Below, piece after piece: positions 1 to 64,000 of a stretch of DNA of 64,000 nucleotides. Made by a program: the position numbers and the translations under genes. The notes beneath the pieces were generated by a model. That model was not told the origin of the DNA. It worked only from the letters and a program-made list of their open reading frames with translations, and did no database searches. How positions within the stretch are numbered: position 1 is the first letter of the stretch; each line of letters starts with the position of its first letter. The DNA is from Alphaproteobacteria bacterium (GTDB lineage Bacteria > Pseudomonadota > Alphaproteobacteria > Rhizobiales > Hyphomicrobiaceae): contig JAHJSN010000126.1 of assembly GCA_018830445.1 (NCBI GenBank), forward strand, positions 1 to 64,000. The letters are read 5' to 3'.

Positions 1-2
1 AT

Positions 3-125
3 CTCGTCGAGCGCTTCTTCTGCAATCTCAAGCAATACCGCGCCATCTCAACGCGCTACGACAAGCTCGCCAACACTTTCCTTGCCGCCGTCGCGCTGGT
101 TTGCGTACTGTTCTGGCTCAACTGA
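3..125 (+). CDS. C-terminal end of an IS5-type transposase (partial)
   Basis: The window opens inside this gene; the readable tail is 40 residues ending in FLAAVALVCVLFWLN, after LVERFFCNLKQYRAI. That pattern (ERFF.LKQYR with a hydrophobic C-terminus) is the typical end of IS5-family (IS427-like) DDE transposases. The stop is at 123-125. The sequence GACGACAGGCCC just after the stop is a plausible right inverted repeat end, so the element probably ends near 135. It has been inserted into the glyoxalase-like gene that follows in the same frame. The remainder of the element lies outside the window, so its integrity cannot be judged. Confidence 0.8.
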   Translation, partial: LVERFFCNLKQYRAISTRYDKLANTFLAAVALVCVLFWLN

Positions 126-257
126 CGACAGGCCCTAGCGAAGAACTACAAATATTCCCGGCCCGGCATCGATGACCAGCCGTGGGGCTATCGAGAGGTG
201 AGCGTGAGGGATCCGTTCGGGAACCGGTTGACATTCGCTCAGGAAATGCCTCGCTAA
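126..257 (+). pseudogene. VOC/glyoxalase family protein, 3' fragment cut by IS insertion
   Basis: Directly behind the IS end an open frame without a start codon encodes about 43 residues finishing with DPFGNRLTFAQEMPR. The W-G-x-R-E-x-x-x-x-D-P-x-G-N-x-L/x-F signature is the last beta strand and metal-ligand Glu region of vicinal-oxygen-chelate proteins such as bleomycin-resistance or glyoxalase-like proteins. Only the last third is present; the 5' part must lie to the left of the IS element, outside the window. Presumably non-functional. Substrate cannot be assigned. Confidence 0.7.
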
Positions 258-293
258 AGCGGACGTAGCGCAACAACGCAAGGAAGCTGGAAA

Positions 294-818
294 TTGAAGC
301 TGGACAAGTTGCCGGAAGATCTCGATGCAGGGTTCGATGGGTCCGGCTACCGGCAACTGATGCGGCATCAGGCGTTGGGTGTGTCGGTTGTGGCGACGGG
401 CGAATTGGGCGCGCGCGTGGGACTGACCGCGACTTCGGTCGCATCCTTGTCGGATTCGCCGCCGAAGATCCTGGTGTGCGTCGGCCGGGCGACGCAGGCG
501 CATAACGTGGTGGCGGAGCGTGGTGTGTTCAGCGTCAACTTCCTTGCAAGCGAGCATCAGGAACTGGCGGCGCGTTTTGCAGGTCAACGCGGTGTCGACG
601 GGGAAGAGCGTTTCCGGGGGGCGAATTGGACGACGCTCGTAACCGGTGCTCCGGTGTTGGCGGATGCGCTTTCCTCGATCGACTGCCGGTTGCTGGAGAG
701 CCATACGTTCACGACGCACTCGATTTTCATCGGGCGGGTGGTCGGCGGCACGAGCCGGGCAGATGGAGAGCCGCTCATTTATTTCCGGAACGGATACCGG
801 GCACTGGCGCGGAGCTGA
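294..818 (+). CDS. Flavin reductase family protein (FMN-binding split barrel)
   Basis: A 174-residue protein of the size and pattern of NAD(P)H:flavin oxidoreductases (HpaC/flavoredoxin group). It has the start GVSVVATGELGARVGLTATS, then SDSPPKILVCVGR, and the conserved SVNFLASEHQELA block where FMN is held. Such enzymes supply reduced FMN to monooxygenases or act as small flavoproteins in the cytoplasm. The start is TTG at 294 with a GGAAGCTGG stretch upstream; no better start is visible. The stop is 4 nt before the arfB start, so the two genes are probably co-transcribed. No monooxygenase partner lies nearby, so the role stays open. Confidence 0.8.
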   Translation: MKLDKLPEDLDAGFDGSGYRQLMRHQALGVSVVATGELGARVGLTATSVASLSDSPPKILVCVGRATQAHNVVAERGVFSVNFLASEHQELAARFAGQRGVDGEERFRGANWTTLVTGAPVLADALSSIDCRLLESHTFTTHSIFIGRVVGGTSRADGEPLIYFRNGYRALARS

Positions 819-822
819 AGTC

Positions 823-1248
823 ATGCCGCTTGCAATCAACGAGACGGTCTCAATCGACGACGACCTGTTGCAGGAGCGGTTCGTCAGATCCTCCGGGCCG
901 GGCGGGCAGAACGTCAACAAGGTATCGACCGCGGTGGAGCTGCGCTTCGACCTTGCCAACTGGACCGAGATCTTCCCGCGGGCGCGGGCGCGCCTCAGCA
1001 AGCTTGCCGGATCGCGTCTGACGGACGATGGCGTCATCATCATCAAGGCGGAGCGCTTTCGCACGCAGGAGCGCAATCGTGCCGATGCCCGCGAACGTCT
1101 GTTGGAGATGATCCGCGAGGCACTCGTCGAGCCAAAGCGGCGGATCGCGACGCGACCTTCCAGAGCGGCGAAGGAGCGGCGGCTCAAGGCGAAGACGCAT
1201 CGCTCCGGCGTTAAACAGATGCGTCAGAGAAAGCCGGATATGGGCTAA
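823..1248 (+). CDS. arfB: Alternative ribosome-rescue peptidyl-tRNA hydrolase ArfB
   Basis: A 141-residue protein with the release-factor GGQ motif (RSSGPGGQNVNKVSTAVELR, about residues 23-42), which catalyses peptidyl-tRNA hydrolysis on stalled ribosomes. The C-terminus is the Lys/Arg-rich tail typical of ArfB/YaeJ (KERRLKAKTHRSGVKQMRQRK), which enters the empty mRNA channel. Length matches the family (about 140). I chose the ATG at 823 because the conserved MPLxINETVSI start follows it; an upstream in-frame extension lies inside the flavin reductase gene. It sits 4 nt after the flavin reductase stop. Confidence 0.93.
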   Translation: MPLAINETVSIDDDLLQERFVRSSGPGGQNVNKVSTAVELRFDLANWTEIFPRARARLSKLAGSRLTDDGVIIIKAERFRTQERNRADARERLLEMIREALVEPKRRIATRPSRAAKERRLKAKTHRSGVKQMRQRKPDMG

Positions 1249-1318
1249 GCTTTTTCTGGAGAGGAAGAGCTCGGTTAGATCTCGTTGCAGGAAGCGCGAG
1301 CCGACAGGGGGACGAAAA

Positions 1319-2137
1319 TTGCTGAAGTTCGCGGCCAACCTCAGCTTCCTATTCACCGAACTGCCGTTCGTGCAGCGGTTCAAGGCGGCTGGCGAGGCGG
1401 GCTTTGAAGGTGTCGAGTTCCTGTTTCCCTACGATTTTCCGGCTGACGAGCTGGCCGCGATCGTTGGCGCGAGCGGCGTCGAGGTCGTGCTGTTCAACAT
1501 CTGGCCGGGCGACTTTGCCGGCGGCGAGCGGGGGCTTGCAGGCATCAAAGGGCGGGAAGCGGAATTCGCCGAACGCCTGGAACAGGCGCTCGGATATGCG
1601 CGGGCGCTCGGTTGCCGCAAGCTGCATGCGATGTCGGGTCTGGTCGAGCACGGCGCGGAGGAGGCGACGCTTATCGCGAACCTCAAGAAATCCGCCACGG
1701 CGGCGGCGCGCGACGGGGTCACCATCCTGATCGAACCGATCAACCGCACGGATATGCCGGGGTATCTGGTGCACAGGACAGATCAGGCACGCGACATCAT
1801 CGCGGCTGTCGGCGCGGCCAACGTCGGCTTGCAGTTCGATTGCTATCACCGCCAAATCGAGGAAGGCGCGGTGGTGGAAGCGATTGCCGAATTCGCGCAA
1901 CTCACCGCCCACTATCAGATTGCAAGTCCCCCTGACCGCGGCGAGCCGGATGCCGGCGATGTCGATTATGCGCGGGTGTTCGAGGCCATCAGGCAAACCT
2001 GTTTCAGCGGCTGGATCGGCTGCGAATATCGTCCGCGCGCAGGTACGCTTGCCGGGCTCACGTGGCGCGCGGCACTGGGCGTGGCCTCTTCGAGGACTGC
2101 CGCGGATCGTGTCCGGCGTGTGCCGAGACCGAGGTAA
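1319..2137 (+). CDS. Hydroxypyruvate isomerase-like (2-oxo-tetronate isomerase type) TIM barrel
   Basis: A 272-residue xylose-isomerase-like TIM barrel. It contains the family blocks NLSFLFTELPFVQRF, GFEGVEFLFPYD, ILIEPINRTDMPGY and QFDCYHRQ, with Glu and Asp metal ligands in the EPIN and DCYH segments, followed by GWIGCEYRPR. This is the Hyi/OtnI signature; these enzymes interconvert hydroxypyruvate and tartronate semialdehyde or related 2-oxo-tetronates. The start is TTG at 1319, giving the usual MLKFAANLSFLF beginning. The final 25 or so residues (VASSRTAADRVRR...) run past the normal end of the family and may reflect a small 3' frameshift. No glyoxylate or tetronate genes are adjacent, so the exact substrate is uncertain. 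Confidence 0.8.
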   Translation: MLKFAANLSFLFTELPFVQRFKAAGEAGFEGVEFLFPYDFPADELAAIVGASGVEVVLFNIWPGDFAGGERGLAGIKGREAEFAERLEQALGYARALGCRKLHAMSGLVEHGAEEATLIANLKKSATAAARDGVTILIEPINRTDMPGYLVHRTDQARDIIAAVGAANVGLQFDCYHRQIEEGAVVEAIAEFAQLTAHYQIASPPDRGEPDAGDVDYARVFEAIRQTCFSGWIGCEYRPRAGTLAGLTWRAALGVASSRTAADRVRRVPRPR

Positions 2138-2360
2138 TACCGCAACTGCATGCGATCGAAACGTATCATAATAAGCGAATTCAATGATATGATAGGTTTT
2201 ATCGTGGCGACAGTGCGCGAGCAATTGCGCACTAATGCCGGTGAGAATGGAACGTCCTGGGTTCGGCGGGTTATCGGCAGCCCGGCCGGCAATCGTGCGG
2301 CTGCAGCGATGCTGGGCGTTTCCTGCGATCAAACAGACTGCCGATGAAGGGGAAACGTCC

Positions 2361-3539
2361 ATGTCCGAACTTGTTCCGCCGCATGGCTCGGCGTCGCTGA
2401 AACCGTTGCTACTGGCGCAGGCCGAGCGCGCCGGGGCGGTTGCCCGTGCGGGCAGTCTCAAGCGGATCAAGATGACGAGCCGGGAGGTTTCCGATCTGCT
2501 GATGCTGGGGATGGGAGCCTATACGCCGCTTGACGGCTTCATGGGCGAAGCCGACTGGCGCGGCGTGTGCGCCGACATGAAACTTGCCAGCGGGACCTTC
2601 TGGCCGATCCCGATCACCTTGTCGACGGATGAAGAGACCGCCAACGGCATCGGGCTTGGGGATGAAGTGGCGCTCGCCGACGGGGATACCGGAGAGATCA
2701 TGGGGATCTTGATGGTCGGCGAGAAGTACCGGATCGACAAGGCGTTCGAATGCCAGCACGTCTATAAGACGACTGACATGGCGCATCCGGGCGTGCAGAA
2801 GGTGATGGAGCAGGGCGACGTCAATCTCGCCGGTCACGTGATCGTGGTGTCCGAGGGCGAGTACCCGGCCGACTATCCGGATCTCTATGTGCATCCGGCG
2901 CGCTCGCGAGAAATTTTCAAGGAGCGCGGCTGGTCGCAGGTCGCCGCCTTCCAGACGCGCAACCCGATGCACCGCAGTCATGAGCATCTGGCCAAGATCG
3001 CCGTCGAAGTCACCGATGGCGTGTTCATCCACCAGGTGCTCGGCAAGCTGAAGCCCGGCGACATCCCGGCGCGGGTACGCACCGAGGCGATCCAGGCGAT
3101 GATCGACAACTATTTCGTGCCGGGGACCGTGATTCAGGCGGGCTACCCGATCGAGATGCGCTACGGCGGTCCGCGCGAAGCGCTGCTGCATGCGCTGATC
3201 CGGCAGAACTACGGCTGTTCGCACCTGATCGTCGGGCGGGATCATGCCGGTGTCGGCGATTACTACGGGCCGTTCGAAGCCCAGGAGGTCTTCGATACGC
3301 TGTGGGACGGCGCGCTGGTGACGAAGGCACTGAAAATCGGCATCACCTTCTACTGCACCAAGTGCTACGGCATGGCGACGGCGCGGACCTGTCCGCACGG
3401 CAAGGAATCGCAGGTTTCGATTTCGGGAACGCGGCAGCGCGAAATGCTGGCGAACGGCGAGGCGATTCCGCCGGAGTTCAGCCGGCCGGAGGTCGTCGAA
3501 ATCCTGCAGCGGTTCTATGCCGGACAGAAGGACGCCTAA
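2361..3539 (+). CDS. sat: Sulfate adenylyltransferase (ATP sulfurylase), dissimilatory type
   Basis: A 392-residue homo-oligomeric-type ATP sulfurylase. It shows the nucleotide-binding [11 protein letters not shown] motif (Q-x-R-N-P-x-H-x-x-H), followed by the GRDHAG motif and the Cys-rich [17 protein letters not shown] zinc-like block near the C-terminus. In sulfur oxidisers the enzyme runs in reverse, forming ATP and sulfate from APS plus pyrophosphate. I place the start at ATG 2361, preceded by GAAGGGGAAACGTCC, because the alignable sequence begins there ([17 protein letters not shown]); the in-frame extension to 2235 looks non-coding. It is about 2.3 kb from the divergently placed apr genes, its natural partners. 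Confidence 0.97.
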
Positions 3540-3572
3540 AGCTTGGCGGTGGCGCGCTTCTCCAACTCGTTC

Positions 3573-3941
3573 TTAGAGGTCGGTGTATTTCGTGGCGCTG
3601 CCCTTTGACTTTTCGATCGGGTACTTGGCTTCGTTCTGGTCGATCTTGCTTCGTGCGGCGTCGGCAAGATCAATGCCGGCGCGTTCGGAGATCAGCAGCA
3701 GGTAGAGGAGGACGTCGGCGCATTCTTCGGCAAGCCGGGCCTTGCCTTTGTCGGTGGCGACTTCGGCCTCGAATTGTTCGTCGGTCTTCCACTGGGTCAG
3801 TTCGAGGACTTCGGCGGCTTCCAGGTTCAAGGAAGCGATCAAATTCTTCAGCGAATGGAACTGGCGCCAATCGCGGGCATCGCGAAAGGCGATCAGGCGG
3901 GCGGTAAGGTTATCGAGCGACGGTGTGAGTTTTTCCGACAT
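3573..3941 (-). CDS. MazG-like nucleotide pyrophosphohydrolase
   Basis: A 122-residue all-alpha protein of the MazG/RS21-C6 (dCTPase-like) group. The metal-binding E-x-x-E...E-x-x-D pattern is visible as NLEAAEVLELTQW followed by RLAEECADVLLYLLLISE. These enzymes remove pyrophosphate from non-canonical nucleoside triphosphates (house-cleaning). It lies convergent with sat, only 33 nt apart, on the opposite strand, so it is not in the sulfur operon. Length is normal for a single-domain family member. Confidence 0.88.
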   Translation of the reverse strand: MSEKLTPSLDNLTARLIAFRDARDWRQFHSLKNLIASLNLEAAEVLELTQWKTDEQFEAEVATDKGKARLAEECADVLLYLLLISERAGIDLADAARSKIDQNEAKYPIEKSKGSATKYTDL

Positions 3942-4179
3942 GGCGCTATATCAGCGAAATTTGCCGATGAGCGCAATGCTCGGAGCCTGCGTCTTTTCCA
4001 GTCCGGGGGCGAAGAATAGCAAACGAAAGGCTTTTCTCTCGCCGGTCTGGGCGGTAAGCTGCAAGCCAACAAATCCGACTGGAAATCCGGCGCATTTCGT
4101 AACGCAGCGTTTTGTTTGAAATTGCGCCGGACATGGGTTACGTGGTCTATAGATTCAGTGAGCAACTTGAAGGTGATAC

Positions 4180-4338
4180 ATGGCCGAGGACAAGGGTCCG
4201 GTAAAAGTTCCGGACGGCAAGACGCCGTATTATACGACGCGCCAGATGAAACCGACCGACAAGGGTTTCGTCGGTTATGAAACGGTCTGGGTAGAGCCGC
4301 ACAAGGTGGCCGAATACCAGACCCCGAAGCGCCCTTAG
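4180..4338 (+). CDS. Small conserved-looking protein, 52 aa, unknown function
   Basis: A short open frame of 52 residues, starting MAEDKGPVKVPDGKTPYY and ending YQTPKRP. It is preceded by the ribosome-binding-like GAAGGTG at 4169-4175 and shows coding-like use of GC-rich third positions. It is hydrophilic, without a signal peptide or membrane segment, and contains no cysteine. It lies alone between the MazG-like gene and the FKBP gene, on the same strand as sat. I do not recognise the family. Its placement inside a sulfur-oxidation block makes a link to that pathway possible but unproven. Confidence 0.55.
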   Translation: MAEDKGPVKVPDGKTPYYTTRQMKPTDKGFVGYETVWVEPHKVAEYQTPKRP

Positions 4339-4733
4339 GCAGCTTAACTCCGGCAGCGGTTACCAGACCGCCGCACCTGTGAGAATTCCAGAACCGGGCC
4401 GTTGCCGATTGCCGATGAGGCGATGCAGGCAGCGCCCGGTTTTGCATGTCCAAAGCGTTGTAAACATGCCGGCTCGAATCTGGCTTCACGCAGACCGCGG
4501 CGGCATGCGCGAGCGCGCTGCGATGACAAGCAGGCGGGGTGCGAGGGGCTCTCAGAGAAACGTTTGGCTAGTGTTCCGGCCCCGACACGTGGTTCCCGTT
4601 GCAGCACGCTATCGACCAAGTGTCGGAGCCATAAGGAACACGAGCAACACTTAAGATTCTAGTGGAGCTTTTGCACCAAACGTTTGGCATCGAGCCAAGC
4701 GGCAAGTGGGGACCAAACGTTAGGTGCGCACCA
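4339..4733. promoter_or_regulatory. Intergenic stretch with repeated CCAAACGTTTGG-type palindromes
   Basis: No convincing gene is visible in these 395 bp. A perfect 12-bp palindrome CCAAACGTTTGG lies at 4676-4687, a near copy CCAAACGTTAGG at 4713-4724 (centre-to-centre 37 bp), and a partial copy AAACGTTTGGC at 4558-4568. The region separates a plus-strand small gene from the 3' end of the minus-strand FKBP gene. Spaced identical palindromes suggest protein binding, but no promoter or regulator can be named, and coincidence is possible. Confidence 0.35.
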
Positions 4734-5243
4734 CTAAAGCGGGACTTTGGAAACGCCGGCTATATCGCCGATTGGTTGTTCGGCTACGCCGGCTGCGATT
4801 TCCTCATCGGTGGCGTTGCGCACCGTCAATATTTTCAGTGCGAATATCACATGGCGGCCGCATAACGGGTTGTTGCCGTCGACGGTCAGCGTGGTGTCGT
4901 CCATGCGCGTGACAATGAAATTGCGCGTCTCACCCGCCTCGTTCTGCATGGTGATGGTCATGCCGATTTCGCGGTAATCGGCGGGAACGTTCTCGATGCG
5001 GTCGGTAAACACCAGCGACTCGTCGCGGGGGCCGTAAAGCTCGTTGCAGTCGATCGGCACTTCGATGGTGTCGCCGGCTGACTTGCCTTCAAGCTGCTCG
5101 AGGACGTGGGGTGCAAGAACGTCGTTTTGTCCATGCACATAGCCCAGCGGGAATTCCACCGCGGTGAGAACCTGACCGGTCTTCTCGTCCCTCACCTGGT
5201 AGGTGAGTTCGACGAACTTGTTGTCCTGGATCACTTCGGTCAT
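4734..5243 (-). CDS. SlyD-like FKBP-type peptidyl-prolyl isomerase
   Basis: A 169-residue protein with the SlyD-type FKBP start (FVELTYQVRDEKTGQVL) and the GYVHGQNDVLAPHVLEQLEG block. That block forms the prolyl-isomerase pocket, after which an insert-in-flap domain is expected (VPADYREIGMTITMQNEAG), and the NPLCGRHVIFALKI C-terminal strand follows. The metal-binding His-rich tail of E. coli SlyD is absent. It is the last gene of the apr cluster (27 nt downstream of the hypothetical gene 5271-5621), which suggests a role in folding or metal/cofactor insertion for the APS reductase proteins. That role is inference from position. Confidence 0.85.
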   Translation of the reverse strand: MTEVIQDNKFVELTYQVRDEKTGQVLTAVEFPLGYVHGQNDVLAPHVLEQLEGKSAGDTIEVPIDCNELYGPRDESLVFTDRIENVPADYREIGMTITMQNEAGETRNFIVTRMDDTTLTVDGNNPLCGRHVIFALKILTVRNATDEEIAAGVAEQPIGDIAGVSKVPL

Positions 5244-5270
5244 GTTGATTGCTGAGGCCTGTGCGCAAGA

Positions 5271-5621
5271 TCAGAATATCGTCGCGCCGAAAATCCTCGC
5301 CTCATCTCCTTCGAGCCCCAGGACAAGGCGTCCCATCCATTCGCCGGGCTTCTTGGTGCTGCGCTGGCGGTAGACCACGGTCACGTGCTCACCGCGACGG
5401 ATGATGCCGAGGCAGTCGAAGTCTTCCGACAAGTTACGGGTCAGTTCGCTCGTCGTGAACTGCCGGCCGGCTTCGACTTCGTTGAACGCAAGCATCAGGG
5501 AAGACGAGAAGTTCTTGACGAACTCGCCGTAGTTGCCCTCGTTCGAGTTTTTGACAAGTTCAAGCCACATCGGGTGGGCGAGTGCCAGGATTTCTTCATC
5601 GCTTTTTTCGGTGATGTTCAT
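5271..5621 (-). CDS. Hypothetical protein of the apr gene cluster, 116 aa
   Basis: The start is taken at the ATG at 5621 (MNITEKSDEEILAL) because AAGGCCACCC precedes it; upstream in-frame residues look non-coding (Pro/Met/Thr-rich). The product is soluble and acidic, with an N-terminal helix (HPMWLELVKNSNEGNYGEF) and a beta-rich C-terminal half (GIIRRGEHVTVVYRQRSTK, RLVLGLEGDEARIFGA). The second half resembles a small SnoaL- or cystatin-like fold, but I cannot name the family. It lies between aprA and the FKBP gene on the same strand, so co-expression with APS reductase is likely. Confidence 0.65.
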   Translation of the reverse strand: MNITEKSDEEILALAHPMWLELVKNSNEGNYGEFVKNFSSSLMLAFNEVEAGRQFTTSELTRNLSEDFDCLGIIRRGEHVTVVYRQRSTKKPGEWMGRLVLGLEGDEARIFGATIF

Positions 5622-5807
5622 GGGTGGCCTTGTCGTTTGGCGCATCGTTGGTGGCATGGGCGGCACCACAACGGAAACAAAGTGGACGTGCCGTATTCCT
5701 GTCGATGCGCGCCGGCAATATCACGGTCCTTGAAAAGGTTGAAGCGGCAAGAGGCTGCCGCTTCAACACGTTCGGGACCGATCCTGCTTCAGATCGCCGT
5801 CCGCCTG

Positions 5808-7700
5808 TCACTCGGCGGCAGCGGGCGCCTTTTCTTCATTCTGGTCGACCAGATGATAGCAGGGCGCTTTTTCCATGGTGTATTCGCCGGTTCTCGGATC
5901 GCGCCGTGAAACCGTGAGCACGTGCCAATTTTCGTCGTCGAGCTTCATGGCATCGCCGCGGTAGTAGTAGCCCGGCCAACGCGTTTCCTTGCGGAACAGC
6001 GTGTGGTGGGTGACGCACTCGGCGGTACGATGCCGGTGCCTCAGTTCCCAGGCGCGCAGCAGCTCGTGAAGGTCCTTGGCCGCCAGCTTATCAAGATCCT
6101 CTTCCATGATCTTGAGCTTCTTCAGGCAGATGTTGAGGAGCTTCTCGTTCGTCATGTAGTTGACGGTGACGCCGCCGCAGTACTCGTCCATCAGTTTCTG
6201 CAGACGATCGAGGCCCTGCTTTGGATGAATGTAGCTCGGGCTGACCGTACCGGCGACGATCTCGTTGCGGTAGACCTTGTAGCGGTCCATCGGCGCGAAG
6301 ATCTCGTCCTTGCGTTCCTCGATCTGACGGTCGGAAACGCGGATGCCCTTCGCCTTGCCGTCATCGATGTACTTGCAGGCGGCCTTGGCGGCCAGACGGC
6401 CTTCGGTGAACGAGCCCGACGAGAATGCGTGCGGCGTGCCGCCGACAGCGTCACCGGCGCCGAACAGTCCTTCGACCGTCATCATGCGGTTGTAGCCCCA
6501 GAAGTATTCGGGAGGCGAAACATCCTCCGGACCGCTGGCCCAGCCGCCGGCACCGGTCGCGTGCGAACCCATGACGTAGGGTTCGGACGTGGTCAGTTCC
6601 GGGTTCTCGTTCTTCGGGTCGACGTCGGTCGCAGCCCAAAGCACGGCCTGGCCGACGGTCATGCCGAGGAAGTTCTCCCAACCCACCTCTTCGAGGTGCG
6701 GGTCCTGGAAGGCGTGCATGGTCACCATGTGGATCGGACCGCGCCCGGCATTCACTTCGCTGATGAGCGCGTGGTTGCGCAGGCAGGTCGGAATCGGACG
6801 GTGGGTGCGGTGGGATACTTCCGGGTCGAGGTATTCCTTGCCGACCATCTTCTGCAGTTCCGGGAACCACTTGGATTCGTACTCTTCGCCCAGGCCGTTC
6901 TGGGTGTAGGTCTTCAGATGCAGGAAGTAGGCGCCAACGGGGCCGTAACCGTCCTTGAAGCGAGCCAGGACGATGCGGTTTTCCATTTGCGTCATCTTGG
7001 CGCCGGCGTTGATCAACAGGCCGTATGCCGAGCCCGACGACCATGGCGCATACCAGACGCGACCGGCGCCTTCGCCGACGGAACGCGGCTTGAAGATGTT
7101 GGATGCGCCGCCTGCGGCAACGACGACGGTTTTCGATTTGAAAACGTGATAATCGCCGGTGCGGACGTTGAAACCGACTGCGCCGGCGACGCGGTTGTCC
7201 TTGGCGTCGTCCATCAAAAGGTGGGTGACGCAGATCCGGTTGAAGACCTTGTCGGCAGACTTCTTGGCGGCTTCGGCGACGATCGGCTTATAGGACTCGC
7301 CGTGGATCATGATCTGCCAGCGGCCTTCGCGAAGGTAGGAACCGGTTTTCGAGTTCCGCATGATCGGCAAACCCCAGTCCTCGAACTGGTGCACCGTGGA
7401 ATCGACGTGACGCGCCATGTCGAAGAGCAGGTCTTCGCGCACCATGCCCATCAGGTCGATACGGGCGTAGCGAACATGGTCCTCTGGATTGTTCTCGCCC
7501 CAGCGGGTGCCCATGTAGCAGTTGATGGCATAAAGGCCCTGAGCGACCGCACCAGAGCGGTCGATGTTGGCCTTCTCGGCGATGACAATCTTCTTGTCCT
7601 GGCCCCAGAATCTGGCTTCCCAGGCTGCGCCCGTGCCACCAAGACCGCCGCCAACGACGAGAACGTCGATATCATCTTCTACGATGGTCTTGTGAGCCAT
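5808..7700 (-). CDS. aprA: Adenylylsulfate (APS) reductase alpha subunit
   Basis: A 630-residue FAD-dependent subunit of dissimilatory APS reductase. The N-terminus carries the dinucleotide-binding stretch DVLVVGGGLGGTGAAWEA. Further on come the fumarate-reductase-like blocks (SGAVAQGLYAINCYMG, VVAAGGASNIFKP, FGAGDAVGGTPHAFSSGS) and the characteristic AprA C-terminal region with LLRAWELRHRHRTAECVTHH. The enzyme converts AMP plus sulfite to APS in sulfur oxidisers, in the cytoplasm at the membrane face. Its ATG overlaps the aprB TGA by one base (TGATG), showing translational coupling. Sat, on the other side of the cluster, would complete sulfite oxidation. Confidence 0.97.
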   Translation of the reverse strand: MAHKTIVEDDIDVLVVGGGLGGTGAAWEARFWGQDKKIVIAEKANIDRSGAVAQGLYAINCYMGTRWGENNPEDHVRYARIDLMGMVREDLLFDMARHVDSTVHQFEDWGLPIMRNSKTGSYLREGRWQIMIHGESYKPIVAEAAKKSADKVFNRICVTHLLMDDAKDNRVAGAVGFNVRTGDYHVFKSKTVVVAAGGASNIFKPRSVGEGAGRVWYAPWSSGSAYGLLINAGAKMTQMENRIVLARFKDGYGPVGAYFLHLKTYTQNGLGEEYESKWFPELQKMVGKEYLDPEVSHRTHRPIPTCLRNHALISEVNAGRGPIHMVTMHAFQDPHLEEVGWENFLGMTVGQAVLWAATDVDPKNENPELTTSEPYVMGSHATGAGGWASGPEDVSPPEYFWGYNRMMTVEGLFGAGDAVGGTPHAFSSGSFTEGRLAAKAACKYIDDGKAKGIRVSDRQIEERKDEIFAPMDRYKVYRNEIVAGTVSPSYIHPKQGLDRLQKLMDEYCGGVTVNYMTNEKLLNICLKKLKIMEEDLDKLAAKDLHELLRAWELRHRHRTAECVTHHTLFRKETRWPGYYYRGDAMKLDDENWHVLTVSRRDPRTGEYTMEKAPCYHLVDQNEEKAPAAAE

Positions 7701-8179
7701 CAGTAGTACACTCCCTGTTTCATTTTAAGCCCGGCGGACTCCAGCGTGTGCAGGCCACCCTCATCCATGCGTATGTATTTCGGCTCGCTATACAGAAGCT
7801 GGCTGTCGCGCATGTCCCTGTTAGGTCCGGTGACATCCTTCAATTCAGGAATGCCTTCGCCCCACGGCTTCGTCGTGATCGGCGAGACGAAGTTCTTCTC
7901 GGTGCCGTCACGGAACTTGATGCGCCACGAGATGGTACCCTTCTCCTCCTCGCGCCGCACGCGAACGCTGTGGCCCAGCGGCGCGAAGTCGGCGTAGCCG
8001 CGCGCGTCAATGGCATTCTGCGGGCATGCCTTCACGCAGGAATAGCATTCCCAGCACATGTCCGGCTCGATGTTGTAGGCGCGCCGGTAGGTCGGGTCGA
8101 TGTGCATGATGTCCGAGGGACAGATGTCGACGCAGTGTCCGCAGCCATCGCACCTCGTCATGTAAACAAAGGTTGGCAT
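7700..8179 (-). CDS. aprB: APS reductase beta subunit (two 4Fe-4S clusters)
   Basis: A 159-residue ferredoxin-like subunit. The first cluster motif is CDGCGHCVDICP (Cys 10, 13, 16, 20) and the second CWECYSCVKACP (Cys 42, 45, 48, 52), followed by the long C-terminal AprB tail that embraces AprA. It passes electrons from the AprA FAD toward the membrane acceptor. The gene sits 41 nt downstream of aprM and overlaps aprA. Length is in the normal range for AprB. Confidence 0.97.
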   Translation of the reverse strand: MPTFVYMTRCDGCGHCVDICPSDIMHIDPTYRRAYNIEPDMCWECYSCVKACPQNAIDARGYADFAPLGHSVRVRREEEKGTISWRIKFRDGTEKNFVSPITTKPWGEGIPELKDVTGPNRDMRDSQLLYSEPKYIRMDEGGLHTLESAGLKMKQGVYY

Positions 8180-8220
8180 TCGATTTCCTTCTCAAGCTCG
8201 CGAATTTTACGGATTGTCGC

Positions 8221-9054
8221 TCAATAGTGGCGCGGCTGTTCGCGCTTGATGCCGAGTCCCATGTCGAGGGGAGCATCTTTCAACAGTTCCATGGAATGCC
8301 TGTCCCGGGTTGCCGGATCGGAACGGTCGGCCGGCGGGGGCAGATTGTCATAGGAGCCGTTGGCGACTGCCACACGCTTCTGCAAGGCGGCTGCCGGTTT
8401 GAAGAACATATGCGAGAACTTCGACCAGGGGATCGAACCGAACAACACCGTCGTCGCGATCAGGTAGAGGCCGAGGAACACGGTCGTCCAGGAACTACCG
8501 TTCGATTGCAGATAGGCCCAGATGAGGCCGAACGTTACGCTGGCCAGCAGCGACAGGATGAACAGGTCGGCGTGGACGACGCGAAGCGGCGAGTTGCCTT
8601 CGGCGGCCACATCGACGCGAATGAAGAACCAGAACCAGTAGCCGCCGACGGCCACCATCAACCCGCCAAGCCACCACAGGAAGGGGAGGATCGCGGGGGT
8701 CGCTACGTCGGGCGTCGGATACCAGAACACCATGATGGCGGTGCTGAGGACGTACAGGATGAAACCGTACATGGTCAGCAGGTGGGCGATCCGCCGCTTG
8801 GGATTGCAGAACTCGCCGGAGGCCAGAACATCATGCACCGCTGTCTTGATGGCGATCGAGTTCATGTCGACGGATTTGGCGCCGCGGCTCTTCGATTTGC
8901 GCCAGTTTTCGAAGAAGTACTGGGCGCTTTTCTTGTGATAGACGTCATACAGCGTACCGCCCGCGACCAAGAGGATCATGACGACCACGTAGGTCTGCAT
9001 GAAGCTGGGGGGGATAAGCGCTGAAACCTCAGCAAAGGGATTGCTGTCGAACAT
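8221..9054 (-). CDS. aprM: Membrane subunit of the APS reductase system (AprM-like)
   Basis: A 277-residue integral membrane protein with five or six predicted helices, for example TYVVVMILLVAGGTLYDVY, ILYVLSTAIMVFWY, WWLGGLMVAVGGYWFWFFI and VTFGLIWAYL. The order aprM-aprB-aprA is that of several sulfur oxidisers, in which AprM is the proposed anchor and quinone-side partner of AprBA. The fold resembles the cytochrome-b-type gamma subunits of respiratory reductases. I chose the ATG at 9054 (MFDSNPFAEVSAL) over an upstream one because the extra residues are basic and non-conserved in look. The name rests mainly on context. Confidence 0.75.
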   Translation of the reverse strand: MFDSNPFAEVSALIPPSFMQTYVVVMILLVAGGTLYDVYHKKSAQYFFENWRKSKSRGAKSVDMNSIAIKTAVHDVLASGEFCNPKRRIAHLLTMYGFILYVLSTAIMVFWYPTPDVATPAILPFLWWLGGLMVAVGGYWFWFFIRVDVAAEGNSPLRVVHADLFILSLLASVTFGLIWAYLQSNGSSWTTVFLGLYLIATTVLFGSIPWSKFSHMFFKPAAALQKRVAVANGSYDNLPPPADRSDPATRDRHSMELLKDAPLDMGLGIKREQPRHY

Positions 9055-9516
9055 TATAGCCCCGCTACTGTAGCGTTTCCTGATTACCCGGCCGGAGACG
9101 GCTGAGCCTAGCGTAAGTGTGCGCCGGCTGTAGCTTCCCGGCGTCATGATAGGAAGAATTAATCAGCTGTCGAGAGCTTTTGGCTTCGAAGTCGGTCATG
9201 TCTTCCGAACAGCCGTTCGTAATGATTTATCTCGCTCAAGGCAATGTCTTCTTTAAATATTCGAATAACGTTAGGTTCAATATGGAAAGTGAAGAAATCA
9301 ATATTCGCAATTTCTAAGATAGTTGTGCGGAATGTTTGCCGGTCGAAGGTTTGCCAACGGGGAGCGACCGCAAAACTAAACGATTTTTTTCCGCGGGCGG
9401 GGCTGGAGAAGCCTGGCTCAATCATTTAGGCATGCGCTGGCAAGCAGGACCTGGTCAGCCGGGCGTGGCGACAGGCAGGGACGGACGTGGCGTCGGCTGG
9501 AGGACAAGCAAGAGCG
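9055..9516. promoter_or_regulatory. AT-rich intergenic region upstream of aprM with TATTCGAATA palindrome
   Basis: This 462-bp gap separates the divergent apr operon and the phosphoesterase gene, and must hold both promoters. It is visibly more AT-rich than its surroundings. A perfect 10-bp palindrome TATTCGAATA lies at 9258-9267, inside AAATATTCGAATAACG, and the element AATATTCG recurs at 9300-9307. ArsR-type sulfur regulators bind short AT-rich dyads, so this could be an operator, but no regulator gene is nearby. A possible 88-codon frame on the minus strand (9159-9425) shows no recognisable features and is not called. Confidence 0.35.
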
Positions 9517-10281
9517 ATGCGGATAGCTCAGATCACCGATACGCACCTGACCGCCGAGGTGCCTGCCCGGACCGAGAACCTTCGGCGCTGCGTTGCACAA
9601 ATCAATTCTCTCAACCCGCTTCCCGACCTCGTCGTTCACACCGGTGATGTCACACATAACGGCACTCCGGAAGAATACGAAACGGCCCGCAAGCTATTGG
9701 ATCTGCTCGCCGCGCCGTTTGTGGTGCTGGCCGGGAACAAAGATAAGCGGCCGGCGATGTTCGAGGCTTTTTCGCAGCGCGGAATTCCACGGTCCGAATT
9801 TGCGTTCGTGCAATATGCTCTCGACCAATTCGAGGTGCGGATCGTGTGCCTCGATACGGTGAGCGAGAATAGCAATAAGGGTGATTTGTGTTCGATGCGG
9901 TTGGAGGATCTGGAGGCGCTGCTGAGCGCGGCACCGGACACTCCGACGGCGATCTTCATGCACCATCCGCCGTTTGAAGTATCGACGATTCCCGACCCGT
10001 TTCAGTTCGAGCGAAGGGAAAGCGTGTCGGGTTTCCTGGACATTATCGCCCGCCACCAGCAGGTCCGCCGGATCTACTGCGGGCATGTGCATCGGCCTTA
10101 CGAAGCGTCTGCCGGCCGGGTTCCGGCGATCGTGATGACGGCGGTGGCGCTCGATCTTCGCAAGGGCAAGCTCGCCCCCGTCACCGAGGATACTCCGCTC
10201 TACCTTCTGCATCAGATAGATGCGGGAACAGGGGGCGTGGTTACGCTACAGAGTGGTGCGGAAGGTGCCGCGCACAGGTAG
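9517..10281 (+). CDS. CpdA-like metallophosphoesterase with altered GNHD motif
   Basis: A 254-residue class III cyclic-nucleotide phosphodiesterase-type protein. Metal ligands appear in order: TDTHL (D-x-H), VHTGDVTHNG (GD), GNKD, MHHPPF and GHVH. The third motif is normally GNHD/GNHE; here the His is replaced by Lys, while the metal-binding Asn stays. That His helps stabilise the transition state, so activity may be reduced or changed. The start at ATG 9517 (MRIAQITDTHL) fits the family better than the upstream GTG at 9487. Substrate could be cAMP or another phosphodiester; this cannot be decided from sequence. Confidence 0.85.
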   Translation: MRIAQITDTHLTAEVPARTENLRRCVAQINSLNPLPDLVVHTGDVTHNGTPEEYETARKLLDLLAAPFVVLAGNKDKRPAMFEAFSQRGIPRSEFAFVQYALDQFEVRIVCLDTVSENSNKGDLCSMRLEDLEALLSAAPDTPTAIFMHHPPFEVSTIPDPFQFERRESVSGFLDIIARHQQVRRIYCGHVHRPYEASAGRVPAIVMTAVALDLRKGKLAPVTEDTPLYLLHQIDAGTGGVVTLQSGAEGAAHR

Positions 10282-10433
10282 GGAACGGTTTTTCAACGTG
10301 GATGCGCGTGCCGGTCTGGAACTGGCTTGGGCCGGTGGGCGGTCGACGGAAAATGCCGCTGCCGCTGCGGCTGTTGCTGGCCGCTGCACGGCGCCAGCTG
10401 GCGCGGAAGGTTCGATCTGGTTCTGGAAACGAT

Positions 10434-10478
10434 TGGTCGGAGCGGGGAGATTTGAACTCCCGACCCCCAGTCCCCCAG
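10434..10478 (-). other. Genomic-island attachment site: 3' part of tRNA-Pro(GGG)
   Basis: Read on the minus strand, the segment gives the second half of a tRNA-Pro: GGGGGACTGGGGGTC, then the T-arm GGGAGTTCAAATCTCCC, the acceptor strand GCTCCGA and CCA. The D-arm and the 5' acceptor strand are missing: past 10478 the sequence departs from any tRNA. A tyrosine-integrase gene begins 175 bp further on. This is the classic picture of an island integrated in a tRNA 3' end, where one flank keeps a displaced 3' fragment and the intact tRNA lies at the far end, here beyond the window to the right. Confidence 0.85.
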
Positions 10479-10653
10479 GCTATTGGATATGACTTTAGCT
10501 GACTCGGCCTGATGGACCCTGACGGAATAACCAGCAGAATTAAAAGGCTTTTTTCTAAGGTTTTTTCGTCAGAGTCCGTCAAGCCTCTCCAGGACGCGGC
10601 GTTTTGGTGTGTAACCAGTGTGCAACCGTGGCAAATCACGGTAACTTCGGTAC

Positions 10654-11850
10654 ATGCCGATATTGCCCCATAATCAGCGCGCCATCGATGGATTGAAATC
10701 CACGCCAGGTCGGCGCGTCGCCTACCGGTCTCAGGTCGTAGTTGGCCTGACTCTGGAGGTAATGCCGACTGGTACCAAGACCTGGAGGGTGCGTTATCGC
10801 ACGCGAGGTGGTCGTCGAGGCAAGACACGCGCTTATACGATTGGTGATGCGAGCGTGGTCACTCTTGGCCAGGCCGTTGACAAGGCGAAGGAGGTCTTGG
10901 CTGCGGTTCAGGTAGATGGACGGGACCCGCACCTAGAGCGAGCGCCGCAGGATGGTACTTTCGAGGCTTTGTTTGAGCGTTGGCTCGAAAAACACGCCAA
11001 GGTGAAAAAGAAGTCTTGGAAGCACGATGCGGAGATGTTTGAGAGGCATGTGCGGCAGCGCCTTGGCGGGGTGGTTGCTGCTGACATCAAGCGTGCTGAT
11101 ATAATCGGCGCGTTGGACGACATCGTTAGGGCTGCAACCGGCATTCAGGCCAACCGTGCACAAACGCTGATCAGTGCTGTGTTTAATTGGGCCGTAAATG
11201 AAGGGATCCTGGAAAGCGCTCCGACCTATCGTATTCCAAAGCGCGGCGTTGAAGTGCCGCGGGAGCGAGTGCTTAGCGAGGCCGAAATCAAGACGTTTTG
11301 GCACGGCTTTGCAGATGGTCCGATGAGTCTTGGGGTCGAGAGGGTGCTTCGCGTGGCACTCGTCACGGGGCAGCGGCGTGGCGAAATTGCGGGTGCCAGA
11401 AAATCCGAGCTGAACCTCAATGCGGTAGACCCAGCGTGGACAATACCGGGTGCGCGAACCAAAAACGGTATTTTGCACCGGGTGCCACTAACCCCGCTCG
11501 CTGTCGATCTTTTCGCAAACGCTGTATCGGAAAGTCAGTCCGAATTCGTGTTTCCCGGCCGCGGCGCACTTGAGCGCTCCATAGATCCTCATGCGGTGAC
11601 GCGAGCAATGTCTCGCTTGACAGCCAAGCTAGGCATTGCCAATGCAACCGTTCACGATTTGCGACGTACGATGGGAACCGGACTGGCGCGCCTTGGGGTG
11701 ACCAAGGACATCCGAGCCAGGGTGCTCAATCACGTCGACGGTGCTCGCAGCATAACCGACGCGGTCTATAACCAGCATGAGTTCTGGTCCGAGAAGCGTG
11801 TCGCGATGGAGCTATGGGAGGCGGACCTCCTACGCATCGTGGGCGGCTAG
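10654..11850 (+). CDS. Tyrosine recombinase (island integrase)
   Basis: A 398-residue integrase of the P4/tRNA-island type. It has an N-terminal arm-binding DUF4102-like domain (residues 1-95, with LTLEVMPTGTKTWRVRYR), a core-binding SAM-like domain (100-200) and a catalytic domain. Catalytic residues are Arg 241 (GQRRGEI), Lys 270, His 334 and Arg 337 (HDLRRTM), His 360 and Tyr 372 (VYNQHEF). All are present, so the enzyme looks intact. It lies next to the tRNA-Pro fragment and points into the island, as expected for the enzyme that moved it. No excisionase is recognisable nearby. Confidence 0.95.
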   Translation: MPILPHNQRAIDGLKSTPGRRVAYRSQVVVGLTLEVMPTGTKTWRVRYRTRGGRRGKTRAYTIGDASVVTLGQAVDKAKEVLAAVQVDGRDPHLERAPQDGTFEALFERWLEKHAKVKKKSWKHDAEMFERHVRQRLGGVVAADIKRADIIGALDDIVRAATGIQANRAQTLISAVFNWAVNEGILESAPTYRIPKRGVEVPRERVLSEAEIKTFWHGFADGPMSLGVERVLRVALVTGQRRGEIAGARKSELNLNAVDPAWTIPGARTKNGILHRVPLTPLAVDLFANAVSESQSEFVFPGRGALERSIDPHAVTRAMSRLTAKLGIANATVHDLRRTMGTGLARLGVTKDIRARVLNHVDGARSITDAVYNQHEFWSEKRVAMELWEADLLRIVGG

Positions 11851-12232
11851 AAGTGGTGCCTCTGGGGTTGCAACACGGTCAGTCCTAGCCGGCTGATGGG
11901 TGACTTGCCGCTCACGCTAGCATGGGGGGCGGTGCCAGTTGTAGTGATGCAGCCGCCTTGGCGGCTCATCTCGACGCTGGTCCGAGGTCTCGAAGGCGGA
12001 CGCGTAGGCCCATTCCCGAAGTGACGACTGGATGAAGCGCTCCGCCTTACCGTTTGTCGCCGGGCAATCGGTGCCGAGTTCGCGGAAGCGGGTGACGCAC
12101 TTGGCAACCGTCTTGGGTATGGTGCTGAACCGGCGGGCGGCTTGTGTTTTGGTGAGGCCGCCGCCAACAACGGCGCGCACCATTCTGCTCTCGACCTCGA
12201 GGCCTCAGACGTGCATTCATGTGAACGTCCAT
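11847..12232 (-). pseudogene. IS481-family transposase remnant
   Basis: Pieces of one IS481-type transposase can be read across frames on the minus strand. MDVHMNARLRPRGREQ starts at 12232; then comes VVGGGLTKTQAARRFSTIPK (helix-turn-helix) in another frame. A large internal deletion follows, then TNGKAERFIQSSLREWAYA (last part of the integrase core) and HYNWHRP, with SGKSPISRLGLTV again frame-shifted. About two thirds of the gene is lost, including the first two acidic catalytic residues. It shows that the integrase side of the island has collected IS elements. Confidence 0.75.
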
Positions 12233-12316
12233 TCGGTTCTCCTGAGAACCACTGAAGTCTCGCAACCGCAGCTGACCTCCTCCGGACTAAATGGACAACC
12301 TCCTGAAAGTTCATAA

Positions 12317-12514
12317 CTAGCCGCAGCAGCAACCCTTTTTTGGCTTTTGAGCTGACGTCGTATTTCCGCGTTCGTGCTCATGGACCGTCTGCTTTGTGTC
12401 GTCAGGCTTCTTAGAATTTTCGGCGCGAGATGACACATTTTCGATATTGCTGCAGCAATCACCCTCATCTGGATGTTGTTTCTTCAGCGGCTTCTGAGGT
12501 GTTTGTTTTGGCAT
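12317..12514 (-). CDS. Small Lys/Cys protein ending in CCCG, 65 aa
   Basis: A 65-residue, highly charged protein with a CC pair near the N-terminus (GDCCSN) and a C-terminal GCCCG, plus several His and Lys residues; no membrane segment or signal peptide. AAGGGA precedes the ATG with good spacing. It lies 25 nt downstream of cfa on the same strand and so is probably under the same ECF-type promoter. Cysteine clusters in a metal-resistance island hint at metal binding, but I do not recognise the family. Confidence 0.6.
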   Translation of the reverse strand: MPKQTPQKPLKKQHPDEGDCCSNIENVSSRAENSKKPDDTKQTVHEHERGNTTSAQKPKKGCCCG

Positions 12515-12539
12515 TTTGGATTTCCCTTTTTTTACTGGG

Positions 12540-13856
12540 CTATTCTGCTGCTATTGGAAGATGCTTATTGGGTCCGTCCGCTTCAGCAATGCAAAAAGCT
12601 GGCTTTTCGGCCAGATAGTCTCTCGTTAGCGGTGCGGCGTCCTGGCGTTTGGCAAGCTGGATCTGGAATACGACGTGGCCGTTGTGCCGGAAGGCCAATT
12701 CGCTGGCGATGAGATAGTAGCGCCACATTCGGCAGAAGCGTTCATCGTAGAGCTCCCTCACGCGTGCAATATTGGTTTCAAAACGCTCGCGCCAGGCTTT
12801 CAGCGTTTCAGCATAGTGAAGTCGCCAGACTTCGATATCCGTGACGTAGAGGCCTGCCCTCTCGATGACGCTCAGGATTTCCGAGAGGGCAGGACTGTAG
12901 CCGCCAGGGAAGATGTACTTCTCGATCCACGGGTCGGTGATGCCCGGACCATCGGCGCGCCCTATCGTATGCAGCAACGCCACTCCGTCATCGGCGAGCC
13001 GCTTGTATATGGAATCGAAGAACTGGCTGTATTGAAGCACCCCGACGTGTTCAAACATGCCAATCGACACGATCCGATCGAATTGACCTTCTACGTCGCG
13101 GTAGTCCATGAGCTCAAATTTAGGGATTGTTTCCAATCGTTCCTGTCGTGCGCGTTGTTCGGCGACACGCAGTTGTTCTTTCGAAAGTGTGAGACCGGTA
13201 ACCTTCGCTCCATACTCGCAGGCCAGATGAAGACCGAGACCGCCAAAACCACTGCCGATATCGAGAACACGGCAGCCCGGCTTCAGGAGTAGCTTTTTTG
13301 CGATGAGCTGCTTCTTATTCCTCTGGGCAGTCTCGAGCGTGTCATGAGGCGATTGAAAATAGGCGCACGAGTATTGCCGGTCCTGATCCAGGAATAGCTC
13401 GTAGAATTCGGGCGAGAGGTCGTAGTGGTGGGCGACATTGGATTTTGATCGATTAGGCGTGTTGGCTTGCGCTAAGCCCCGCATGTGTCGCCGCAGGAGT
13501 GAGAGGCCTCTAGACGGCAGCGTTTCCGGACGCCGCAATAGGTTCTGCTGCAGCAAGGCCAGCAACCCATAGAGATCGTCGTTATCGACGGTTAGGGTGC
13601 CGTCCATGTAGGTTTCACCGAGCGCGACATAGGGGGCGGTCACCAACTTGAAGAGTACCGACTGTTCCTTTAACACGACCGCGATCGCCGGCGCCGAACC
13701 GTCGCCATAGCTTTCTGTTTCTCCGGTAGGATAGGTGACTCGGAGGTCGCCTATTTTGATGAAGCGCCGCAGTTGCCAGGATAGGAGCTTTTCAACCGCC
13801 GTTCGGGCAACGGGCTCAAAGTCGCTACGTTGGGTTAATGCGTTCATGACATGCAA
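12540..13856 (-). CDS. cfa: Cyclopropane-fatty-acyl-phospholipid synthase
   Basis: A 438-residue SAM-dependent enzyme that methylenates cis double bonds of membrane phospholipid acyl chains. It has an N-terminal SCP2-like lipid domain (residues 20-120). The catalytic domain starts near SNVAHHYDLSPEFYELFLD and contains the SAM motif LDIGSGFGGLGLHLA, then GMFEHVG and the HTIGR block. Length is usual for the bacterial enzyme with the extended N-terminus. An ECF-type promoter lies at 13952-13979, about 95 bp upstream. Cyclopropanation hardens membranes under acid, solvent or metal stress, consistent with this regulon. Confidence 0.93.
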   Translation of the reverse strand: MHVMNALTQRSDFEPVARTAVEKLLSWQLRRFIKIGDLRVTYPTGETESYGDGSAPAIAVVLKEQSVLFKLVTAPYVALGETYMDGTLTVDNDDLYGLLALLQQNLLRRPETLPSRGLSLLRRHMRGLAQANTPNRSKSNVAHHYDLSPEFYELFLDQDRQYSCAYFQSPHDTLETAQRNKKQLIAKKLLLKPGCRVLDIGSGFGGLGLHLACEYGAKVTGLTLSKEQLRVAEQRARQERLETIPKFELMDYRDVEGQFDRIVSIGMFEHVGVLQYSQFFDSIYKRLADDGVALLHTIGRADGPGITDPWIEKYIFPGGYSPALSEILSVIERAGLYVTDIEVWRLHYAETLKAWRERFETNIARVRELYDERFCRMWRYYLIASELAFRHNGHVVFQIQLAKRQDAAPLTRDYLAEKPAFCIAEADGPNKHLPIAAE

Positions 13857-13951
13857 CCACTCTGTCGAAGTTGGAGTGCCGTTTCTCTAAACTTGGCAAG
13901 TGGGCGCCCAAGTCGGCACCGTTGACTTGCCAGCTGGCTCGACTGACTCAA

Positions 13952-13979
13952 TAGACGACATTATGAGTTGGACGTTACA
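13952..13979 (-). promoter_or_regulatory. ECF-type promoter for cfa
   Basis: On the minus strand TGTAACG (13973-13979) is followed after exactly 15 nt by CGTCTA (13952-13957). The pair matches five other sites in the island. Orientation is toward cfa, whose ATG lies about 95 bp downstream. The rest of the 291-bp gap 13857-14147 shows no gene. Confidence 0.75.
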
Positions 13980-14147
13980 GTTCGCTGCCGCAGAGACGGT
14001 CTGCGCGATTCTGCAAGTCCACGCGTAATAGCCGAGCCATCTCAAACAAGGCGCGTAAATCGGCAAACACTGAGCGTCCGTCCGTGGCCACACCGACGGT
14101 CCGGGTTGTTTCAGTCCATTTTTCACTGAGCCAGCAAGGAGATCCGG

Positions 14148-14609
14148 ATGGTCATTGCAATGTTTCTGGCCGTACTACTGGCGATATCAACGTTCTTATT
14201 TCATTTTGCTGTTTTGCGCTGGTTGTCAGGAAGCTTGGCCCGTGTACCCATGACCAATGGCATCCGCATCCTGGTTATCGTGCTTGCGATCCTTGCAGCG
14301 CATGTTGTCGAAGTCCTGATGTACGCAGGCGCGTTTACGTTGGCTGTCGAGGTTGTTTCGATTGGAGGCTTTGGTGGGCGGGGGGCAGATACCCCGCTCG
14401 ACTATCTGTATTTCTCGATCGTCAGCTTCACTTCGCTTGGGCTAGGCGACGTCTATCCATTGGGTCATTTGCGGCTACTCACAGGTATTGAGGCTCTCAA
14501 CGGCCTACTGCTCATCGCTTGGTCAGGATCGTTCATCTACACGGCAATGGAGCGCCTTTGGCCTTGGGAGCCTTGCGCTCAGCCGCAGAACCGAAAAACA
14601 GACAAGTGA
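14148..14609 (+). CDS. Two-helix ion-channel (Ion_trans_2-like) membrane protein
   Basis: A 153-residue membrane protein with two N-terminal hydrophobic segments (residues 1-25 and 38-63), a pore loop and a last helix (LLTGIEALNGLLLIAWSGSFIY). The pore carries TSLGLGDVYP, which aligns with the potassium selectivity filter T-x-G-Y-G-D-x-x-P; Tyr is replaced by Leu. No RCK or cyclic-nucleotide domain is present. GGAG is found upstream of the ATG. It lies between the cfa promoter region and a convergent EamA gene, in no clear operon. Ion selectivity is uncertain because of the filter change. Confidence 0.75.
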   Translation: MVIAMFLAVLLAISTFLFHFAVLRWLSGSLARVPMTNGIRILVIVLAILAAHVVEVLMYAGAFTLAVEVVSIGGFGGRGADTPLDYLYFSIVSFTSLGLGDVYPLGHLRLLTGIEALNGLLLIAWSGSFIYTAMERLWPWEPCAQPQNRKTDK

Positions 14610-14632
14610 GGACGGCCTACCCTTCAGCCACC

Positions 14633-15520
14633 TCAGGCACTGCCCTCTGTTTTTTCACCGCAAAGCACCAGGCCGACGCCGAGGAGCGTAAGCAGTATGC
14701 CTGCAAACTGGTAGGAATTGAGTGTCTCGCTGAAAAGCAACCAGCCCATGATCAGGCCAAATATCGGGACCAGAAAACTGAACGCGTTTGCACGGCTGAG
14801 CTGAGTTTTTTGGAGAACTGAAAACCACAACCAGTAAGCCAGTGCAGTTCCGGGAAGGCTGACGAAGACAAGAATGGTCAGGAATTCCAATGACCATTTT
14901 ACCTGGGTCGGATCTTCTGTGAGTGAGGCAAGTAGCGCGAGCGGAATACTGCCGATCAGCATTTGCAGACCCATCCCCATGAGCGCGTCGATCTCACCGG
15001 ACAACGTCTTGATCACCACGTTGCTCACCGAAATTCCGGCCGCGGCGAGAAGAATGTAGGCAATTCCCAGCAGGAAATCGTCCTGTCCACCAGCGGAAAG
15101 CTGAGGCGTGCTGATTACGAAAATGCCAAGGAAGCCAACGCAAAGCCCTGTTTTTGCCTTTAGGCTCAGAACTTCATTTAAGACGAAAGCGCCTAGGCCG
15201 GCCGCCATGAGCGGCTGCGCGTTCGCGACGACCGTGGCGAGGCCTGGGGAGACAAACTCCGCAGCATGGAACATGCCGAGAAAACCGAGTGATGTTGCGC
15301 CTATGCCGACAATGCTCAGTTTTCCCCAAAGTCTCACATCTCGAGGAATTTTCTGACGCAGCCAGATTGCGATCGCCGCCAGTGTCAAGCCAGCCAGGCC
15401 TGCGCGCAGCGCGGCGAAAGTAAGATGGGGGGCCAGATCGATACCTACTGCGAGTGCGGGAAAGCAAGAAGCCCAAAGCAACATCACGAGCACAATTTGG
15501 GCGACCGTGAAACGGCTCAA
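14633..15520 (-). CDS. EamA/DMT-family transporter
   Basis: A 295-residue membrane protein with ten hydrophobic segments in two five-helix EamA repeats, starting with QIVLVMLLWASCFPALAVGI. The second repeat begins near LGIAYILLAAAGISVSNVVI. Drug/metabolite exporters of this family move amino acids, nucleosides or metabolites; the substrate cannot be predicted. It ends 24 nt from the convergent ion-channel gene. A 175-bp gap to the next gene on the same strand shows no recognisable element. Confidence 0.88.
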   Translation of the reverse strand: MSRFTVAQIVLVMLLWASCFPALAVGIDLAPHLTFAALRAGLAGLTLAAIAIWLRQKIPRDVRLWGKLSIVGIGATSLGFLGMFHAAEFVSPGLATVVANAQPLMAAGLGAFVLNEVLSLKAKTGLCVGFLGIFVISTPQLSAGGQDDFLLGIAYILLAAAGISVSNVVIKTLSGEIDALMGMGLQMLIGSIPLALLASLTEDPTQVKWSLEFLTILVFVSLPGTALAYWLWFSVLQKTQLSRANAFSFLVPIFGLIMGWLLFSETLNSYQFAGILLTLLGVGLVLCGEKTEGSA

Positions 15521-15695
15521 TATCTCGATTTCCTATCTGCGAGTAGTCTGGATAGACCACAATGCATACACAAGATTACGGCCACCGAACAGTGTACTCC
15601 TGTCACGTGAGGCGATAGCATTTTAGCATGACGCCAAAGCTGTCGGTACTCTCGGTGGCGACAATAGCTTACTTGGGTACGGATCGAATGCGTTT

Positions 15696-16406
15696 CTACG
15701 GACCCCAAGCCCAAGCAACGGTCCGAGCAGCTTCGGAGCGACCAAGGTGCGACTCAACGGACTTGACACCATCGACGTTTTCAGCCGCAATCCGGGCGGC
15801 GCGCTGCTCTTTGTCTGTCTCGACGTCACCCCAAAGGTGGACGCCACCATCGTGAACGGTGACGTTCATGAGGGCGACGTGGAGGCCGTCGATATCGGCC
15901 AAGGCTTGCATGACATTCCCACGAAGGGCCCGATCATCAAGATTCGGCGATGACGCAGACTGTGCAGTCGTTGCAGCAAGGCCATGAAGTAGATTAGCGC
16001 GGCTGACAATACCGACCAGCTGGCCGTTGTCGACCACCGGAACACGTTTGATCCTGTTATTTTCCAACAGCCTCGCTATGTCGGAGACCGCTGTGTCCGG
16101 TGTAATGGAGATCACTTCGCGCGTCATTACATCTGAGGCCTTGCGCCCTTCGGTCTTGACGAATTCGGAGACGTTCTTGTGAGGGGCAGAGAAAACTCCG
16201 AGCCACCAGGACCCTTTCGTATCGGTCTCCCCTTCAAGTCGGCGCATCAAGTCGCCTTCACTGACGAGCCCCAGCAGGTTTCCCGCGTCATCGACAACTG
16301 GCACGGCGCTGATCCCATGCTTCAGGAGAAGATTGGCGACATCGGTGATGCTGCTGTCGCCTCCAACCGTGATGACTTTTTCGGTCATGATATCGCTGGC
16401 GTGCAT
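15696..16406 (-). CDS. CBS-pair and BON domain protein
   Basis: A 236-residue soluble protein with two CBS domains (about residues 1-60 and 90-145; MTEKVITVGGDSSITDVA and DVMTREVISITPDTAVSDIA) and a C-terminal BON domain (155-225; NVMQALADIDGLHVALMNVT, VETDKEQRAARIAAENVDGV). CBS pairs bind adenosine nucleotides; BON domains bind phospholipid or envelope surfaces. Such CBS-BON proteins are common in stress islands but their function is unknown. A motif matching the ECF promoter stands at 16565-16592, about 160 bp upstream, pointing to this gene. Confidence 0.9.
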   Translation of the reverse strand: MHASDIMTEKVITVGGDSSITDVANLLLKHGISAVPVVDDAGNLLGLVSEGDLMRRLEGETDTKGSWWLGVFSAPHKNVSEFVKTEGRKASDVMTREVISITPDTAVSDIARLLENNRIKRVPVVDNGQLVGIVSRANLLHGLAATTAQSASSPNLDDRALRGNVMQALADIDGLHVALMNVTVHDGGVHLWGDVETDKEQRAARIAAENVDGVKSVESHLGRSEAARTVAWAWGP

Positions 16407-16564
16407 TGGAGTGCTCCTAGTCTAGAGGATAAATCCGATTTCCAAGTACATGCCAGCTTTCGATTTTCCATCACTCCTTTCGGAGTTCGAATTCTCTATC
16501 CGGAATGGCAGTGCGGTTGATTTAGGAACCGATTGCGTCTCCGTCAAAGCCGGCCTGTGCGAGT

Positions 16565-16592
16565 AAGACGACAATGAGCAGCGAGCGTTACA
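16565..16592 (-). promoter_or_regulatory. ECF-type promoter for the CBS-BON gene
   Basis: Minus-strand TGTAACG (16586-16592), 15-nt spacer, CGTCTT (16565-16570): a full match to the island consensus. It is back to back with the promoter of the sigma gene at 16613, so one short region would fire in both directions. Confidence 0.75.
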
Positions 16593-16612
16593 CGATCGAC
16601 AAAGAGCTTCGG

Positions 16613-16638
16613 TAACGATGACCACCGCTAAACGTCCT
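16613..16638 (+). promoter_or_regulatory. ECF-type promoter for the sigma factor gene (autoregulation)
   Basis: TAACG at 16613-16617 (in GGTAACG), 15-nt spacer, CGTCCT at 16633-16638. One base differs from consensus in each box (G for T in -35, C for T in -10), so it may be a weaker site. The ATG of the sigma gene follows 32 bp further on. It suggests the sigma factor drives its own gene. Confidence 0.65.
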
Positions 16639-16670
16639 TTGCAACAGCGGATCTAAACGCGGAGAAGACC

Positions 16671-17279
16671 ATGACCCACAGCGACGAGAAGCGACCAAAA
16701 AGCGATGCCGTGTACTCGGTGATGGTAGAGATCCAAAAAGACATGTTGCGCATGCTCACACGTCGGCTGGGCAACCCGGATGAGGCCGCCGACGTGCTAC
16801 AAGATTTCTACGCCAAGGTCTTGGCTCGGATGGGTGATGTGAAGGACACGGAGAAACTTCGAGGCTGGATGCGGCGGGTACTCGAAACAACTCTGATCGA
16901 TTACTACCGGGCTCAGGGTAAGCGGCGTAGCGGCGAGGCCGAGTTTGGACGCCTGGAGCAAGGTCTGGAGCGCAGTGAGGATCCCGACGACTTGGACTTT
17001 GCGATCTGCATGTGTCTCTACAAACTGTTGCCGACCTTGAAGTCAGAATATGCCGACGTGTTGTGGCGCGCAGACCTCATGGGGCAGCAGCGCGAAGAGA
17101 TCCTAGCCGAGCTTGGTCTTTCAGACAGCAACCTGCGGGTCCGGTTGCACCGCGCGCGGCAGGCGCTGAGGCAGCGTCTCCAAGAAACCTGCCAAGTCTG
17201 CCCAATTCATGGTTTTTTGAGCTGTGGCGATGACTGCGTGATTGCTGACCAGGCAAAACGCGCGAAGAACCGTTCCTGA
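16671..17279 (+). CDS. ECF sigma factor with CxC linker and Cys-rich C-terminus (copy 1)
   Basis: A 202-residue sigma-70-family ECF factor. Region 2 (residues 20-85) includes EAADVLQDFYAKVLARM. Region 4 (about 115-172) includes the CLYKLLPTLKSEYADVLWRA block and the DNA-recognition helix SDSNLRVRLHRARQAL. Unusual are C113-x-C115 between the two regions and the tail C174-x2-C177-x2-H180-G-x3-C185-x3-C189. The paralogue at 26140 keeps the same pattern, so a metal- or redox-sensing site is likely, comparable in principle to CorE-type factors with C-terminal cysteine domains. No anti-sigma gene is adjacent. Consensus promoters flank it on both sides. Confidence 0.9.
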   Translation: MTHSDEKRPKSDAVYSVMVEIQKDMLRMLTRRLGNPDEAADVLQDFYAKVLARMGDVKDTEKLRGWMRRVLETTLIDYYRAQGKRRSGEAEFGRLEQGLERSEDPDDLDFAICMCLYKLLPTLKSEYADVLWRADLMGQQREEILAELGLSDSNLRVRLHRARQALRQRLQETCQVCPIHGFLSCGDDCVIADQAKRAKNRS

Positions 17280-17280
17280 C

Positions 17281-17308
17281 TGTAACGATCGCCAAGGCCT
17301 TCCGTCTA
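17281..17308 (+). promoter_or_regulatory. ECF-type promoter for the YHS-PHA operon
   Basis: TGTAACG at 17281-17287, 15-nt spacer, CGTCTA at 17303-17308. The -35 begins 2 bp after the sigma stop codon; the same placement, promoter right behind the sigma gene, is seen at the second sigma gene. The first downstream ATG is at 17403. Confidence 0.8.
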
Positions 17309-17402
17309 TCTATTCACAAGTTCGCCAGCAACCGGCCGTGTCTGCAATTCACGTTGGCATGCGGCAAGGTTGTTCGGCCAACCATCGCGGAGGACAAGAA
17401 CC

Positions 17403-17762
17403 ATGGACGTCGTCGCCTATTTTTTAATGTGGGCCGTGATCGGTTACTTCCTCATGCGTGTGGGTTGCGGCGCCCATGCCTCAGGGCATGGCCATAACCA
17501 TGGTGGTGCGAAACGTGACCACGCAGCGCATGGCGCGAACGGGCAACCCTCGGATTTGAAGTGGATTGCACCGGCTCAGGACATCGACCCTGTCTGCGGC
17601 AAGACCGTAAGCACCGACAAGGCCAAGTCGAGCGTGCATGACGGCATCGTCTACTATTTTTGCTCGCGAGAATGCCGCGAAATGTTCGAAGCCGCACCCG
17701 ATCAGTACGTTGGTGCCCAAGCCGAACACCCAACCCAGCCGATGGAGCTGAGCCATGTCTGA
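17403..17762 (+). CDS. Membrane-anchored His-rich YHS-domain protein
   Basis: A 119-residue protein with one N-terminal membrane helix (VVAYFLMWAVIGYFLM), a His/Gly-rich linker (HASGHGHNHGGAKRDHAAHG) and a YHS domain (residues 62-105) with IDPVCGKTV and YYFCSRECREMF. YHS domains bind metal through the Cys-x-x-x and C-x3-C pairs and occur in copper ATPases and copper chaperones. I start at the ATG at 17403; an in-frame extension to 17370 crosses the leader. It is the first gene of the overlapping PHA-type operon and a likely metal-binding entry point. Confidence 0.85.
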   Translation: MDVVAYFLMWAVIGYFLMRVGCGAHASGHGHNHGGAKRDHAAHGANGQPSDLKWIAPAQDIDPVCGKTVSTDKAKSSVHDGIVYYFCSRECREMFEAAPDQYVGAQAEHPTQPMELSHV

Positions 17763-18093
17763 CGTGTCTATTTCCACGGTGCCCCGTCGACATGCTGGAA
17801 CGGCTCTGCCCATTGAGCAGGCGCCCAGGATTCCAGTGTTCGCGTTCGGCATGAGCCTGGGGCTATTTTTGGCCGTGACGTTCGCGTTGTGCGTTGGTTT
17901 TGATCTTCTGTTTCCCGGTCAGGCCATGTACGAGAGTTGGTTGAAACTCTTGCCAGGGTTTACCTGGCTGACTTGGCCAAGCTTCTTTCTCGGTTTGGCT
18001 GAGAGTTTCGCATACGGCTGGTACATCGCACTCATCTTCGGGCCGCTCTTCAATGTCTTTTCCGCAATGAGTTGGCGTGGAGGTCGATCATGA
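17755..18093 (+). CDS. DUF5676-type two-helix membrane protein
   Basis: A 112-residue protein with two membrane helices (about residues 32-52 and 78-100) separated by LLPGFTWLTWPSFFLGL, a block that is strongly shared with the 93-residue protein at 53193 (FFPGFEWLTLQGVLIGLVES). This matches the DUF5676 pattern as I remember it. Function unknown. The start overlaps the YHS gene by 8 nt and the stop overlaps the next ATG (ATGA), so translation is coupled. A second copy in the CueR-type regulon ties the family to copper conditions. Confidence 0.78.
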   Translation: MSDVSISTVPRRHAGTALPIEQAPRIPVFAFGMSLGLFLAVTFALCVGFDLLFPGQAMYESWLKLLPGFTWLTWPSFFLGLAESFAYGWYIALIFGPLFNVFSAMSWRGGRS

Positions 18094-19922
18094 CCGTCGT
18101 GCTGAAAACGGATGGCGTAGAGCCGGTCGAAAAGCGTCCGAAGAAAAACTCCAAACAAAATATTACTGCATCTGTTGTTCCGACCACGGCAATCCATCAA
18201 CAGGGTCCAGTGACCGAACTGCGTGGCAACGATCTCTTTCGCTACCAGGTAGATGTTTGGCAGCGGAGCATACTCTTCTGGGACACCCTGAGACAGCGCG
18301 CCAACAACATGCTTGAGCACGAGCGTGCCGGGCTGCCGCCCGTTCTGGACTTCAAGTACGAGATCATTCTGGATGCACGCAACTTTGAAAAACCAGCAAA
18401 TTATGCGCTCCTGCGCATCACGGAAGTTGGTGAGGATTGCTGGGAGGACTGCGTCGACCCGGACAAGCCGCCAGTGATTGTTGTCGATCCACGTGCCGGA
18501 CACGGGCCCGGAATCGGTGGCTTCAAGCAAGAATCCGAAGTCGGAATGGCGCTACATGAGGGCCACCCCGTCTACTTCGTTGTGTTCTTCCCGGAGCCGG
18601 CCCCAGGTCAGTCGCTGGCAGATGTCCTGCATGCATTGCGGCGCTTTGTCGAGGAGGTTGCCGGCCGCCATTCTGGTACACCGCCCGTCCTCTACGGCAA
18701 TTGCCAGGCGGGCTGGGCCGTAACGATGTTGTCGGCAGACTGCGAGGGGCTTGCCGGACCAGCAGTCCTAAACGGTTCGCCATTGTCCTACTGGGCGGGC
18801 GAGTCGGGTGTGAACCCGATGCGTGTGTCGGGTGGTCTCCTCGGGGGAGCATGGATAACGCATCTGATTGCAGATCTTGGGAATGGCCGGTTCGATGGCG
18901 CTTGGCTTGCCCAGAACTTCGAAAACCTTAAACCGGAAAAAGCCATTTGGGAAAAGTATGCAAGCCTGTTTCATGGCGTCGATACCGAACGTGATCGGTT
19001 CCTTGAATTCGAGCGCTGGTGGAATGGGTTTTATTTTCTGAGCCGCGAAGAAATCTTGGCAATCGTTGAGAATCTTTTCATCGGCAACCAGTTGGAACAG
19101 GGCCTCATGCGCGTATGCGAGGGCTGTATTGCCGACCTGAGGCGGATCCGCAATCCAATCATCGTATTCGCTTCCTATGGCGATAACATCACCCCGCCCC
19201 ATCAGGCCTTAGGGTGGATTCCAGCGGTTTACAAGGATACCAATGAACTCAAGCAGGCCGGCCAGAGGATCGTCTATCTAACCAATCCGCACGTCGGCCA
19301 CCTTGGCATCTTCGTTTCGGGCAAGGTGGCCCGTTTTGAACATCGAGCCATCCTGGAAAGCCTCGACGAGATTGAGGCACTCGATCATGGTCTCTACGAA
19401 ATGAAGATCGATAACCCATCGGGCGACCCAGATTGTCATAAGCCCGACTATTCCGTTCGCTTTGAGCCACGACAGGTCGGAGATCTGAGGGCGGATTATC
19501 CGCGCGCCGCGTTCGAGAAGGTACAGCGGGCCTCAGAGTTCAATGAGACGATGTATCGGACATTCGTTAGCCCCTGGGTGCAGAGCGCATCGAATCCTTG
19601 GGTGGCCGAATGGTTGAAGTGGATGCATCCCATGCGCACCAGCCGTTATCTGTTCTCGGAAACATTCAACCCTTGGATGCGCGGGGTTGCGATCCTGGCT
19701 GAGACGATCGCGAAAGACCGAAAACCATTCCCCAAGGATCATCCACTCATCGAAAAGGAGCGACAGATGTTTGATGAGGTCAGCTCCACGATCGAGCGCG
19801 CTCGTGTTGGGCGCGATGCGGGCTACGAGCAGCTCTTCAGCTTGCTCTATGGCGGACCTGGCAGCATGGAGCCGAGCATCCGGCCTGACGGCGACTTGGC
19901 AGAGAAAGCCCATGACAACTAG
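18090..19922 (+). CDS. DUF3141 protein (alpha/beta-hydrolase-like, PHA-linked)
   Basis: A 610-residue soluble protein. The part from about residue 130 to 330 has an alpha/beta-hydrolase look: VIVVDPRAGHGPGIGGFKQE, then PVLYGNCQAGWAVTMLSA, where the nucleophile elbow G-N-C-Q-A-G carries Cys as in PHA synthases, and VFASYGDNITPPHQAL with the acid residue region. The pattern matches DUF3141, whose biochemical role is unknown; its PhaC-like Cys elbow suggests an acyl-transfer or thioesterase role. It overlaps the DUF5676 gene by 4 nt and the kinase gene by 11 nt, which points to a common pathway with the kinase, acyltransferase and PhaC. Confidence 0.85.
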   Translation: MTVVLKTDGVEPVEKRPKKNSKQNITASVVPTTAIHQQGPVTELRGNDLFRYQVDVWQRSILFWDTLRQRANNMLEHERAGLPPVLDFKYEIILDARNFEKPANYALLRITEVGEDCWEDCVDPDKPPVIVVDPRAGHGPGIGGFKQESEVGMALHEGHPVYFVVFFPEPAPGQSLADVLHALRRFVEEVAGRHSGTPPVLYGNCQAGWAVTMLSADCEGLAGPAVLNGSPLSYWAGESGVNPMRVSGGLLGGAWITHLIADLGNGRFDGAWLAQNFENLKPEKAIWEKYASLFHGVDTERDRFLEFERWWNGFYFLSREEILAIVENLFIGNQLEQGLMRVCEGCIADLRRIRNPIIVFASYGDNITPPHQALGWIPAVYKDTNELKQAGQRIVYLTNPHVGHLGIFVSGKVARFEHRAILESLDEIEALDHGLYEMKIDNPSGDPDCHKPDYSVRFEPRQVGDLRADYPRAAFEKVQRASEFNETMYRTFVSPWVQSASNPWVAEWLKWMHPMRTSRYLFSETFNPWMRGVAILAETIAKDRKPFPKDHPLIEKERQMFDEVSSTIERARVGRDAGYEQLFSLLYGGPGSMEPSIRPDGDLAEKAHDN

Positions 19923-21132
19923 GCCCCTGATCTTAGTGATCAATAGCGGCTCGTCGAGCATCAAGTTCGCTGCGTTCGATGTCGAACGGGAGGAGCCTAA
20001 GCGGGTGTTTGCGGGGACACTTGAGCGAATCGGTCTTGACGCGGGGCGGTTCGTGGCAACGGGCACGGGCGGTGGCGTGCTTGTCGATCAGGGGCAGGAA
20101 CTCCCCAACCACGTCGTTGCATTGGACCTGCTTCTGGGATGGGTCGAGAACAGCACGTCGCAAGCGGAGATTGTCGCGGTTGGGCATCGTATCGTCCATG
20201 GCGGGCCGGACTGCGATTGCGCGCTACCGGTCACTCCTTCCCTTGAGGCGCGATTGAAGAGGCTTATCCCGCTTGCGCCATTACACCTGCCGCACAACCT
20301 CGCCGGTATCACGGCAATCCGGTTGCGCCGACCAGACCTTATTCAGGTCGCTTCCTTTGACACGGCATTTCATCATGGCTTGCCACGGGTGGCACAAATG
20401 ACGGCACTTCCGCGCCGGTTCGAAGGTGATGGCATCAGGCGCTACGGCTTCCATGGACTATCCTATGAATACGTCATCGAGGAGATTAGACGTCGGGACG
20501 GGCCGGCGGGAGCAAATGCAAGAATCATCGTCGCACATCTTGGTAACGGTGCTTCGATGGCAGCCATAAAGAATGGGCAAAGTGTTGAGACCACGATGGG
20601 CTTCAGCACGCTCGCGGGCCTACCGATGGGGACGCGCCCTGGCGGTCTCGACCCTGGGATCCTGCTGCATCTCTTGATCGAGAAGAAGATGAAACCGGAG
20701 GCACTGCAGCACTTGCTTTATGAGCATTCGGGACTGATAGGGATCTCCGGCTTCAGCCGTAGCATGGCAGACCTTATCGAGCATCAAGAGTTGCCAGCAG
20801 TGCGGGAGGCCATCGAATATTTTTGCCACCATGCCCGACGGCATCTGGCCGGTCTTACCGCCTCGCTCGGAGGACTTGATCGCGTGGTGTTCACGGGCGG
20901 CATCGGTGCCAATTCGCCTGAGATCCGAGCGCGCATTTGTGAAGGGCTGGACTATCTCGGCATCATTATTGATCCGGATCGTAACAAGGCCAGGCAACGG
21001 GTCATTTCCGCGGAAAGTATTCCAGTACATATCGAGGCCTTCAAGACCGACGAGGAGTTCGTCATCGCTCGGCATGTTCAGGGCACACTGCGTAAATCGA
21101 AGCTGGCTGGAAAGGCTCATGCCCATGTCTGA
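19912..21132 (+). CDS. ackA: Acetate/propionate/butyrate kinase family protein
   Basis: A 406-residue acetokinase-family enzyme: NSGSSSIKFAAFD at the N-terminus (phosphate loop), VASFDTAFHHGLP (catalytic Asp region), FHGLSYEYV, IVAHLGNGASMAAIKNGQS and VFTGGIGANSPEIR near the end. It makes acyl phosphate from a carboxylate and ATP, or the reverse. The ATG at 19912 lies inside the DUF3141 gene (11-nt overlap). With the phosphotransacylase that follows it could feed acyl-CoA to the PHA synthase, or recover ATP from acyl-CoA released by PHA breakdown. Whether acetate, propionate or butyrate is used is not visible. Confidence 0.92.
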   Translation: MTTRPLILVINSGSSSIKFAAFDVEREEPKRVFAGTLERIGLDAGRFVATGTGGGVLVDQGQELPNHVVALDLLLGWVENSTSQAEIVAVGHRIVHGGPDCDCALPVTPSLEARLKRLIPLAPLHLPHNLAGITAIRLRRPDLIQVASFDTAFHHGLPRVAQMTALPRRFEGDGIRRYGFHGLSYEYVIEEIRRRDGPAGANARIIVAHLGNGASMAAIKNGQSVETTMGFSTLAGLPMGTRPGGLDPGILLHLLIEKKMKPEALQHLLYEHSGLIGISGFSRSMADLIEHQELPAVREAIEYFCHHARRHLAGLTASLGGLDRVVFTGGIGANSPEIRARICEGLDYLGIIIDPDRNKARQRVISAESIPVHIEAFKTDEEFVIARHVQGTLRKSKLAGKAHAHV

Positions 21133-22129
21133 GAGCCCCGCCAATCTGGACGAGTTGATTGGGCGCGCAAAAATGCGTCCAACTATCCGCGTCGCTGTCG
21201 TCGAGGCCCATCAAGCCCTCGTAGTCAAGGCCGTACATGAGGCAACGTTGCTTGGACTGATTGAAGCAACACTCATTGGCAACCGCGATGCGATCCTGAA
21301 ATGCACAAAGGATGTCGGACTGACGATTGAGGCTGACCAAATCATCGGCACAACGGACGCTGCTGCCGCTGCTCGCAAAGGCGTCGAATTGGTCAAGTCT
21401 GGCCACGTCGATGCGGTGATGAAGGGAAACATCCACACCGATATCGTCATGAGGGCGTTGCTCGATTCCAAAAGTGGCCTGAGGGTTCCATTCCGGCGCG
21501 TCAGCCACGTTTTTCTCGTCGATGTGCCGACCTACCCAAAACTCCTGGCGGTGACCGACGCGGCAATCAATATCGCCCCCGATCTTATGGCCAAGGCGCA
21601 GATCCTCGAGAACGCGATCGAACTGCTTCACCTGATCGGAGTTGAAACACCAAAAGCCGCGGTACTTTCCGCCGTCGAGACCATCAATCCGGCCATTGTC
21701 TCGACATTGGACGCAGCCGGCCTCACGATGATGAGCAGTCGGGGACAGATTGCGGGCGCAATTGTCGATGGTCCATTTGCCTTCGACAACGCGATTTCAA
21801 AGAGAGCAGCACGCGAAAAAGGAATCGTCTCAGAAGTTGCCGGAGATGCCGACATCCTTCTCGTGCCCGATCTGATCTCCGGAAACATCCTGGCGAAGTG
21901 CCTCGAATATCTGGCCGGTGCAACAGCGGCCGGCATGGTGATGGGGCTGTCCGTGCCCGTAGTTCTTTCATCGCGCGCCGATCCTCCAGCTGCACGTCTG
22001 GCGGCATTGGCGATTGCGGTATTGATACACCGCGTCGCGCGCGATGAAGTCAGGCCTGAGCCGGAGGAGGGTTCGGCAATTCATTGTGCGGTTCAGCCCG
22101 AGAGTGCCTGCTGCCGGGTCGGAGTGTAA
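21125..22129 (+). CDS. Phosphate acetyl/butyryltransferase (PTA_PTB family)
   Basis: A 334-residue enzyme of the phosphotransbutyrylase type: RVAVVEAHQALVVKAV, DAVMKGNIHTDIVMRALL, RVSHVFLVDVPTYPKLLAVT and ADILLVPDLISGNILAKCLE. It exchanges CoA and phosphate on acyl groups. In many bacteria this domain is fused behind a MaoC hydratase domain; here the MaoC protein is a separate gene at 32492 in another operon of the same putative regulon. The start could be 21119 or 21125; I take 21125 because AAAGG is 9 nt in front of it. It overlaps the kinase gene by 8 nt. Confidence 0.88.
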   Translation: MSESPANLDELIGRAKMRPTIRVAVVEAHQALVVKAVHEATLLGLIEATLIGNRDAILKCTKDVGLTIEADQIIGTTDAAAAARKGVELVKSGHVDAVMKGNIHTDIVMRALLDSKSGLRVPFRRVSHVFLVDVPTYPKLLAVTDAAINIAPDLMAKAQILENAIELLHLIGVETPKAAVLSAVETINPAIVSTLDAAGLTMMSSRGQIAGAIVDGPFAFDNAISKRAAREKGIVSEVAGDADILLVPDLISGNILAKCLEYLAGATAAGMVMGLSVPVVLSSRADPPAARLAALAIAVLIHRVARDEVRPEPEEGSAIHCAVQPESACCRVGV

Positions 22130-22132
22130 CCC

Positions 22133-23917
22133 ATGCAGGATGTACCAACGAAGAGAACCAAACAATTGGCCAAGCTCCCGCCCTGCCATGTCGTCGAGAC
22201 GGATTCTCCTATCGCTCTTGATCGACCCACGCATGCTGCACTCGGCCGATTGACAGGCGGCATTTCACCGGTCGCACTTAGCCTTGCCTATTCCGACTGG
22301 ATCCAGCACCTCATGCTGTCGCCTGACAAGCACATCGACTTGGTTCTCAAGGCGCAACGCGCCTGGTCGCAATATCTCGGATACTGCATAAGGTCGTGCG
22401 CTGATCCCTCCTGTGCCTCCTGCGTTGCTCCCTTGCCGCAGGACAAACGCTTCAAGAATGAGGCCTGGCAGGCTTGGCCGTACCTTCAGATTCAGCAGGG
22501 ATTTTTGTTGACGCAACAGTGGTGGCAGGACGCCACGACAAATATCACCGGTGTCTCAAAGCATCATGAGGAAGTTGTTTCATTTGTCGCACGTCAACTT
22601 CTCGACACCCTATCCCCGGCGAATTTTCCGGCAACGAACCCCGAGGTGTTGGAGGAGACCGTTGCAACCCGAGGCCAGAATTTCGTGAAGGGTGCCGCGC
22701 ACCTCATGGAAGATCTGCAACGTCATATACGCAGCAGGCCACCCGTTGGCACAGAAAACTATGTCGTCGGGCGCGATGTGGCCACCACCCCAGGCCAAGT
22801 CGTTTTTCGCAACGAATTGATCGAGCTGATCCAATACGCACCAGCAACCGATGTCGTGCATCCCGAGCCTGTGCTGATCGTGCCGGCCTGGATCATGAAG
22901 TACTATATCCTCGACCTCAGCCCTGAAAATTCACTGGTAAGATTCTTGGTCGGACAGGGGCATACGGTCTTCATGGTCTCATGGAAAAATCCGGGTGTCG
23001 AAGATCGCAATTTCGGCATGGAGGATTATCGAACACGCGGCGTCATGACCGCATTGGATGTGGTGGAGTCGATCTTTCCCGGTCGGCGCATCCATGGTGC
23101 CGGCTATTGTCTCGGCGGCACTCTTCTGTCGATCGCCGCGGCTGCCATGGCCCGAGACGTTGATGACCGGATCGCCACCTTGACCCTTTTCGCGGCCCAG
23201 ACCGATTTTACAGAGGCCGGCGAACTGATGCTGTTCATCGACGAGGCCGAAGTTGGCTTTCTTGAGAGCATCATGGCGGAAAAAGGATATCTCGATTCAA
23301 AGCAGATGGCTGGCGCGTTCCAGCTACTACGCTCAAATGACCTCGTTTGGTCCGCCATGGTGCAAAACTATCTCATGGGAAAGCGACGGCCCATGTTCGA
23401 TCTCATGGTGTGGAACGCCGATGCCACACGCATGCCAGCGCGGATGCACTCGGAATACCTGCGGCAGCTTTTCCTGGATAACGATCTGGCCGATGAACGC
23501 TATCGCGCCGATGGGCGGCCGGTTTCGTTGCGAGACATTCGCATTCCCATCTTCGCCGTGAGCACGCTCTCTGATCACGTTGCCCCCTGGCGGTCGGTCT
23601 ACAAGATCCACGCCCAAACCAATGCCGATGTCACGTTCGTGCTGTCCAGCGGTGGTCACAATGCCGGCATCGTCAACCCACCTAAGAACTCAAAACGCTT
23701 CCACCAGATCGCGACACACGATGATCTAGCGGCCTATCTCGATCCTGATAGCTGGCAGGAGCGCGCGGTTCATCATGACGGCTCCTGGTGGCCGTGTTGG
23801 CAGGCTTGGCTTACCGAACATTCTGGTGATCCCGTCGGGGCCCCGCCGATGGGCGGAGGCCGAAAGGGTTCCGTGCCGCTCGGCGACGCTCCAGGCACAT
23901 ACGTACTCGCGCCCTAA
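22133..23917 (+). CDS. phaC: Class I polyhydroxyalkanoate synthase
   Basis: A 594-residue synthase that polymerises (R)-3-hydroxyacyl-CoA. The N-terminal PhaC_N domain (about residues 60-240) is followed by the alpha/beta-hydrolase domain. The lipase-like box is GAGYCLGG with nucleophile Cys; the catalytic Asp lies in STLSDHVAPW and the His in SSGGHNAGIVNPP. Length and the C-terminal DPDSWQERAVHHDGSWWP block are typical for class I. It starts 3 nt after the acyltransferase stop. No phaA, phaB, phasin or depolymerase gene is in the window, so this is probably an accessory synthase with its own supply genes. Confidence 0.95.
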   Translation: MQDVPTKRTKQLAKLPPCHVVETDSPIALDRPTHAALGRLTGGISPVALSLAYSDWIQHLMLSPDKHIDLVLKAQRAWSQYLGYCIRSCADPSCASCVAPLPQDKRFKNEAWQAWPYLQIQQGFLLTQQWWQDATTNITGVSKHHEEVVSFVARQLLDTLSPANFPATNPEVLEETVATRGQNFVKGAAHLMEDLQRHIRSRPPVGTENYVVGRDVATTPGQVVFRNELIELIQYAPATDVVHPEPVLIVPAWIMKYYILDLSPENSLVRFLVGQGHTVFMVSWKNPGVEDRNFGMEDYRTRGVMTALDVVESIFPGRRIHGAGYCLGGTLLSIAAAAMARDVDDRIATLTLFAAQTDFTEAGELMLFIDEAEVGFLESIMAEKGYLDSKQMAGAFQLLRSNDLVWSAMVQNYLMGKRRPMFDLMVWNADATRMPARMHSEYLRQLFLDNDLADERYRADGRPVSLRDIRIPIFAVSTLSDHVAPWRSVYKIHAQTNADVTFVLSSGGHNAGIVNPPKNSKRFHQIATHDDLAAYLDPDSWQERAVHHDGSWWPCWQAWLTEHSGDPVGAPPMGGGRKGSVPLGDAPGTYVLAP

Positions 23918-23974
23918 GGCAGCGAAGGCCGCTGACGTGTCGCCGATGAAACTATGTAAGAAAGGGGGCCTCTG

Positions 23975-24757
23975 ATGGAAGTGATTGATCTAAAAGGCCG
24001 CAAAGGATTGGTGGTTGGTATTGCGAACGAACACAGTCTGGCTTGGTCTGCTGCAAAGCACTTCCGCAATGCCGGGGCTGATCTCGCAATTACATATTTG
24101 AACGACAAGGCAGAGGCTTATGTTGAACCGCTAGCGAAAGAGGCGGAAGCAGCAATCTTTATGCCGTGTGATGTTGCCAAGCCGGGCGATCTGGAGGCTG
24201 TGTTTGCCGAGATCAACGCAAAGTGGGGCCGTCTTGATTTTCTGCTTCACTCGATCGCCTGGGCGCGGAAGGAGGATCTGAACGGCCGCCTGACGGATTG
24301 CTCCGCCGAGGGCTTTGCAGAATCAATGCTAATCTCCGTGCACTCCTTTATTCGCATGGCAAAGTTCGCCGAGCCGTTGATGCAGAGCGGCGGCAGCATG
24401 ATGACCATGAGCTACTACGGCGCCGAAAAAGTCGTCGACCATTACAATGTTATGGGACCGGTAAAAGCAGCGCTCGAGGCTTCCGTGCGCTATCTCGCCC
24501 ACGAGTTGGGGCGCACGTCGATTCGCGTCAATGCGATCTCGGCTGGCGCGGTAGCAACGCGGGCGGCCTCAGGTATTGAGCATTTCGACGAACTCTTGAA
24601 CGAAACCGTGCACAAAGCGCCTCTGCGGCGGACGGTGGAGGCGTGCGAAGTCGGTCGCGCAGCCTTAGTGCTGGCGAGCGATTACTCAAGCGCGATTACG
24701 GGTGAAACGCTACACGTCGATGCGGGCTTTCATATCGAAGGGATGGTATTTCACTGA
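23975..24757 (+). CDS. fabI: Enoyl-ACP reductase, FabI type
   Basis: A 260-residue short-chain-dehydrogenase-type reductase. It has the FabI NAD-binding pattern GLVVGIANEHSLAWSAAKH, the HSIAWARKEDLNGRL segment, and the catalytic Y-x6-K (YNVMGPVK, after SYYGAEKVVDHY); GETLHVDAGFHIEGM closes the protein. It completes each cycle of fatty-acid elongation. Being in the same transcription unit as phaC it may be a stress-inducible second copy that shifts lipid composition or resists inhibitors; the housekeeping copy would lie elsewhere. A 57-nt gap separates it from phaC, and the YHS gene overlaps its stop. Confidence 0.92.
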   Translation: MEVIDLKGRKGLVVGIANEHSLAWSAAKHFRNAGADLAITYLNDKAEAYVEPLAKEAEAAIFMPCDVAKPGDLEAVFAEINAKWGRLDFLLHSIAWARKEDLNGRLTDCSAEGFAESMLISVHSFIRMAKFAEPLMQSGGSMMTMSYYGAEKVVDHYNVMGPVKAALEASVRYLAHELGRTSIRVNAISAGAVATRAASGIEHFDELLNETVHKAPLRRTVEACEVGRAALVLASDYSSAITGETLHVDAGFHIEGMVFH

Positions 24758-24972
24758 TGCTGGAGTTCGGCCAAGAGAAAGAATTGACGCGCACAGATCC
24801 GGTCTGCAGAAAGACCTTGACGCTGGATCAAGTCGTCGCCCAAGAGGAGCATAACGGGTGGGCATACTTCTTCTGCTCGTACGCTTGCCAAAAGACCTTT
24901 CTTGAAGATCCAAAGCATTACGCAACGAATGATATTAATTTGGCTTCAAAGGCTGGCCAAGGCAGTCCGTGA
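24757..24972 (+). CDS. Short YHS-domain protein
   Basis: A 71-residue protein made almost only of one YHS domain: TDPVCRKTLTLDQVV, then GWAYFFCSYACQKTFLEDPKHY. The Cys-x...F-C-x3-C ligand set is complete. The ATG shares its A with the last base of the fabI stop (TGATG), so it is translationally coupled. The operon is thus bracketed by two YHS proteins. Probable soluble metal-binding or metal-sensing factor; partner unknown. Confidence 0.85.
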   Translation: MLEFGQEKELTRTDPVCRKTLTLDQVVAQEEHNGWAYFFCSYACQKTFLEDPKHYATNDINLASKAGQGSP

Positions 24973-25332
24973 CGGCGTTTCCCAATTCGTTCTCGGGCCT
25001 CAGGTGACGTTCGATCCAATACTACCGGAAGCCGTAGTAGGCTTGCTGGGCGGATTATTTGTAACATTGTGTAACTCCCGCCACCATCGTGATTGACTCC
25101 ATCATGAGCTTTTGCTGCTCTCCGCTTGGGCTTTGTTTGGGTGCTGGCTGAACATCGAGTTCAGGCCATTCCTCCATTGCTTATCAGGGGCGAGCCTCGG
25201 CGACAGGTGAGGTTGGCGCGCCTGGCACCGATGATGCCTGCAAGTTCCCGTTTCCAGAAATCTCCGCCTGCGGAGTACTGATCTATGTCAACGCCTGCGC
25301 GATGGAGACGTGCTCAAATTTAATAGCCTTAA
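24973..25332. other. Intergenic region, no gene seen
   Basis: I see no coding frame with a recognisable product, no ECF-type motif with the right spacing and no MerR-type promoter in these 360 bp. TTGTAAC and TGTAACT occur at about 25062-25075 but without a CGTC box 15 nt behind. A promoter for the following gene is expected here but cannot be pointed out. Confidence 0.4.
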
Positions 25333-25785
25333 ATGGGGTTGGATCGCATGGGCAGGGGCCGCAAGAGGCTGCTGAAGATGATCCTGGTGTTCGCTATCGC
25401 GTTCAATCAGCTCGCAGCAGGCTTGGCTCATGCGGGTATGCTGGAAGGGCACAATCATCTACAGCATGATCACGCCTCGGCTGAGCAGCCACATGATCAT
25501 AGCGTGGCTCCTGTTAAGGGCGGACATGAGCACAACCAAGCCGTGTTGCCGAATGTCGGCAACACGGCTGGTAACGGCATTCCAGCTGGTTTGCCGAACA
25601 ACAGTCAGCACGATAAAAATCCCTGTTGCGCCGTAGGCTTCAGCCCTTGCGGTGTGATTTTACCTGTTCCGCTTGGCATTCCCAAACCTGCTGGATTGAT
25701 ACTGGCGAATGGTTCTTGGGAACCTGACAGCCCGAAATCTTGGCGCATTGCGCCATTGCTGCGCCCGCCGATTTTCATCTTCTGA
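25333..25785 (+). CDS. Secreted His-rich protein of the CopL/DUF2946-like kind
   Basis: A 150-residue protein with an N-terminal signal peptide (about residues 14-33, MILVFAIAFNQLAAGLAHA). A His-rich section follows (GHNHLQHDHASAEQPHDH), then NPCCAVGFSPCG and a C-terminus ending in PLLRPPIFIF. The layout His-rich, CC-x-C, hydrophilic, double-proline end recurs in the secreted proteins at 42684 and 51763 and resembles copper-resistance proteins of the CopL/DUF2946 kind. Periplasmic metal binding is likely, not shown. An alternative ATG at 25348 would shorten it by five residues. Confidence 0.65.
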   Translation: MGLDRMGRGRKRLLKMILVFAIAFNQLAAGLAHAGMLEGHNHLQHDHASAEQPHDHSVAPVKGGHEHNQAVLPNVGNTAGNGIPAGLPNNSQHDKNPCCAVGFSPCGVILPVPLGIPKPAGLILANGSWEPDSPKSWRIAPLLRPPIFIF

Positions 25786-26139
25786 TCGCCGTCCTCACGC
25801 TTGACAGCTGCTCGCGCTGACGTGCGCCCACTCTCGATGGCAATCGAAGAGGGTCGTTCCTAGCCTATCCATGTCTGAAGATGTCGGTGGTTGCGAGGCG
25901 CAACAGCGGAACGGTGAATTGCTTCAGGCTGGGCACCCTCGTACCACGCCGACATTCGCGGATAATTGCGCATGGGGCGCACCGGGGATGATGGCGTTGA
26001 GGGCTAATTCGGAGCGGTGATCAGAACTCCCCACATCCCGGTGCAGAGCCGGTCTCTCGCAAATCAAAATTAATTGCCCCCCGCCTTTCGGTCCCAATGC
26101 GTGTGACCCGTCGGTGGGCCTCCACTACGGAGCACTCAA
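25786..26139. other. Intergenic region upstream of the second sigma gene, no gene seen
   Basis: These 354 bp hold no convincing gene. Unlike the first sigma gene, there is no TGTAACG-N15-CGTCT site here, so copy 2 seems not to be autoregulated through that motif. CGTGTGACCCGTCGGTG near 26100 looks promoter-like but matches no motif that I can defend. Confidence 0.4.
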
Positions 26140-26862
26140 ATGAACACCGCCCAAAAACCAGCACCAAATGAACAACCGTCTATGCCAAAGCCTGGGAGTG
26201 TAAGGGACGTCACGGACGAAGCAGTGCCTCTTGATCCGCGCCTGCAAAGGCTGCTCGTGAAAAACCGCAGTAGCTTCCTGAGTTATTTGCTGAGACGGCT
26301 TGGTGATCGTGATGAGGCTGAAGATGTTCTCCAGGATTTCTGCATTCGGGTGATCAGGAAAGCCAGCCAGATCAGGGATGGCGGTGCGGCTGAGGGTTGG
26401 CTTCGTGCCGTCCTGAAATCGACGCTGATGGACCACTTCAGGAGCAGGTCATCCAAGAGGCAAGCCCACCAGAAGATGGTTGCTGAATGGTCTGCAACGG
26501 CAGAGCAACTCGAACCAGAGATCGACGAAGATCAGGCTATAGAAAGCGACGATTGCACCTGTCTTTACGGCTTGTTGCCGAAACTGAAGCCTGAGTATGC
26601 GGAGGCAATTACTCTCGTCGATTTGGCAGAGCGGACCCCTACGGACGCCGCCCATGATCTTGGAATCGCGGCCGGTACGATGCGTGTTCGACTCCACCGG
26701 GCCCGGCATGCCCTTAAATATGAGCTTGAGCAATCATGCGGCGGATGTCGGGAGCATGGATGCGCCTCGTCGTCAAAAAGACCAAGCTTTTCAACGGGAC
26801 AAGACGAATTCGTGGGTTGCCAAACCGCCGATGAGATCGAAGTCGTCGGGCAGGAGCGGTGA
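26140..26862 (+). CDS. ECF sigma factor with CxC linker and Cys-rich C-terminus (copy 2)
   Basis: A 240-residue paralogue of the factor at 16671. Shared blocks are RRLGDRDEAEDVLQDF (region 2), C139-x-C141-LYGLLPKLKPEYAEA and MRVRLHRARHALKYELEQ (region 4). The tail again carries C200-x2-C203-x2-H206-G-C208 and a further Cys 227. The N-terminal 30 residues are an extra Pro-rich extension. The two proteins are clearly divergent, so they may respond to different signals while reading the same promoter type. A consensus promoter starts 20 bp after its stop, as in copy 1. No anti-sigma gene is visible. Confidence 0.9.
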   Translation: MNTAQKPAPNEQPSMPKPGSVRDVTDEAVPLDPRLQRLLVKNRSSFLSYLLRRLGDRDEAEDVLQDFCIRVIRKASQIRDGGAAEGWLRAVLKSTLMDHFRSRSSKRQAHQKMVAEWSATAEQLEPEIDEDQAIESDDCTCLYGLLPKLKPEYAEAITLVDLAERTPTDAAHDLGIAAGTMRVRLHRARHALKYELEQSCGGCREHGCASSSKRPSFSTGQDEFVGCQTADEIEVVGQER

Positions 26863-26882
26863 ACAGATGCAAGATCGTAGAC

Positions 26883-26910
26883 TGTAACGTCGGCGCCGCT
26901 ACGGCGTCTT
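26883..26910 (+). promoter_or_regulatory. ECF-type promoter for the cytochrome c gene
   Basis: TGTAACG at 26883-26889, 15-nt spacer, CGTCTT at 26905-26910, directly behind the second sigma gene. The cytochrome c ATG follows at 27031, after a leader of about 115 nt without other features. Confidence 0.8.
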
Positions 26911-27030
26911 ACCAGAGTGCGACCGAAGGCGCGGGCTAAGCCCTGGGACGCGCATTGTCACGTTGATTGGAGCGTGGCGAATAGGAATCAAGCTTGCCAA
27001 ATGTTAACCGGCTCGAACTGAGGAGAATTC

Positions 27031-27462
27031 ATGAAGGGGTTAACCGTATCGAGTTTTGCCTTCGCGGTAGCAATCCTTGTGCTTGCGGGGATGCTGATGG
27101 CGCATTTCGGAGTCTTCGGTAGGGCCAGCACGTCGCCGAACGGCGTCATCGTTCCAGCGGTGTCTGGCGAAGCGCTCGCAGGTCAGGCCATTTTCGAAGC
27201 AAATTGTGCGTCATGTCACGGAATTAATGGCGTGGGAACGAACAAAGGCCCGCCACTTGTTCACGACATCTACAATCCTGGCCATCATAGCGATGATGCG
27301 TTTTATCGGGCCGTTCGCAACGGTGTCCATCAGCATCACTGGCCATTCGGCAATATGCCCGCACAGACGCAAGTCTCAGAGTCCCAAGTCGCTCAGATAC
27401 TGAGTTACGTCCGGGAGCTGCAGGCCGCAATTGGCATACATTACCGACCGCACCGCATGTAG
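27031..27462 (+). CDS. Membrane-anchored or secreted c-type cytochrome (copy 1)
   Basis: A 143-residue monohaem cytochrome c. An N-terminal hydrophobic segment (residues 5-27) serves as signal or anchor. The haem site is CASCH (residues 62-66) in ANCASCHGINGVGTNKGPPL; the sixth ligand is probably Met in GNMPAQTQVSESQV. The same architecture, including HHSD.AFYRA and QHHWPFGNMPA, recurs in the protein at 43403. The class resembles electron carriers of copper-resistance and oxidase clusters. It is driven by a putative ECF promoter. Confidence 0.9.
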   Translation: MKGLTVSSFAFAVAILVLAGMLMAHFGVFGRASTSPNGVIVPAVSGEALAGQAIFEANCASCHGINGVGTNKGPPLVHDIYNPGHHSDDAFYRAVRNGVHQHHWPFGNMPAQTQVSESQVAQILSYVRELQAAIGIHYRPHRM

Positions 27463-27586
27463 ACCCAAACGGAGGGAACCAGGACCGGGTGCCCCCGGGA
27501 TGCCGACGGTATTGCAAGAATGGAACGCGATCTCTGGTGAATTATAGCTACGGGCTAACGGAGGCAAACTCGCGAGGAGAACCGTC

Positions 27587-27817
27587 ATACACGGCAACGA
27601 CTTGTTTCATAGTTGGGGCAGTATCTTTACCGGTCCGGTTATCGTGGTTGCGCTGATATTTATTCTCTTCGTCATTTGGGCGGGAGGCAAAAACAGGACG
27701 CAGCGTGGGAACGAAAATGCAGTCGGCGATCCGCGAGAAATCTTGGATCAACGGTTCGCGCGCGGTGAAATTGGCTAGGATGAGTATCTGCGCAAGCGCG
27801 CAACACTCGAATCTTAG
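27587..27817 (+). pseudogene. Small SHOCT-domain membrane protein, start lost and amber stop
   Basis: In the gap 27463-28105 a frame reads HGNDLFHSWGSIFTGPVIVV, a membrane helix (VALIFILFVIWAGG) and then a SHOCT-like tail DPREILDQRFARGEIG, a TAG at 27776-27778, and DEYLRKRATLES with a final TAG. A good GAGGAGA ribosome site precedes by the usual distance not ATG but ATA (27587), so both the start and the reading frame are damaged by single-base changes. SHOCT tails (short C-terminal oligomerisation segments) are common in copper clusters. The gene is probably dead, unless ATA initiation and readthrough occur. Confidence 0.65.
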
Positions 27818-27991
27818 GCGCATCAAGCTCGGCTTGTCTCGCGACGTCCTGCCCAGACGCAAGTCATCGACGATCGGGTCGAGAGGATTGTGCACCGCGT
27901 CCGCCTGAAAAGTCGATCAACGATTCAAGTATTCGTCTCTTCGAATGCAATTCCATTCGAAGAGACCAGAAACCTCTCACGCCTTCGACGC

Positions 27992-28019
27992 TGTAACGCA
28001 CCGCCCCAGAGCGCGTCTA
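27992..28019 (+). promoter_or_regulatory. ECF-type promoter for the copper ATPase operon
   Basis: TGTAACG at 27992-27998, 15-nt spacer, CGTCTA at 28014-28019. The copper ATPase start follows about 90 bp downstream. This links copper export genes to the sigma-factor regulon. Confidence 0.8.
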
Positions 28020-28105
28020 TTGATGTGATTGAGTCAACAGCGCTTGAACTGCGCGGTCGAGCGCGCACGACTTCTGGGCGTGCCTGACGAAGCGGGCGAC
28101 AAAGG

Positions 28106-30661
28106 ATGGCAATTATGGGTACGGTCGTTGAAATTTCCGGGAACGCCGAAAGGCCAGCCGCAACGGTACAGCGTGGCGCGGCACATCTCGATCTGGCTGT
28201 TGGCGGTATGACGTGTCGTCATTGTCCGCCAAAGGTTGAGAAGACCATCCAGGACATCGAAGGCGTCAGTGCGGCAAGGGTCAATTCATCGACCGCAACT
28301 GCAAGCATCGACTATGATCCAAACGTTACGTCGGTAAGAGAGCTGGCTGGCGCAATCCGTTCTGCGGGCTACCGTGCCGGCACCGCCAAAACGCGGTTCT
28401 TGATCAAAAACATGCACTGCTCCTCCTGCGTGGTACGAATTGAATCGGCACTGCAGATGACGCCGGGCGTCGTATCGGCGCGCGCAAATCTCGGTCCCAA
28501 TGCTGTCGACGTAGAGTATCAGCCAGAACTGGTGGACTTCGATGGCATTCGGCGCGCGATCGAGTCGGCCGGCCACAAAATCCTCGAGGCCAATCCAGCC
28601 CAAGTAAAGGCTGCCGTCGAAGACGATGTCGATCCCGAAGAGGCTGCTCGTGAGGATGAATACCGCACTCTGATGCAGAAATTCTGGTTTGCGGCTGTCG
28701 TTTCCGTTCCCGTCATGGTGCTTAGCTATCCCGATCTGATCCCCGGCCTGCGCGACTGGATGCCGATGGGCAGCGAAACCCGGCGGATTGTCTGGGCGCT
28801 TCTCGGTGTCTTGACGCTGCCCGTCCTCGTGTGGTCCGGGTCGCAGTTCTTCACAGGCATGTGGGATGGACTCAAGCACCGCTCAGCGAACATGCACACG
28901 TTGATCGCTATAGGAGTCACAGCTGCGTTCCTTTATTCGGTGGTCGCAGTCTCCTATCCCGGCATGTTCCCGAAAGTCGAGCTTGCCGAAGTGTTTTGGG
29001 ACGTGACAACCGTTGTCATTGCCCTGGTCGTCCTAGGCTTGGCTCTTGAACTCAAGGCGAAGGGACGAACCTCGGAGGCTATCAAGAAGTTGATGGGGCT
29101 CCAGGCCAAGACGGCCAGGGTCATCCGCGACGGCAAGGAGATTGAACTGCCTGTCGAAGAGGTCGTGGCGGGAGATATCGTCATGGTCCGGCCAGGCGAG
29201 AAAATTCCCGTGGACGGCGTTTTGACCGACGGTTCGAGTGCCGTGGACGAATCCATGATCACTGGCGAATCCATGCCAATCGAAAAACAGGTTGGTGATG
29301 AGGCGATCGGTGGAACCCTCAACAAGACCGGGAGCTTCAAATTTCGTGCGACCAGAGTTGGCAAGGATACAGCACTCGCAAGCATCATCCGGATGGTCAA
29401 AGACGCCCAGGGTTCAAAGGCTCCTATCCAGAGGGTTGTTGACCAGGTGTCCGGGTACTTTGTTCCGACGGTCATGATCTTGGGCGTTCTCGCCTTTATC
29501 GCCTGGTATCTGTTCGGCCCTGAACCACGCATCGTTTACGCCACGATAGTCTTGGTTACGACGCTCATCATTGCCTGCCCCTGTGCGTTGGGTTTGGCGA
29601 CGCCCACGTCCCTCACTGTTGGGATCGGTAAGGGAGCGGAAAACGGCATATTGATCCGCTCAGGCGATGCACTGCAAACGTCCGAAAAACTCAATACCCT
29701 TATTCTGGACAAGACTGGAACGATTACACGCGGCGAACCGGCCCTGACCGACGTTGTGCCCATCGGCGGTCATGACGAGGCTGAGGTTTTACGCCTTGCT
29801 GCCTCCTTGGAACGCGGCTCCGAGCACCCCCTGGGTGAGGCAATCGTAAGTGGTGCCCGGAAGCGTGGGATTGAGCTTACCGACGCCAAGGAGTTTGCAG
29901 CTATTCCAGGTCATGGCGTTCGCGGCCTCATCGATGGCAAGGAAGTCCTTCTCGGCAATGCCAAGTTGATGCGCGACCGTGGCATCGCAATAGAAGAGCT
30001 CAGCGCCGATTGGGAACGTCTCGCCAGCGGGGGCAAGACGCCAATGTACATCGCCGTCGATGAACGATCAGCGGGTCTTGTGGCGGTTGCAGACACGGTC
30101 AAGCCAGACTCAAAGGAAGCCATCAAGCTTCTCAAAGCCATGGGCATTGAAGTCATCATGCTCACTGGTGATAACCAGCGAACAGCCGATGCGATTGCGC
30201 GAGAAGTCGGCGTCGATCGTGTGCTGGCGGAAGTACTTCCAGATGAAAAAGCCCATGAGGTCCAGAAGCTTCAGCTCGAGGGCAAGAAGGTCGGCATGGT
30301 GGGCGACGGGATCAATGATGCTCCCGCTCTCGCGCAGGCCGACGTTGGCTTTGCAATCGGCACGGGAACGGATGTGGCGATCGAGGCCAGCGACGTCACC
30401 CTGATCAAGGGCTCACTTATCGGTGTGGTGACGGCCATTGAAATCAGCCGGGCTACTATGACGAACGTCCGCCAGAACCTTGTTGGTGCCTTCGGGTACA
30501 ACGCGGCTGGGCTGCCCGTTGCGATGGGCTTGCTGTACCCGTTCTTCGGGCTGCTGCTCTCGCCGCTCATCGCGGCGGCAGCCATGGCCTTCAGTTCCGT
30601 GACGGTGGTCACCAATGCAAACCGACTGCGTTACTTCGAACCAAAGAGGACAGCAAAATGA
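28106..30661 (+). CDS. copA: Copper-translocating P1B-type ATPase with two HMA domains
   Basis: An 851-residue P1B-1 ATPase that exports Cu(I) from the cytoplasm. Two N-terminal heavy-metal domains carry MTCRHCPP (Cys 37, 40) and MHCSSCVV (Cys 105, 108). Then come membrane helices, the actuator loop (TGES), the ion-binding CPC in [13 protein letters not shown], the phosphorylation site DKTGTITRG, the SEHPLGEAI motif, and GDGINDAP. The last helices hold the YN and MxxS signatures ([19 protein letters not shown]). An in-frame ATG at 28115 is an equally good start, with AAAGG 9 nt before it. It opens the second putative ECF operon. Confidence 0.93.
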
Positions 30662-31035
30662 CACCTGATCGTTGGTTGGTCCTGATTAGCGGATTACTAC
30701 TTGTCGCTTTCATCGTTTGGTTTTTCTGGATGAATCGCGCCAAGGGCGTGAAGGCCTCCGAAACCTCAAGCGGTCATCAAGAAGTGATGGTCCTGGTCAA
30801 GGGCGGATACACACCCGATACGATTATCGTCAGGCGCGGCAAGCCCGTGCGACTCAATTTTCGGCGCGAGGAAACGGCCTCGTGTTCCGAGAAAGTCATC
30901 TTCGCCGATTTCAAAAAAAGCGCAGATCTGCCCACTGGAGAGACGGTCGCGGTCGAGTTCCTGCCAGACAAGCCCGGCGAGTACGAATTCGGATGCGCGA
31001 TGGGAATGTTTCGCGGCAAGCTTATCGTTGAGTAG
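30658..31035 (+). CDS. Membrane-anchored cupredoxin-like protein
   Basis: A 125-residue protein with one N-terminal helix ([19 protein letters not shown]) and a cupredoxin-like beta domain: [37 protein letters not shown], and [16 protein letters not shown]. The likely copper ligands are Cys in SCSEK, Cys in FGCAMGMF and nearby Met. The start overlaps the ATPase stop (ATGA). Proteins of this kind are often encoded behind copper ATPases and may accept Cu on the periplasmic side. Confidence 0.85.
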
Positions 31036-31043
31036 GGCAAACG

Positions 31044-31439
31044 ATGTTGACGTCCGCCCTGGAAATCATGGTCACATGGACGATCCTGGGCCTCGAATTC
31101 GCTGCACTACTAGCGGTTATTTTGGGCTTCGGTTGGAGCGTGTACCGCTTGTCCTTATCCAGTGCCAGATCAACGAGGCATGACGGCTATGAGTCCTTAA
31201 GGCGTGATCTTGGACGCAGCACGCTTATCGCTCTCGAGCTGCTTGTCGCGGCCGATATCCTGCGCTCGCTAGTCCTTGAACTGTCTTTGCCAAATGTGTC
31301 GGTGCTGGCGGCCCTTGTGGCAATTCGAACGTTTCTGAGCTTCTCGATAAATGTCGAACTCTATGGATGCTGGCCTTGGGATCGGCAGAAATTCAAGAGT
31401 GCCACTGAATCTCCTGAGCATCATGGGGCTGTTGGATAA
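31044..31439 (+). CDS. DUF1622-type membrane protein
   Basis: A 131-residue membrane protein with three or four helices: TWTILGLEFAALLAVILGF, LIALELLVAADILRSLV, LAALVAIRTFLSFSINVEL. The pattern LRRDLGRSTLIALELLVAADI-type is that of DUF1622, found in many proteobacteria; no function is known. It is 8 nt downstream of the cupredoxin stop, in the copper operon. Confidence 0.8.
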   Translation: MLTSALEIMVTWTILGLEFAALLAVILGFGWSVYRLSLSSARSTRHDGYESLRRDLGRSTLIALELLVAADILRSLVLELSLPNVSVLAALVAIRTFLSFSINVELYGCWPWDRQKFKSATESPEHHGAVG

Positions 31440-31493
31440 TAGGTCAAAAACCAAAGCATAGTCACATGGGCATCAATCGAAAAAGGAAAACAC

Positions 31494-31739
31494 ATGGCCA
31501 CTCATAATCACGCAAAAGATGAGAAAAGCGGGCTGGGCGCGCTATTAAGGTCGCGTGCAGGATTTCTACTGATGACAATTGCCGCCATCGGAGCCGCCAC
31601 TCTCACGTACCTTCATCTGCAACATATTCCACGAGAGTATCTTCTCATCGGTGCACTCTTGGCAGTCTGTGTTGGCGTGCATGGCTTTGCGCATGGTGGG
31701 CATGGATCACATGGTTCGGGCGATCAGGCCGGCAAATAA
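31494..31739 (+). CDS. Small His/Gly-tailed membrane protein (DUF2933-like)
   Basis: An 81-residue protein with two hydrophobic segments (FLLMTIAAIGAATLTYL and YLLIGALLAVCVGVHGF) and a C-terminal tail rich in His and Gly (HGGHGSHGSGDQ). The start region is also His-rich (MATHNHAKDEK). It resembles the small DUF2933 membrane proteins of metal clusters. Metal-related, precise role unknown. The spacing of 54 nt from DUF1622 and 11 nt to the next gene places it in the operon. Confidence 0.7.
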   Translation: MATHNHAKDEKSGLGALLRSRAGFLLMTIAAIGAATLTYLHLQHIPREYLLIGALLAVCVGVHGFAHGGHGSHGSGDQAGK

Positions 31740-31750
31740 GGACACGAGCT

Positions 31751-32425
31751 ATGCATGACGTTTCGGATTCCTATGGGCTTTGGCTATTGGTGGTTGTTAA
31801 TTCGGCCATTTTCATTCTCTTTGCCTTTAGCTTTTTCAAGCCTCAAACGATGCGAGATTGGAGGTCATTCGGCGCCTTCAGTGCGTTTCTTATTGCGCTC
31901 TTTACCGAGATGTACGGCTTTCCACTTACAATCTTCTTCCTGTCAGGGTGGCTCCAAGAAAACTATCCAAACGTCGATTGGTTCGCTCACGACTCTGGCC
32001 ATCTCTTGGAAATGTTGTTTGGCTGGAAGGCCAACCCGCACTTTGGCCCATTCCACCTCCTGAGCTTCATCTTCATCGGCGGAGGGTTCTGGTTGCTCTC
32101 GGCGGCTTGGGCCGTGCTTTATCAGGCACAGAAAAGCGGCACTTTGGCCCAACGCGGTCCCTACGCCTACGTGCGACACCCTCAATACGGTGGCTTCGTT
32201 CTCATCCTGATCGGCTTTCTATTCCAATGGCCAACCATTCTCACACTGGCGATGTTCCCTGTGCTGCTGGTCATGTACTGGCGATTGGCGCTGACTGAAG
32301 AAAGAGAAGTGGAGGCCGAACTTGGGGACGTCTATCGGCGCTACGCCGCGCGCGTACCGCGTCGCTTCATTCCACGATGGAAAGACCTCTTCGACCGACC
32401 CGTCGTCGAACAGGACCAACCGTGA
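31751..32425 (+). CDS. Isoprenylcysteine carboxyl methyltransferase-like (ICMT/PEMT) membrane protein
   Basis: A 224-residue membrane protein with five or six helices. The C-terminal half has the ICMT signature RGPYAYVRHPQYGGFVLILIG, then MYWRLALTEEREVEAELGD and YRRYAARVPRRFIP, which form the SAM site. Bacterial homologues methylate lipids, sterol- or quinone-like molecules, or unknown substrates; no isoprenyl-cysteine proteins are expected here. Together with cfa and the MaoC enzyme it adds a lipid-modification element to the copper operon. Confidence 0.88.
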   Translation: MHDVSDSYGLWLLVVVNSAIFILFAFSFFKPQTMRDWRSFGAFSAFLIALFTEMYGFPLTIFFLSGWLQENYPNVDWFAHDSGHLLEMLFGWKANPHFGPFHLLSFIFIGGGFWLLSAAWAVLYQAQKSGTLAQRGPYAYVRHPQYGGFVLILIGFLFQWPTILTLAMFPVLLVMYWRLALTEEREVEAELGDVYRRYAARVPRRFIPRWKDLFDRPVVEQDQP

Positions 32426-32491
32426 TTTCGTGGGGCCTCTTCAGATCAAGCTTTTCCAATTGGGAGTTCAAAGAAAACCCGGGGCAGAACG

Positions 32492-33040
32492 ATGGCTTGT
32501 ATTCAAAACATAACGTTTGACGAGATCGAGAAAGGCAGAAGCACAACGTTTTCGCGAACTTTGTCGCAAAACAACATCAGCCTGTTTGCTGCCATGTCAG
32601 GAGACGTCAATCCTGCCCATATGGACGAAAAATTCGCGAAGGGCGACCTCTTTCACAACGTCATTGCTCATGGGATGTGGGGCGGTGCACTGATCTCCGC
32701 ATTGCTCGGGACTGAACTTCCCGGACCGGGCACGATCTATGTCGAGCAAACGTTTCGGTTCCTCCGACCAGTCTACCTTGCAGACACAGTGACCGTCCGC
32801 ATCACAGTAGCGGCCAAGCAGCAAGCGAAGCACCATGTGACACTTGACTGCAAGGTAACGAACCAAAACGAGATTGTTGTGATCGAGGGTTCGGCCGAGG
32901 TCATCGCCCCGACCACGAAAATCTGCTTTGAACGACCGGCATTACCCGCCGTTGAGATCCGCACGGTCGAGGCAAGCGGCCCGTCAAATTTGCGCCAACG
33001 CGAGGATTCGCAACCGCTTAAAAGCGGAGGAATAACATGA
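32492..33040 (+). CDS. MaoC-family (R)-specific enoyl-CoA hydratase-like protein
   Basis: A 182-residue hot-dog-fold protein. The hydratase-2 motif is clear: SGDVNPAHMDEKFAK with Asp and His catalytic residues, and IAHGMWGGALISALLG. PhaJ-type members make (R)-3-hydroxyacyl-CoA from enoyl-CoA for PHA synthase. The C-terminal 40 residues (AVEIRTVEASGPS...) go beyond the domain and resemble the linker that in fused proteins leads into a PTA_PTB domain; here that domain is encoded separately at 21125. It lies in the copper operon but functionally completes the PHA operon. Confidence 0.85.
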   Translation: MACIQNITFDEIEKGRSTTFSRTLSQNNISLFAAMSGDVNPAHMDEKFAKGDLFHNVIAHGMWGGALISALLGTELPGPGTIYVEQTFRFLRPVYLADTVTVRITVAAKQQAKHHVTLDCKVTNQNEIVVIEGSAEVIAPTTKICFERPALPAVEIRTVEASGPSNLRQREDSQPLKSGGIT

Positions 33041-33519
33041 TTAGTAATGCGAAATCCCAAACATCAAGTCCTTCGCTCATAGAGCGTGGTGGTCGCCGCT
33101 TTCTCTCTTTTGCTTCCCGTCACGGCACGCCGATCGTGTTCACGGGCGTGTTGGTCTGGGTACTCTGGTGGGGGCATGTGCCAAACGTCACAACTGTCGA
33201 CGAGGCCATGCAGCATGTCTCGTGGGTCGGCGTCTTTGCGTTGGTCTACGTAGGGCTCCAAGCGCGGGCTGTTCTGGCACAGCCACGAAGTGGCGTGATG
33301 CATTCCGTGATGGAAATCGTGGTCTCACTGCTGCCGCTCTTTGTCGTTGGTTACGCAATGGTGGATTGGCTGCGTGGTGCGAACCCGCTGAACGTATTCC
33401 AGGTCATCGTTATGGTGCAGGCAGCACTGGCTAGCCTCATCGATGTCGTGATCTTCACCTGGTTCTCACTGCGCCTGAACAAATTGTCAATTCAGTCGAT
33501 CGCGACGCACACTGGCTAG
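33037..33519 (+). CDS. Hypothetical membrane protein, 160 aa
   Basis: A protein with four predicted membrane helices (TPIVFTGVLVWVLWWGHV, VGVFALVYVGLQARAV, IVVSLLPLFVVGYAMVDWL, ASLIDVVIFTWFSLRL) and a basic N-terminus (SLIERGGRRFLSFASRHG). No signature I recognise. The start overlaps the MaoC stop (ATGA). The helix content suggests a structural or cofactor-binding membrane component, possibly a partner of the Rieske protein downstream. Confidence 0.7.
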   Translation: MISNAKSQTSSPSLIERGGRRFLSFASRHGTPIVFTGVLVWVLWWGHVPNVTTVDEAMQHVSWVGVFALVYVGLQARAVLAQPRSGVMHSVMEIVVSLLPLFVVGYAMVDWLRGANPLNVFQVIVMVQAALASLIDVVIFTWFSLRLNKLSIQSIATHTG

Positions 33520-33537
33520 AGACGAAGCGAGGTGAGA

Positions 33538-33606
33538 ATGGCCATTTCGATTTTGAGCATCAACCTGGAAACCGTGCGTGACGGAATGGCGAGGATTGAT
33601 CCATGA
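33538..33606 (+). CDS. 22-residue leader-like frame overlapping the Rieske start
   Basis: MAISILSINLETVRDGMARI followed by two residues and a TGA that overlaps the Rieske ATG (ATGA at 33603-33606). GAGGTGAG precedes the ATG. It is either a coupling leader peptide or the deleted remnant of a larger gene (the N-terminus recalls DUF3775-type starts). Low confidence. Confidence 0.35.
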   Translation: MAISILSINLETVRDGMARIDP

Positions 33607-34163
33607 CGATGAACACTATCGGTGTGCCGCAAGGCGGCGAGGAGGAAGAAGTCAAAAGGCGGGACTTCCTGGTCGTGGCAGGGAACGCATTCGCCGCTGT
33701 CGGAGCAGCGGCCACTCTCTGGCCCTTCATAGACAGCATGAATCCGTCTTCCGATGTTTCCGCACTTGCCTCAACGCAGATTGATCTTGGCCCTATCGCC
33801 TTGGGTCAGCGCATCACTGTGATGTGGCAAGGAAAGCCGGTTTTCATCGACCACCGGACTTCTAATCAAATCGCCCTTGCCAAAGCAGATGATGGGAATG
33901 CGGGCTTGATCGATCCAGCAACCGACGCCTCGCGTGTACAAAGAGAGGATTGGCTGATCATGATCGGGGTCTGCACCCACCTGGGGTGCATTCCCTTGGG
34001 GCAGAAGTCTGGTGATCCGCTGGGCCAGTGGAGCGGCTGGTTCTGCCCCTGCCACGGCTCGCACTACGACACTGCGGGTCGGATACGGAAGGGTCCTGCA
34101 CCGCGGAATCTCGACCTACCGCCGTATAAGTTCATAACCGACACAATCGTACAAATTGGGTGA
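33603..34163 (+). CDS. petA: Rieske iron-sulfur protein (ubiquinol-cytochrome c reductase type), stand-alone
   Basis: A 186-residue Rieske protein with a Tat-like N-terminus (KRRDFLVVAGNAFAAVGAAA) and the 2Fe-2S ligands in CTHLGCIP and CPCHGSHYD. The QKSGDPLGQWSGW segment between them and GPAPRNLDLPPYKF at the end are typical of PetA of the bc1 complex. No cytochrome b or c1 gene accompanies it. It may be a second Rieske subunit expressed under metal stress, which can replace a damaged 2Fe-2S subunit of the core bc1 complex; this is inference. Confidence 0.92.
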   Translation: MTMNTIGVPQGGEEEEVKRRDFLVVAGNAFAAVGAAATLWPFIDSMNPSSDVSALASTQIDLGPIALGQRITVMWQGKPVFIDHRTSNQIALAKADDGNAGLIDPATDASRVQREDWLIMIGVCTHLGCIPLGQKSGDPLGQWSGWFCPCHGSHYDTAGRIRKGPAPRNLDLPPYKFITDTIVQIG

Positions 34164-34305
34164 GGCCGTCCAAGTACTTCAGGAAGTTGGTGCGCTGATG
34201 TCGTCGCATATCTCAGAGAAACGACAATCTTGGGGCTCCAAATCGGTGCGTATTATGGACCCAGCATAGTCCTTAGAAGACGGGCCGCCGAGTGGGTGGG
34301 GATGG

Positions 34306-35484
34306 ATGATAAAAACAGCAAATATCCAGCGCATGTCAGGCCTGATGATTGTCATCGCAATCGCCTTGGGGCTTCTGAGCGCCAATACAATATACGCGGA
34401 ACTCTACTTCAAAGTCCACCACCTAAGAATTCACATTGGAATTGAAGACTTTTCTTTGTCGAGGCCGCTAATTGATTGGATCAACGAAGGCCTCATGGTG
34501 TTCTTCTTCCTGCTTGTAGGTCTTGAGATAAAGAAGGAAATTCTGGAGGGTCAGATCTCGAAGCCCTCGCAGATTGCCTTGCCGGCCTTTTCAGCATTGG
34601 GCGGGATGGTACTTCCTGCGATTATCTATGCGGTCTTTAATTGGAACGACTCTGTTGCACTTCAGGGATGGGCAATACCGACAGCTACCGACATCGTTCT
34701 CGCGCTTGGCATTCTCTCGATTCTCGGCACACGGATTCCGAGCGGCCTCACCGTCTTTCTAATGGCGGTGGCAATTTTCGATGACATTGTCGCAGTGCTG
34801 ATTATTGGTCTTTTCTACGGAGAGCAATTATCCGCGCTACCACTATTTGTCGCCATCGGCGCAACTATTCTGCTCTTTCTCATAAACGCCTACAGAATGA
34901 CGGGAATGTGGGGCTATCTGATCGTAGGCTTGGTATTGTGGGTCGCGCTACTCGAGTCAGGTGTGGAGGCGTCTCTGGCCGGGATCATCATCGCACTTGC
35001 TGTTCCGATGAGGTCAAGACCTGGTGGTGATCTGTCGCCCGTGCGCCTGCTTGAGAAAAAAATCCAGCCAATCGTGGCTCTCGCAATCGTTCCTCTGTTC
35101 GCGTTCTTGAATGCCGGCATCGAGCTTGATGAGCCGATCAGCGATACGCTAACGGCACCCATACCTCTTGGAATTATTCTTGGGCTCGTCATCGGAAAGC
35201 AGTTCGGTATTTTCGGCGCTGCCCTCATTGCTGTCGGCTTGGGACTTGGGAAGCTGCCTGCCAATGTGACATGGGGCCAGGTTTACGGCGCATCTCTGCT
35301 CGCGGGGATCGGATTTACGATGAGTCTGTTTGTTGCCACGCTGGCATTCGAAGAGGCCGGTTTGGTCGCCTCGGCCAAAGTCGCGGTGCTGACAGCTTCG
35401 CTCCTATCTGCGGTGGCCGGCCTCGCGGTTCTGCTCATGACGACACCCAGGCTACGCCAGTTGCCTACTGCCAAACCCGGCTAA
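34306..35484 (+). CDS. nhaA: Na+/H+ antiporter NhaA
   Basis: A 392-residue antiporter of normal family length. It shows the ion-binding AIFDDIVAVLIIGLF (the Asp pair of the transport site), ATDIVLALGILSILGTR, and GLEIKKEILEGQ in the pH-sensor region. About twelve helices are predicted. It exchanges cytoplasmic Na+ or Li+ for external protons. A 142-bp gap separates it from the Rieske gene, and no ECF or MerR motif precedes it. Confidence 0.95.
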   Translation: MIKTANIQRMSGLMIVIAIALGLLSANTIYAELYFKVHHLRIHIGIEDFSLSRPLIDWINEGLMVFFFLLVGLEIKKEILEGQISKPSQIALPAFSALGGMVLPAIIYAVFNWNDSVALQGWAIPTATDIVLALGILSILGTRIPSGLTVFLMAVAIFDDIVAVLIIGLFYGEQLSALPLFVAIGATILLFLINAYRMTGMWGYLIVGLVLWVALLESGVEASLAGIIIALAVPMRSRPGGDLSPVRLLEKKIQPIVALAIVPLFAFLNAGIELDEPISDTLTAPIPLGIILGLVIGKQFGIFGAALIAVGLGLGKLPANVTWGQVYGASLLAGIGFTMSLFVATLAFEEAGLVASAKVAVLTASLLSAVAGLAVLLMTTPRLRQLPTAKPG

Positions 35485-35554
35485 GCCTTAGAAAAAGCGG
35501 TTGGCCATGTTGCGATTGGCCGCGAATTTTTATCCGTCCAAACCTGGAAGTGGC

Positions 35555-36241
35555 ATGTGTTTTTCTCAGACGGCAAGTTTTGCGGCAGCGACCGTACTCG
35601 TCTCCGGCGGCGCGTACGCAGTTTGGAAAGCTCAGACCGTAAACTTGCGCTATGTCCCACTTGCCATGATGCCTGTCCTCGCAGGCCTCCAACAGTTCAT
35701 GGAAGGCCACGTTTGGATGGGCCTGGAAGCGGCTGATTCAGGTATGGTCTGGTGGGCGGCAATGGGTTTTATTCTCTTTTCGTGGCTGATGTGGCCGACG
35801 TGGATCCCCTTCAGCATGTATGCCCTTGAGCCGCCGCGCAGTGACCGCAAACAGGCACTTTTGGTCTTCGCGGTCGCCGGCTTGGCCTTCGGCCTGCTTC
35901 TCTATGTGCCACATCTCATGAATCCAGATTGGGTCAAAGTCTCTATTAATCGGCAGTCAATTGCATATGAAGATACAATGTTTTTGGATTACTTCATGCC
36001 GCGAGAGCTTACCTATTTGATATACCTGGCACTAATTATTACTCCGCCAATGTTGTCACACTATTTTCATATGCGGCTTTTCGGAGTCACGCTGGTTTCC
36101 GTCGTTCTCGTCGTCTGGATCTTTCTCAGTTACGCCTATATATCATTTTTCTGCCTACTTGCAGGCCTCGGCACGATCCATCTCATTTACATAATCGCAA
36201 ACAATAAGTGTAGGCGGGAATGCCCTGAACTCTTTCGATAA
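35555..36241 (+). CDS. DUF6629-like membrane protein
   Basis: A 228-residue protein with about seven membrane helices. It starts MCFSQTASFAAATVLVSGGA and contains AGLQQFMEGHVWMGLE, the pattern I associate with DUF6629 (MCFSxTASF...QQxxEGxxW). The start is taken at 35555 because this block begins there, with GGAAGTGG in front; an in-frame extension to 35501 looks non-coding. Function unknown. It lies 70 nt after nhaA on the same strand. Confidence 0.72.
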   Translation: MCFSQTASFAAATVLVSGGAYAVWKAQTVNLRYVPLAMMPVLAGLQQFMEGHVWMGLEAADSGMVWWAAMGFILFSWLMWPTWIPFSMYALEPPRSDRKQALLVFAVAGLAFGLLLYVPHLMNPDWVKVSINRQSIAYEDTMFLDYFMPRELTYLIYLALIITPPMLSHYFHMRLFGVTLVSVVLVVWIFLSYAYISFFCLLAGLGTIHLIYIIANNKCRRECPELFR

Positions 36242-36326
36242 AGAACGCGATAAAATCGAGGCCCTCGGCGTGGTGGTACTTGAGTTGCCGCTCCCGGACG
36301 CTTTTCGCAGTAGTAGCCTAGAGGCA

Positions 36327-36845
36327 CTAATCACCGTCATCCCGATTGACCTTTCCAATGGCGTTAACTTGGTTCAATCGGTGAAGCACAAGAAACACAA
36401 GTCCAGGAACAACGATCCATTGAGCAAGTGGTGAAAGGCCGAGATCATATCCCAGAATGTTAAAAACCGGCATTGAGTTAGCATATTGCCAGGACTGGCG
36501 AATATAGACATTAAACCATTCGCTAAAGCCTGTATAAACCACACCTATAAAGACAGCCGTAAGAGCAACCTGCCAATATAGATCCGTGGGCCAAATCTGT
36601 GACCGCCAAAGAAATACCGATACCAACATGGCGGACAAAGCGATCATTACGTCACCAATTGTACAGTGCACGATCGCCACGATGAGGTCTTCGGATGATT
36701 CAGTTTGCCAGATTGTGTAAAGAGGAAGTTGGAACACCTCCCACACGAGATGGCCGGCAGCGCTCAGCGCGAGGTAGCAAGCTAGAGCTGCCCATTGAGT
36801 GCGTCGGTTGAGACTTGCCCCTACCTGATTTCTCTCTTGTTTCAA
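36327..36845 (-). CDS. Hypothetical four-helix membrane protein
   Basis: A 172-residue protein with helices at about residues 18-36, 55-75, 90-112 and 140-160 (for example ALACYLALSAAGHLVWEVFQ, VALTAVFIGVVYTGFSEWF). It has no family signature that I recognise. It is convergent to the DUF6629-like gene and 45 nt downstream of the formyltransferase-like gene on the same strand, so those two may be co-transcribed. Confidence 0.65.
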   Translation of the reverse strand: MKQERNQVGASLNRRTQWAALACYLALSAAGHLVWEVFQLPLYTIWQTESSEDLIVAIVHCTIGDVMIALSAMLVSVFLWRSQIWPTDLYWQVALTAVFIGVVYTGFSEWFNVYIRQSWQYANSMPVFNILGYDLGLSPLAQWIVVPGLVFLVLHRLNQVNAIGKVNRDDGD

Positions 36846-36890
36846 CGCGCCATTCCATTGCTACAGATTGTGTTGCGCCGGGAAAAGTCC

Positions 36891-37730
36891 TCACCAGACG
36901 CGCTTGAAGATTCCATTCCAGAGGTACTGCCAGATTGTCGGTGGAAACCAAAGCCTGTTGGGCAAGTCAACCGCGCGTGGCCTCATCCGGCCGGCAAGGA
37001 CATCATCGATTGCCTGAACCAGGAACGGCAGGGCAACCCCCAATTGAACGTAGGGATAAGTCGTGATGTTGTCAGTTTTTGTGAAACGGACATTCGCCTG
37101 GTAAAGGACAGCACCGGTGTCAACGCCCTCGTCAATTACGTGAACCGTAATTCCTGCATGTTCAAGATCATTTGACACAAGCGCCCAATAGGCAGGGTGC
37201 TGGCCGCGATACTTCGGGTTGATCCCAGCGTGGTAGTTGATGAATGGCGCCGGAATGGAATGTAAAGTGCGGCGGCCAATAATGCGCGTTCCGTAGACTA
37301 GAACGACAGATGGCTGTAACGCGACAAGCATGCCGCGCGTATCTTCCGAATTTACCGAGCCGACTGGAAAAACGGAAATTGAAGAAGCCACGGATCGATC
37401 GAGACCGTGCGTTCCGCAAATCTCTGAAATACGACTGTCGCTCAACTTCCCAACAATTCGCGCCGCTAGACTTCCGGCGACCTGACCGATAGTCCTGACC
37501 GGTCCCAAGAGCCGCAGCCGGCGTTTGATGATCTGTGATTTCGTCTCAGCCGGTTCCCTGATGACCACAAGATCCGGGTATTTGCTCGCCAAATAGTTCG
37601 CCACAATCGCAGCGAGCGGCCCTTCGGCGGTCAAGAGTACGATTTTCTGAGGATCGCCAAGGTCTTCTGTGGCTTTTTCTACGTCCACGTTTTTCGCAAC
37701 ACCGAGCTTGTTGATCTGAAATTCACGCAA
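36891..37730 (-). CDS. Formyltransferase-family protein
   Basis: A 279-residue protein whose second half (residues 120-250) is a formyltransferase domain: PFINYHAGINPKYRGQHPAY with the Asn/His catalytic pair, and VIDEGVDTGAVLYQ with the essential Asp. The N-terminus (IVLLTAEGPLAAIVANYLASKY) is Rossmann-like. Such stand-alone enzymes formylate sugar-nucleotide amines, glycinamide or other amines with 10-formyl-tetrahydrofolate. No surface-sugar genes are adjacent, so the substrate is unknown. It is too divergent to be tRNA-Met formyltransferase. Confidence 0.78.
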   Translation of the reverse strand: MREFQINKLGVAKNVDVEKATEDLGDPQKIVLLTAEGPLAAIVANYLASKYPDLVVIREPAETKSQIIKRRLRLLGPVRTIGQVAGSLAARIVGKLSDSRISEICGTHGLDRSVASSISVFPVGSVNSEDTRGMLVALQPSVVLVYGTRIIGRRTLHSIPAPFINYHAGINPKYRGQHPAYWALVSNDLEHAGITVHVIDEGVDTGAVLYQANVRFTKTDNITTYPYVQLGVALPFLVQAIDDVLAGRMRPRAVDLPNRLWFPPTIWQYLWNGIFKRVW

Positions 37731-37766
37731 CTGCTGTTGCGCTGATATCCGAGGGCAACTGTTTTC

Positions 37767-38099
37767 TCAGTTGCGGCCGTAACAAGCCAAATGAGGCTCA
37801 TGGTGACATTTGTGGTGATTTTGCTTTACACGATGGTGGTGGTAGCCGTGATCGGCTGCGTGGTATTCACAGGCACTATGAGAAGTTACGCAACCGACGA
37901 AGCGCCAATGATGATGGTGTGAATTGTGCCCGACCGAAGTGGCAGAAAGCGGGTCAGAAAAGCCAAGGTCCAGAAGTTAGATCACCTTCTGCCCGTCGGC
38001 ATAGATCACTACATCGGCTGCATTGCTCGAAACGTTTTCCGCAAATGAGGTCCCGGTCATGGCCAAAACAGCTGCCAATACAATGAAAAACCTTGTCAT
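37767..38099 (-). pseudogene. Secreted His/Cys-rich protein interrupted by an in-frame TAA
   Basis: The ATG at 38099 (GAAGG 8 nt upstream) opens a signal peptide, MTRFFIVLAAVLAMTGTSFA, and 20 more residues to a TAA at 37977-37979. The same frame then continues open for 69 codons to TGA at 37767, giving a segment with 16 His and 4 Cys, for example HNSHHHHW, GYHHHRVKQNHHKCHHEPH. A single base change would restore a 110-residue secreted metal-binding protein. Either the gene is freshly broken, or only the 40-residue secreted peptide is made. It closes the copper-resistance block on this strand. Confidence 0.65.
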
Positions 38100-38165
38100 A
38101 TGCATATCCTTCACGGCTGGTATTTGAGAGTCTCCAGATCAACAACCGGGCTACGTGTGAGAGTC

Positions 38166-38197
38166 CCAGGGCACCAAGCTAAGGAATGGTACCCTGG
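38166..38197 (-). terminator. Hairpin between the CusF-like gene and the His-rich gene
   Basis: CCAGGGCACC (38166-38175) and GGTACCCTGG (38188-38197) form a 10-bp stem with one mismatch and a 12-nt loop, 7 bp beyond the CusF-like stop codon in the direction of transcription. No T-run follows, so it may be an mRNA-stabilising or attenuating hairpin rather than a full terminator. Confidence 0.4.
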
Positions 38198-38203
38198 TCA
38201 TCA

Positions 38204-38503
38204 TCATTTGGTCGGCTCGATCTTCGTAACGGTAATTTGCCCGTTGACGCGCTCGGCTGCGAATTTCACCTTGTCGCCCGGCTTAACGGCACTCAGCATC
38301 TCGTCGTCCTTGGCTTTGAACACCATCGTCATGGCGCCCATGTCAAGATTTGGTATGGGTTCATGCTTGATGGTCATTTTGCCGGTATCGGTATTGATCT
38401 TCGTCACTTCTCCAGCAACCATGGGAACTTCCTGGGCAAGGGCGGCAAATGCGGTACCGATTGCAATGGCAATTGACGCGAACGCGACGGTTATTTTCTT
38501 CAT
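38204..38503 (-). CDS. CusF-like periplasmic copper-binding protein
   Basis: A 99-residue protein with a signal peptide (residues 1-23) and the CusF fold: TGKMTIKHEPIPNLDMGAMT followed by MVF. Aligned with CusF, His 36 and Met 47/49 equivalents are kept, but the Trp that caps Cu(I) in CusF is replaced by Met, which could make an all-Met/His site. CusF delivers Cu(I)/Ag(I) to the CusCBA pump; here no CusA/B genes are found, only a TolC-like protein. It is 51 nt downstream of the cupredoxin gene. Confidence 0.88.
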   Translation of the reverse strand: MKKITVAFASIAIAIGTAFAALAQEVPMVAGEVTKINTDTGKMTIKHEPIPNLDMGAMTMVFKAKDDEMLSAVKPGDKVKFAAERVNGQITVTKIEPTK

Positions 38504-38554
38504 GACACTCTCCTGATAATTATCTTGGGACAGGCACCGAGTTGTCTCGATGTA

Positions 38555-39061
38555 TTATTTGACGACGATCTTCCCGGTCATTCCGGCTTCAAGATGGCCT
38601 GGAATGAGGCAAGACATGTCGAATTCGCCAGACTTGCTGAAGCGCCATACGATCTCATCGGAACCGCCGGGCTTAATCCGACGAGCGTTTGGATCGTCGT
38701 GTTCCATGTCCGGGTTTTTCGCCATCTCTTTTGCGTGCTCGAGGTTTTCTTCGCGAGTCGCGATGACGATCTCATGTTCGAGCTCGCCGCCGTTCCTGAG
38801 TTTGAAACGGATCTGCTCGCCCTTTTTCACCTCAATCACGTTCGGTTCGAAGGACATCGTCCCGTCGCCTTCGATCATCGTGATAGCAACTTCACGGGCG
38901 GGTTTGTTAGGGTCTCCAGGCTCACCGTAAGCACGCTCGTCTGCATGATGATGGGAATGACCGTGTTTTCCCGGTTCGGCCATTGCGTTGCCAAACACGA
39001 ACGGGCTAGCGACAGCGAACACCGTGCAGAAGGCTCGCGTTTTTTGGGATATCGTCATCAT
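38555..39061 (-). CDS. Periplasmic cupredoxin (copper-resistance type)
   Basis: A 168-residue protein with signal peptide (about 1-28) and His-rich start (GKHGHSHHHADERAYGEPGD), then a plastocyanin-like domain. Type-1 copper ligands are His in LEHEIVIA, and Cys, His and Met in MSCLIPGHLEAGM. This is the cupredoxin that goes with multicopper oxidases in copper-resistance clusters. TGTAACG occurs on this strand at 39106-39112, but no CGTCT box lies 15 nt behind it, so it does not match the ECF promoter. Confidence 0.88.
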   Translation of the reverse strand: MMTISQKTRAFCTVFAVASPFVFGNAMAEPGKHGHSHHHADERAYGEPGDPNKPAREVAITMIEGDGTMSFEPNVIEVKKGEQIRFKLRNGGELEHEIVIATREENLEHAKEMAKNPDMEHDDPNARRIKPGGSDEIVWRFSKSGEFDMSCLIPGHLEAGMTGKIVVK

Positions 39062-39189
39062 ACCTATTGTTCTCCGATGCGTCTTCGATTGATTTCGACT
39101 GCGATCGTTACACAGTAGCTCTGCACAATCAGTCTGAAGGCGGGCTGAACGCGACGATCACATGGTGTTCAAGCCTGCCCAGCCGCTGA

Positions 39190-40641
39190 TTAGTGGCCAG
39201 AATGTCCGCCACCTCCATGACGGGGTTTTACGGCCTTTACTTCCACTTGCGTCGGCACCCCGCTCGGCGCTTGTTCCACACGAGTGGCTTCGGCTAGAGA
39301 TTTGCCTTTCCATTCATAGGAAACCGTTCCGTGTGGGTGCTTGTACCAACCGGGGTCTTTGTAATCATTTGCGTCGAGGCCCTCGCGAACCTTCACAACT
39401 GAGAACATGCCCCCCATTTCAATCGGTCCATATTGTCCCCAGCCGGTCATCATTGGCAGCGTATTTTCCGGGAGTGGCATTTCCATCTCTCCCATGTCGG
39501 CCATCCCAGCCGATCCCATTGCCATGTAGCCGTCAACCACCCGTCCGATCTTCTTGGCGACATCCTGCTTGTCGACGCCGATATAGGTTTTTACGTCGTG
39601 ACCCATCGCATTCATTGTGTGGTGCGATTTGTGGCAATGGATCGCCCAATCTCCCAAGTTCACGGCGTCGAATTCGAACGCTCGCATCTGCCCGACGGCA
39701 CAATCCACTGTGACTTCCGGCCAGCGCGACTCTGGTCGTGTCCAACCACCATCGGTGCATGTGACTTCAAAATCGTAGCCATGCATATGGATCGGGTGGT
39801 TCGTCATCGTGAGGTTTCCGAAGCGGATGCGCACGCGATCGTCCTTGCCGCAAACGATGTGGTCAATGCCGGGAAAAACGCGGCTGTTCCAGCACCACAA
39901 ATTGAAGTCTGTCATAGTATTGATTTTCGGAACGTAGGTACCGGGCACGATATCGAATGCGTTCAACATAAACAGGAAGTCGCGATCGACGCGCATGAAT
40001 GACGGGTCTTTCGGATGCACGACGAACATTCCCATCATGCCCATTGCCATCTGCACCATTTCGTCGGCATGAGGGTGATACATAAACGTGCCGCTTTTCG
40101 TCAGGACGAATTCGTAGACGAATGTCTGGCCCGGTTTGATCTGCGGCTGGTTCAGGCCACCAACACCATCCATGCCATTAGGCAGAATAAATCCGTGCCA
40201 ATGAATGGTTGTGTGCTCAGGCAGCTTGTTGGTTACAAAAATCCGGACCTTGTCGCCTTCCACAGCTTCGAGCGTCGGGCCAGGAGACTGTCCGTTGTAG
40301 CCCCACAAATGTCCCTTCATGCCCGGTGCCAATTCCCTGACTACGGGTTCGGCGACAAGATGGAATTCCTTCCAACCATCTTTAATGCGCCACGGCAGCG
40401 TCCAACCATTAAGTGTCACGACGGGCTGGTATTCAGGCCCTTCCTTCGGGAACAGCGGAGGCTGCATAGATGGCGATGTCTGAATGGGGGCTTCTGGAAC
40501 AGCAGCAAATGCCGAACGACCCGAGAGAGCTTCGGTCGTGACGACAGCTGCCGCAGCACCCGAAGCGCCAAGGAAGTTTCTCCGTGAGAGCCTCCCGCTC
40601 GTTCCGTCCAACTTCTTTTCGTTCTCGCCTTGAGACGTCAT
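39190..40641 (-). CDS. Multicopper oxidase, Tat-exported (CopA/CueO-like)
   Basis: A 483-residue laccase-type oxidase that oxidises Cu(I) in the periplasm. The Tat signal is RLSRRNFLGASGAAAAVV. Copper ligands are visible as HWHGF, HPHADE, HPIHMHGYDF and HCHKSHHTM. The last motif deviates from the common HCHxxxHxxxGM/L spacing, having Met three residues after the fourth His. Met-rich stretches (GYMAMGSAGMADMGEMEMP) bind Cu(I). It belongs to the block downstream of the outer-membrane channel gene. Confidence 0.92.
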   Translation of the reverse strand: MTSQGENEKKLDGTSGRLSRRNFLGASGAAAAVVTTEALSGRSAFAAVPEAPIQTSPSMQPPLFPKEGPEYQPVVTLNGWTLPWRIKDGWKEFHLVAEPVVRELAPGMKGHLWGYNGQSPGPTLEAVEGDKVRIFVTNKLPEHTTIHWHGFILPNGMDGVGGLNQPQIKPGQTFVYEFVLTKSGTFMYHPHADEMVQMAMGMMGMFVVHPKDPSFMRVDRDFLFMLNAFDIVPGTYVPKINTMTDFNLWCWNSRVFPGIDHIVCGKDDRVRIRFGNLTMTNHPIHMHGYDFEVTCTDGGWTRPESRWPEVTVDCAVGQMRAFEFDAVNLGDWAIHCHKSHHTMNAMGHDVKTYIGVDKQDVAKKIGRVVDGYMAMGSAGMADMGEMEMPLPENTLPMMTGWGQYGPIEMGGMFSVVKVREGLDANDYKDPGWYKHPHGTVSYEWKGKSLAEATRVEQAPSGVPTQVEVKAVKPRHGGGGHSGH

Positions 40642-40670
40642 GGTTGCACCTTTTTGGCTTTGGCCAGTGG

Positions 40671-42182
40671 TTAGTGACCGGCGCCGCCACCATCGGCGGC
40701 CGCCATTTGTCCCCCAGTTTCCCCCATCGAACCTCCCATTCCGCCACCTCCGACAACTGCGACCTGTAGGTCCACAGTTGCCAGCCAGAAGTCCCTCTGC
40801 GATTCGATCGAAGCAATGCTCGTCTGATTTCTGGAGCGGGCATCGACAAGGAGTTCGAACAGATCGGCGAGCATGCCGTTGTATTGGAGGAGCATTTCTT
40901 CTGAAATGATATTTCGAAGCGGAACAAGTTTCCCGTCGTAAAGCTTCGCGATGTCGTAAGTCCCACGATATGCTTGGTAGGCCTCACGTGCTTCGCCGCG
41001 GACGTTTATCGCCTTATCTGCCAGGAGATTTACGGCCTGCCGATACGACTGTGCTGCGCTCCGCGTCCGGGCTTCCCCGAAATCATATATCGGAACTTGG
41101 AACTCCACTTCGAAGCCCCGCCAGGGTAACTTTTCTGTCACCGTGGTGTCGGTTCTCCTCAGGTTTCCACCGACGAGTTCATAGTCAGTCTCGACCACCC
41201 GCTCCCACTCGGTATTGCTCATTCCGCGGACTTCGAGAACGTTGATGAACCTAGTTGCGTGGGTTAGTCCAAATGATTTCGCCAGCGTTTCGAGCTGCAA
41301 CCGCGCCAATTGAAGGTCGACGCGCGATGAGATGGCTTGGGCTTCGATATCGTCGCGACGCATAGGTCTGGGCGGCAAAGGCTTCAGGGCGTCGGGAAGC
41401 CGGAAATTAATGTCGTCTCCCCATAGTCCCATGAGGCGGGCCAGCCGGTCCCGCTCCGAGCGATGTCGAAGAATGGCGATAGCAAGCTGCTGCGAGACTT
41501 GGGCGTAGAATTCGTGCTGACGCGCCTGGTTGATACGGCCAAGGCTACCGGTTTCTCCCAGCTTCTTGGCAAGATCCGACAAAGATTCAGCGGCCACCCT
41601 CGCTCTCTTCAACAAGATCACCGTCTGCCCTGCAGCAACTGCACGATAATAATTGCGCCGCGTTTCAGCAGCTGTTTTCAGGATCTCGTTTGTCGCCCGA
41701 AGCTGAGCCTGGTGAAACTGGTCCTCTGCAATCTCGCGACGGCGCGGTAGGGTCACGAGTCCCAGAATGTTCTGCAGAACGTTGCGCTCGATCTCTAGAA
41801 CCAATCCGCCCGCGGATAGGCGTGCCAACGAGAACGTCGGGCTGGGCGGCAGGCTGGCCTCGATCATCTGCGCCTCGGAAACACCGAGTTCGTTGAAAGC
41901 AGCTTGCAGCGCGCGGTTATTCAGCAGCGCGATCTGGACCGCTTCATCAACTGAAAGGGTTCCACTCAGAAGCGAATTGACGCGATCTCGAACATGCGCG
42001 GCGTCATCTTGATTTTCTATCTTGACGATATCCTTTTGCAGTTCGTTGCTTGCGATATCCTGAAGCAACAACATCCCGCCATCCGCGGAGAACTGCGCAC
42101 AACCGCCTGTCGCCATTGCCACACCAATCATCACGATCCAAAGACCTTGCGAACCTCGTCGCTTGAATTTAGTCCGTCCCAT
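40671..42182 (-). CDS. TolC-family outer-membrane efflux lipoprotein
   Basis: A 503-residue OMF protein with a lipobox (ATGGCAQ) and two TolC repeats rich in long coiled-coil helices, such as DEAVQIALLNNRALQAAFNE and SARLRAERD-like segments. The start at 42182 has GGGGGATTGAT in front; the in-frame ATG at 42212 is less likely. The C-terminal tail is Gly/Met-rich (GGGGMGGSMGETGGQ). The usual inner-membrane and adaptor parts are absent, so it may work with pumps encoded elsewhere or as a CopB-like outer-membrane copper protein. Confidence 0.85.
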   Translation of the reverse strand: MGRTKFKRRGSQGLWIVMIGVAMATGGCAQFSADGGMLLLQDIASNELQKDIVKIENQDDAAHVRDRVNSLLSGTLSVDEAVQIALLNNRALQAAFNELGVSEAQMIEASLPPSPTFSLARLSAGGLVLEIERNVLQNILGLVTLPRRREIAEDQFHQAQLRATNEILKTAAETRRNYYRAVAAGQTVILLKRARVAAESLSDLAKKLGETGSLGRINQARQHEFYAQVSQQLAIAILRHRSERDRLARLMGLWGDDINFRLPDALKPLPPRPMRRDDIEAQAISSRVDLQLARLQLETLAKSFGLTHATRFINVLEVRGMSNTEWERVVETDYELVGGNLRRTDTTVTEKLPWRGFEVEFQVPIYDFGEARTRSAAQSYRQAVNLLADKAINVRGEAREAYQAYRGTYDIAKLYDGKLVPLRNIISEEMLLQYNGMLADLFELLVDARSRNQTSIASIESQRDFWLATVDLQVAVVGGGGMGGSMGETGGQMAAADGGGAGH

Positions 42183-42248
42183 ATCAATCCCCCGAAGCTG
42201 GCCGTGTCCCAAGCACCGCGCCCCTGACGCAGTGAGCTGGACGGGCCG

Positions 42249-42476
42249 CTACTTCTTCTTTGGCGCAACCCGTTCGTTGACGCTTCCCCAAGGCTTTGGC
42301 TTAACGATCTGATAATCTTGCATGCCGTCCGTGATCGACTGATATCGAGCTTGCCCGGCGCCTGCGTAAGGCTCAGCAGGATGCGGCCCCACCCCGATAG
42401 GTTCCGGGAGTTCCCGACACCCCGTGATGACGCCAGTGCCTGCCAACAGCACCGCGAGTAATCTTGGTATTCGCAT
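42249..42476 (-). CDS. Small lipoprotein of the copper-resistance block
   Basis: A 75-residue protein with a lipoprotein signal (LLAVLLAGTGVITGCRELPE; lipobox ITGC) and a short hydrophilic tail (DYQIVKPKPWGSVNERVAPK). Unknown function. It precedes the TolC-like gene by 66 nt on the same strand, a common position for small lipoproteins in such operons. Confidence 0.75.
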   Translation of the reverse strand: MRIPRLLAVLLAGTGVITGCRELPEPIGVGPHPAEPYAGAGQARYQSITDGMQDYQIVKPKPWGSVNERVAPKKK

Positions 42477-42683
42477 TTTGAAACCTTTCGGGGTTTTTGC
42501 GCTGCCGATCGAACGAATGATTCGGTGACACCTATGCGGTTAGCCTGCTGAACTCACAGCAACCACAAGAGACATTTCGACAATTAGAGGATCGACTGTT
42601 TCGGCAAGCGCTCGCCGTTCACGACGGGACACATTGCACCCACTCCTCAACCAGTCGGTCAAATTGCCGACTGAAGGTCGGGC

Positions 42684-43145
42684 TTATTGTTTTGGAGGTC
42701 GCTCCAAGCCGAAAACGACAGACGCCGTCAGCACATCCGACGACAACCGGCATGGCACGGTATCGCCTTCCGGCGCATCGAGAGCGACATCGGCAGCCGC
42801 CGACATTGCGCTGTGGCAACCGGCACCGCAGCACGAGGAGTAGCCCCCGGCATGCACGCAGTCGAATTTGGTACCAGGGTCCTGAGTGGTCGTCACCAAA
42901 GCCGATATGCTGGAACCAGCAGTTTCGGCGGTTGGGCAAAAGAGTTGTTTGCTGACCCGAACACCATGCGCCTTGACGGCACCGCCGTACGCGTGGATCG
43001 CTGTTGCTTGGGCGTGTCCCGCGTGAGCATTGGCTGGGTTGGCAAAGATCGAAGAGCACAACAAAGTCACCGCAGCCAAACCTGCGAAACTACTCGCAAG
43101 CCGCAAAATTCGGTGCATGGATGTGCGGGCCATTCGAAACAACAT
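42684..43145 (-). CDS. Secreted His/Cys protein, CopL/DUF2946-like
   Basis: A 153-residue protein with signal peptide (about residues 14-41, ending ANPANAHA), a His-containing start (HAGHAQATAIHAYGG), Cys pairs YSSCCGAGCHSAMSA, and the C-terminus FGLERPPKQ. The layout is that of the CopL/DUF2946-like proteins and is shared with 25333 and 51763. Likely periplasmic copper binder. It is the first gene on this strand after a 257-bp gap (43146-43402) in which I see no other feature. Confidence 0.68.
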   Translation of the reverse strand: MLFRMARTSMHRILRLASSFAGLAAVTLLCSSIFANPANAHAGHAQATAIHAYGGAVKAHGVRVSKQLFCPTAETAGSSISALVTTTQDPGTKFDCVHAGGYSSCCGAGCHSAMSAAADVALDAPEGDTVPCRLSSDVLTASVVFGLERPPKQ

Positions 43146-43402
43146 CGAATCCTCTCAAGGTTAATTGCTAGCATCCATCGTTGAGAATGCCAAGTATTCG
43201 AAGCACACCACTGGCGTGGTTTGAAGTTCCCGGTACTCTGAAGACACTATACTTCCAACCACTGGAAGGTTTTATTGGCCGGCTACGGTCGATTGCGGCG
43301 GATTGAGCAGAAGCTCTCAAGACTGAGGCCATTCCCAATACCGGGTACACAAATCTCTGGTGGATACGGAAACATCCTTGTCTTGCGCCTTTCTGGACTG
43401 AC

Positions 43403-43807
43403 TTAATCGATACCGTTGGCTCGCTGCAGTTCTCGCACGTAGCGAATTATTTTGCTGACTTGCTCCTGCGAGACGTCTGTAATCGCAGGCATGTTCCCAT
43501 ACGGCCAGTGATGCTGATTTACTCCCTGTGCGGCGGCCCTGTAAAAGCTGGCGTCACTGTGATGGCTCGGCTCGTAGATAACGTGTATCAGCGGCGGCCC
43601 CTTGTTCGTGCCTGAAGCGTTTTTACCGTGGCAGCGCTGACAGTTGTCCGCAAACAGGCGGCTGCCGTCCATGGCCTCCTTCGACAACTGTGCCGGCAGC
43701 TTTACGGCAACGGGTTCGATGTCTGCCTGCGCAGGCCACAATAACCATGCCGTGGTGCAAATAATGATCACGGCCGCCAACATGATCCACATAGTCTTGT
43801 CTTGCAT
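43403..43807 (-). CDS. Membrane-anchored c-type cytochrome (copy 2)
   Basis: A 134-residue monohaem cytochrome c with an N-terminal anchor (MWIMLAAVIIICTTAWLLW). The haem motif is CQRCH in ADNCQRCHGKNASGTNKGPPL; sixth ligand probably Met in YGNMPAITDVSQEQV. About half of the residues match the copy at 27031. It follows the histidine kinase gene by 4 nt, so it is part of the two-component operon, whereas copy 1 has an ECF-type promoter. Confidence 0.9.
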   Translation of the reverse strand: MQDKTMWIMLAAVIIICTTAWLLWPAQADIEPVAVKLPAQLSKEAMDGSRLFADNCQRCHGKNASGTNKGPPLIHVIYEPSHHSDASFYRAAAQGVNQHHWPYGNMPAITDVSQEQVSKIIRYVRELQRANGID

Positions 43808-43811
43808 TTCG

Positions 43812-45242
43812 CTATCCTAATTTCGCTTTTCTAGACTGGTCACTGAAACATACGAGAACACCAAAGTATCCCTGTTCGTTTCGGGTTCGCTGCACTGTTC
43901 CGCCGAGATCCTCAATGATGCGTCGGGAGATCGTCAGCCCGAGACCAGAACCGATTGACTTCTCGCTGTCCTCGTTTAGCCGTCTAAAGGGAAGCACCGC
44001 TTCCCTCCATTCGACCTCACTCATTCCTCGGCCCTGATCGTAGATTGCGATCTCGATCTTTCCATCGCGACGAACTGCGCAAATTTCAGCGGATTTGCCG
44101 TAGTTGACTGCGTTGTCGGCAAGGTTCATCAGCGCGCGGCGAAGCAGAATCGGTTTGGTCGCCAGCGTGATCGGAGCATCACATTGGACGGAAATCTCCC
44201 TACCAAGATCGGACAGATCACCGGCAACACTTTCGACGATCGAGTTTAGGTCGACGTTCTCTGTTCTTTCGGTCGCAAAATCCAACCTGGTAAAGTCAAG
44301 CGCTCCTGCAATCATGCGCTGCATCTGGTCGAGGTCAAAAAGCAGCCGACGCTTGACCTCTTCGTCGTCGACTTCAAACACCCTTAAGCGCATCCGCGTA
44401 ACGGGTGTTCCAAGATCGTGGGCGATCGCTGCCGCAGTTGCCGTACGATCGGCGATAAGCTGCTGGATATGCGTTTGCAGGGCATTGAACGCAGCAGTAG
44501 CCGACCTCACTTCCTTGGGGCCTGACTCTTTGAGCTCTGGAGCATTGATATCTGCGGCCAGTCGCTGCGCTGCCCCTTGGAGTAGCCGCAGCGGTGCGGT
44601 TAGCCGATTGAGAGACCAGAACGCAATCACGAGCGCAGACAGCGTCAAGGCGACAAGTGAGGGGAATAACTGGGGCCAGGAAAAGTGCGGAACCGACATG
44701 AGGCGGCTGGTGATGGTCAAGTTCATGCCGTCAGACAGTTCAGTTGTGGCTTGGATACGTCCTTGCAGACTGGCATGACTCAGCACTGCCTCTGCAAATT
44801 GGTTCTTGTCGTCTGGTCGCGCTGCGTGCTGCTTAACTTCTTCGCCACCAAGGCTTCCGAGTTGTCCAGGCTCAGAGTCTAGAATGACCTGAATTCGATC
44901 ATGGGCCGTGCGCTCGAGTAGCGCATTGATCACACCACCAATGCGGGCTGCTCGCGGCTTTCCGATTTCGTTTGTCGCGAGCTTGGCGCGTTCTCCCGCT
45001 GACACATGCAGCATGCTCCCCGAGAGGGCGCCGGCAACCGCCTTGCGCTGTTGTGCCGGGAGCCTATCCATGAGCTGGATCACGATGGCCACTTGCTCTG
45101 CAACCATGACGTCATTTAGAGCGTCCATTGCACCATCATGGCGCTGGCCATAGAGCCAGAGTGCTGCGGCATTCGAAGCGATTAACAGGCCGAGGATGAG
45201 GACGAACGCCCTGCCACTCAGAGTGTCGACAAGTTGCATCAC
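43812..45242 (-). CDS. Sensor histidine kinase (EnvZ/CusS-type)
   Basis: A 476-residue kinase with two membrane helices (about residues 9-30 and 195-217) enclosing a periplasmic sensor domain. A HAMP region (RLTAPLRLLQGAAQRLA) follows, then the phospho-acceptor box AIAHDLGTPVTRMRLRV, and ATPase boxes NLADNAVNYG, YDQGRGMSE and GSGLGLTISRRI. It overlaps the response regulator gene by 4 nt. The sensor domain has no recognisable metal motif; copper or silver as a signal is inferred from its neighbours. Confidence 0.92.
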   Translation of the reverse strand: MMQLVDTLSGRAFVLILGLLIASNAAALWLYGQRHDGAMDALNDVMVAEQVAIVIQLMDRLPAQQRKAVAGALSGSMLHVSAGERAKLATNEIGKPRAARIGGVINALLERTAHDRIQVILDSEPGQLGSLGGEEVKQHAARPDDKNQFAEAVLSHASLQGRIQATTELSDGMNLTITSRLMSVPHFSWPQLFPSLVALTLSALVIAFWSLNRLTAPLRLLQGAAQRLAADINAPELKESGPKEVRSATAAFNALQTHIQQLIADRTATAAAIAHDLGTPVTRMRLRVFEVDDEEVKRRLLFDLDQMQRMIAGALDFTRLDFATERTENVDLNSIVESVAGDLSDLGREISVQCDAPITLATKPILLRRALMNLADNAVNYGKSAEICAVRRDGKIEIAIYDQGRGMSEVEWREAVLPFRRLNEDSEKSIGSGLGLTISRRIIEDLGGTVQRTRNEQGYFGVLVCFSDQSRKAKLG

Positions 45243-45970
45243 GTTGAGGCCTCCGCCTGAACGCCTGCTGCAAACATGTAGCCGCGCTGCCGAACCGTCT
45301 TTATGATTTCCTCGGCATTGGTGTACACGGCAAGCTTACGTCGAAGCCGCGCGATTTGCATGTCGATGCTTCGGTCGAATACGCCAGGTTGTCGCCTGCT
45401 CGTCAGATCGAGAAGTTGATCTCGGCTCAAGACAATTCCTGGTCGTTCTGCGAAGACCTGCAAGAGATCGAATTCGCCGTCGGTGAGTGTGACCACTGAG
45501 CCATCAGGTGCTGTCAGCCGGCGCGAACGGCAATCGAGCCTCCAGCCAAGGAATAAAAACACGTGCTCGCGCGTCTTTCCCGCCGATGGTGGTAGCGCTT
45601 GCGCTCGTCTCAGTACTGCACGGATACGTGCCACGATTTCCTGAGGGTTGAACGGTTTGGCCACATAGTCGTCCGCACCGACCTCCAGCCCGACAATGCG
45701 GTCCGTGTCTGAGCCCAAGAGCGTGAGTAGGATGACCGGAGTGTCGGATGTCTTGCGTAGATCCCGGCACAGGCTCAAGCCATCCTCGCCCGGCATAACA
45801 CGGTCGAGGACTACGAGGTCTATCCGAGCAGTCTTCAGAACCTTACGCATTTCCAGGCCGTCTGCCGCCGTGTCCACCTGGAAACCGTTGTTGCGAAGGT
45901 GCCGCGCGACAAGCTCACGGATCTCCCGGTCATCATCGACCACCAAAATATGCGGCTCCATCGCTCTCAA
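45239..45970 (-). CDS. OmpR-family response regulator
   Basis: A 243-residue regulator: receiver domain (residues 6-120) with VDDDREIRE, the phospho-accepting VVLDRVMPGEDG, TLLGSD and the switch Lys in VAKPFNPQE; winged-helix domain (140-235) with LTDGEFDLLQVFAERPG and DRSIDMQIARLRRKL. An alternative start is Met 4 at 45961. First gene of the operon with the kinase and cytochrome. Two TGTAACA sequences upstream at about 46034-46052 do not have the CGTCT partner and are not counted as ECF sites. Confidence 0.93.
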   Translation of the reverse strand: MRAMEPHILVVDDDREIRELVARHLRNNGFQVDTAADGLEMRKVLKTARIDLVVLDRVMPGEDGLSLCRDLRKTSDTPVILLTLLGSDTDRIVGLEVGADDYVAKPFNPQEIVARIRAVLRRAQALPPSAGKTREHVFLFLGWRLDCRSRRLTAPDGSVVTLTDGEFDLLQVFAERPGIVLSRDQLLDLTSRRQPGVFDRSIDMQIARLRRKLAVYTNAEEIIKTVRQRGYMFAAGVQAEAST

Positions 45971-46185
45971 TCTCTCCTCCTCGAACCTGCTAACGGCCGG
46001 TATACGCGGCTTTCAGCGCATATCGAACAGCCATTTTGTAACAGCGTGTAACAATTGGCCGTTCTGTTATTGGCGGTTACCGTGAACTTCTGGCGCATTT
46101 CATTTTCTCCTCTATCTTAATTCCATCAGCGACGCGAAACGCGATAGCGCTGGAACGAACTCAACTTAGCAATGGAGAAATGATC

Positions 46186-46314
46186 ATGAAACATTTTGTA
46201 ATTATCGCGGCAATCATCGCGTCTCTCGGTGCAGCATCGGTCGCCCAGGCTCACACCGTCAATATCGAGAAGCCTTCGACGACACTTGATAGCCCCGTGT
46301 TCCAGGGCGACTAA
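46186..46314 (+). CDS. Small secreted peptide, 42 aa
   Basis: ATG at 46186, with GGAG 10 nt upstream, opens a signal peptide (MKHFVIIAAIIASLGAASVA, then QA) followed by about 20 mature residues (HTVNIEKPSTTLDSPVFQGD). A 13-bp perfect hairpin with short T-run follows 24 bp after the stop, so this is a self-contained gene. It recalls the 40-residue secreted peptide at 38099 in size and layout. Function unknown. Confidence 0.68.
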   Translation: MKHFVIIAAIIASLGAASVAQAHTVNIEKPSTTLDSPVFQGD

Positions 46315-46337
46315 TCTCGATAACGAATAAATTGTCG

Positions 46338-46374
46338 GAGGCCAAGAGCTGTGCATAGCTCTTGGCCTCTTCAT
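46338..46374 (+). terminator. Rho-independent terminator-like hairpin
   Basis: GAGGCCAAGAGCT (46338-46350) and AGCTCTTGGCCTC (46357-46369) are a perfect 13-bp inverted repeat with a 6-nt loop, followed by TTCATT. It ends the small secreted peptide gene; by its symmetry it may also serve the convergent methyltransferase gene. Confidence 0.75.
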
Positions 46375-46434
46375 TATGCAATGTCACAAAATCCGACACA
46401 TGTTCGCCGACACTGCCGAGCTCGGCAAGCATTT

Positions 46435-47091
46435 TTACTTTTTTCGAGATATAATTGCATGATAAGCATATCCGCGATAAACTGATTCAAATTTGAACTT
46501 GGAGTATTCTCCGTCCAGCCGCTGCCTTAGCTCAGCCTCCATATCCTTCTGCGGAAAGACCCCAAACTGCCTCAACCAAGCGCGCAGAGCGGACCTGAAA
46601 AGCTTGGGGAGGCCCTCCTGCTCGCCGAAATCTACCAGATGCAAGGAGCCGCCGGGCTTTACGGCGCGAAAAGAACAATCAAGCGCACGCTCCCAGCCCG
46701 GAATAATACACAAAGAGTAGGCGACAAACACTCGGTCAAAGCCGTCCTCGCCAAACGTTTCAACTGAGTCGAACTTGGTCGCATCGGCTTGCGCTAAGAC
46801 GATCCGATCGCCCAAGCCTTTTTTACCAACGTTGTTCCGTGCAGTGATGAGCATCTGTTCGGAGAGGTCGAAGCCGAAGCAAGTTGCCCCGGGGAAGCTG
46901 CTCGCAGCGCGGATCAAGTTCCGCGCCGTCCCGCAACCGACTTCTAAGACCGAACCGCCGACAGGGACGTCGAGCGAAGCGATCATGTGGTCTCGGCCCA
47001 AAAGATAGGCTTTTCGAGTTACATCGTAGAAATATCGCTGATAACGATACATTTCGTCCATTGGATTGGTGTTGCTTGATATGCGCTGCAT
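46435..47091 (-). CDS. SAM-dependent methyltransferase, BtaB-like
   Basis: A protein of 218 residues from the chosen ATG at 47091 (an in-frame ATG at 47184 would give 249). The SAM site is SVLEVGCGTARNLIRAA. The start MDEMYRYQRYFYDVTRKAYLLGRD and LVDFGEQEGLPKLFRSALRAWLRQFGV resemble BtaB, which trimethylates diacylglyceryl-homoserine in betaine-lipid synthesis. The partner BtaA is not in the window. Betaine lipids replace phospholipids in some alphaproteobacteria, so this may be another membrane-remodelling gene on the island; the identification is tentative. Confidence 0.65.
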   Translation of the reverse strand: MQRISSNTNPMDEMYRYQRYFYDVTRKAYLLGRDHMIASLDVPVGGSVLEVGCGTARNLIRAASSFPGATCFGFDLSEQMLITARNNVGKKGLGDRIVLAQADATKFDSVETFGEDGFDRVFVAYSLCIIPGWERALDCSFRAVKPGGSLHLVDFGEQEGLPKLFRSALRAWLRQFGVFPQKDMEAELRQRLDGEYSKFKFESVYRGYAYHAIISRKK

Positions 47092-47324
47092 TGGTCTTGA
47101 TTCCGCAAAAAAGTGCTCATTCCCAAACGATGCTGCACAGGCATCTGGCAATTCGGCGTTGATCGAAATGCCGCACGTTACCATCAGAATTGAAAGGATC
47201 CAAACCTTTGAATTGTCCGTTGCCGTTGATCATTTTTTCACGCGTTATTCACTCCTAAAAAAACACTTTCCTCCTATCTGAGTCGCGTCTTTTAACGGCA
47301 TTTATTCAAATTTCAAGGTGTAGT

Positions 47325-48644
47325 TCAAGAATGACTATGCGTTTCGGGTTGCTGTCCGCTTCTCAAGAATAGCCACTCGAGCAGAAAGATCGCCACGAGG
47401 GAGGCGGCCGCAATAATAATGATCCATATATCGGAGTTCGCCTTGATCCACAGAAAGGCGCCCAGGGCGGTAAGATCAAGAGCAATAGCTGTCACAAGGA
47501 CTGTTGCGTTCGCATCGATTTCCGCTCGCAGGTGCTTCAACACACCCCAATGCACGGCGATATCCATGACGAGATAGAATATTGCCCCGAGGGAAGCGAT
47601 TCGACTGAGGTCGAAGAATGCAGCGAGAATGCTTGCAAGAACGACTGTGTAGACAAGCAGATGGCCCTGCAGCCGGCCGGTCATGCCGAAGTGCCTGTGG
47701 GGGATCAGCTTCATCTCCGTCAACATGGTGAGCATGCGAGAGACAGCGAACATGCTGGCAATCAAACCTGAGGCGGTCGCGATGATTGCGATGGCGATCG
47801 TAAATCCAACGCCGTACGTGCCAAGCGATGGCCGCGAGGCCTCCGCGAGCGAGTAGTTTTTCGCTGCAATGATTTCGTCAATCGTCAGGTTGTTCTGAAC
47901 GGCGAGCGCTACGAGGAGATACACGACGAGGCAGATGGCGAGCGAGATCATTATGGCCCGCCCGATGTTCTTTGACGGGTTGACTAGCTCTCCACCGCTA
48001 TTGGTAATTGTCGTGAAGCCCTTGTAGGCAAGGATGGCGATCGCGACGCCGGCGATGAACCCTTCGGGTGAGGCTTCGAAGCCCCTCTCTACGGGCAGAT
48101 TATCCGGAATGGCGATGCCCGAGGCCCAAAGAGTAGCAATTGCAAAGATGACGATTCCACCGATCTTGATGGCTGAAGAAATGCTGGAGATGCGTTCGAC
48201 AACGGTGTTTCCCGCAATGTTTACCAAGTAGGCGAACCCGATCAGGGCGACCGCCAGAGCCGAAATCAACACAGGCGAGGACTCGGCCTCGAAGGCGCGC
48301 ATGGTGTAGGTCGCGAACGTGCGAGCCACGAGGCTTTCGCTGATGATCATTGAGCCGGCCATGAGAAGGGCGCATGCGCCGGTCACCACACCCGCTCCGT
48401 AAGCCTTCTGCAGAAACGCAGCGATGCCGCCCGCTGACGGATAGGCAGCAGCCAGCTTGATGTAGGAGTAGGCACTGAACGCGCTCACCACGGCGGCTAC
48501 GAGAAAGGCTAATGGCATGAGGGGGCCAGCAAGCTCTGCCACCTGTCCTGTCAGAGCGAAGATGCCGGCGCCGATCATGACGCCGGTCCCCATGGCGACC
48601 GCCCCCTTCAGAGTTAAACTTCCTGCTTTGTATTGATTGTCCAA
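47325..48644 (-). CDS. APC-family amino acid permease
   Basis: A 439-residue transporter with twelve predicted helices. The first carries the APC substrate loop GVMIGAGIFALTGQVAELAG; later GGIAAFLQKAYG and GFTTITNSGGELVNPSKNIG match the family. The substrate is an amino acid or polyamine, not predictable. Its link to the metal-resistance genes is unclear; it lies between the methyltransferase and the second copper ATPase on the same strand. Confidence 0.9.
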   Translation of the reverse strand: MDNQYKAGSLTLKGAVAMGTGVMIGAGIFALTGQVAELAGPLMPLAFLVAAVVSAFSAYSYIKLAAAYPSAGGIAAFLQKAYGAGVVTGACALLMAGSMIISESLVARTFATYTMRAFEAESSPVLISALAVALIGFAYLVNIAGNTVVERISSISSAIKIGGIVIFAIATLWASGIAIPDNLPVERGFEASPEGFIAGVAIAILAYKGFTTITNSGGELVNPSKNIGRAIMISLAICLVVYLLVALAVQNNLTIDEIIAAKNYSLAEASRPSLGTYGVGFTIAIAIIATASGLIASMFAVSRMLTMLTEMKLIPHRHFGMTGRLQGHLLVYTVVLASILAAFFDLSRIASLGAIFYLVMDIAVHWGVLKHLRAEIDANATVLVTAIALDLTALGAFLWIKANSDIWIIIIAAASLVAIFLLEWLFLRSGQQPETHSHS

Positions 48645-48747
48645 AATATTCTTCCCGTTTTGTGGTGCGTCGACGACGTCTCTACGATCGCCCTAACAAG
48701 GGCGTGCGGATGGGATGATTGCCCCCGTGCCTACGCGGTCAACCGGT

Positions 48748-51126
48748 TCATAGCTGCACAGATTTCAGTCGCAGAGCATTTCCGATGACCGAAACCGAAC
48801 TCAAACTCATGGCCGCGGCTGCAATGATTGGCGACAGGAGGAGGCCAAAAACCGGGTAAAGAACCCCCGCGGCGATTGGGACGCCCAAAGCATTATAGGC
48901 AAAGGCGAAGAACAGGTTCTGCCTGATGTTCGCCATCGTGGCCTGCGACAGGCGACGGGCCCGCACGATGCCGCGAAGGTCGCCCTTGACGAGCGTGATG
49001 CCGGCACTTTCGATCGCGACGTCCGCGCCTGTGCCCATAGCGATACCGACATCGGCCTGCGCCAACGCCGGTGCATCGTTCACGCCATCGCCAGCCATGG
49101 CGACCTTGGAACCATTCCGCTGGAGTTCGCGGACGATCTCCGCCTTTTGATCGGGCAGAACGTCGGCTCGCACTTCGTCGATCCCGAGCCTGCCCGCGAC
49201 CGCCTTGGCCGTGCGGGCGTTATCGCCTGTCACCATCACGACCTTGAAGCCTTCTTCGTGCAGAGAACGGATGGCTTCGGCCGTCGTCTCCTTGACCGGG
49301 TCGGCAACCGCAACAAGGCCTGCCAACTTTCCATCGATTGCGACGAACATGGCCGTCTTGCCGTCGTCGCGCAGGCCGTCCGCCTTGGCGGCGAGATCAC
49401 TGTGGTCAATACCGATTTCTTCCATCATGGCGGAGTTGCCGAGCGCAACGTCGCGGCCGTTTATGGTTCCGCGAACACCCTTACCGGTGACCGCATCGAA
49501 ATCCGAAGCTTTGTCGATCTCGATGCCCTTGTCCATGGTGCCGGCGACTATGGCTTCAGCAAGCGGGTGCTCGCTGCCGCGTTCAAGGCTTGCAGCAAGG
49601 CCAAGAAGTTCTACGTCTTCGAAACCATTGACCGCGACCACATCGGTGAGCTTGGGCTTTCCGACAGTCAGCGTTCCGGTCTTGTCGACGATCAACGTAT
49701 CGACATCGGCGAACCGCTCCAGCATCTCTGCGTTCTTGATCAGGACACCAGCCTGTGCGCCACGCCCGGTGGCAACCATGATCGACATCGGCGTCGCAAG
49801 ACCTAGCGCGCACGGACAGGCGATGATGAGAACCGAGACGGCGGCAATGAAGGCATAAGCCAGCGCCGGTGCCGGTCCCCAGACCGACCAAGCGATGAAG
49901 GCCGCAACCGCGACAAGAAGCACAGCGGGAACGAAGTAGCTGGCGACCGTATCGACCAACTTCTGAATGGGCGCACGGCTGCGCTGCGCCTCAGCAACCA
50001 TGTTCACGATCCGTGACAGCATCGTGTCGCCCCCGACCCGTTCGGCTTTCATGACGAATGAACCGGTCTGATTGAGCGTGCCGCCGGTCACTGAATCGCC
50101 GGCCGTCTTCTCGACAGGGACCGGTTCGCCAGTGAGCATGGATTCGTCGACCGACGAACGGCCTTCGGCAACGATGCCATCGACGGGAATTGAATCGCCG
50201 GGACGAACGCGGAGCCTGTCGCCCGCTTCGATCTGCTCAAGTGGAACGGTCTCATCCGAACCATCGGGTTTGACGCGAAGCGCCGTCTTCGGTGCAAGAT
50301 CGAGGAGTGCGCGGATGGCGCCGCCCGTGCGCTCGCGCGCCCGCAGCTCCAGCACCTGCCCAAGAAGGACCAGCACGACAATCACGGCAGCGGCTTCGAA
50401 ATAGACGGCAACGGAGCCTTCAGCGCCTCGGAACGCGGCCGGGAATATCCCTGGCGCGATCGTCGCGACAACGCTGTAGAGATAGGCCGCGCCCACTCCA
50501 ATTCCGATCAGCGTCCACATGTTCAGGCTGCCGTTGATGATCGAGTCCTTGCAGCGCACGAAGAAGGGCCAGGCGGCCCAAAGGACGACAGGCGTCGCCA
50601 GCGCGAATTCGAGCCAGTCCGCGGTCCGCTCGCCAATCCACTCGCGGATCGGAAAGCCCACGTGCGGGCCCATTGCGAGAATGAGGATCGGCAGTGTCAG
50701 AACCGCGCCAACAATCATGCGGTGGGTGAAATCAACGAGTTCCGGATTAGGCCCTTCTTCGCCGGTCGGAACGCCCTTCGGCTCGAGCGCCATTCCGCAG
50801 ATCGGGCATGTGCCTGGACCCTCTTGAACGATCTCAGGGTGCATCGGACACGTGTATTGCGTTCCCGCTGGCATCGGCTCCTGCGCCGGAGGTCCATCGG
50901 CATACTTCTCGGGGTCAGCTTCGAATTTTTCCTTGCAGCGCACCGAACAGAAATAGACGTCCTGCCCGTCGTGCTGGGTCTTGTGATCGGCCGTCGCGAT
51001 GTTGACGCTCATACCGCAGACAGGATCAGTCGCTTTTGCGTCGTGATCGGCTTCGGTCGCGACGTTTCCGCTTTTATCCGAACCATGGTCGTGTCCTGGT
51101 CTCTCGCAGCATGTCGACTTCGACAT
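48748..51126 (-). CDS. Copper-translocating P1B-type ATPase with YHS and heavy-metal-binding N-terminus
   Basis: A 792-residue ATPase from the ATG at 51126 ([15 protein letters not shown]). In place of HMA domains the N-terminus has a His/Cys start, a YHS domain (TDPVCGMSV...[12 protein letters not shown]) and a heavy-metal-binding segment ([21 protein letters not shown]). The core has TGEP, the ion site [31 protein letters not shown] and GDGVNDAP, with the [16 protein letters not shown] end of Cu(I) pumps. It probably lies under a MerR-type promoter at 51565 on this strand, with the 39-residue membrane protein in front. It differs in input domains from the ATPase at 28106. Confidence 0.93.
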
Positions 51127-51336
51127 CGGTCGCTCTCTTTCTTCGATTTCAGGTGAACGCATTCGCGTTAGCACAAGGGGGCGTTTGAGCAGTCGGGCGA
51201 ATTATCGCCTAGTCAGTGTTGTGACCTCTAAGCGCGTTGAACCTCCGCCGATCTCTTCCTGATCGATTTCGCCGCTTGCGAACCGCCCATTGAGGCGCGT
51301 CGCCGGATATCGCGCGGATCCCGACTGTGCCGCGGA

Positions 51337-51456
51337 TCAGCGCGATCTGCCGAGAAACCAGACGACAAGAACGATCAAAAGGATTGGCACACCCCACATG
51401 AGAAGCGGTCCGAACCACATGCCGCCCCATCCGTGCATCATTTCATCGCCACGCAT
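51337..51456 (-). CDS. Small membrane protein, 39 aa
   Basis: The frame opens with MRGDEMMHGWGGMWFGPLLM and continues into a single helix ending FLGRSR. GGAG stands 10 nt before the ATG. Met-His-Trp-Gly starts with one membrane helix occur in small proteins next to copper and SHOCT genes. It lies between a MerR-type promoter and the copper ATPase on the same strand. Function unknown. Confidence 0.6.
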   Translation of the reverse strand: MRGDEMMHGWGGMWFGPLLMWGVPILLIVLVVWFLGRSR

Positions 51457-51477
51457 AACGTGAACTCCAGTTGCGGC

Positions 51478-51509
51478 TTGACCTTCCACCAACAGGAGGG
51501 CCCACAAGT
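51478..51509 (+). promoter_or_regulatory. MerR/CueR-type promoter (rightward)
   Basis: TTGACC at 51478-51483 followed by TTCCACCAACAGGAGGG and a -10-like ACAAGT at 51504-51509 (20-bp spacer, as in MerR-type promoters). The first 17 bases of the site (51475-51491) are repeated in inverted orientation at 51552-51568. It points to the secreted Cys-rich gene at 51763. Confidence 0.6.
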
Positions 51510-51533
51510 ATCTTGTTCAGGCTAATTAAATCC

Positions 51534-51565
51534 ATGCATGCCGCTTCCCCCTGGTGGAAGGTCAA
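51534..51565 (-). promoter_or_regulatory. MerR/CueR-type promoter (leftward)
   Basis: On the minus strand TTGACC (51560-51565) is followed by TTCCACCAGGGGGAAGCGG, in which CTTCC and GGAAG form the usual dyad, and a weak -10 (ATGCAT). It points to the 39-residue protein and the copper ATPase. It faces the rightward promoter, so the two transcripts overlap between the sites. Confidence 0.6.
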
Positions 51566-51762
51566 GCCATTTCGAGGTGCTTTTTGCGAAGAACGGATCT
51601 TTCGAGCGCTTAACAGTATCCAACGCCGGGCGCGATTGCTTGTTCCCAGATCTGGCATTGATCGTTGTCAATGAAAGCCCAACCGAGACATGACTTATTG
51701 GATTGAACCGCAGCATCAGCCTGGGAGAAGTGAACACAGTGCCGGGAGAGCTGTCACAGCGT

Positions 51763-52266
51763 ATGGTGAGGACGTTACCATTGATCCTGATGGCGGTGTT
51801 GCTGTCCGTTCTCTGGGCATCTCCAGGGCACGCCCATTCGGGGCACACGCACCAGATCGTCTCTGCGCCCGCTGCCGGAACTGCGACAAATCCGGGATTC
51901 CATGCTTCACGCCAAGTGGCGTCCGATTCTGTTCGGGTTAGCTCCCATTCCGGTCGGCTAGATTGCAGAGCTTCAGCCAGTTCTCTCGGCGCCGTGCGAC
52001 ACGTCGCGTGGGCCAGATCGGCCGATGTGCCGCGTTGCGGGCCGGCCTGCGGCGAGGGCTGCGCAGGCTGTAACTGCGGCTCCTGTCAGGGCACTTGCTC
52101 ATCTGGCAACGCATGCTCTGCAGCATGCGCGTCCGTGCATGGCGCCATCGTTTCGCAAAAAACGAACGCATACGGCATTTCCGAGGTCGTGCAGTTTCTC
52201 CTTCCGATTGCCGAGCGGACTAACGGCCGGACGCTGTCGCCAGAGCCACCGCCTCCCAAGTCCTGA
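51763..52266 (+). CDS. Secreted His/Cys-rich protein, CopL/DUF2946-like
   Basis: A 167-residue protein from the ATG at 51763 (an ATG at 51703 is in frame). Signal peptide about residues 1-24 (PLILMAVLLSVLWASPGHAH), then HSGHTHQIV. A remarkable Cys stretch follows, CGPACGEGCAGCNCGSCQGT and further CSS, CSAAC, with more than ten Cys. The C-terminus RTLSPEPPPPKS fits the double-proline end of the two related proteins. Metallothionein-like metal binding in the periplasm is likely. It lies downstream of a MerR-type promoter. Confidence 0.7.
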   Translation: MVRTLPLILMAVLLSVLWASPGHAHSGHTHQIVSAPAAGTATNPGFHASRQVASDSVRVSSHSGRLDCRASASSLGAVRHVAWARSADVPRCGPACGEGCAGCNCGSCQGTCSSGNACSAACASVHGAIVSQKTNAYGISEVVQFLLPIAERTNGRTLSPEPPPPKS

Positions 52267-52434
52267 GGACAGCCAGAGCACTGTGTGGCCCCTGCGCGCG
52301 GGGGCCGCCGGCTCAGTGGAAACTTCGCAGACAACTGACTTCGCGGTTCGGTCACGAGCTTCTCGCTCTTGGACCGATTGGTCCCCATGCCGAATTCAGT
52401 TCGATACCTCAGTAAAAAATCAAGGATACATGAA

Positions 52435-53067
52435 ATGAAACGTTCAAATCTGACGCTCATCGTCTTGGCCGCAGTCGGGCTCGCATTCGGCGGCGGTGCT
52501 CATGCTCAGGGTTCACATGAGGAACATCACCCAGGTGGCGCTGCTGCGGAAACCGCTCAAGGCCAAACCATGCCCATGGAAAAGGGAATGAAACCATCAG
52601 AGATGCCTGGTGGCGGCATGATGGGCAAAGGCATGATGAAAGACGGCCAAATGGGTCCCGGAATGATGGGGCCGGGCAAGATGGGCAAAGGCATGATGGG
52701 GGGTAACTGCCCCATGATGGGCATGATGGCCGGTTCCGATGACCAGGAGACGCATGCTTCCGGGCGCATCGCATTCATCAAGGCTGAGCTCGGCATCACA
52801 GAAGAGCAGCAGAAGGTCTTCGATGCCTATGCGGCCGCGCTTAAGAAAAACCTCGATGGCATGCATGCGATGCGCGCGACCATGATGTCCTCAATGCAGT
52901 CGGGGACACCTGTCGAGCGGCTCGAGGCGCATGTGAAAGCGATGGAAGGGCGGTTGGCCTCGCTCAAAGAAGTAAAGCCAGCAGTTGCGGGCCTTTATGA
53001 TGCACTGGATGAGGCACAAAAGAAAAAGGCCGACAAGATCCTGACTGGCATGGGCTGCATGATGTGA
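52435..53067 (+). CDS. Spy/CpxP-like Met-rich periplasmic protein
   Basis: A 210-residue protein from ATG 52435 (AAGGA 6-10 nt before). Signal peptide about residues 1-24 ending AHAQ, His-rich start, then a long Met/Gly tract (MPGGGMMGKGMMKDGQMGPG, continued) able to bind Cu(I). The C-terminal helical part has ELGITEEQQKVFDAYAAALK, the LTxxQ-type motif of Spy/CpxP proteins, which are envelope stress chaperones. It lies 168 nt after the Cys-rich gene, probably in the same unit. Confidence 0.85.
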   Translation: MKRSNLTLIVLAAVGLAFGGGAHAQGSHEEHHPGGAAAETAQGQTMPMEKGMKPSEMPGGGMMGKGMMKDGQMGPGMMGPGKMGKGMMGGNCPMMGMMAGSDDQETHASGRIAFIKAELGITEEQQKVFDAYAAALKKNLDGMHAMRATMMSSMQSGTPVERLEAHVKAMEGRLASLKEVKPAVAGLYDALDEAQKKKADKILTGMGCMM

Positions 53068-53100
53068 TGCCCAGCAAGGGGGAGATTTTAGTTCTTCCCC

Positions 53101-53132
53101 TTGACCTTCCAGTTGCTGGAATCCCCACATCT
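53101..53132 (+). promoter_or_regulatory. MerR/CueR-type promoter
   Basis: TTGACC at 53101-53106, followed by the dyad CTTCCAGTTGCTGGAA and a -10-like ACATCT at 53127-53132 (20-bp spacer). It is very close in form to classic CueR promoters. The DUF5676 gene starts 61 bp downstream. A CAAGGGG/CCCCTTG inverted repeat (53075-53103) overlaps it and may end the previous transcript. Confidence 0.65.
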
Positions 53133-53192
53133 ATTTTAGCGCGGCTTCGCGCGGAAATTTGGTATCAGCCTTTACAATAAGGAGATGTTAAA

Positions 53193-53474
53193 ATGACGAG
53201 CGCTCGGGACGTTTCGAGGATTAGCATCAGGCAGCTCGGACTTGCGCTGACAGCGTTCTTTATTGCCACCTACGCACTGTGTATTGCACTCGGGTTGGTC
53301 GTGCCGGAATGGGAAATGCATAAGCCCTGGCTGCAATTCTTCCCTGGCTTCGAATGGCTAACCTTGCAGGGGGTCCTTATCGGACTCGTCGAGTCGGTGA
53401 TTTACGCGTGGTACGTTGCTGTTCTATTCGGTTGGCTGTTCAATAGCTTCGCCGCAGATCGCCCCTCGTCGTGA
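53193..53474 (+). CDS. DUF5676-type two-helix membrane protein (copy 2)
   Basis: A 93-residue protein with two helices (LALTAFFIATYALCIALGL and VLIGLVESVIYAWYVAVLFGW) and the shared central block WLQFFPGFEWLT. It is a clear paralogue of the protein at 17755. AAGGAGAT gives a good ribosome site before the ATG. The family is thus present in both putative regulons of the island. Confidence 0.82.
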   Translation: MTSARDVSRISIRQLGLALTAFFIATYALCIALGLVVPEWEMHKPWLQFFPGFEWLTLQGVLIGLVESVIYAWYVAVLFGWLFNSFAADRPSS

Positions 53475-53572
53475 TCGCCGCAGAGCCAGCATCCGGCACC
53501 GCCATTCAACAGTCAGCTGCCTATGCACAAGACACCATGAGCAACATCAGTCGCCGAGTGAGGATTATGACA

Positions 53573-53962
53573 ATGAGCTATTATTTTGCCAAAACCGTCT
53601 CTGGCAAGAGCCTGGAGGACATGATCTCGCGAGTGACCAGCGCATTGGTAGATCAAGGCTTCGGCATCCTGACCGAGATCGATGTCCGCGAGACGCTGAA
53701 GAAGAAGCTCAACGAAGAGTTTCGGGACTACCGAATCCTCGGCGCCTGCAACCCGCAGCTGGCTCATCAAGCATTACTTGCAGAAGACAAGATCGGAACA
53801 ATGCTACCCTGCAATGTGATCATTCAGGCGGCAGAGAGCGGCAACTTTGAGGTTGCTGCAGTCGATCCGGTTGCTTCGATGCAGGCCGTTGGCAACCCGA
53901 AGCTTGAAGGCCTCGCCAATGCCGTGCGGGATAAGCTCAAAGCGGTGATTGATTCACTTTAG
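53573..53962 (+). CDS. DUF302 protein
   Basis: A 129-residue protein starting MSYYFAKTVSGKSLEDMISR, with VDQGFGILTEIDVRETLKKK, RILGACNPQLAHQALLAEDK and LLPCNVII-type text (GTMLPCNVIIQ) as in DUF302. The family has a conserved A-C-N-P and L-P-C pair and is common beside metal and sulfur genes; function unknown. I start at 53573, because GAGG lies 9 nt before it; 53567 is possible. It follows the DUF5676 gene by about 100 nt. Confidence 0.85.
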   Translation: MSYYFAKTVSGKSLEDMISRVTSALVDQGFGILTEIDVRETLKKKLNEEFRDYRILGACNPQLAHQALLAEDKIGTMLPCNVIIQAAESGNFEVAAVDPVASMQAVGNPKLEGLANAVRDKLKAVIDSL

Positions 53963-54119
53963 ATTCCATGAATCACAGATATGTGAATCCATGGTCGATA
54001 GGTTTCTTGCCACCTGCCGAGCGGCAAATGCAGCCGTAGTCAACGGTCAAACGGGCCCTACATGAACCATCGTGAAGCGTCTCAGACCGCGTGCTGAGAA
54101 GTATGTAAGATTTATTGGC

Positions 54120-54150
54120 TTGACCTTCCCCCAGGTGTAACCTTCAGGGT
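54120..54150 (+). promoter_or_regulatory. Possible MerR/CueR-type promoter
   Basis: TTGACCTTCCCCC begins at 54120 and shares its first 10 bases with the other three sites. The right half of the dyad is weak (no GGAAG), and CAGGGT at 54145-54150 is only a fair -10. It would drive the gene at 54185. Confidence 0.45.
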
Positions 54151-54184
54151 GCTGGTGTTAGTTCAGGTAGGACTTATTAAAATC

Positions 54185-54625
54185 ATGATGCCTTCGCGGC
54201 TTCGCAAACTTCTGTCGGTAACATTGGCCGTCGTTCTTGTTTGGACGAGCGGCCTGCAGGCGGCACGTGCGTGGATTGATGGGCCGTCATCGCAGCCAGT
54301 GACGGCTTATCACCAGGCCAGTATGGGCAGTCATGCACATCATGACCTCGCGGCAACGGTCGTGCCGGAAGAACAGCGCAGCTGCTTGCTTGTCTGTTTG
54401 GAGGCGTCCCCACATCACTACTTGGCCGCCAAGGTATCTCGCGCCGACTCGCCCGATCCTTCCGGGTTCTATTCATTCCCGCCGAGGCCCCCAGCTCATT
54501 GGACCGAAGGCCGCAATCCGACTTCAATCTACCAGGTCCCGCGGGGGCCTCCGCGAAGTCCGGTGGACTTGAGCAGCGATAGCGCCCGGACGCTTCTTCT
54601 TCGCACCGCACGCCTTAGAATTTGA
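54185..54625 (+). CDS. Secreted protein with His patch, unknown
   Basis: A 146-residue protein with a signal peptide (about residues 5-30, LLSVTLAVVLVWTSGLQAAR), a His patch (MGSHAHHDLAATV), a Cys pair (RSCLLVCLEASPHHYLA) and a Pro-rich second half (FPPRPPAHWTE, VPRGPPRSP). It shares the general layout of the CopL/DUF2946-like proteins but not their CC-x-C motif, so membership is doubtful. Start at ATG 54185 or 54188. It follows a possible MerR-type promoter. Confidence 0.6.
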   Translation: MMPSRLRKLLSVTLAVVLVWTSGLQAARAWIDGPSSQPVTAYHQASMGSHAHHDLAATVVPEEQRSCLLVCLEASPHHYLAAKVSRADSPDPSGFYSFPPRPPAHWTEGRNPTSIYQVPRGPPRSPVDLSSDSARTLLLRTARLRI

Positions 54626-54676
54626 TTCTTCCTCCAGCAGGCACCGCTAATTGGCGGTTCCTGTCGGCCAGTGTGA

Positions 54677-54698
54677 GTGCGCGCAATAGTGCGCGCAC
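54677..54698 (+). terminator. GC-rich hairpin before the MerR gene
   Basis: GTGCGCGC (54677-54684) and GCGCGCAC (54691-54698) form a perfect 8-bp stem with 6-nt loop, 52 bp after the preceding stop codon. No T-run follows, so termination is uncertain. Confidence 0.35.
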
Positions 54699-54748
54699 CG
54701 CACGCAGCAACGCCCTGTGTGGGACTACTGCGATGGAGGATAATTGCA

Positions 54749-55165
54749 ATGACAATCGGTGATGCATCGAACCGTACAGGCCTGCCGGTCAAGACGATCC
54801 GCTACTATGAAGACATCGGTCTCGTGGTCGCAGATCGGCAGCCGAACGGATATCGAGACTATTCCGAGGCGCAGATTGAGCGCCTCTCTTTCCTGAAACG
54901 CGCTCGTGACTTTGGCTTTCCCATCGAGGACTGCCGCAAGTTGCTCGGCCTCTATTCGGACGAGCACCGGCTGAGCGCGGATGTTAAATCCCTGGCACTC
55001 CACCATCTTCATGAACTTAAGCACAAGGCGGCCGAGATCCAGGTGCTGGCTGAAACCCTGGAATGCCTTGCCGAACAGTGCGCAGGCGACCAGGCACCGG
55101 ACTGCCCGATCATCACGGAGCTGGCCGGTGGAAACGCCAAATCATCCAAAGAAGATCTCGACTGA
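54749..55165 (+). CDS. MerR-family copper-type regulator (CueR/HmrR-like)
   Basis: A 138-residue regulator from ATG 54749 (GGAGGA 12 nt before). The winged helix is MTIGDASNRTGLPVKTIRYY, followed by EDIGLVVADRQPNGYRDYSE, and a dimerisation helix (about 80-112). The metal loop is CAGDQAPDC, the C-x7-C spacing of Cu(I)-sensing CueR/HmrR proteins, without the extra ligands of Zn or Hg sensors. It is the most likely reader of the four TTGACCTTCC promoters at 51.4-54.2 kb. It would bend these promoters into an active form when Cu(I) or Ag(I) is bound. Confidence 0.9.
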   Translation: MTIGDASNRTGLPVKTIRYYEDIGLVVADRQPNGYRDYSEAQIERLSFLKRARDFGFPIEDCRKLLGLYSDEHRLSADVKSLALHHLHELKHKAAEIQVLAETLECLAEQCAGDQAPDCPIITELAGGNAKSSKEDLD

Positions 55166-55262
55166 CGCCAACGGCAAAGCGGGCCGCACTTCCCTTTTTC
55201 CAAATTTGGCTCCACCCAGCCGGCCAATCAGCTTGGCGAGATTGCTCACGAGGCAACAAGAC

Positions 55263-55496
55263 ATGCAAAACGAATGCTCCAAGCACTACAGCTGCAAGCA
55301 CGGCAATCTGAGCAAACGGCTGCTAGCTGTATTGATGCTGTCCACGGCGCTCGTCGCCAACCCACTCCCAGCAAAGCTGTTCGGCGTTGATGATGAGCCC
55401 CATCAAAAGACACGATCGCCTGTGACCGACGTCGTGCAAGGTTTCTTCGCCTCGTCAGCGCTATTGCAACGTTCACCGGCGCCGAGCCCGCCGTGA
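55263..55496 (+). CDS. Hypothetical 77-aa protein with one helix
   Basis: From ATG 55263 (GAGG 9 nt before): CSKHYSCKHGNLSKRLL, a hydrophobic segment (LLAVLMLSTALVANPL) and a hydrophilic tail ending in PSPP. The short N-terminus with Cys and His before the helix is unusual for a normal signal peptide. It follows the MerR gene by 97 nt. No family recognised. Confidence 0.5.
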   Translation: MQNECSKHYSCKHGNLSKRLLAVLMLSTALVANPLPAKLFGVDDEPHQKTRSPVTDVVQGFFASSALLQRSPAPSPP

Positions 55497-55742
55497 GCAG
55501 CAAAGCCGGAAATTTCTAGTTCCAGTTAGTCCAAGATCGGGGTCAAGTTCAATTTGCCGTAAGCCCCGCTTTGGCCAACGGCAAAATCTACCGAATTCCC
55601 GGGTGATTTCCTGATTAGGATGCTATGTGCGGTAGCAAAAATACTGCGATATAACAGCTCGTGACCATGAATAATTGATCCAAATCACAGCGTTTGGCCG
55701 AATTGATCCCCTAAACTGAAGCTAATCAGCAAGAGCATTCGA

Positions 55743-55880
55743 ATGAGCGCTTTGGAGAAAAATCGCGTGGACCAGAAGAAGCAGCTTCAGGACTATTTTA
55801 GTCGACTTGGGCCAATTCTCTCAGTAGTTGGGGGCGTCGGCGTGATCCTTCTGGTCTTATGGCTCCTGGGTGCCTTCTGA
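55743..55880 (+). CDS. Small membrane protein, 45 aa
   Basis: MSALEKNRVDQKKQLQDYFS followed by LGPILSVVGGVGVILLVLWL and three more residues: a charged N-terminal helix and one C-terminal membrane helix. AAGAG lies 7 nt before the ATG. Unknown function; tail-anchored small proteins of this type occur alone in many genomes. It has no neighbour in the same direction close enough for an operon. Confidence 0.5.
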   Translation: MSALEKNRVDQKKQLQDYFSRLGPILSVVGGVGVILLVLWLLGAF

Positions 55881-56261
55881 ATTCTACGGCTAAAGAGCTT
55901 CTGACAGCAGTTTCCTCCTCGGATAGTGTGCAGGTTTCTGGGACGGGCCGATGGTCGTGCGGCGCCGTACCGACGCTGCCCGCGTCGCAGAGGCGCCAAG
56001 GCTCCAAATCGCGTGAAGTGAAGTTACGACCGTACCGCGGTCTCTATGGGGATTTGACCGTCGGGCTGGGTGTTCGGTGCCTGGATCGCAATCTGAGAGC
56101 GCGGTCTGTCGCCAAGCTTGCGGGTGGTTACCCGAGTTTTCGGTAGTCGATAGTCTCGCGTTTGGTGGTATGAGCCGCGAATTTTCGAGCGCATGACGAG
56201 CGGCATTGTCGTCGGCCGAGGGCCAGCGCACTGACTAGTTTGGAATATTCCATTTGAGATC
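55881..56261. other. Intergenic region, no gene seen
   Basis: I see no supported gene, promoter or repeat in these 381 bp; open frames on both strands lack recognisable features. It borders the IS91 remnant and is probably eroded mobile-element or spacer DNA. Confidence 0.35.
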
Positions 56262-56570
56262 TCATAAGTCGTTCTTCCCTGGAGGAGCCCCGGGGCGGTT
56301 CTTTTGGCTCGCGGCCCTTGGGGAAACTTCGACGATGCGCATCGGCGAGCCGCAGCACAGGCAGGGCTGTCGGAGCACATCACGGTCGTGGTAAGTACTG
56401 GCGTCTTCGCAGTTGGGAGGCCCCGGTTGTGGAGCTCCGAACAGTTCACCGGCCTTGACGATGTTGGCGGCGCGATTGCCGTTGGCGAACAGCCCTTCGT
56501 GTCGGATGCGATGGCAGCCCTTGGGCAGAACATGACTTTGTATTCGGCAGTTCTTGGTGACCAAAACCAT
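56262..56570 (-). pseudogene. IS91-family transposase, C-terminal remnant
   Basis: On the minus strand HVLPKGCHRIRHEGLFANGN, RAANIVKAGELFGAPQPGPP and QPCLCCGSPMRIVEVSP match the end of IS91-type (rolling-circle, HUH) transposases, with the zinc-like C-x-C-C-G-x-x-M knob. Only about the last quarter is present; the catalytic His and Tyr region is absent. It is one sign that IS91-type transposition helped to assemble this end of the island. Confidence 0.72.
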
Positions 56571-56720
56571 CTATTTGTCGAAGCTGCCAACCGGCTCCGC
56601 CGTATTTCTGGCAGCGTGGAGTGATATAATGAATGCCTCCTCACGGGTAGAACCCCGCCAATTAGGAGGTGTTTGCCTTCGATAATGTCTGCTCAAAACT
56701 TCAAATTAGGAGAATTGGAA

Positions 56721-57002
56721 ATGAGAAGCTCTTATGTTCCCTATTTGGTGCTTGCAACGCTTCTGTCCGTGGGCACTGCCTACGCTGAAGATAAGATGGA
56801 ACCGCTTAACTGCACTGAGGCTGATATGGCAACAATGCAATCAAAAATGGAAGGCATGACAGACGCCGACAAGAAAAATATGGCCATGAGCGAGATGGAT
56901 ATGGCAAAAAAGATGATGGCCGATAAAGACATGGATGGATGCAAAATTCACATGGACAATGCCATGGGTCATATGGGCATGATGGATATGATGAAGAAGT
57001 GA
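56721..57002 (+). CDS. Secreted Met-rich small protein, 93 aa
   Basis: A 93-residue protein from ATG 56721 (AGGAG 8 nt before), with signal peptide (VPYLVLATLLSVGTAYAE) and a mature part containing about 20 Met, two Cys (LNCTEADM and DGCKIHMD) and His (KIHMDNAMGHMGMMDMMKK at the end). Met-rich periplasmic proteins bind Cu(I)/Ag(I). It stands alone between IS remnants; no MerR or ECF motif is visible upstream. Confidence 0.75.
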   Translation: MRSSYVPYLVLATLLSVGTAYAEDKMEPLNCTEADMATMQSKMEGMTDADKKNMAMSEMDMAKKMMADKDMDGCKIHMDNAMGHMGMMDMMKK

Positions 57003-57111
57003 AAGCGCTCATGGAGTGGCGATTTCACCTGAAGGAAATCGCCGCTCTTTAGCCGCTTCCAGCGTGTACAAGAACGGTAATCACCTGACAGTCTCCGCGT
57101 CGTAGGGCGGG

Positions 57112-57407
57112 TCAGTTGGGTGCGGTTAGGGCCGTCTCGTTGATTTTTTGCTTGACCTCCTTTTTCGATTTCACTTTTGGCAATCCGGCGGCGAAGACTG
57201 TCGCGGGCGTGCGTCCTTTCATGCCGCGTCCCTGATGCGGTCGCCTGGTATTGTATTGCACCAGATATGAATCGAGAACGGCCTGCATTTAGCCGACCGT
57301 CTCGAACCAGGTCTTGCGCCCCTCGACCCGGAAGTGCTCATCCAGCAGCGTGCGATGGAACCGCTCAATGATGCCGTTCGACTGCGGCCGCTTCACGCGC
57401 GTCGTGC
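57112..57407 (-). pseudogene. IS481-type transposase, 3' part
   Basis: Reads TTRVKRPQSNGIIERFHRTL, then DEHFRVEGRKTWFETVG, a TAA stop, and MQAVLDSYLVQYNTRRPHQG, RGMKGRTPATVF. The Glu of the DDE triad (IIERF) is kept. It continues exactly where the part at 60557-61319 breaks off (QHR), confirming that one gene was split. The in-frame stop shows decay independent of the IS66 insertion. Confidence 0.8.
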
Positions 57408-57505
57408 GGTGCTGGGTAAGCGTCGGCTGATGGCTGCCTTGCGGGCGGGGTAAGATACAGATTTTCTCTAACCAGTCTGGTCAGTACCAAGGTTGGTTAG
57501 TGGGT

Positions 57506-57877
57506 ATGTCTGGGGATGAATTTGCACGCCGGTTTGATGTCGTTGCGGATACGCGGCGGCGGTGGTCGCGTGATGAGAAGCTGGCCATCGTGAAGGAAGC
57601 CTCCGGGCCTTGCGTCAATGTATCGGCGGTGGCGCGTCGGCACGGGATCAAGCCGGCATTACTTTATCGGTGGCGCAAGGAATCTGGCGGCACCACTGGG
57701 CCTTCTGTTTCGCTTGTGCCGGTCGTTCTAGAGGAGCCTGCGCCGAAGCCCGTTCCGGTATCGACGTCCGCGAGCGGCATGATTGAGATCACCCTGGCAA
57801 ACGGCCGCACGATCAAAGTTCCAGCCGATCTTGATGCAGCAACGTTGAAGCGCCTTCTCGCAACCATAGACACATGA
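57506..57877 (+). CDS. tnpA: IS66 TnpA (helix-turn-helix accessory protein)
   Basis: A 123-residue protein with the IS66 Orf1 helix-turn-helix: RRRWSRDEKLAIVKEAS, VSAVARRHGIKPALLYRWRK. The C-terminal part (GMIEITLANGRTIKVPADLD) is the usual low-complexity tail. I use the ATG at 57506, a GTG at 57500 being the alternative. It helps the transposase to bind the ends. Confidence 0.9.
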   Translation: MSGDEFARRFDVVADTRRRWSRDEKLAIVKEASGPCVNVSAVARRHGIKPALLYRWRKESGGTTGPSVSLVPVVLEEPAPKPVPVSTSASGMIEITLANGRTIKVPADLDAATLKRLLATIDT

Positions 57878-57913
57878 AGTGTCCTACCGCCTATCAGCTA
57901 CTTGAGGCCTGTG

Positions 57914-58261
57914 ATGCTGCCCGTCCCGCAGGGCGTTCAGGTGTGGCTGGCTCCGGGCGCCACCGACATGAGGAAGGGCTTTCCCGGCCTGTCGCTGCTG
58001 GTGCAGGAAACGCTCAAGAAAGATCCGCATGCCGGTCACCTGTTCGTCTTCAGAGGCCGACGTGGCGATCTCCTGAAGATTATCTGGCATGACGGCCAGG
58101 GTGCGTGCCTGTTCATGAAACGACTGGAGCGCGGGCGCTTCATCTGGCCTACTAGCTCTGGCGGTCCGGTGCGCCTGACGCCGGCGCAATTGGGTTATCT
58201 TTTGGAAGGTATCGACTGGCGTGCACCACAAAAAACGTGGCGCCCCGAAATTGCCGGTTGA
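57914..58261 (+). CDS. tnpB: IS66 TnpB accessory protein
   Basis: A 115-residue protein starting MLPVPQGVQVWLAPGATDMR, followed by KGFPGLSLLVQ and LFVFRGRRGDLLKIIWHDGQ, which is the Orf2/TnpB signature of IS66. The ATG at 57914 gives the normal N-terminus. Its function in transposition is needed but not defined. Confidence 0.93.
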   Translation: MLPVPQGVQVWLAPGATDMRKGFPGLSLLVQETLKKDPHAGHLFVFRGRRGDLLKIIWHDGQGACLFMKRLERGRFIWPTSSGGPVRLTPAQLGYLLEGIDWRAPQKTWRPEIAG

Positions 58262-58356
58262 GAAGAGGCGAGGAACGCGGAAGCGCGACAGGGAATTTTG
58301 AAAGTGTGGCTTCTGCAGCCTACGGCAGCGACAACGAAGCAGCTATACTTCCATGC

Positions 58357-59931
58357 ATGGCCGAGCCTCTTCCTAATGACATCGATGCCTTGAAGCGGAT
58401 CATCGCCGAGCGCGATGCCGAGTTGACCGCCGCCAAGGCCGGCCTCGTTACCAAATCGCTTGAGGTCGAAAAGCTCAAAATCCAGATCGCGCGTTTGAAG
58501 CGCATGACGTTCGGGAAAAGTTCGGAACGCATGGTGCGTGAACTGGAGCAACTCGAACTCAAACTGGAAGAACTGGAGACGGAGGAAGCAGCAGCACCGC
58601 CACCGTCGCCTCGTGGATCCTCCGAAGAGAACGCCCGAGGCCACACTCCGGCCAAACCGCGCCGCCAACTGCCCGACCATCTGCCACGGCGCACCAAGAT
58701 CCACGAAGTCGCGCATGAGTGCCAGCACTGCGGCGGTGCGATGCGCAAGGTCGGCGAGGATGTGACGGAAGTTCTCGAATACATCCCCGGCCGCTTCGAG
58801 GTGATCCGCCACGTGCGTCCGGCCATGTCCTGCCGTCAGTGTGAAGCAATGGCGCAAGCCCCGATGCCGCCGCTGCCGATCCCGCGCGGGATGGCGGGCC
58901 CACGACTTCTCGCCCACGTTCTGATCTCAAAGTTCTCAGATCATCTGCCGCTTTATCGCCAGGCTGAAATCTATGCCCGTGATGGTGTCGATCTGGACCG
59001 CTCGCTGCTGGCCGATTGGGTCGGCAAGGCATCGTGGCTCGTTGAGCCGCTCGTCGACAGGATCGCGGCCCATGTGATGAGCGGCAATGTCATCCATGCC
59101 GACGACACGCCGGTTCCGGTGTTGGCGCCGGGCAGCGGCAAAACCAAGACGGGTCGCTACTGGGTCTACCTCAGGGATGAGCGTCCGCACTGCCCCGCCC
59201 CGCCGGCCGCGCTCTACCGCTACGCTCCTGACCGCAAAGGCGAACGGTGCCGTCAGCACCTCAAAGACTTCTCAGGCCATCTGCACGCCGACGGCTATGC
59301 CGGCTTCCAGGAGCTTTACGCAGCGCGTGGTGGCAGGCCAGCCGCTGTCATGGAAGTTGCCTGCTGGGCGCACGTGAGACGCCAGTTCCACGACGTTCAC
59401 AAAGCCACCGGGGCTCCTATCGCAGTCGAAGCATTGGAGCGGATCGGCGCGCTGTTCGCCGTCGAACGCGAGATCAAGGGCAAGCCTCCAGATGAGCGCG
59501 CCGCAATCCGAGCCAAGTGCACACGCCCGCTGATCGAAGCGTTGGGCTCGTGGTTCGATGTCACATTGCCGAAGATCTCCGGGCGCAGCGAACTGGCCGG
59601 TGCCATCCGTTATGCCCGCTCGCGCTGGCCGGCGCTGACACGGCTCATTGACGACGGGCGGCTGGAGATCTCGAACAACGCCGTCGAGAACGCAATCCGG
59701 CCGCTGGCGCTCGGGCGCAAGAACTACCTGTTCGCCGGCTCGGATGCGGGCGGTCAACGGGCTGCCAACGTCTACACCTTGATCCGCACCGCCGAACTCA
59801 ATGGCCTGGAACCGGAAGCCTATCTGGCGGACGTTCTCGCTCGGATCGGCGAGCATCCGATCAATCGTGTGGATGAGCTGCTGCCGTGGGCTTGGGCGGA
59901 ACGCGAGGGCGTGGCTAAACTGGCGGCATGA
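58357..59931 (+). CDS. tnpC: IS66 TnpC transposase
   Basis: A 524-residue DDE transposase with an N-terminal coiled coil (IAERDAELTAAKAGLVTKSL), the zinc-finger-like domain (ECQHCGGAMRKVGED, SCRQCEAMA) and the catalytic core with NVIHADDTPVPVL (first Asp), HLHADGYAGFQELY and NNAVENAIRPLALGRKNYLF (Glu). The ATG at 58357 matches the family start MAEPLPNDIDALKR. Length is normal, with no visible break. Confidence 0.95.
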   Translation: MAEPLPNDIDALKRIIAERDAELTAAKAGLVTKSLEVEKLKIQIARLKRMTFGKSSERMVRELEQLELKLEELETEEAAAPPPSPRGSSEENARGHTPAKPRRQLPDHLPRRTKIHEVAHECQHCGGAMRKVGEDVTEVLEYIPGRFEVIRHVRPAMSCRQCEAMAQAPMPPLPIPRGMAGPRLLAHVLISKFSDHLPLYRQAEIYARDGVDLDRSLLADWVGKASWLVEPLVDRIAAHVMSGNVIHADDTPVPVLAPGSGKTKTGRYWVYLRDERPHCPAPPAALYRYAPDRKGERCRQHLKDFSGHLHADGYAGFQELYAARGGRPAAVMEVACWAHVRRQFHDVHKATGAPIAVEALERIGALFAVEREIKGKPPDERAAIRAKCTRPLIEALGSWFDVTLPKISGRSELAGAIRYARSRWPALTRLIDDGRLEISNNAVENAIRPLALGRKNYLFAGSDAGGQRAANVYTLIRTAELNGLEPEAYLADVLARIGEHPINRVDELLPWAWAEREGVAKLAA

Positions 59932-60530
59932 TCAGCGCCACGGATATCGCCCGCCTGAAAGTCACCATGGATGACGTCGAGCCCGCCGTTATGCGCCGGC
60001 TCGAAGTGCCCTTGGATCTTCGCCTCGACCGACTGCATACCGTCCTTCAGATCGCCATCGGCTGGACCAATTCGCATCTGTGGGAGTTCCGTGCCCGCGA
60101 CATCGGCTGGGGCATTCCCGATCCCGACTGGCCGGACGGGCCACTCGATGCCAGAAAGGCGACGCTGCTCGGTGTTCTTGAGGACACCGGGGCCAAGACG
60201 CTGAGGTACCTCTACGACTTCGGCGACGGCTGGGAGCACGCTATAAAGGTCGAGCGCATCGACGCGCCAGAGCCCGATGTGCTCTATCCGCGATTACTCG
60301 CCGCAAAGGGCCGCTGCCCGCCCGAAGACATCGGCGGTCCCTGGGGCTACGCCGAGTTCCTCGAAGCCATCGCCGATCCCGAACATGACCGCTACGAGGA
60401 ACTAACCGAGTGGTACCCGGAGGACTTCGATCCGACCCTCGTTGAAACCGACTGGATCGAAAAAGAACTCACCAAACTCGCCAAGCGCTGGTCCCGGAAA
60501 CCGGCAACGCGCAAGAAGAAAACCACGTAG
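59928..60530 (+). CDS. Passenger gene of the IS66: plasmid pRiA4b ORF-3-like protein
   Basis: A 200-residue protein with the PRiA4_ORF3 pattern: LRLDRLHTVLQIAIGWTNSH, LRYLYDFGDGWEHAIKVE, and YPRLLAAKGRCPPEDIGGP. It overlaps the tnpC stop by 4 nt and lies inside the right inverted repeat, so it moves with the element. The family is found on plasmids and in IS66 relatives; its function is unknown. Confidence 0.9.
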   Translation: MISATDIARLKVTMDDVEPAVMRRLEVPLDLRLDRLHTVLQIAIGWTNSHLWEFRARDIGWGIPDPDWPDGPLDARKATLLGVLEDTGAKTLRYLYDFGDGWEHAIKVERIDAPEPDVLYPRLLAAKGRCPPEDIGGPWGYAEFLEAIADPEHDRYEELTEWYPEDFDPTLVETDWIEKELTKLAKRWSRKPATRKKKTT

Positions 60531-60556
60531 CCGTCAGCCGACGCTTACGGTGCTGG

Positions 60557-61319
60557 ACCTCTTCGAGCTGGAGGAATAACTTGAAGGGATGGCGGTCGGG
60601 CCGGCCGCAGAATTCGCGGCCATTGTCAGACAGAACGACGTCGATCTTGGCGTCGGCTTCCTCGAAGGTCGGCAACACGCTGTTGTTGAGGTTCGATACC
60701 GCCGTCACCGGCAGTTTCGAGGTATGCAGCTCTGCCCAGGCGTAGCGCGAATGGCAGTCGATTGCCGTCTGCAGGTAGACCTTTCCCACCCCCTTCAAAA
60801 TGCCGACAAAGAACGTATCGACGGCCACAAGCGCGCCGGTGTGCGGGGCCTCGATGTGGCGTTCGCGAAACTCCGGCGAGAAGCGTTCGAGCAGCCTGAT
60901 CTGCTCGTCGGTCAGCTCCAGCTTGCGCTCAGCGGTTGCCTTTTCGAGACGCAGCAGACGCTCGTGTTTGGTCAGCAGTCGTGGCGCTGCCACACGCCGC
61001 GTACGCCGCCCGACGACACCTGGACGCCCTTCAATCGCAACTCATGTTCGACACGCGTGGCGCCGTGGCAGGGGTTTTCAAGGGCATGGTCGAGGATCGC
61101 CGTCTCGATCTCGTCTGAAACGCGGTTGGGGTGCGGCCCCTTCGCGCCGGGCAGCCGGTCGATCAGGCCATTGGCGCCATAGGTCTGGAAATTGCGCCGG
61201 ATCTCGGAGAACTGCTGGCGCGAATAGCCGGTGATCTTGCAGGCCTTCGAAACGTTGTTGAGATCGTTGGCCAGCTGCAGCAATGACAGCTTGGCGCGTG
61301 CTACTTTCTTGTTCGTCAT
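60557..61319 (-). pseudogene. IS481-type transposase, 5' part
   Basis: From ATG 61319: MTNKKVARAKLSLLQLANDL, a helix-turn-helix (KACKITGYSRQQFSEIRRNF), and ELRLKGVQVSSGGVRGVWQR; then a frameshift near 60980, and LTKHERLLRLEKATAERKLE, VDTFFVGILKGVGKVYLQTA (first Asp) and VVLSDNGREFCGR (second Asp). The frame ends at the IS66 target site after LEEVQH. The remaining part lies at 57112-57407. Confidence 0.85.
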
Positions 61320-61522
61320 GTCGTGTCCGATTCCGATGTTTGGGTTTGCACCTCCATCTAATCCGCTCAATCGGCGCGGCATGGCGGTTGTCCACAACCC
61401 CTGACAGGGGCCGCGCTCAATGGTTAACTGTCAGGTGAATACGATCTCAGCACACTCATACCTTCGCAATCGCGTGCTGACTGCGCAAGGCCTCTTATTG
61501 AAGGTAGCCTCGGGCGACACCG

Positions 61523-62936
61523 GAGCTATGACCGGAAGTTGGTGACGGCGGGAATCGGGAAGGCGGCATATCGTGGGGTTGCATGACGACCTCACTTCTC
61601 CACCGAAGGAGCGATATGCCGTGCCGCACGATAATGTCACCCGACTGATTCAGCCAGGAACTTTCGACGACCAACTCACGCAAGTCTTACGCAACGGTGC
61701 GAAAGCCCTGCTCGCCAAGGCGGTCGAGGCCGAGGTTGCCGATTTTCTCGCCAAGCATGCGGAGTGCAAGACCGAGGATGGGCGGCAGCGCGTCGTCCGC
61801 CACGGTCACCTGCCTGAGCGCGAGGTGATGACCGGCATCGGCCCGGTCGCCGTGCGCCAGCCGCGTATACGCGATCGCGAGGCCGCCGCCAGCGATCCCG
61901 GCCGTATCCGGTTTTCGCCGTCGATCCTGCCACCCTACATGCGCCGCTCGAAGTCCATCGAGACGCTGCTTCCGGTCCTGTACTTGAAGGGCATCTCGAC
62001 CGGCGATTTCTCCGAGGCGCTGGCGGCCCTGCTCGGCAAGGATGCGGCGGGCTTGTCTGCCTTGGCTATCGGCCGCTTGAAGGACGGCTGGCTCGACGAG
62101 CACGCCCGTTGGCAGAAGCGTGACCTCTCAGCTAGGCGATACGTCTACGTCTGGGCGGATGGCATCCATCTCGAAGCGCGCCTCGAAGACGAGAAGCAGT
62201 GCATTCTAGTGTTGATTGGCGCGACACCGGAAGGTCGCAAGGAGCTTGTCGGGTTCACCGATGGCGCGCGGGAAAGTGCTCACGATTGGCGCGAGCTGCT
62301 GCTCGATCTGAAGCGGCGTGGCCTTGATGCGCAGCCGAAGCTGGTCATCGCCGACGGCGCGCTCGGGTTCTGGAAGGCGGCCGGCGAGGTCTGGCCGACG
62401 GCCGCCGAGCAGCGCTGCTGGGTGCACAAGACCGCGAACATCTTGAACAAGCTGCCGAAGAGCCAGCAGCCAAAGGCCAAGCGTGCGCTCCACGAGATCT
62501 GGATGGCCGAGACGAAGGCCGCTGCCGAGACCGCCTTCGACGCGTTCATCGAAAGCTACCAACTCAAATACGAGAAGGCCGCCGACTGCCTCGCCAAGGA
62601 CCGCGACGCGCTGCTCGCATTCTACGATTTCCCCGCTGAGCACTGGAAGCACCTTTGCACCACGAACCCGATCGAGAGCACGTTTGCAACGGTGCGCCAC
62701 CGCACGATCCGCGCGAAGGGCTGCCTGTCGAACAAGACCGCGCTCGCCATGGTCTTCAAGCTGGTCGAGGGCGCGCAGAAAAGCTGGCGACGCCTCGACG
62801 GTCATACCCAGTTGCCAAAACTGATTATGGGTGTGAAATTCGCTGACGGGTTGGAGGTCACCGCAAAGGCGATCCGTCAGCCCGATACCGCCGCCGCCTG
62901 ACCGGCCCGGCCGTCACCAAGATTTGGCGATAGCTC
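61523..62936 (+). mobile_element. IS256-family insertion sequence, 1414 bp
   Basis: The left end GAGCTATGACCGGAAGTTGG and right end (complement) GAGCTATCGCCAAATCTTGG are imperfect inverted repeats, both followed by TGACGGC. GGCGACACCG is directly repeated at 61513-61522 and 62937-62946, one base or two longer than the usual 8-9-bp duplication. One intact transposase gene fills the element. Confidence 0.85.
61621..62901 (+). CDS. IS256-family transposase
   Basis: A 426-residue mutator-type transposase. It begins at GTG 61621 (GGAG 9-12 nt before) with VPHDNVTRLIQPGTFDDQL; blocks VRHGHLPEREVMTGIGPVAV, YVWADGIHLEARLEDEKQC (first Asp), VIADGALGFWKAAGEVWP (second Asp), RCWVHKTANILNKLPKS (C-x2-H) and NPIESTFATVRHRT (Glu) are all present. 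No break is visible. Confidence 0.93.
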   Translation: MPHDNVTRLIQPGTFDDQLTQVLRNGAKALLAKAVEAEVADFLAKHAECKTEDGRQRVVRHGHLPEREVMTGIGPVAVRQPRIRDREAAASDPGRIRFSPSILPPYMRRSKSIETLLPVLYLKGISTGDFSEALAALLGKDAAGLSALAIGRLKDGWLDEHARWQKRDLSARRYVYVWADGIHLEARLEDEKQCILVLIGATPEGRKELVGFTDGARESAHDWRELLLDLKRRGLDAQPKLVIADGALGFWKAAGEVWPTAAEQRCWVHKTANILNKLPKSQQPKAKRALHEIWMAETKAAAETAFDAFIESYQLKYEKAADCLAKDRDALLAFYDFPAEHWKHLCTTNPIESTFATVRHRTIRAKGCLSNKTALAMVFKLVEGAQKSWRRLDGHTQLPKLIMGVKFADGLEVTAKAIRQPDTAAA

Positions 62937-63032
62937 GGCGACACCGGCACGAACAGCAGTGTTAGTGTACTTCATGGGTAGTGCACTATCGGGTATCAAT
63001 GGTTTTTCCGACACACCTGATCGACTGCCCTG

Positions 63033-63899
63033 GTGGCCACCATGCGATTCAATGTCAGCCGTGCCTTCAACGTCATACTCGACCCCGATGTCCTGCTGTA
63101 TCGGCGGGCAGTGACGCTGTACGAACTCCAGGTCGCAATCCTTTCGTGCAGCGGTCTTGCCAGCACGACCCAGAAGAAGAGCGGCGGCTTCGTCATCAAG
63201 GCTGACGGTAGGCTGCTGAGGTCGGCGCGCGTGTTGGCAACGCTTCAACTGTTGCAACATGATGCGGATCGCCATGACAAGGACGGGGTTCGGAACGAAT
63301 TCAAGTTAATCGCGCTGATCGCTAAACGCGATTCTCTGGAACTAATTTCTGACGTCGTGTTCGGGAGGATCGGTTTGGAGCGGGTTCGCTACGCTCGGCG
63401 ACCGAGGGATCTTTCTCTTGAACTACAACAATTGAACATTGAAGCGGATTGCGTCGTTGCGTTGGCCGATTTTTCGCTTGGGTTCACGCCACTTGCTAGC
63501 CGGCCTCGCAAAAAAGGCGGGATCACAACGGCCCTGGATACTATCTATCTCGACCGGGAACTGAACCCGGAGCCATTCTATTTACTCGAGCGCGGCAAAG
63601 ATTCTGCTCGGAATTATGCGCGCAGATTGCAGCCGGTGAGTGCGCTGCTTTGGATTTTCGATCAGTTTCGGGGCTTCTTGCCGCCCCCGCAAGTTCATAC
63701 AAAACCGTTCGCCAGGAGACTGTTGAGCCTTGCCCGCCGTCAAGTAAGGCTTGGGCGGATCGCTGCTTCTTACGAATGCGTCGCCGGTCAGTTGCGGCAG
63801 AGAGGCTACAAGTGCCCGCCGCTCGAATTGAACCGCCGCGTCGAGCCTCAGACAATCGACTTTGAACCTTTGCCGGAACAGTTGCGCTCGCTAATCTGA
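63033..63899 (+). CDS. Hypothetical protein, 288 aa
   Basis: A long frame without a family signature known to me. The product is basic and soluble; GGFVIKADGRLLRSARVLAT, ADCVVALADFSLGFTPLASR and FYLLERGKDSARNYARRLQP are typical stretches. The residue mix and codon use look coding, at least from about 63170. The true start could be later, since the first 45 residues are less convincing and the IS256 target sequence lies just upstream. It may be a truncated gene of the island backbone. Confidence 0.45.
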   Translation: MATMRFNVSRAFNVILDPDVLLYRRAVTLYELQVAILSCSGLASTTQKKSGGFVIKADGRLLRSARVLATLQLLQHDADRHDKDGVRNEFKLIALIAKRDSLELISDVVFGRIGLERVRYARRPRDLSLELQQLNIEADCVVALADFSLGFTPLASRPRKKGGITTALDTIYLDRELNPEPFYLLERGKDSARNYARRLQPVSALLWIFDQFRGFLPPPQVHTKPFARRLLSLARRQVRLGRIAASYECVAGQLRQRGYKCPPLELNRRVEPQTIDFEPLPEQLRSLI

Positions 63900-64000
63900 G
63901 GCTAGACGGGAGACCGGCCCGTTCGCGTCCTCGCGACGTCACGCTGGCAGCCGAGTTTTGTCGCTGCCGACACGTGTTGCGCATCGCTTGAACGACTGGC
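63900..64000. other. Right edge of the window, no gene seen
   Basis: No feature can be supported. The second copy of the tRNA-Pro fragment expected at the far island end is not found here, so the island continues beyond the window. Confidence 0.4.

Follow-up and report, generated by a model that had tools for sequence, protein, structure and literature searches.

Genes and promoter-like sites

The window, a 64,000-nt stretch of contig JAHJSN010000126.1 (positions 1 to 64,000) from an Alphaproteobacteria bacterium of the Hyphomicrobiaceae, carries two ECF sigma factor genes and six promoter-like sites on a putative mobile island. The genes behind the sites encode a cyclopropane-fatty-acyl-phospholipid synthase (cfa), a CBS-CBS-BON protein, a metabolic gene run, a cytochrome c and a copper export gene run (Table 1). 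The cfa ORF is taken from a TTG, and the true start is possibly a few codons inside. The PHA synthase scores 565.5 bits, under its subfamily cut-off of 622.65. The translation of the copper-type P1B ATPase contains two CxxC motifs and a CPC. It is followed by a protein weakly like the C-terminal (cupredoxin) part of NosZ, a DUF1622 and a DUF2933 protein, and an ICMT/PEMT-family protein.

Table 1. Genes and promoter-like sites in the window; G003 is a same-genus genome
Feature	Coordinates	Strand	Support
Cyclopropane-fatty-acyl-phospholipid synthase (cfa)	12540..13856	-	Pfam CMAS 7e-89
Promoter-like site TGTAACG-N15-CGTCTA before cfa	13952..13979	-	Kept in G003; matrix score 18.9
CBS-CBS-BON protein	15696..16406	-	Pfam CBS 1e-34, BON 2.6e-12
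Promoter-like site TGTAACG-N15-CGTCTT before CBS-BON gene	16565..16592	-	In G003 with CGTCC; matrix score 17.1
Weaker promoter-like site GGTAACG-N15-CGTCCT before sigma copy 1	16611..16638	+	Not conserved in G003; matrix score 15.2
ECF sigma factor copy 1 (P0001)	16671..17279	+	Pfam Sigma70_r2, Sigma70_r4_2
Promoter-like site behind sigma copy 1, before YHS...fabI...YHS operon	17281..17308	+	Kept in G003; matrix score 25.0
YHS, DUF5676, DUF3141, acetate kinase, phosphate acetyl/butyryltransferase, PHA synthase, FabI, YHS	17370..24972	+	Pfam, NCBIfam
ECF sigma factor copy 2 (P0002)	26140..26862	+	Pfam Sigma70_r2, Sigma70_r4_2
Promoter-like site behind sigma copy 2, before cytochrome c	26883..26910	+	Kept in G003; matrix score 22.3
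Cytochrome c	27031..27462	+	Pfam Cytochrom_C 9.5e-15
Promoter-like site before copper ATPase gene run	27992..28019	+	Kept in G003; matrix score 24.3
Gene run headed by copper-type P1B ATPase	28106..32425	+	NCBIfam TIGR01511 607.8 bits, cut-off 397; Pfam

A sequence-only reading had proposed six sites with TGTAACG (one GGTAACG), an invariant 15-nt spacer and CGTCTA or CGTCTT (one CGTCCT). A pattern scan of the window for KGTAACG-N15-CGTC returned exactly these six with the boxes and spacer as described. Five coordinates stand as given, and the site before sigma copy 1 starts at 16611 rather than 16613. Every site lies roughly 30–160 nt upstream of a same-strand gene, and two follow the sigma genes immediately, both as proposed; these two begin 1 nt past the copy 1 stop and 20 nt past the copy 2 stop. 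The first 10 kb contain no site by pattern scan, in agreement with the inspection by eye. Ahead of sigma copy 1 the site is present but is the weak one, since it has two mismatches and the consensus is absent at the same place in G003; its status is doubtful, which leaves autoregulation of copy 1 in this genome unproven. No site was found in the window upstream of sigma copy 2 or at the second copper block (39–51 kb, pattern scan), and no additional site with TGTAAT or TGTAAG. No tRNA that might serve as attachment site for the integrase was detected in the window.

Sigma factors

Both proteins have sigma2 and sigma4 domains only, with Pfam matches above cut-off, which places them among the ECF (group 4 sigma-70) factors. 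They share 37% identity. Their best NCBIfam matches are SigZ models (TIGR02959 and NF007215), scoring 86.5 and 87.8 bits for copy 1 and 83.5 and 76.2 bits for copy 2, below the cut-offs of 168.65 and 212; SigZ identity was therefore rejected by that standard.

Both copies carry a CorE-like CxC between sigma2 and sigma4, CMC (C113, C115) in copy 1 and CTC in copy 2. The copy 1 tail reads C174-X2-C177-X7-C185-X3-C189, and the copy 2 tail reads C-X2-C-X4-C plus a distal Cys. Copy 2 keeps equivalents of CorE C181, C184 and the activating C189 and lacks those of C192 and C194. The linker CxC occurs in 49/52 homologues and a CX2CX7CXC tail in 41/52, counting near-identical proteins (e.g., L085–L088) as distinct. 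This tail, invariant in CorE, is absent from both window copies (CX2CX7CX3C and CX2CX4C), and we therefore call them CorE-related rather than CorE-like members. Because both clusters are altered, copper sensing cannot be assumed. The cysteine clusters probably sense metal. The predicted structure of copy 1 (pTM 0.40) has pLDDT <50 over residues 175–202 and is uninformative at the cysteine cluster.

The genes beside the sigma genes encode CBS-BON, YHS and cytochrome c proteins and a 150-aa ORF that matched no Pfam family; by Pfam search none is a recognizable anti-sigma gene, although an unrecognized one may be present. The linker CxC and the C-terminal cluster, which the sequence-only reading had not pointed out, would let the sigma factors sense on their own, with no anti-sigma partner.

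Genome scans, conservation and co-occurrence

The 4.15-Mb assembly was scanned by pattern search, with the reversed pattern as control. Exact TGTAACG-N15-CGTCTW occurs five times, always inside the island. KGTAACG-N15-CGTC gave seven matches, six inside the island (control, 8), and TGTAAB-N16-CGTCT gave six, five inside (control, 3). Allowing one mismatch to TGTAACG-N15-CGTCTW added two sites outside the island; with up to two mismatches there were 68 matches vs 232 for the control, and at that tolerance the scan is noise. Three outside matches were taken as chance: C79:381 (KGTAACG and one-mismatch scans), just behind an ORF and followed, up to the end of the contig, by no ORF of 60 aa on its strand; C38:36474 (one-mismatch scan); and C114:12574 (TGTAAB-N16-CGTCT scan). 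The proposal that the sites are confined to the island thus holds for the genome studied here; elsewhere, plasmids and chromosomes of other Alphaproteobacteria and of Marinobacter carry the same system.

By computed comparison, five sites recur in G003. Their -35 boxes are identical at 35/35 bases and their -10 boxes at 24/25, whereas the spacers agree at 34/75 and the flanks at 100/200 and 76/195. A matrix was built from sites at 37 loci in other genomes, with duplicate 36-mers merged (85 to 71 distinct sites); a few of the 85 matches are surely chance, e.g., two antisense ones. The six window sites score 15.2–25.0 on it and rank first, and the next place in the window scores 3.5. Because the input pattern fixed TGTAA and CGTC, barred A from position 6 and left a choice of T or C at position 27, the independent evidence lies in positions 0, 7, 22 and 29.

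From genome to genome the promoter motif accompanies CorE-like sigma genes and is concentrated near them. In 397 genomes of the order, the 17 sigma carriers (homologue with E ≤1e-15) hold 15 sites and the remaining 380 genomes hold 35. Exact TGTAACG-N15-CGTCT is missing from 12/17 carriers, and only 3/17 have two or more; in several the motif reads TGTAATG or TGTAAGG, a variant that was itself defined on these loci. Among 30 genomes of our choosing, 50 sites were found in 14 carriers and 3 in 16 others. Four carriers were found after the motif was fixed, and 17 of their 18 sites are no more than 50 kb away from a sigma gene. Seven plasmid loci hold 32 N15 sites (one N16 match each in L124 and L129 not counted), of which 29 are at most 315 bp ahead of an annotated gene on the same strand; two more lie antisense within a transporter gene, and the last has no annotated neighbor gene.

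The sigma/motif system is patchy and often plasmid-borne. Cyclopropane synthase, heavy-metal ATPase and sometimes the sigma gene itself are recurrent targets; L067 has an upstream site at 5974. P1B heavy-metal ATPases lie downstream of 6/90 sites, plus the window, and are 38–92% identical to its copper ATPase.

Interpretation

Box identity with spacer divergence in G003, co-occurrence with sigma genes and the out-of-sample matrix support the earlier reading of an ECF sigma regulon. Shared, spaced -35/-10 boxes stand before several operons and are conserved between sigma-carrying genomes. Judged from sequence, the locus is very probably an ECF regulon that senses metal or redox state without an anti-sigma factor and is carried on mobile DNA. 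We infer that TGTAACG and CGTCT, 15 nt apart, are -35/-10 elements at which RNA polymerase with one or both sigmas would bind and start transcription. The sensor would be on board, in the CxC pair of the sigma2–sigma4 linker and the C-terminal cysteine cluster. The cluster may bind metal, most likely copper, or be oxidized, and the sigma factor would then take its active form. Copper export, cytochrome c, cyclopropane synthase, CBS-BON and the acetate kinase/PHA synthase/FabI run would be switched on together, and the whole regulon would travel as one block.

A real regulon might instead answer a failure of respiration or of redox balance (low oxygen, thiol oxidation), with the ATPase as one member of an energy-crisis regulon. 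In relatives, the genes behind such sites encode phosphoketolase at L124, a Crp/Fnr regulator at L125 and L126, L-lactate permease and cardiolipin synthase at L128 and glycogen synthase at L129, and L130 has a site ahead of a gene run resembling NADH-quinone oxidoreductase. Clusters L126 and L127 also contain arginine deiminase genes, and the departure of both window copies from the invariant CorE cysteine pattern points the same way. The recurrence of P1B ATPases behind the sites speaks against a signal other than copper, as does the CorE cluster itself, which answers copper redox state according to the passages cited from PMC3107203. FNR-type boxes (at most one mismatch) are only mildly enriched in the window (11 vs a shuffle mean of 6.12; 2/100 shuffles reach 11), and the only perfect one, at 51658, is outside the regulon. 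We consider this signal rather unlikely.

If the motif belonged to another sigma factor, such as an ECF16-like one, the island sigma genes would be bystanders. NrsF-family genes, which we take to encode ECF16 partners, are found on two relative plasmids. The motif nevertheless tracks the CorE-like sigma genes. The mapped promoters of Sinorhizobium meliloti RpoE7 (ECF16) start with TGTAAC, but both promoters given in the cited passages go on with CGAAT, not CGTCT (PMC6180224), which leaves this explanation very improbable. Operators of an activator or repressor can also be shared upstream motifs, but these sites have two unlike boxes at fixed N15 spacing, are correctly oriented before genes and contain AAC and CGTC, which resemble ECF boxes in the cited passages of PMC3107203 and PMC6180224. 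Matrix positions 8–21 carry at most 0.19 bits each, so there is no conserved dyad, and operators are more improbable still. Chance or a copied repeat has nothing in its favor beyond GC-rich sequence. It is refuted by 100 dinucleotide shuffles of the window (0.03 KGTAACG-N15-CGTC matches expected; 0/100 reach 6) and by boxes that stayed fixed while spacers and flanks diverged in G003; direct repeats of at least 20 nt are absent at the six sites, and its likelihood is negligible.

Beyond the ECF regulon, one can imagine, as an unlikely and speculative extension, a self-contained module that spreads horizontally and moves intact between proteobacterial classes. Its two divergent CorE-related sigmas would serve one promoter code with different cysteine sensors and divide the work, copy 1 as a redox-gated metal sensor and copy 2 as a slow-to-switch-off factor that prolongs the response. 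Copper export would be coupled to cyclopropanation and carbon/energy storage (acetate kinase, PHA) as a general answer to copper-poisoned respiration.

The code TGTAA[C/T/G]G-N15-CGTCT would make the regulon of a whole alphaproteobacterial family readable from sequence. The regulon would tie cyclopropane lipids and PHA metabolism to metal stress. A sigma factor that moves together with its targets bears on how transferred operons come by ready-made regulation. The cysteine variants (CXC, CX3C, CC, truncated) offer a natural mutant series for metal specificity. The literature searched does not describe the regulon or motif; ECF classification and CorE2 papers were outside its coverage, and a group motif may be published.

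Comparison with known systems

According to a passage cited from a 2021 review, no members of the metal-responsive group of CorE and CorE2 other than these two have been studied experimentally (PMC8103513). This group is the former ECF44, now partly ECF238. CorE of Myxococcus xanthus senses copper through its own cysteines; the CxC and the Cys-rich domain are essential (PMC8999054), the invariant C-terminal cysteines are 181, 184, 192 and 194 (CX2CX7CXC), and the cited passages of PMC3107203 report no linked anti-sigma factor. PHZ_p0174 of P. zucineum is one of the 21 relatives that the 2011 CorE paper names, as cited. The P. zucineum plasmid record contains a single match, which shares 46.8% identity with copy 1 and is, by inference, PHZ_p0174; this protein and the cysteine architecture link the window sigmas to CorE.

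OrbS of Burkholderia cenocepacia is likewise an ECF sigma factor with an on-board Cys-cluster metal sensor, according to the cited passages (PMC9023288); unlike the window sigmas, it has Cys-X2-Cys-X3-Cys-X5-Cys, is inhibited by Fe(II) and targets siderophore genes. ECF16 shares the -35 TGTAAC as cited (PMC6180224), but differs in its -10 region (CGAAT), in having an anti-sigma gene and in its targets, and membership was rejected on the -10, which is CGTC[T/C] rather than CGAA-type in 6/6 window sites. Like CorE/CorE2, the window sigmas have the linker CxC, a C-terminal Cys-rich extension and no recognizable adjacent anti-sigma gene, with target promoters before copper ATPase genes. Unlike CorE (C-X2-C-X7-C-X-C), copy 1 has C-X2-C-X7-C-X3-C and copy 2 C-X2-C-X4-C, and the window regulon lies on mobile DNA and adds cyclopropane synthase, PHA/acetate kinase/FabI genes and cytochrome c.

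Motif in the window and assembly

The pattern KGTAACG-N15-CGTC occurs six times in the window, against 0.03 expected by chance, and none of 100 shuffles reached six. These are the six promoters proposed by the sequence-only reading, all correctly placed except that the site before sigma copy 1 (GGTAACG...CGTCCT, two mismatches) starts at 16611 and not 16613. Across the 4.15-Mb assembly the pattern occurs seven times, six of them in the window, and its reversed control eight times. The motif had been described as island-confined, and a genome scan agrees: exact TGTAACG-N15-CGTCTW occurs five times in the assembly, always in the window, with two sites outside it at one mismatch. Allowing up to two mismatches reduces the scan to noise (68 matches versus 232 for the control). 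The wider TGTAAB-N16-CGTCT occurs six times, five in the window (control, three).

Features of the window and related loci
Locus	Coordinates (strand)	Feature
Window	10654-11850	Tyrosine integrase gene; island edge
Window	13952-13979 (-)	Site; cfa
Window	16565-16592 (-)	Site; CBS-BON
Window	16611-16638 (+)	Site; perhaps sigma copy 1
Window	16671-17279 (+)	ECF sigma copy 1
Window	17281-17308 (+)	Site; YHS-DUF5676-DUF3141-acetate kinase-PTA-PHA synthase-FabI-YHS
Window	25333-25785	His-rich 150-aa ORF between regulon halves, no Pfam match; possibly an exported metal-binding protein
Window	26140-26862 (+)	ECF sigma copy 2
Window	26883-26910 (+)	Site; cytochrome c
Window	27992-28019 (+)	Site; copper-type ATPase, then cupredoxin-like protein, DUF1622, DUF2933, ICMT-family protein
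Window	39190-51174	Second copper block: multicopper oxidase, outer-membrane efflux protein, amino-acid permease, sensor kinase adjoining probable response regulator, P-type ATPase with YHS and heavy-metal-binding domains
Window	58237-59931	IS66-type transposase gene (region 57500-59931), downstream of copper blocks
L066, L067, L129	14091, 5279, 18578	-35 box overlapping sigma stop codon
L090, L092 (Marinobacter)	10782-11426, 8733-9341	Two adjoining sigma genes per locus
L125, L126 (Ancylobacter, Pseudorhizobium plasmids)	21500-21526, 19712-19738	Motif ahead of Crp/Fnr regulator gene

TGTAAC-N15-CGTC is absent from the second copper block, which a two-component system of its own may control. 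ARAGORN finds no tRNA within the window.

Conservation and distribution

In a genome of the same genus (G003), which also has this island, the sigma genes share 79% and 38% identity with copy 1. Five of the six sites have counterparts there, ahead of genes 78–92% identical to the window's; the site before sigma copy 1 is not conserved in G003. Across the five pairs, 35/35 bases agree in the -35 boxes and 24/25 in the -10 boxes, with 34/75 in spacers, 100/200 in upstream flanks and 76/195 in downstream flanks. Boxes kept while spacers and flanks diverge form a footprint of constraint on two elements held at a constant distance.

The pattern TGTAA[CTG]N-N15-CGTC[TC] gave 85 matches (71 distinct) in 37 loci, all from genomes other than the window's. 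Shuffled loci gave 0 to 0.3 matches per locus (28 of the 37 loci, leaving out the nine loci L085-L093; 10 shuffles each, slightly wider pattern). The pattern forces TGTAA and CGTC and leaves other preferences free: among the 71 distinct sites, C or G directly precedes TGTAA in 65, with G at position 7 in 51, G at 22 in 43 and T at 29 in 45. T stands at position 27 in 62, where only T or C was allowed. Scored with a matrix of the 71 sites, the six window sites come out on top at 15.2 to 25.0, and the next-best position in the window reaches 3.5.

Sigma carriers are rare and scattered, at 17 of 397 genomes of the order (E up to 1e-15) and 5 of 385 in a class sample (E up to 1e-20), own genome counted in both. 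Exact TGTAACG-N15-CGTCT occurs at 15 sites in the 17 carriers versus 35 in the other 380 genomes; it is missing from 12 carriers and present at least twice in three. At the corresponding places, several of the 12 have TGTAATG or TGTAAGG, which sometimes overlaps the sigma gene's stop codon. In a related sigma group (L066, L067, L129) this overlap reads TG-TAA-[T/C]G, so that the sigma gene end and the next promoter are fused. TGTAABG-N15-CGTCT occurs 50 times in 14 carriers (zero in one) versus three in 16 non-carriers, in a sample of 30 genomes that we picked; the definition of this variant came after 10 of the 14 carriers had been scanned. Four carriers found later have 18 sites, 17 of them no more than 50 kb from a sigma gene.

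Copy 1 has matches, some distant, in 42 of 72,556 plasmid records (E up to 1e-5), and five of seven plasmids examined are typed conjugative. Ten named loci (59–78% identity) bear record labels from Alphaproteobacteria (BRH_c36, Rhodobiaceae, Stappia, Thalassospira, Maricaulis, Sneathiella, one further genus) and Marinobacter; for several, a misplaced contig is possible because they are metagenome-assembled. Marinobacter maritimus CK47 (L091), whose record is titled as a strain, has the motif. Among the three Marinobacter loci, L090 has no site.

Genes behind the sites

Nearest downstream ORFs were tallied for 90 sites from the 37 loci plus G003, including some near-identical copies (L085-L088). 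Relatives of the window's cfa follow nine sites, of its copper-type ATPase six (P1B heavy-metal ATPases, 38–92% identical) and of sigma copy 1 five, and an SDR protein just 25–26% identical to FabI follows five. DUF5676 follows three, CBS-BON, EamA and the second YHS two each, and the first YHS and cytochrome c one each; other ORFs follow 48 sites and none follows six. Of 32 sites in seven plasmid loci, 29 have an annotated gene on their own strand within 315 bp downstream; these genes include phosphoketolase, universal stress protein, Crp/Fnr, L-lactate permease, cardiolipin synthase, glycogen synthase and an NADH-quinone oxidoreductase-like gene run. The recurrent regulon core is cyclopropane synthase and P1B ATPase, and remaining targets resemble energy and membrane maintenance.

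A site lies immediately ahead of the sigma gene in five loci (L066, L067, L127, L129, L130) and is absent or weak upstream of most other sigma genes tested, so autoregulation belongs to some lineages. The Crp/Fnr site sequence of L125 and L126 also occurs in L065 (genome G352), and this arrangement suggests a possible sigma-to-Fnr cascade. L042, L046 and L047 show no exact sigma motif ahead of their sigma gene; the TTGATCTGNGTTAAAG element in that region, which we take to be FixK/FNR-like, suggests that oxygen may control sigma in this group.

Sigma factors and proposed mechanism

Both copies are ECF sigma factors, 37% identical to each other, and neither reaches SigZ cut-offs. The linker CxC is CMC in copy 1 and CTC in copy 2; in the tail, copy 1 has C-X2-C-X7-C-X3-C and copy 2 has C-X2-C-X4-C with a further, distal Cys, and both forms are present in G003. 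The linker CxC is found in 49 of 52 distinct homologues and a CX2CX7CXC tail in 41, 11 of which have an extra Cys directly after the second. The second Marinobacter sigma gene (L090, L092) keeps CTC and has lost most tail Cys, only CX2C remaining.

The best-supported reading of the observed boxes, conservation, co-occurrence and Cys architecture is metal-or-oxidation activation of sigma acting on the motif promoters. The Cys cluster and linker CxC would bind metal, most likely copper, or become oxidised, and the metal-bound or oxidised form would be active and guide polymerase to these promoters; we infer sigma binding to the sites, the signal and how the two copies share the work. A redox or respiratory signal is the main rival reading. 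An ECF16-type promoter as source of the motif would account for the shared TGTAAC, but its -10 reads CGAAT (PMC6180224).

Sigma factors with on-board metal sensing are already known. A literature search, with key papers outside its scope, returned no description of the regulon or of TGTAACG-N15-CGTCT. CorE and CorE2 of Myxococcus xanthus are reported to require both CxC and the Cys-rich extension (PMC8999054). According to PMC3107203, CorE residues 181, 184, 192 and 194 are four absolutely conserved Cys, activation depends mainly on C189, inactivation needs C184, and C192A and C194A give a higher level without copper. A 2023 survey matched CorE homologues in every marine species sampled, by a criterion far wider than the Cys architecture used here (PMC10141476). 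The prevalent CX2CX7CXC tail corresponds to CorE 181, 184, 192 and 194. In copy 2 the equivalents of 181, 184 and 189 are retained and those of 192 and 194 are missing; copy 1, with four Cys and one longer spacing, has no counterpart of 189. Because of these altered tails, the window copies are CorE-related yet depart from CorE in one defining feature among those tested.
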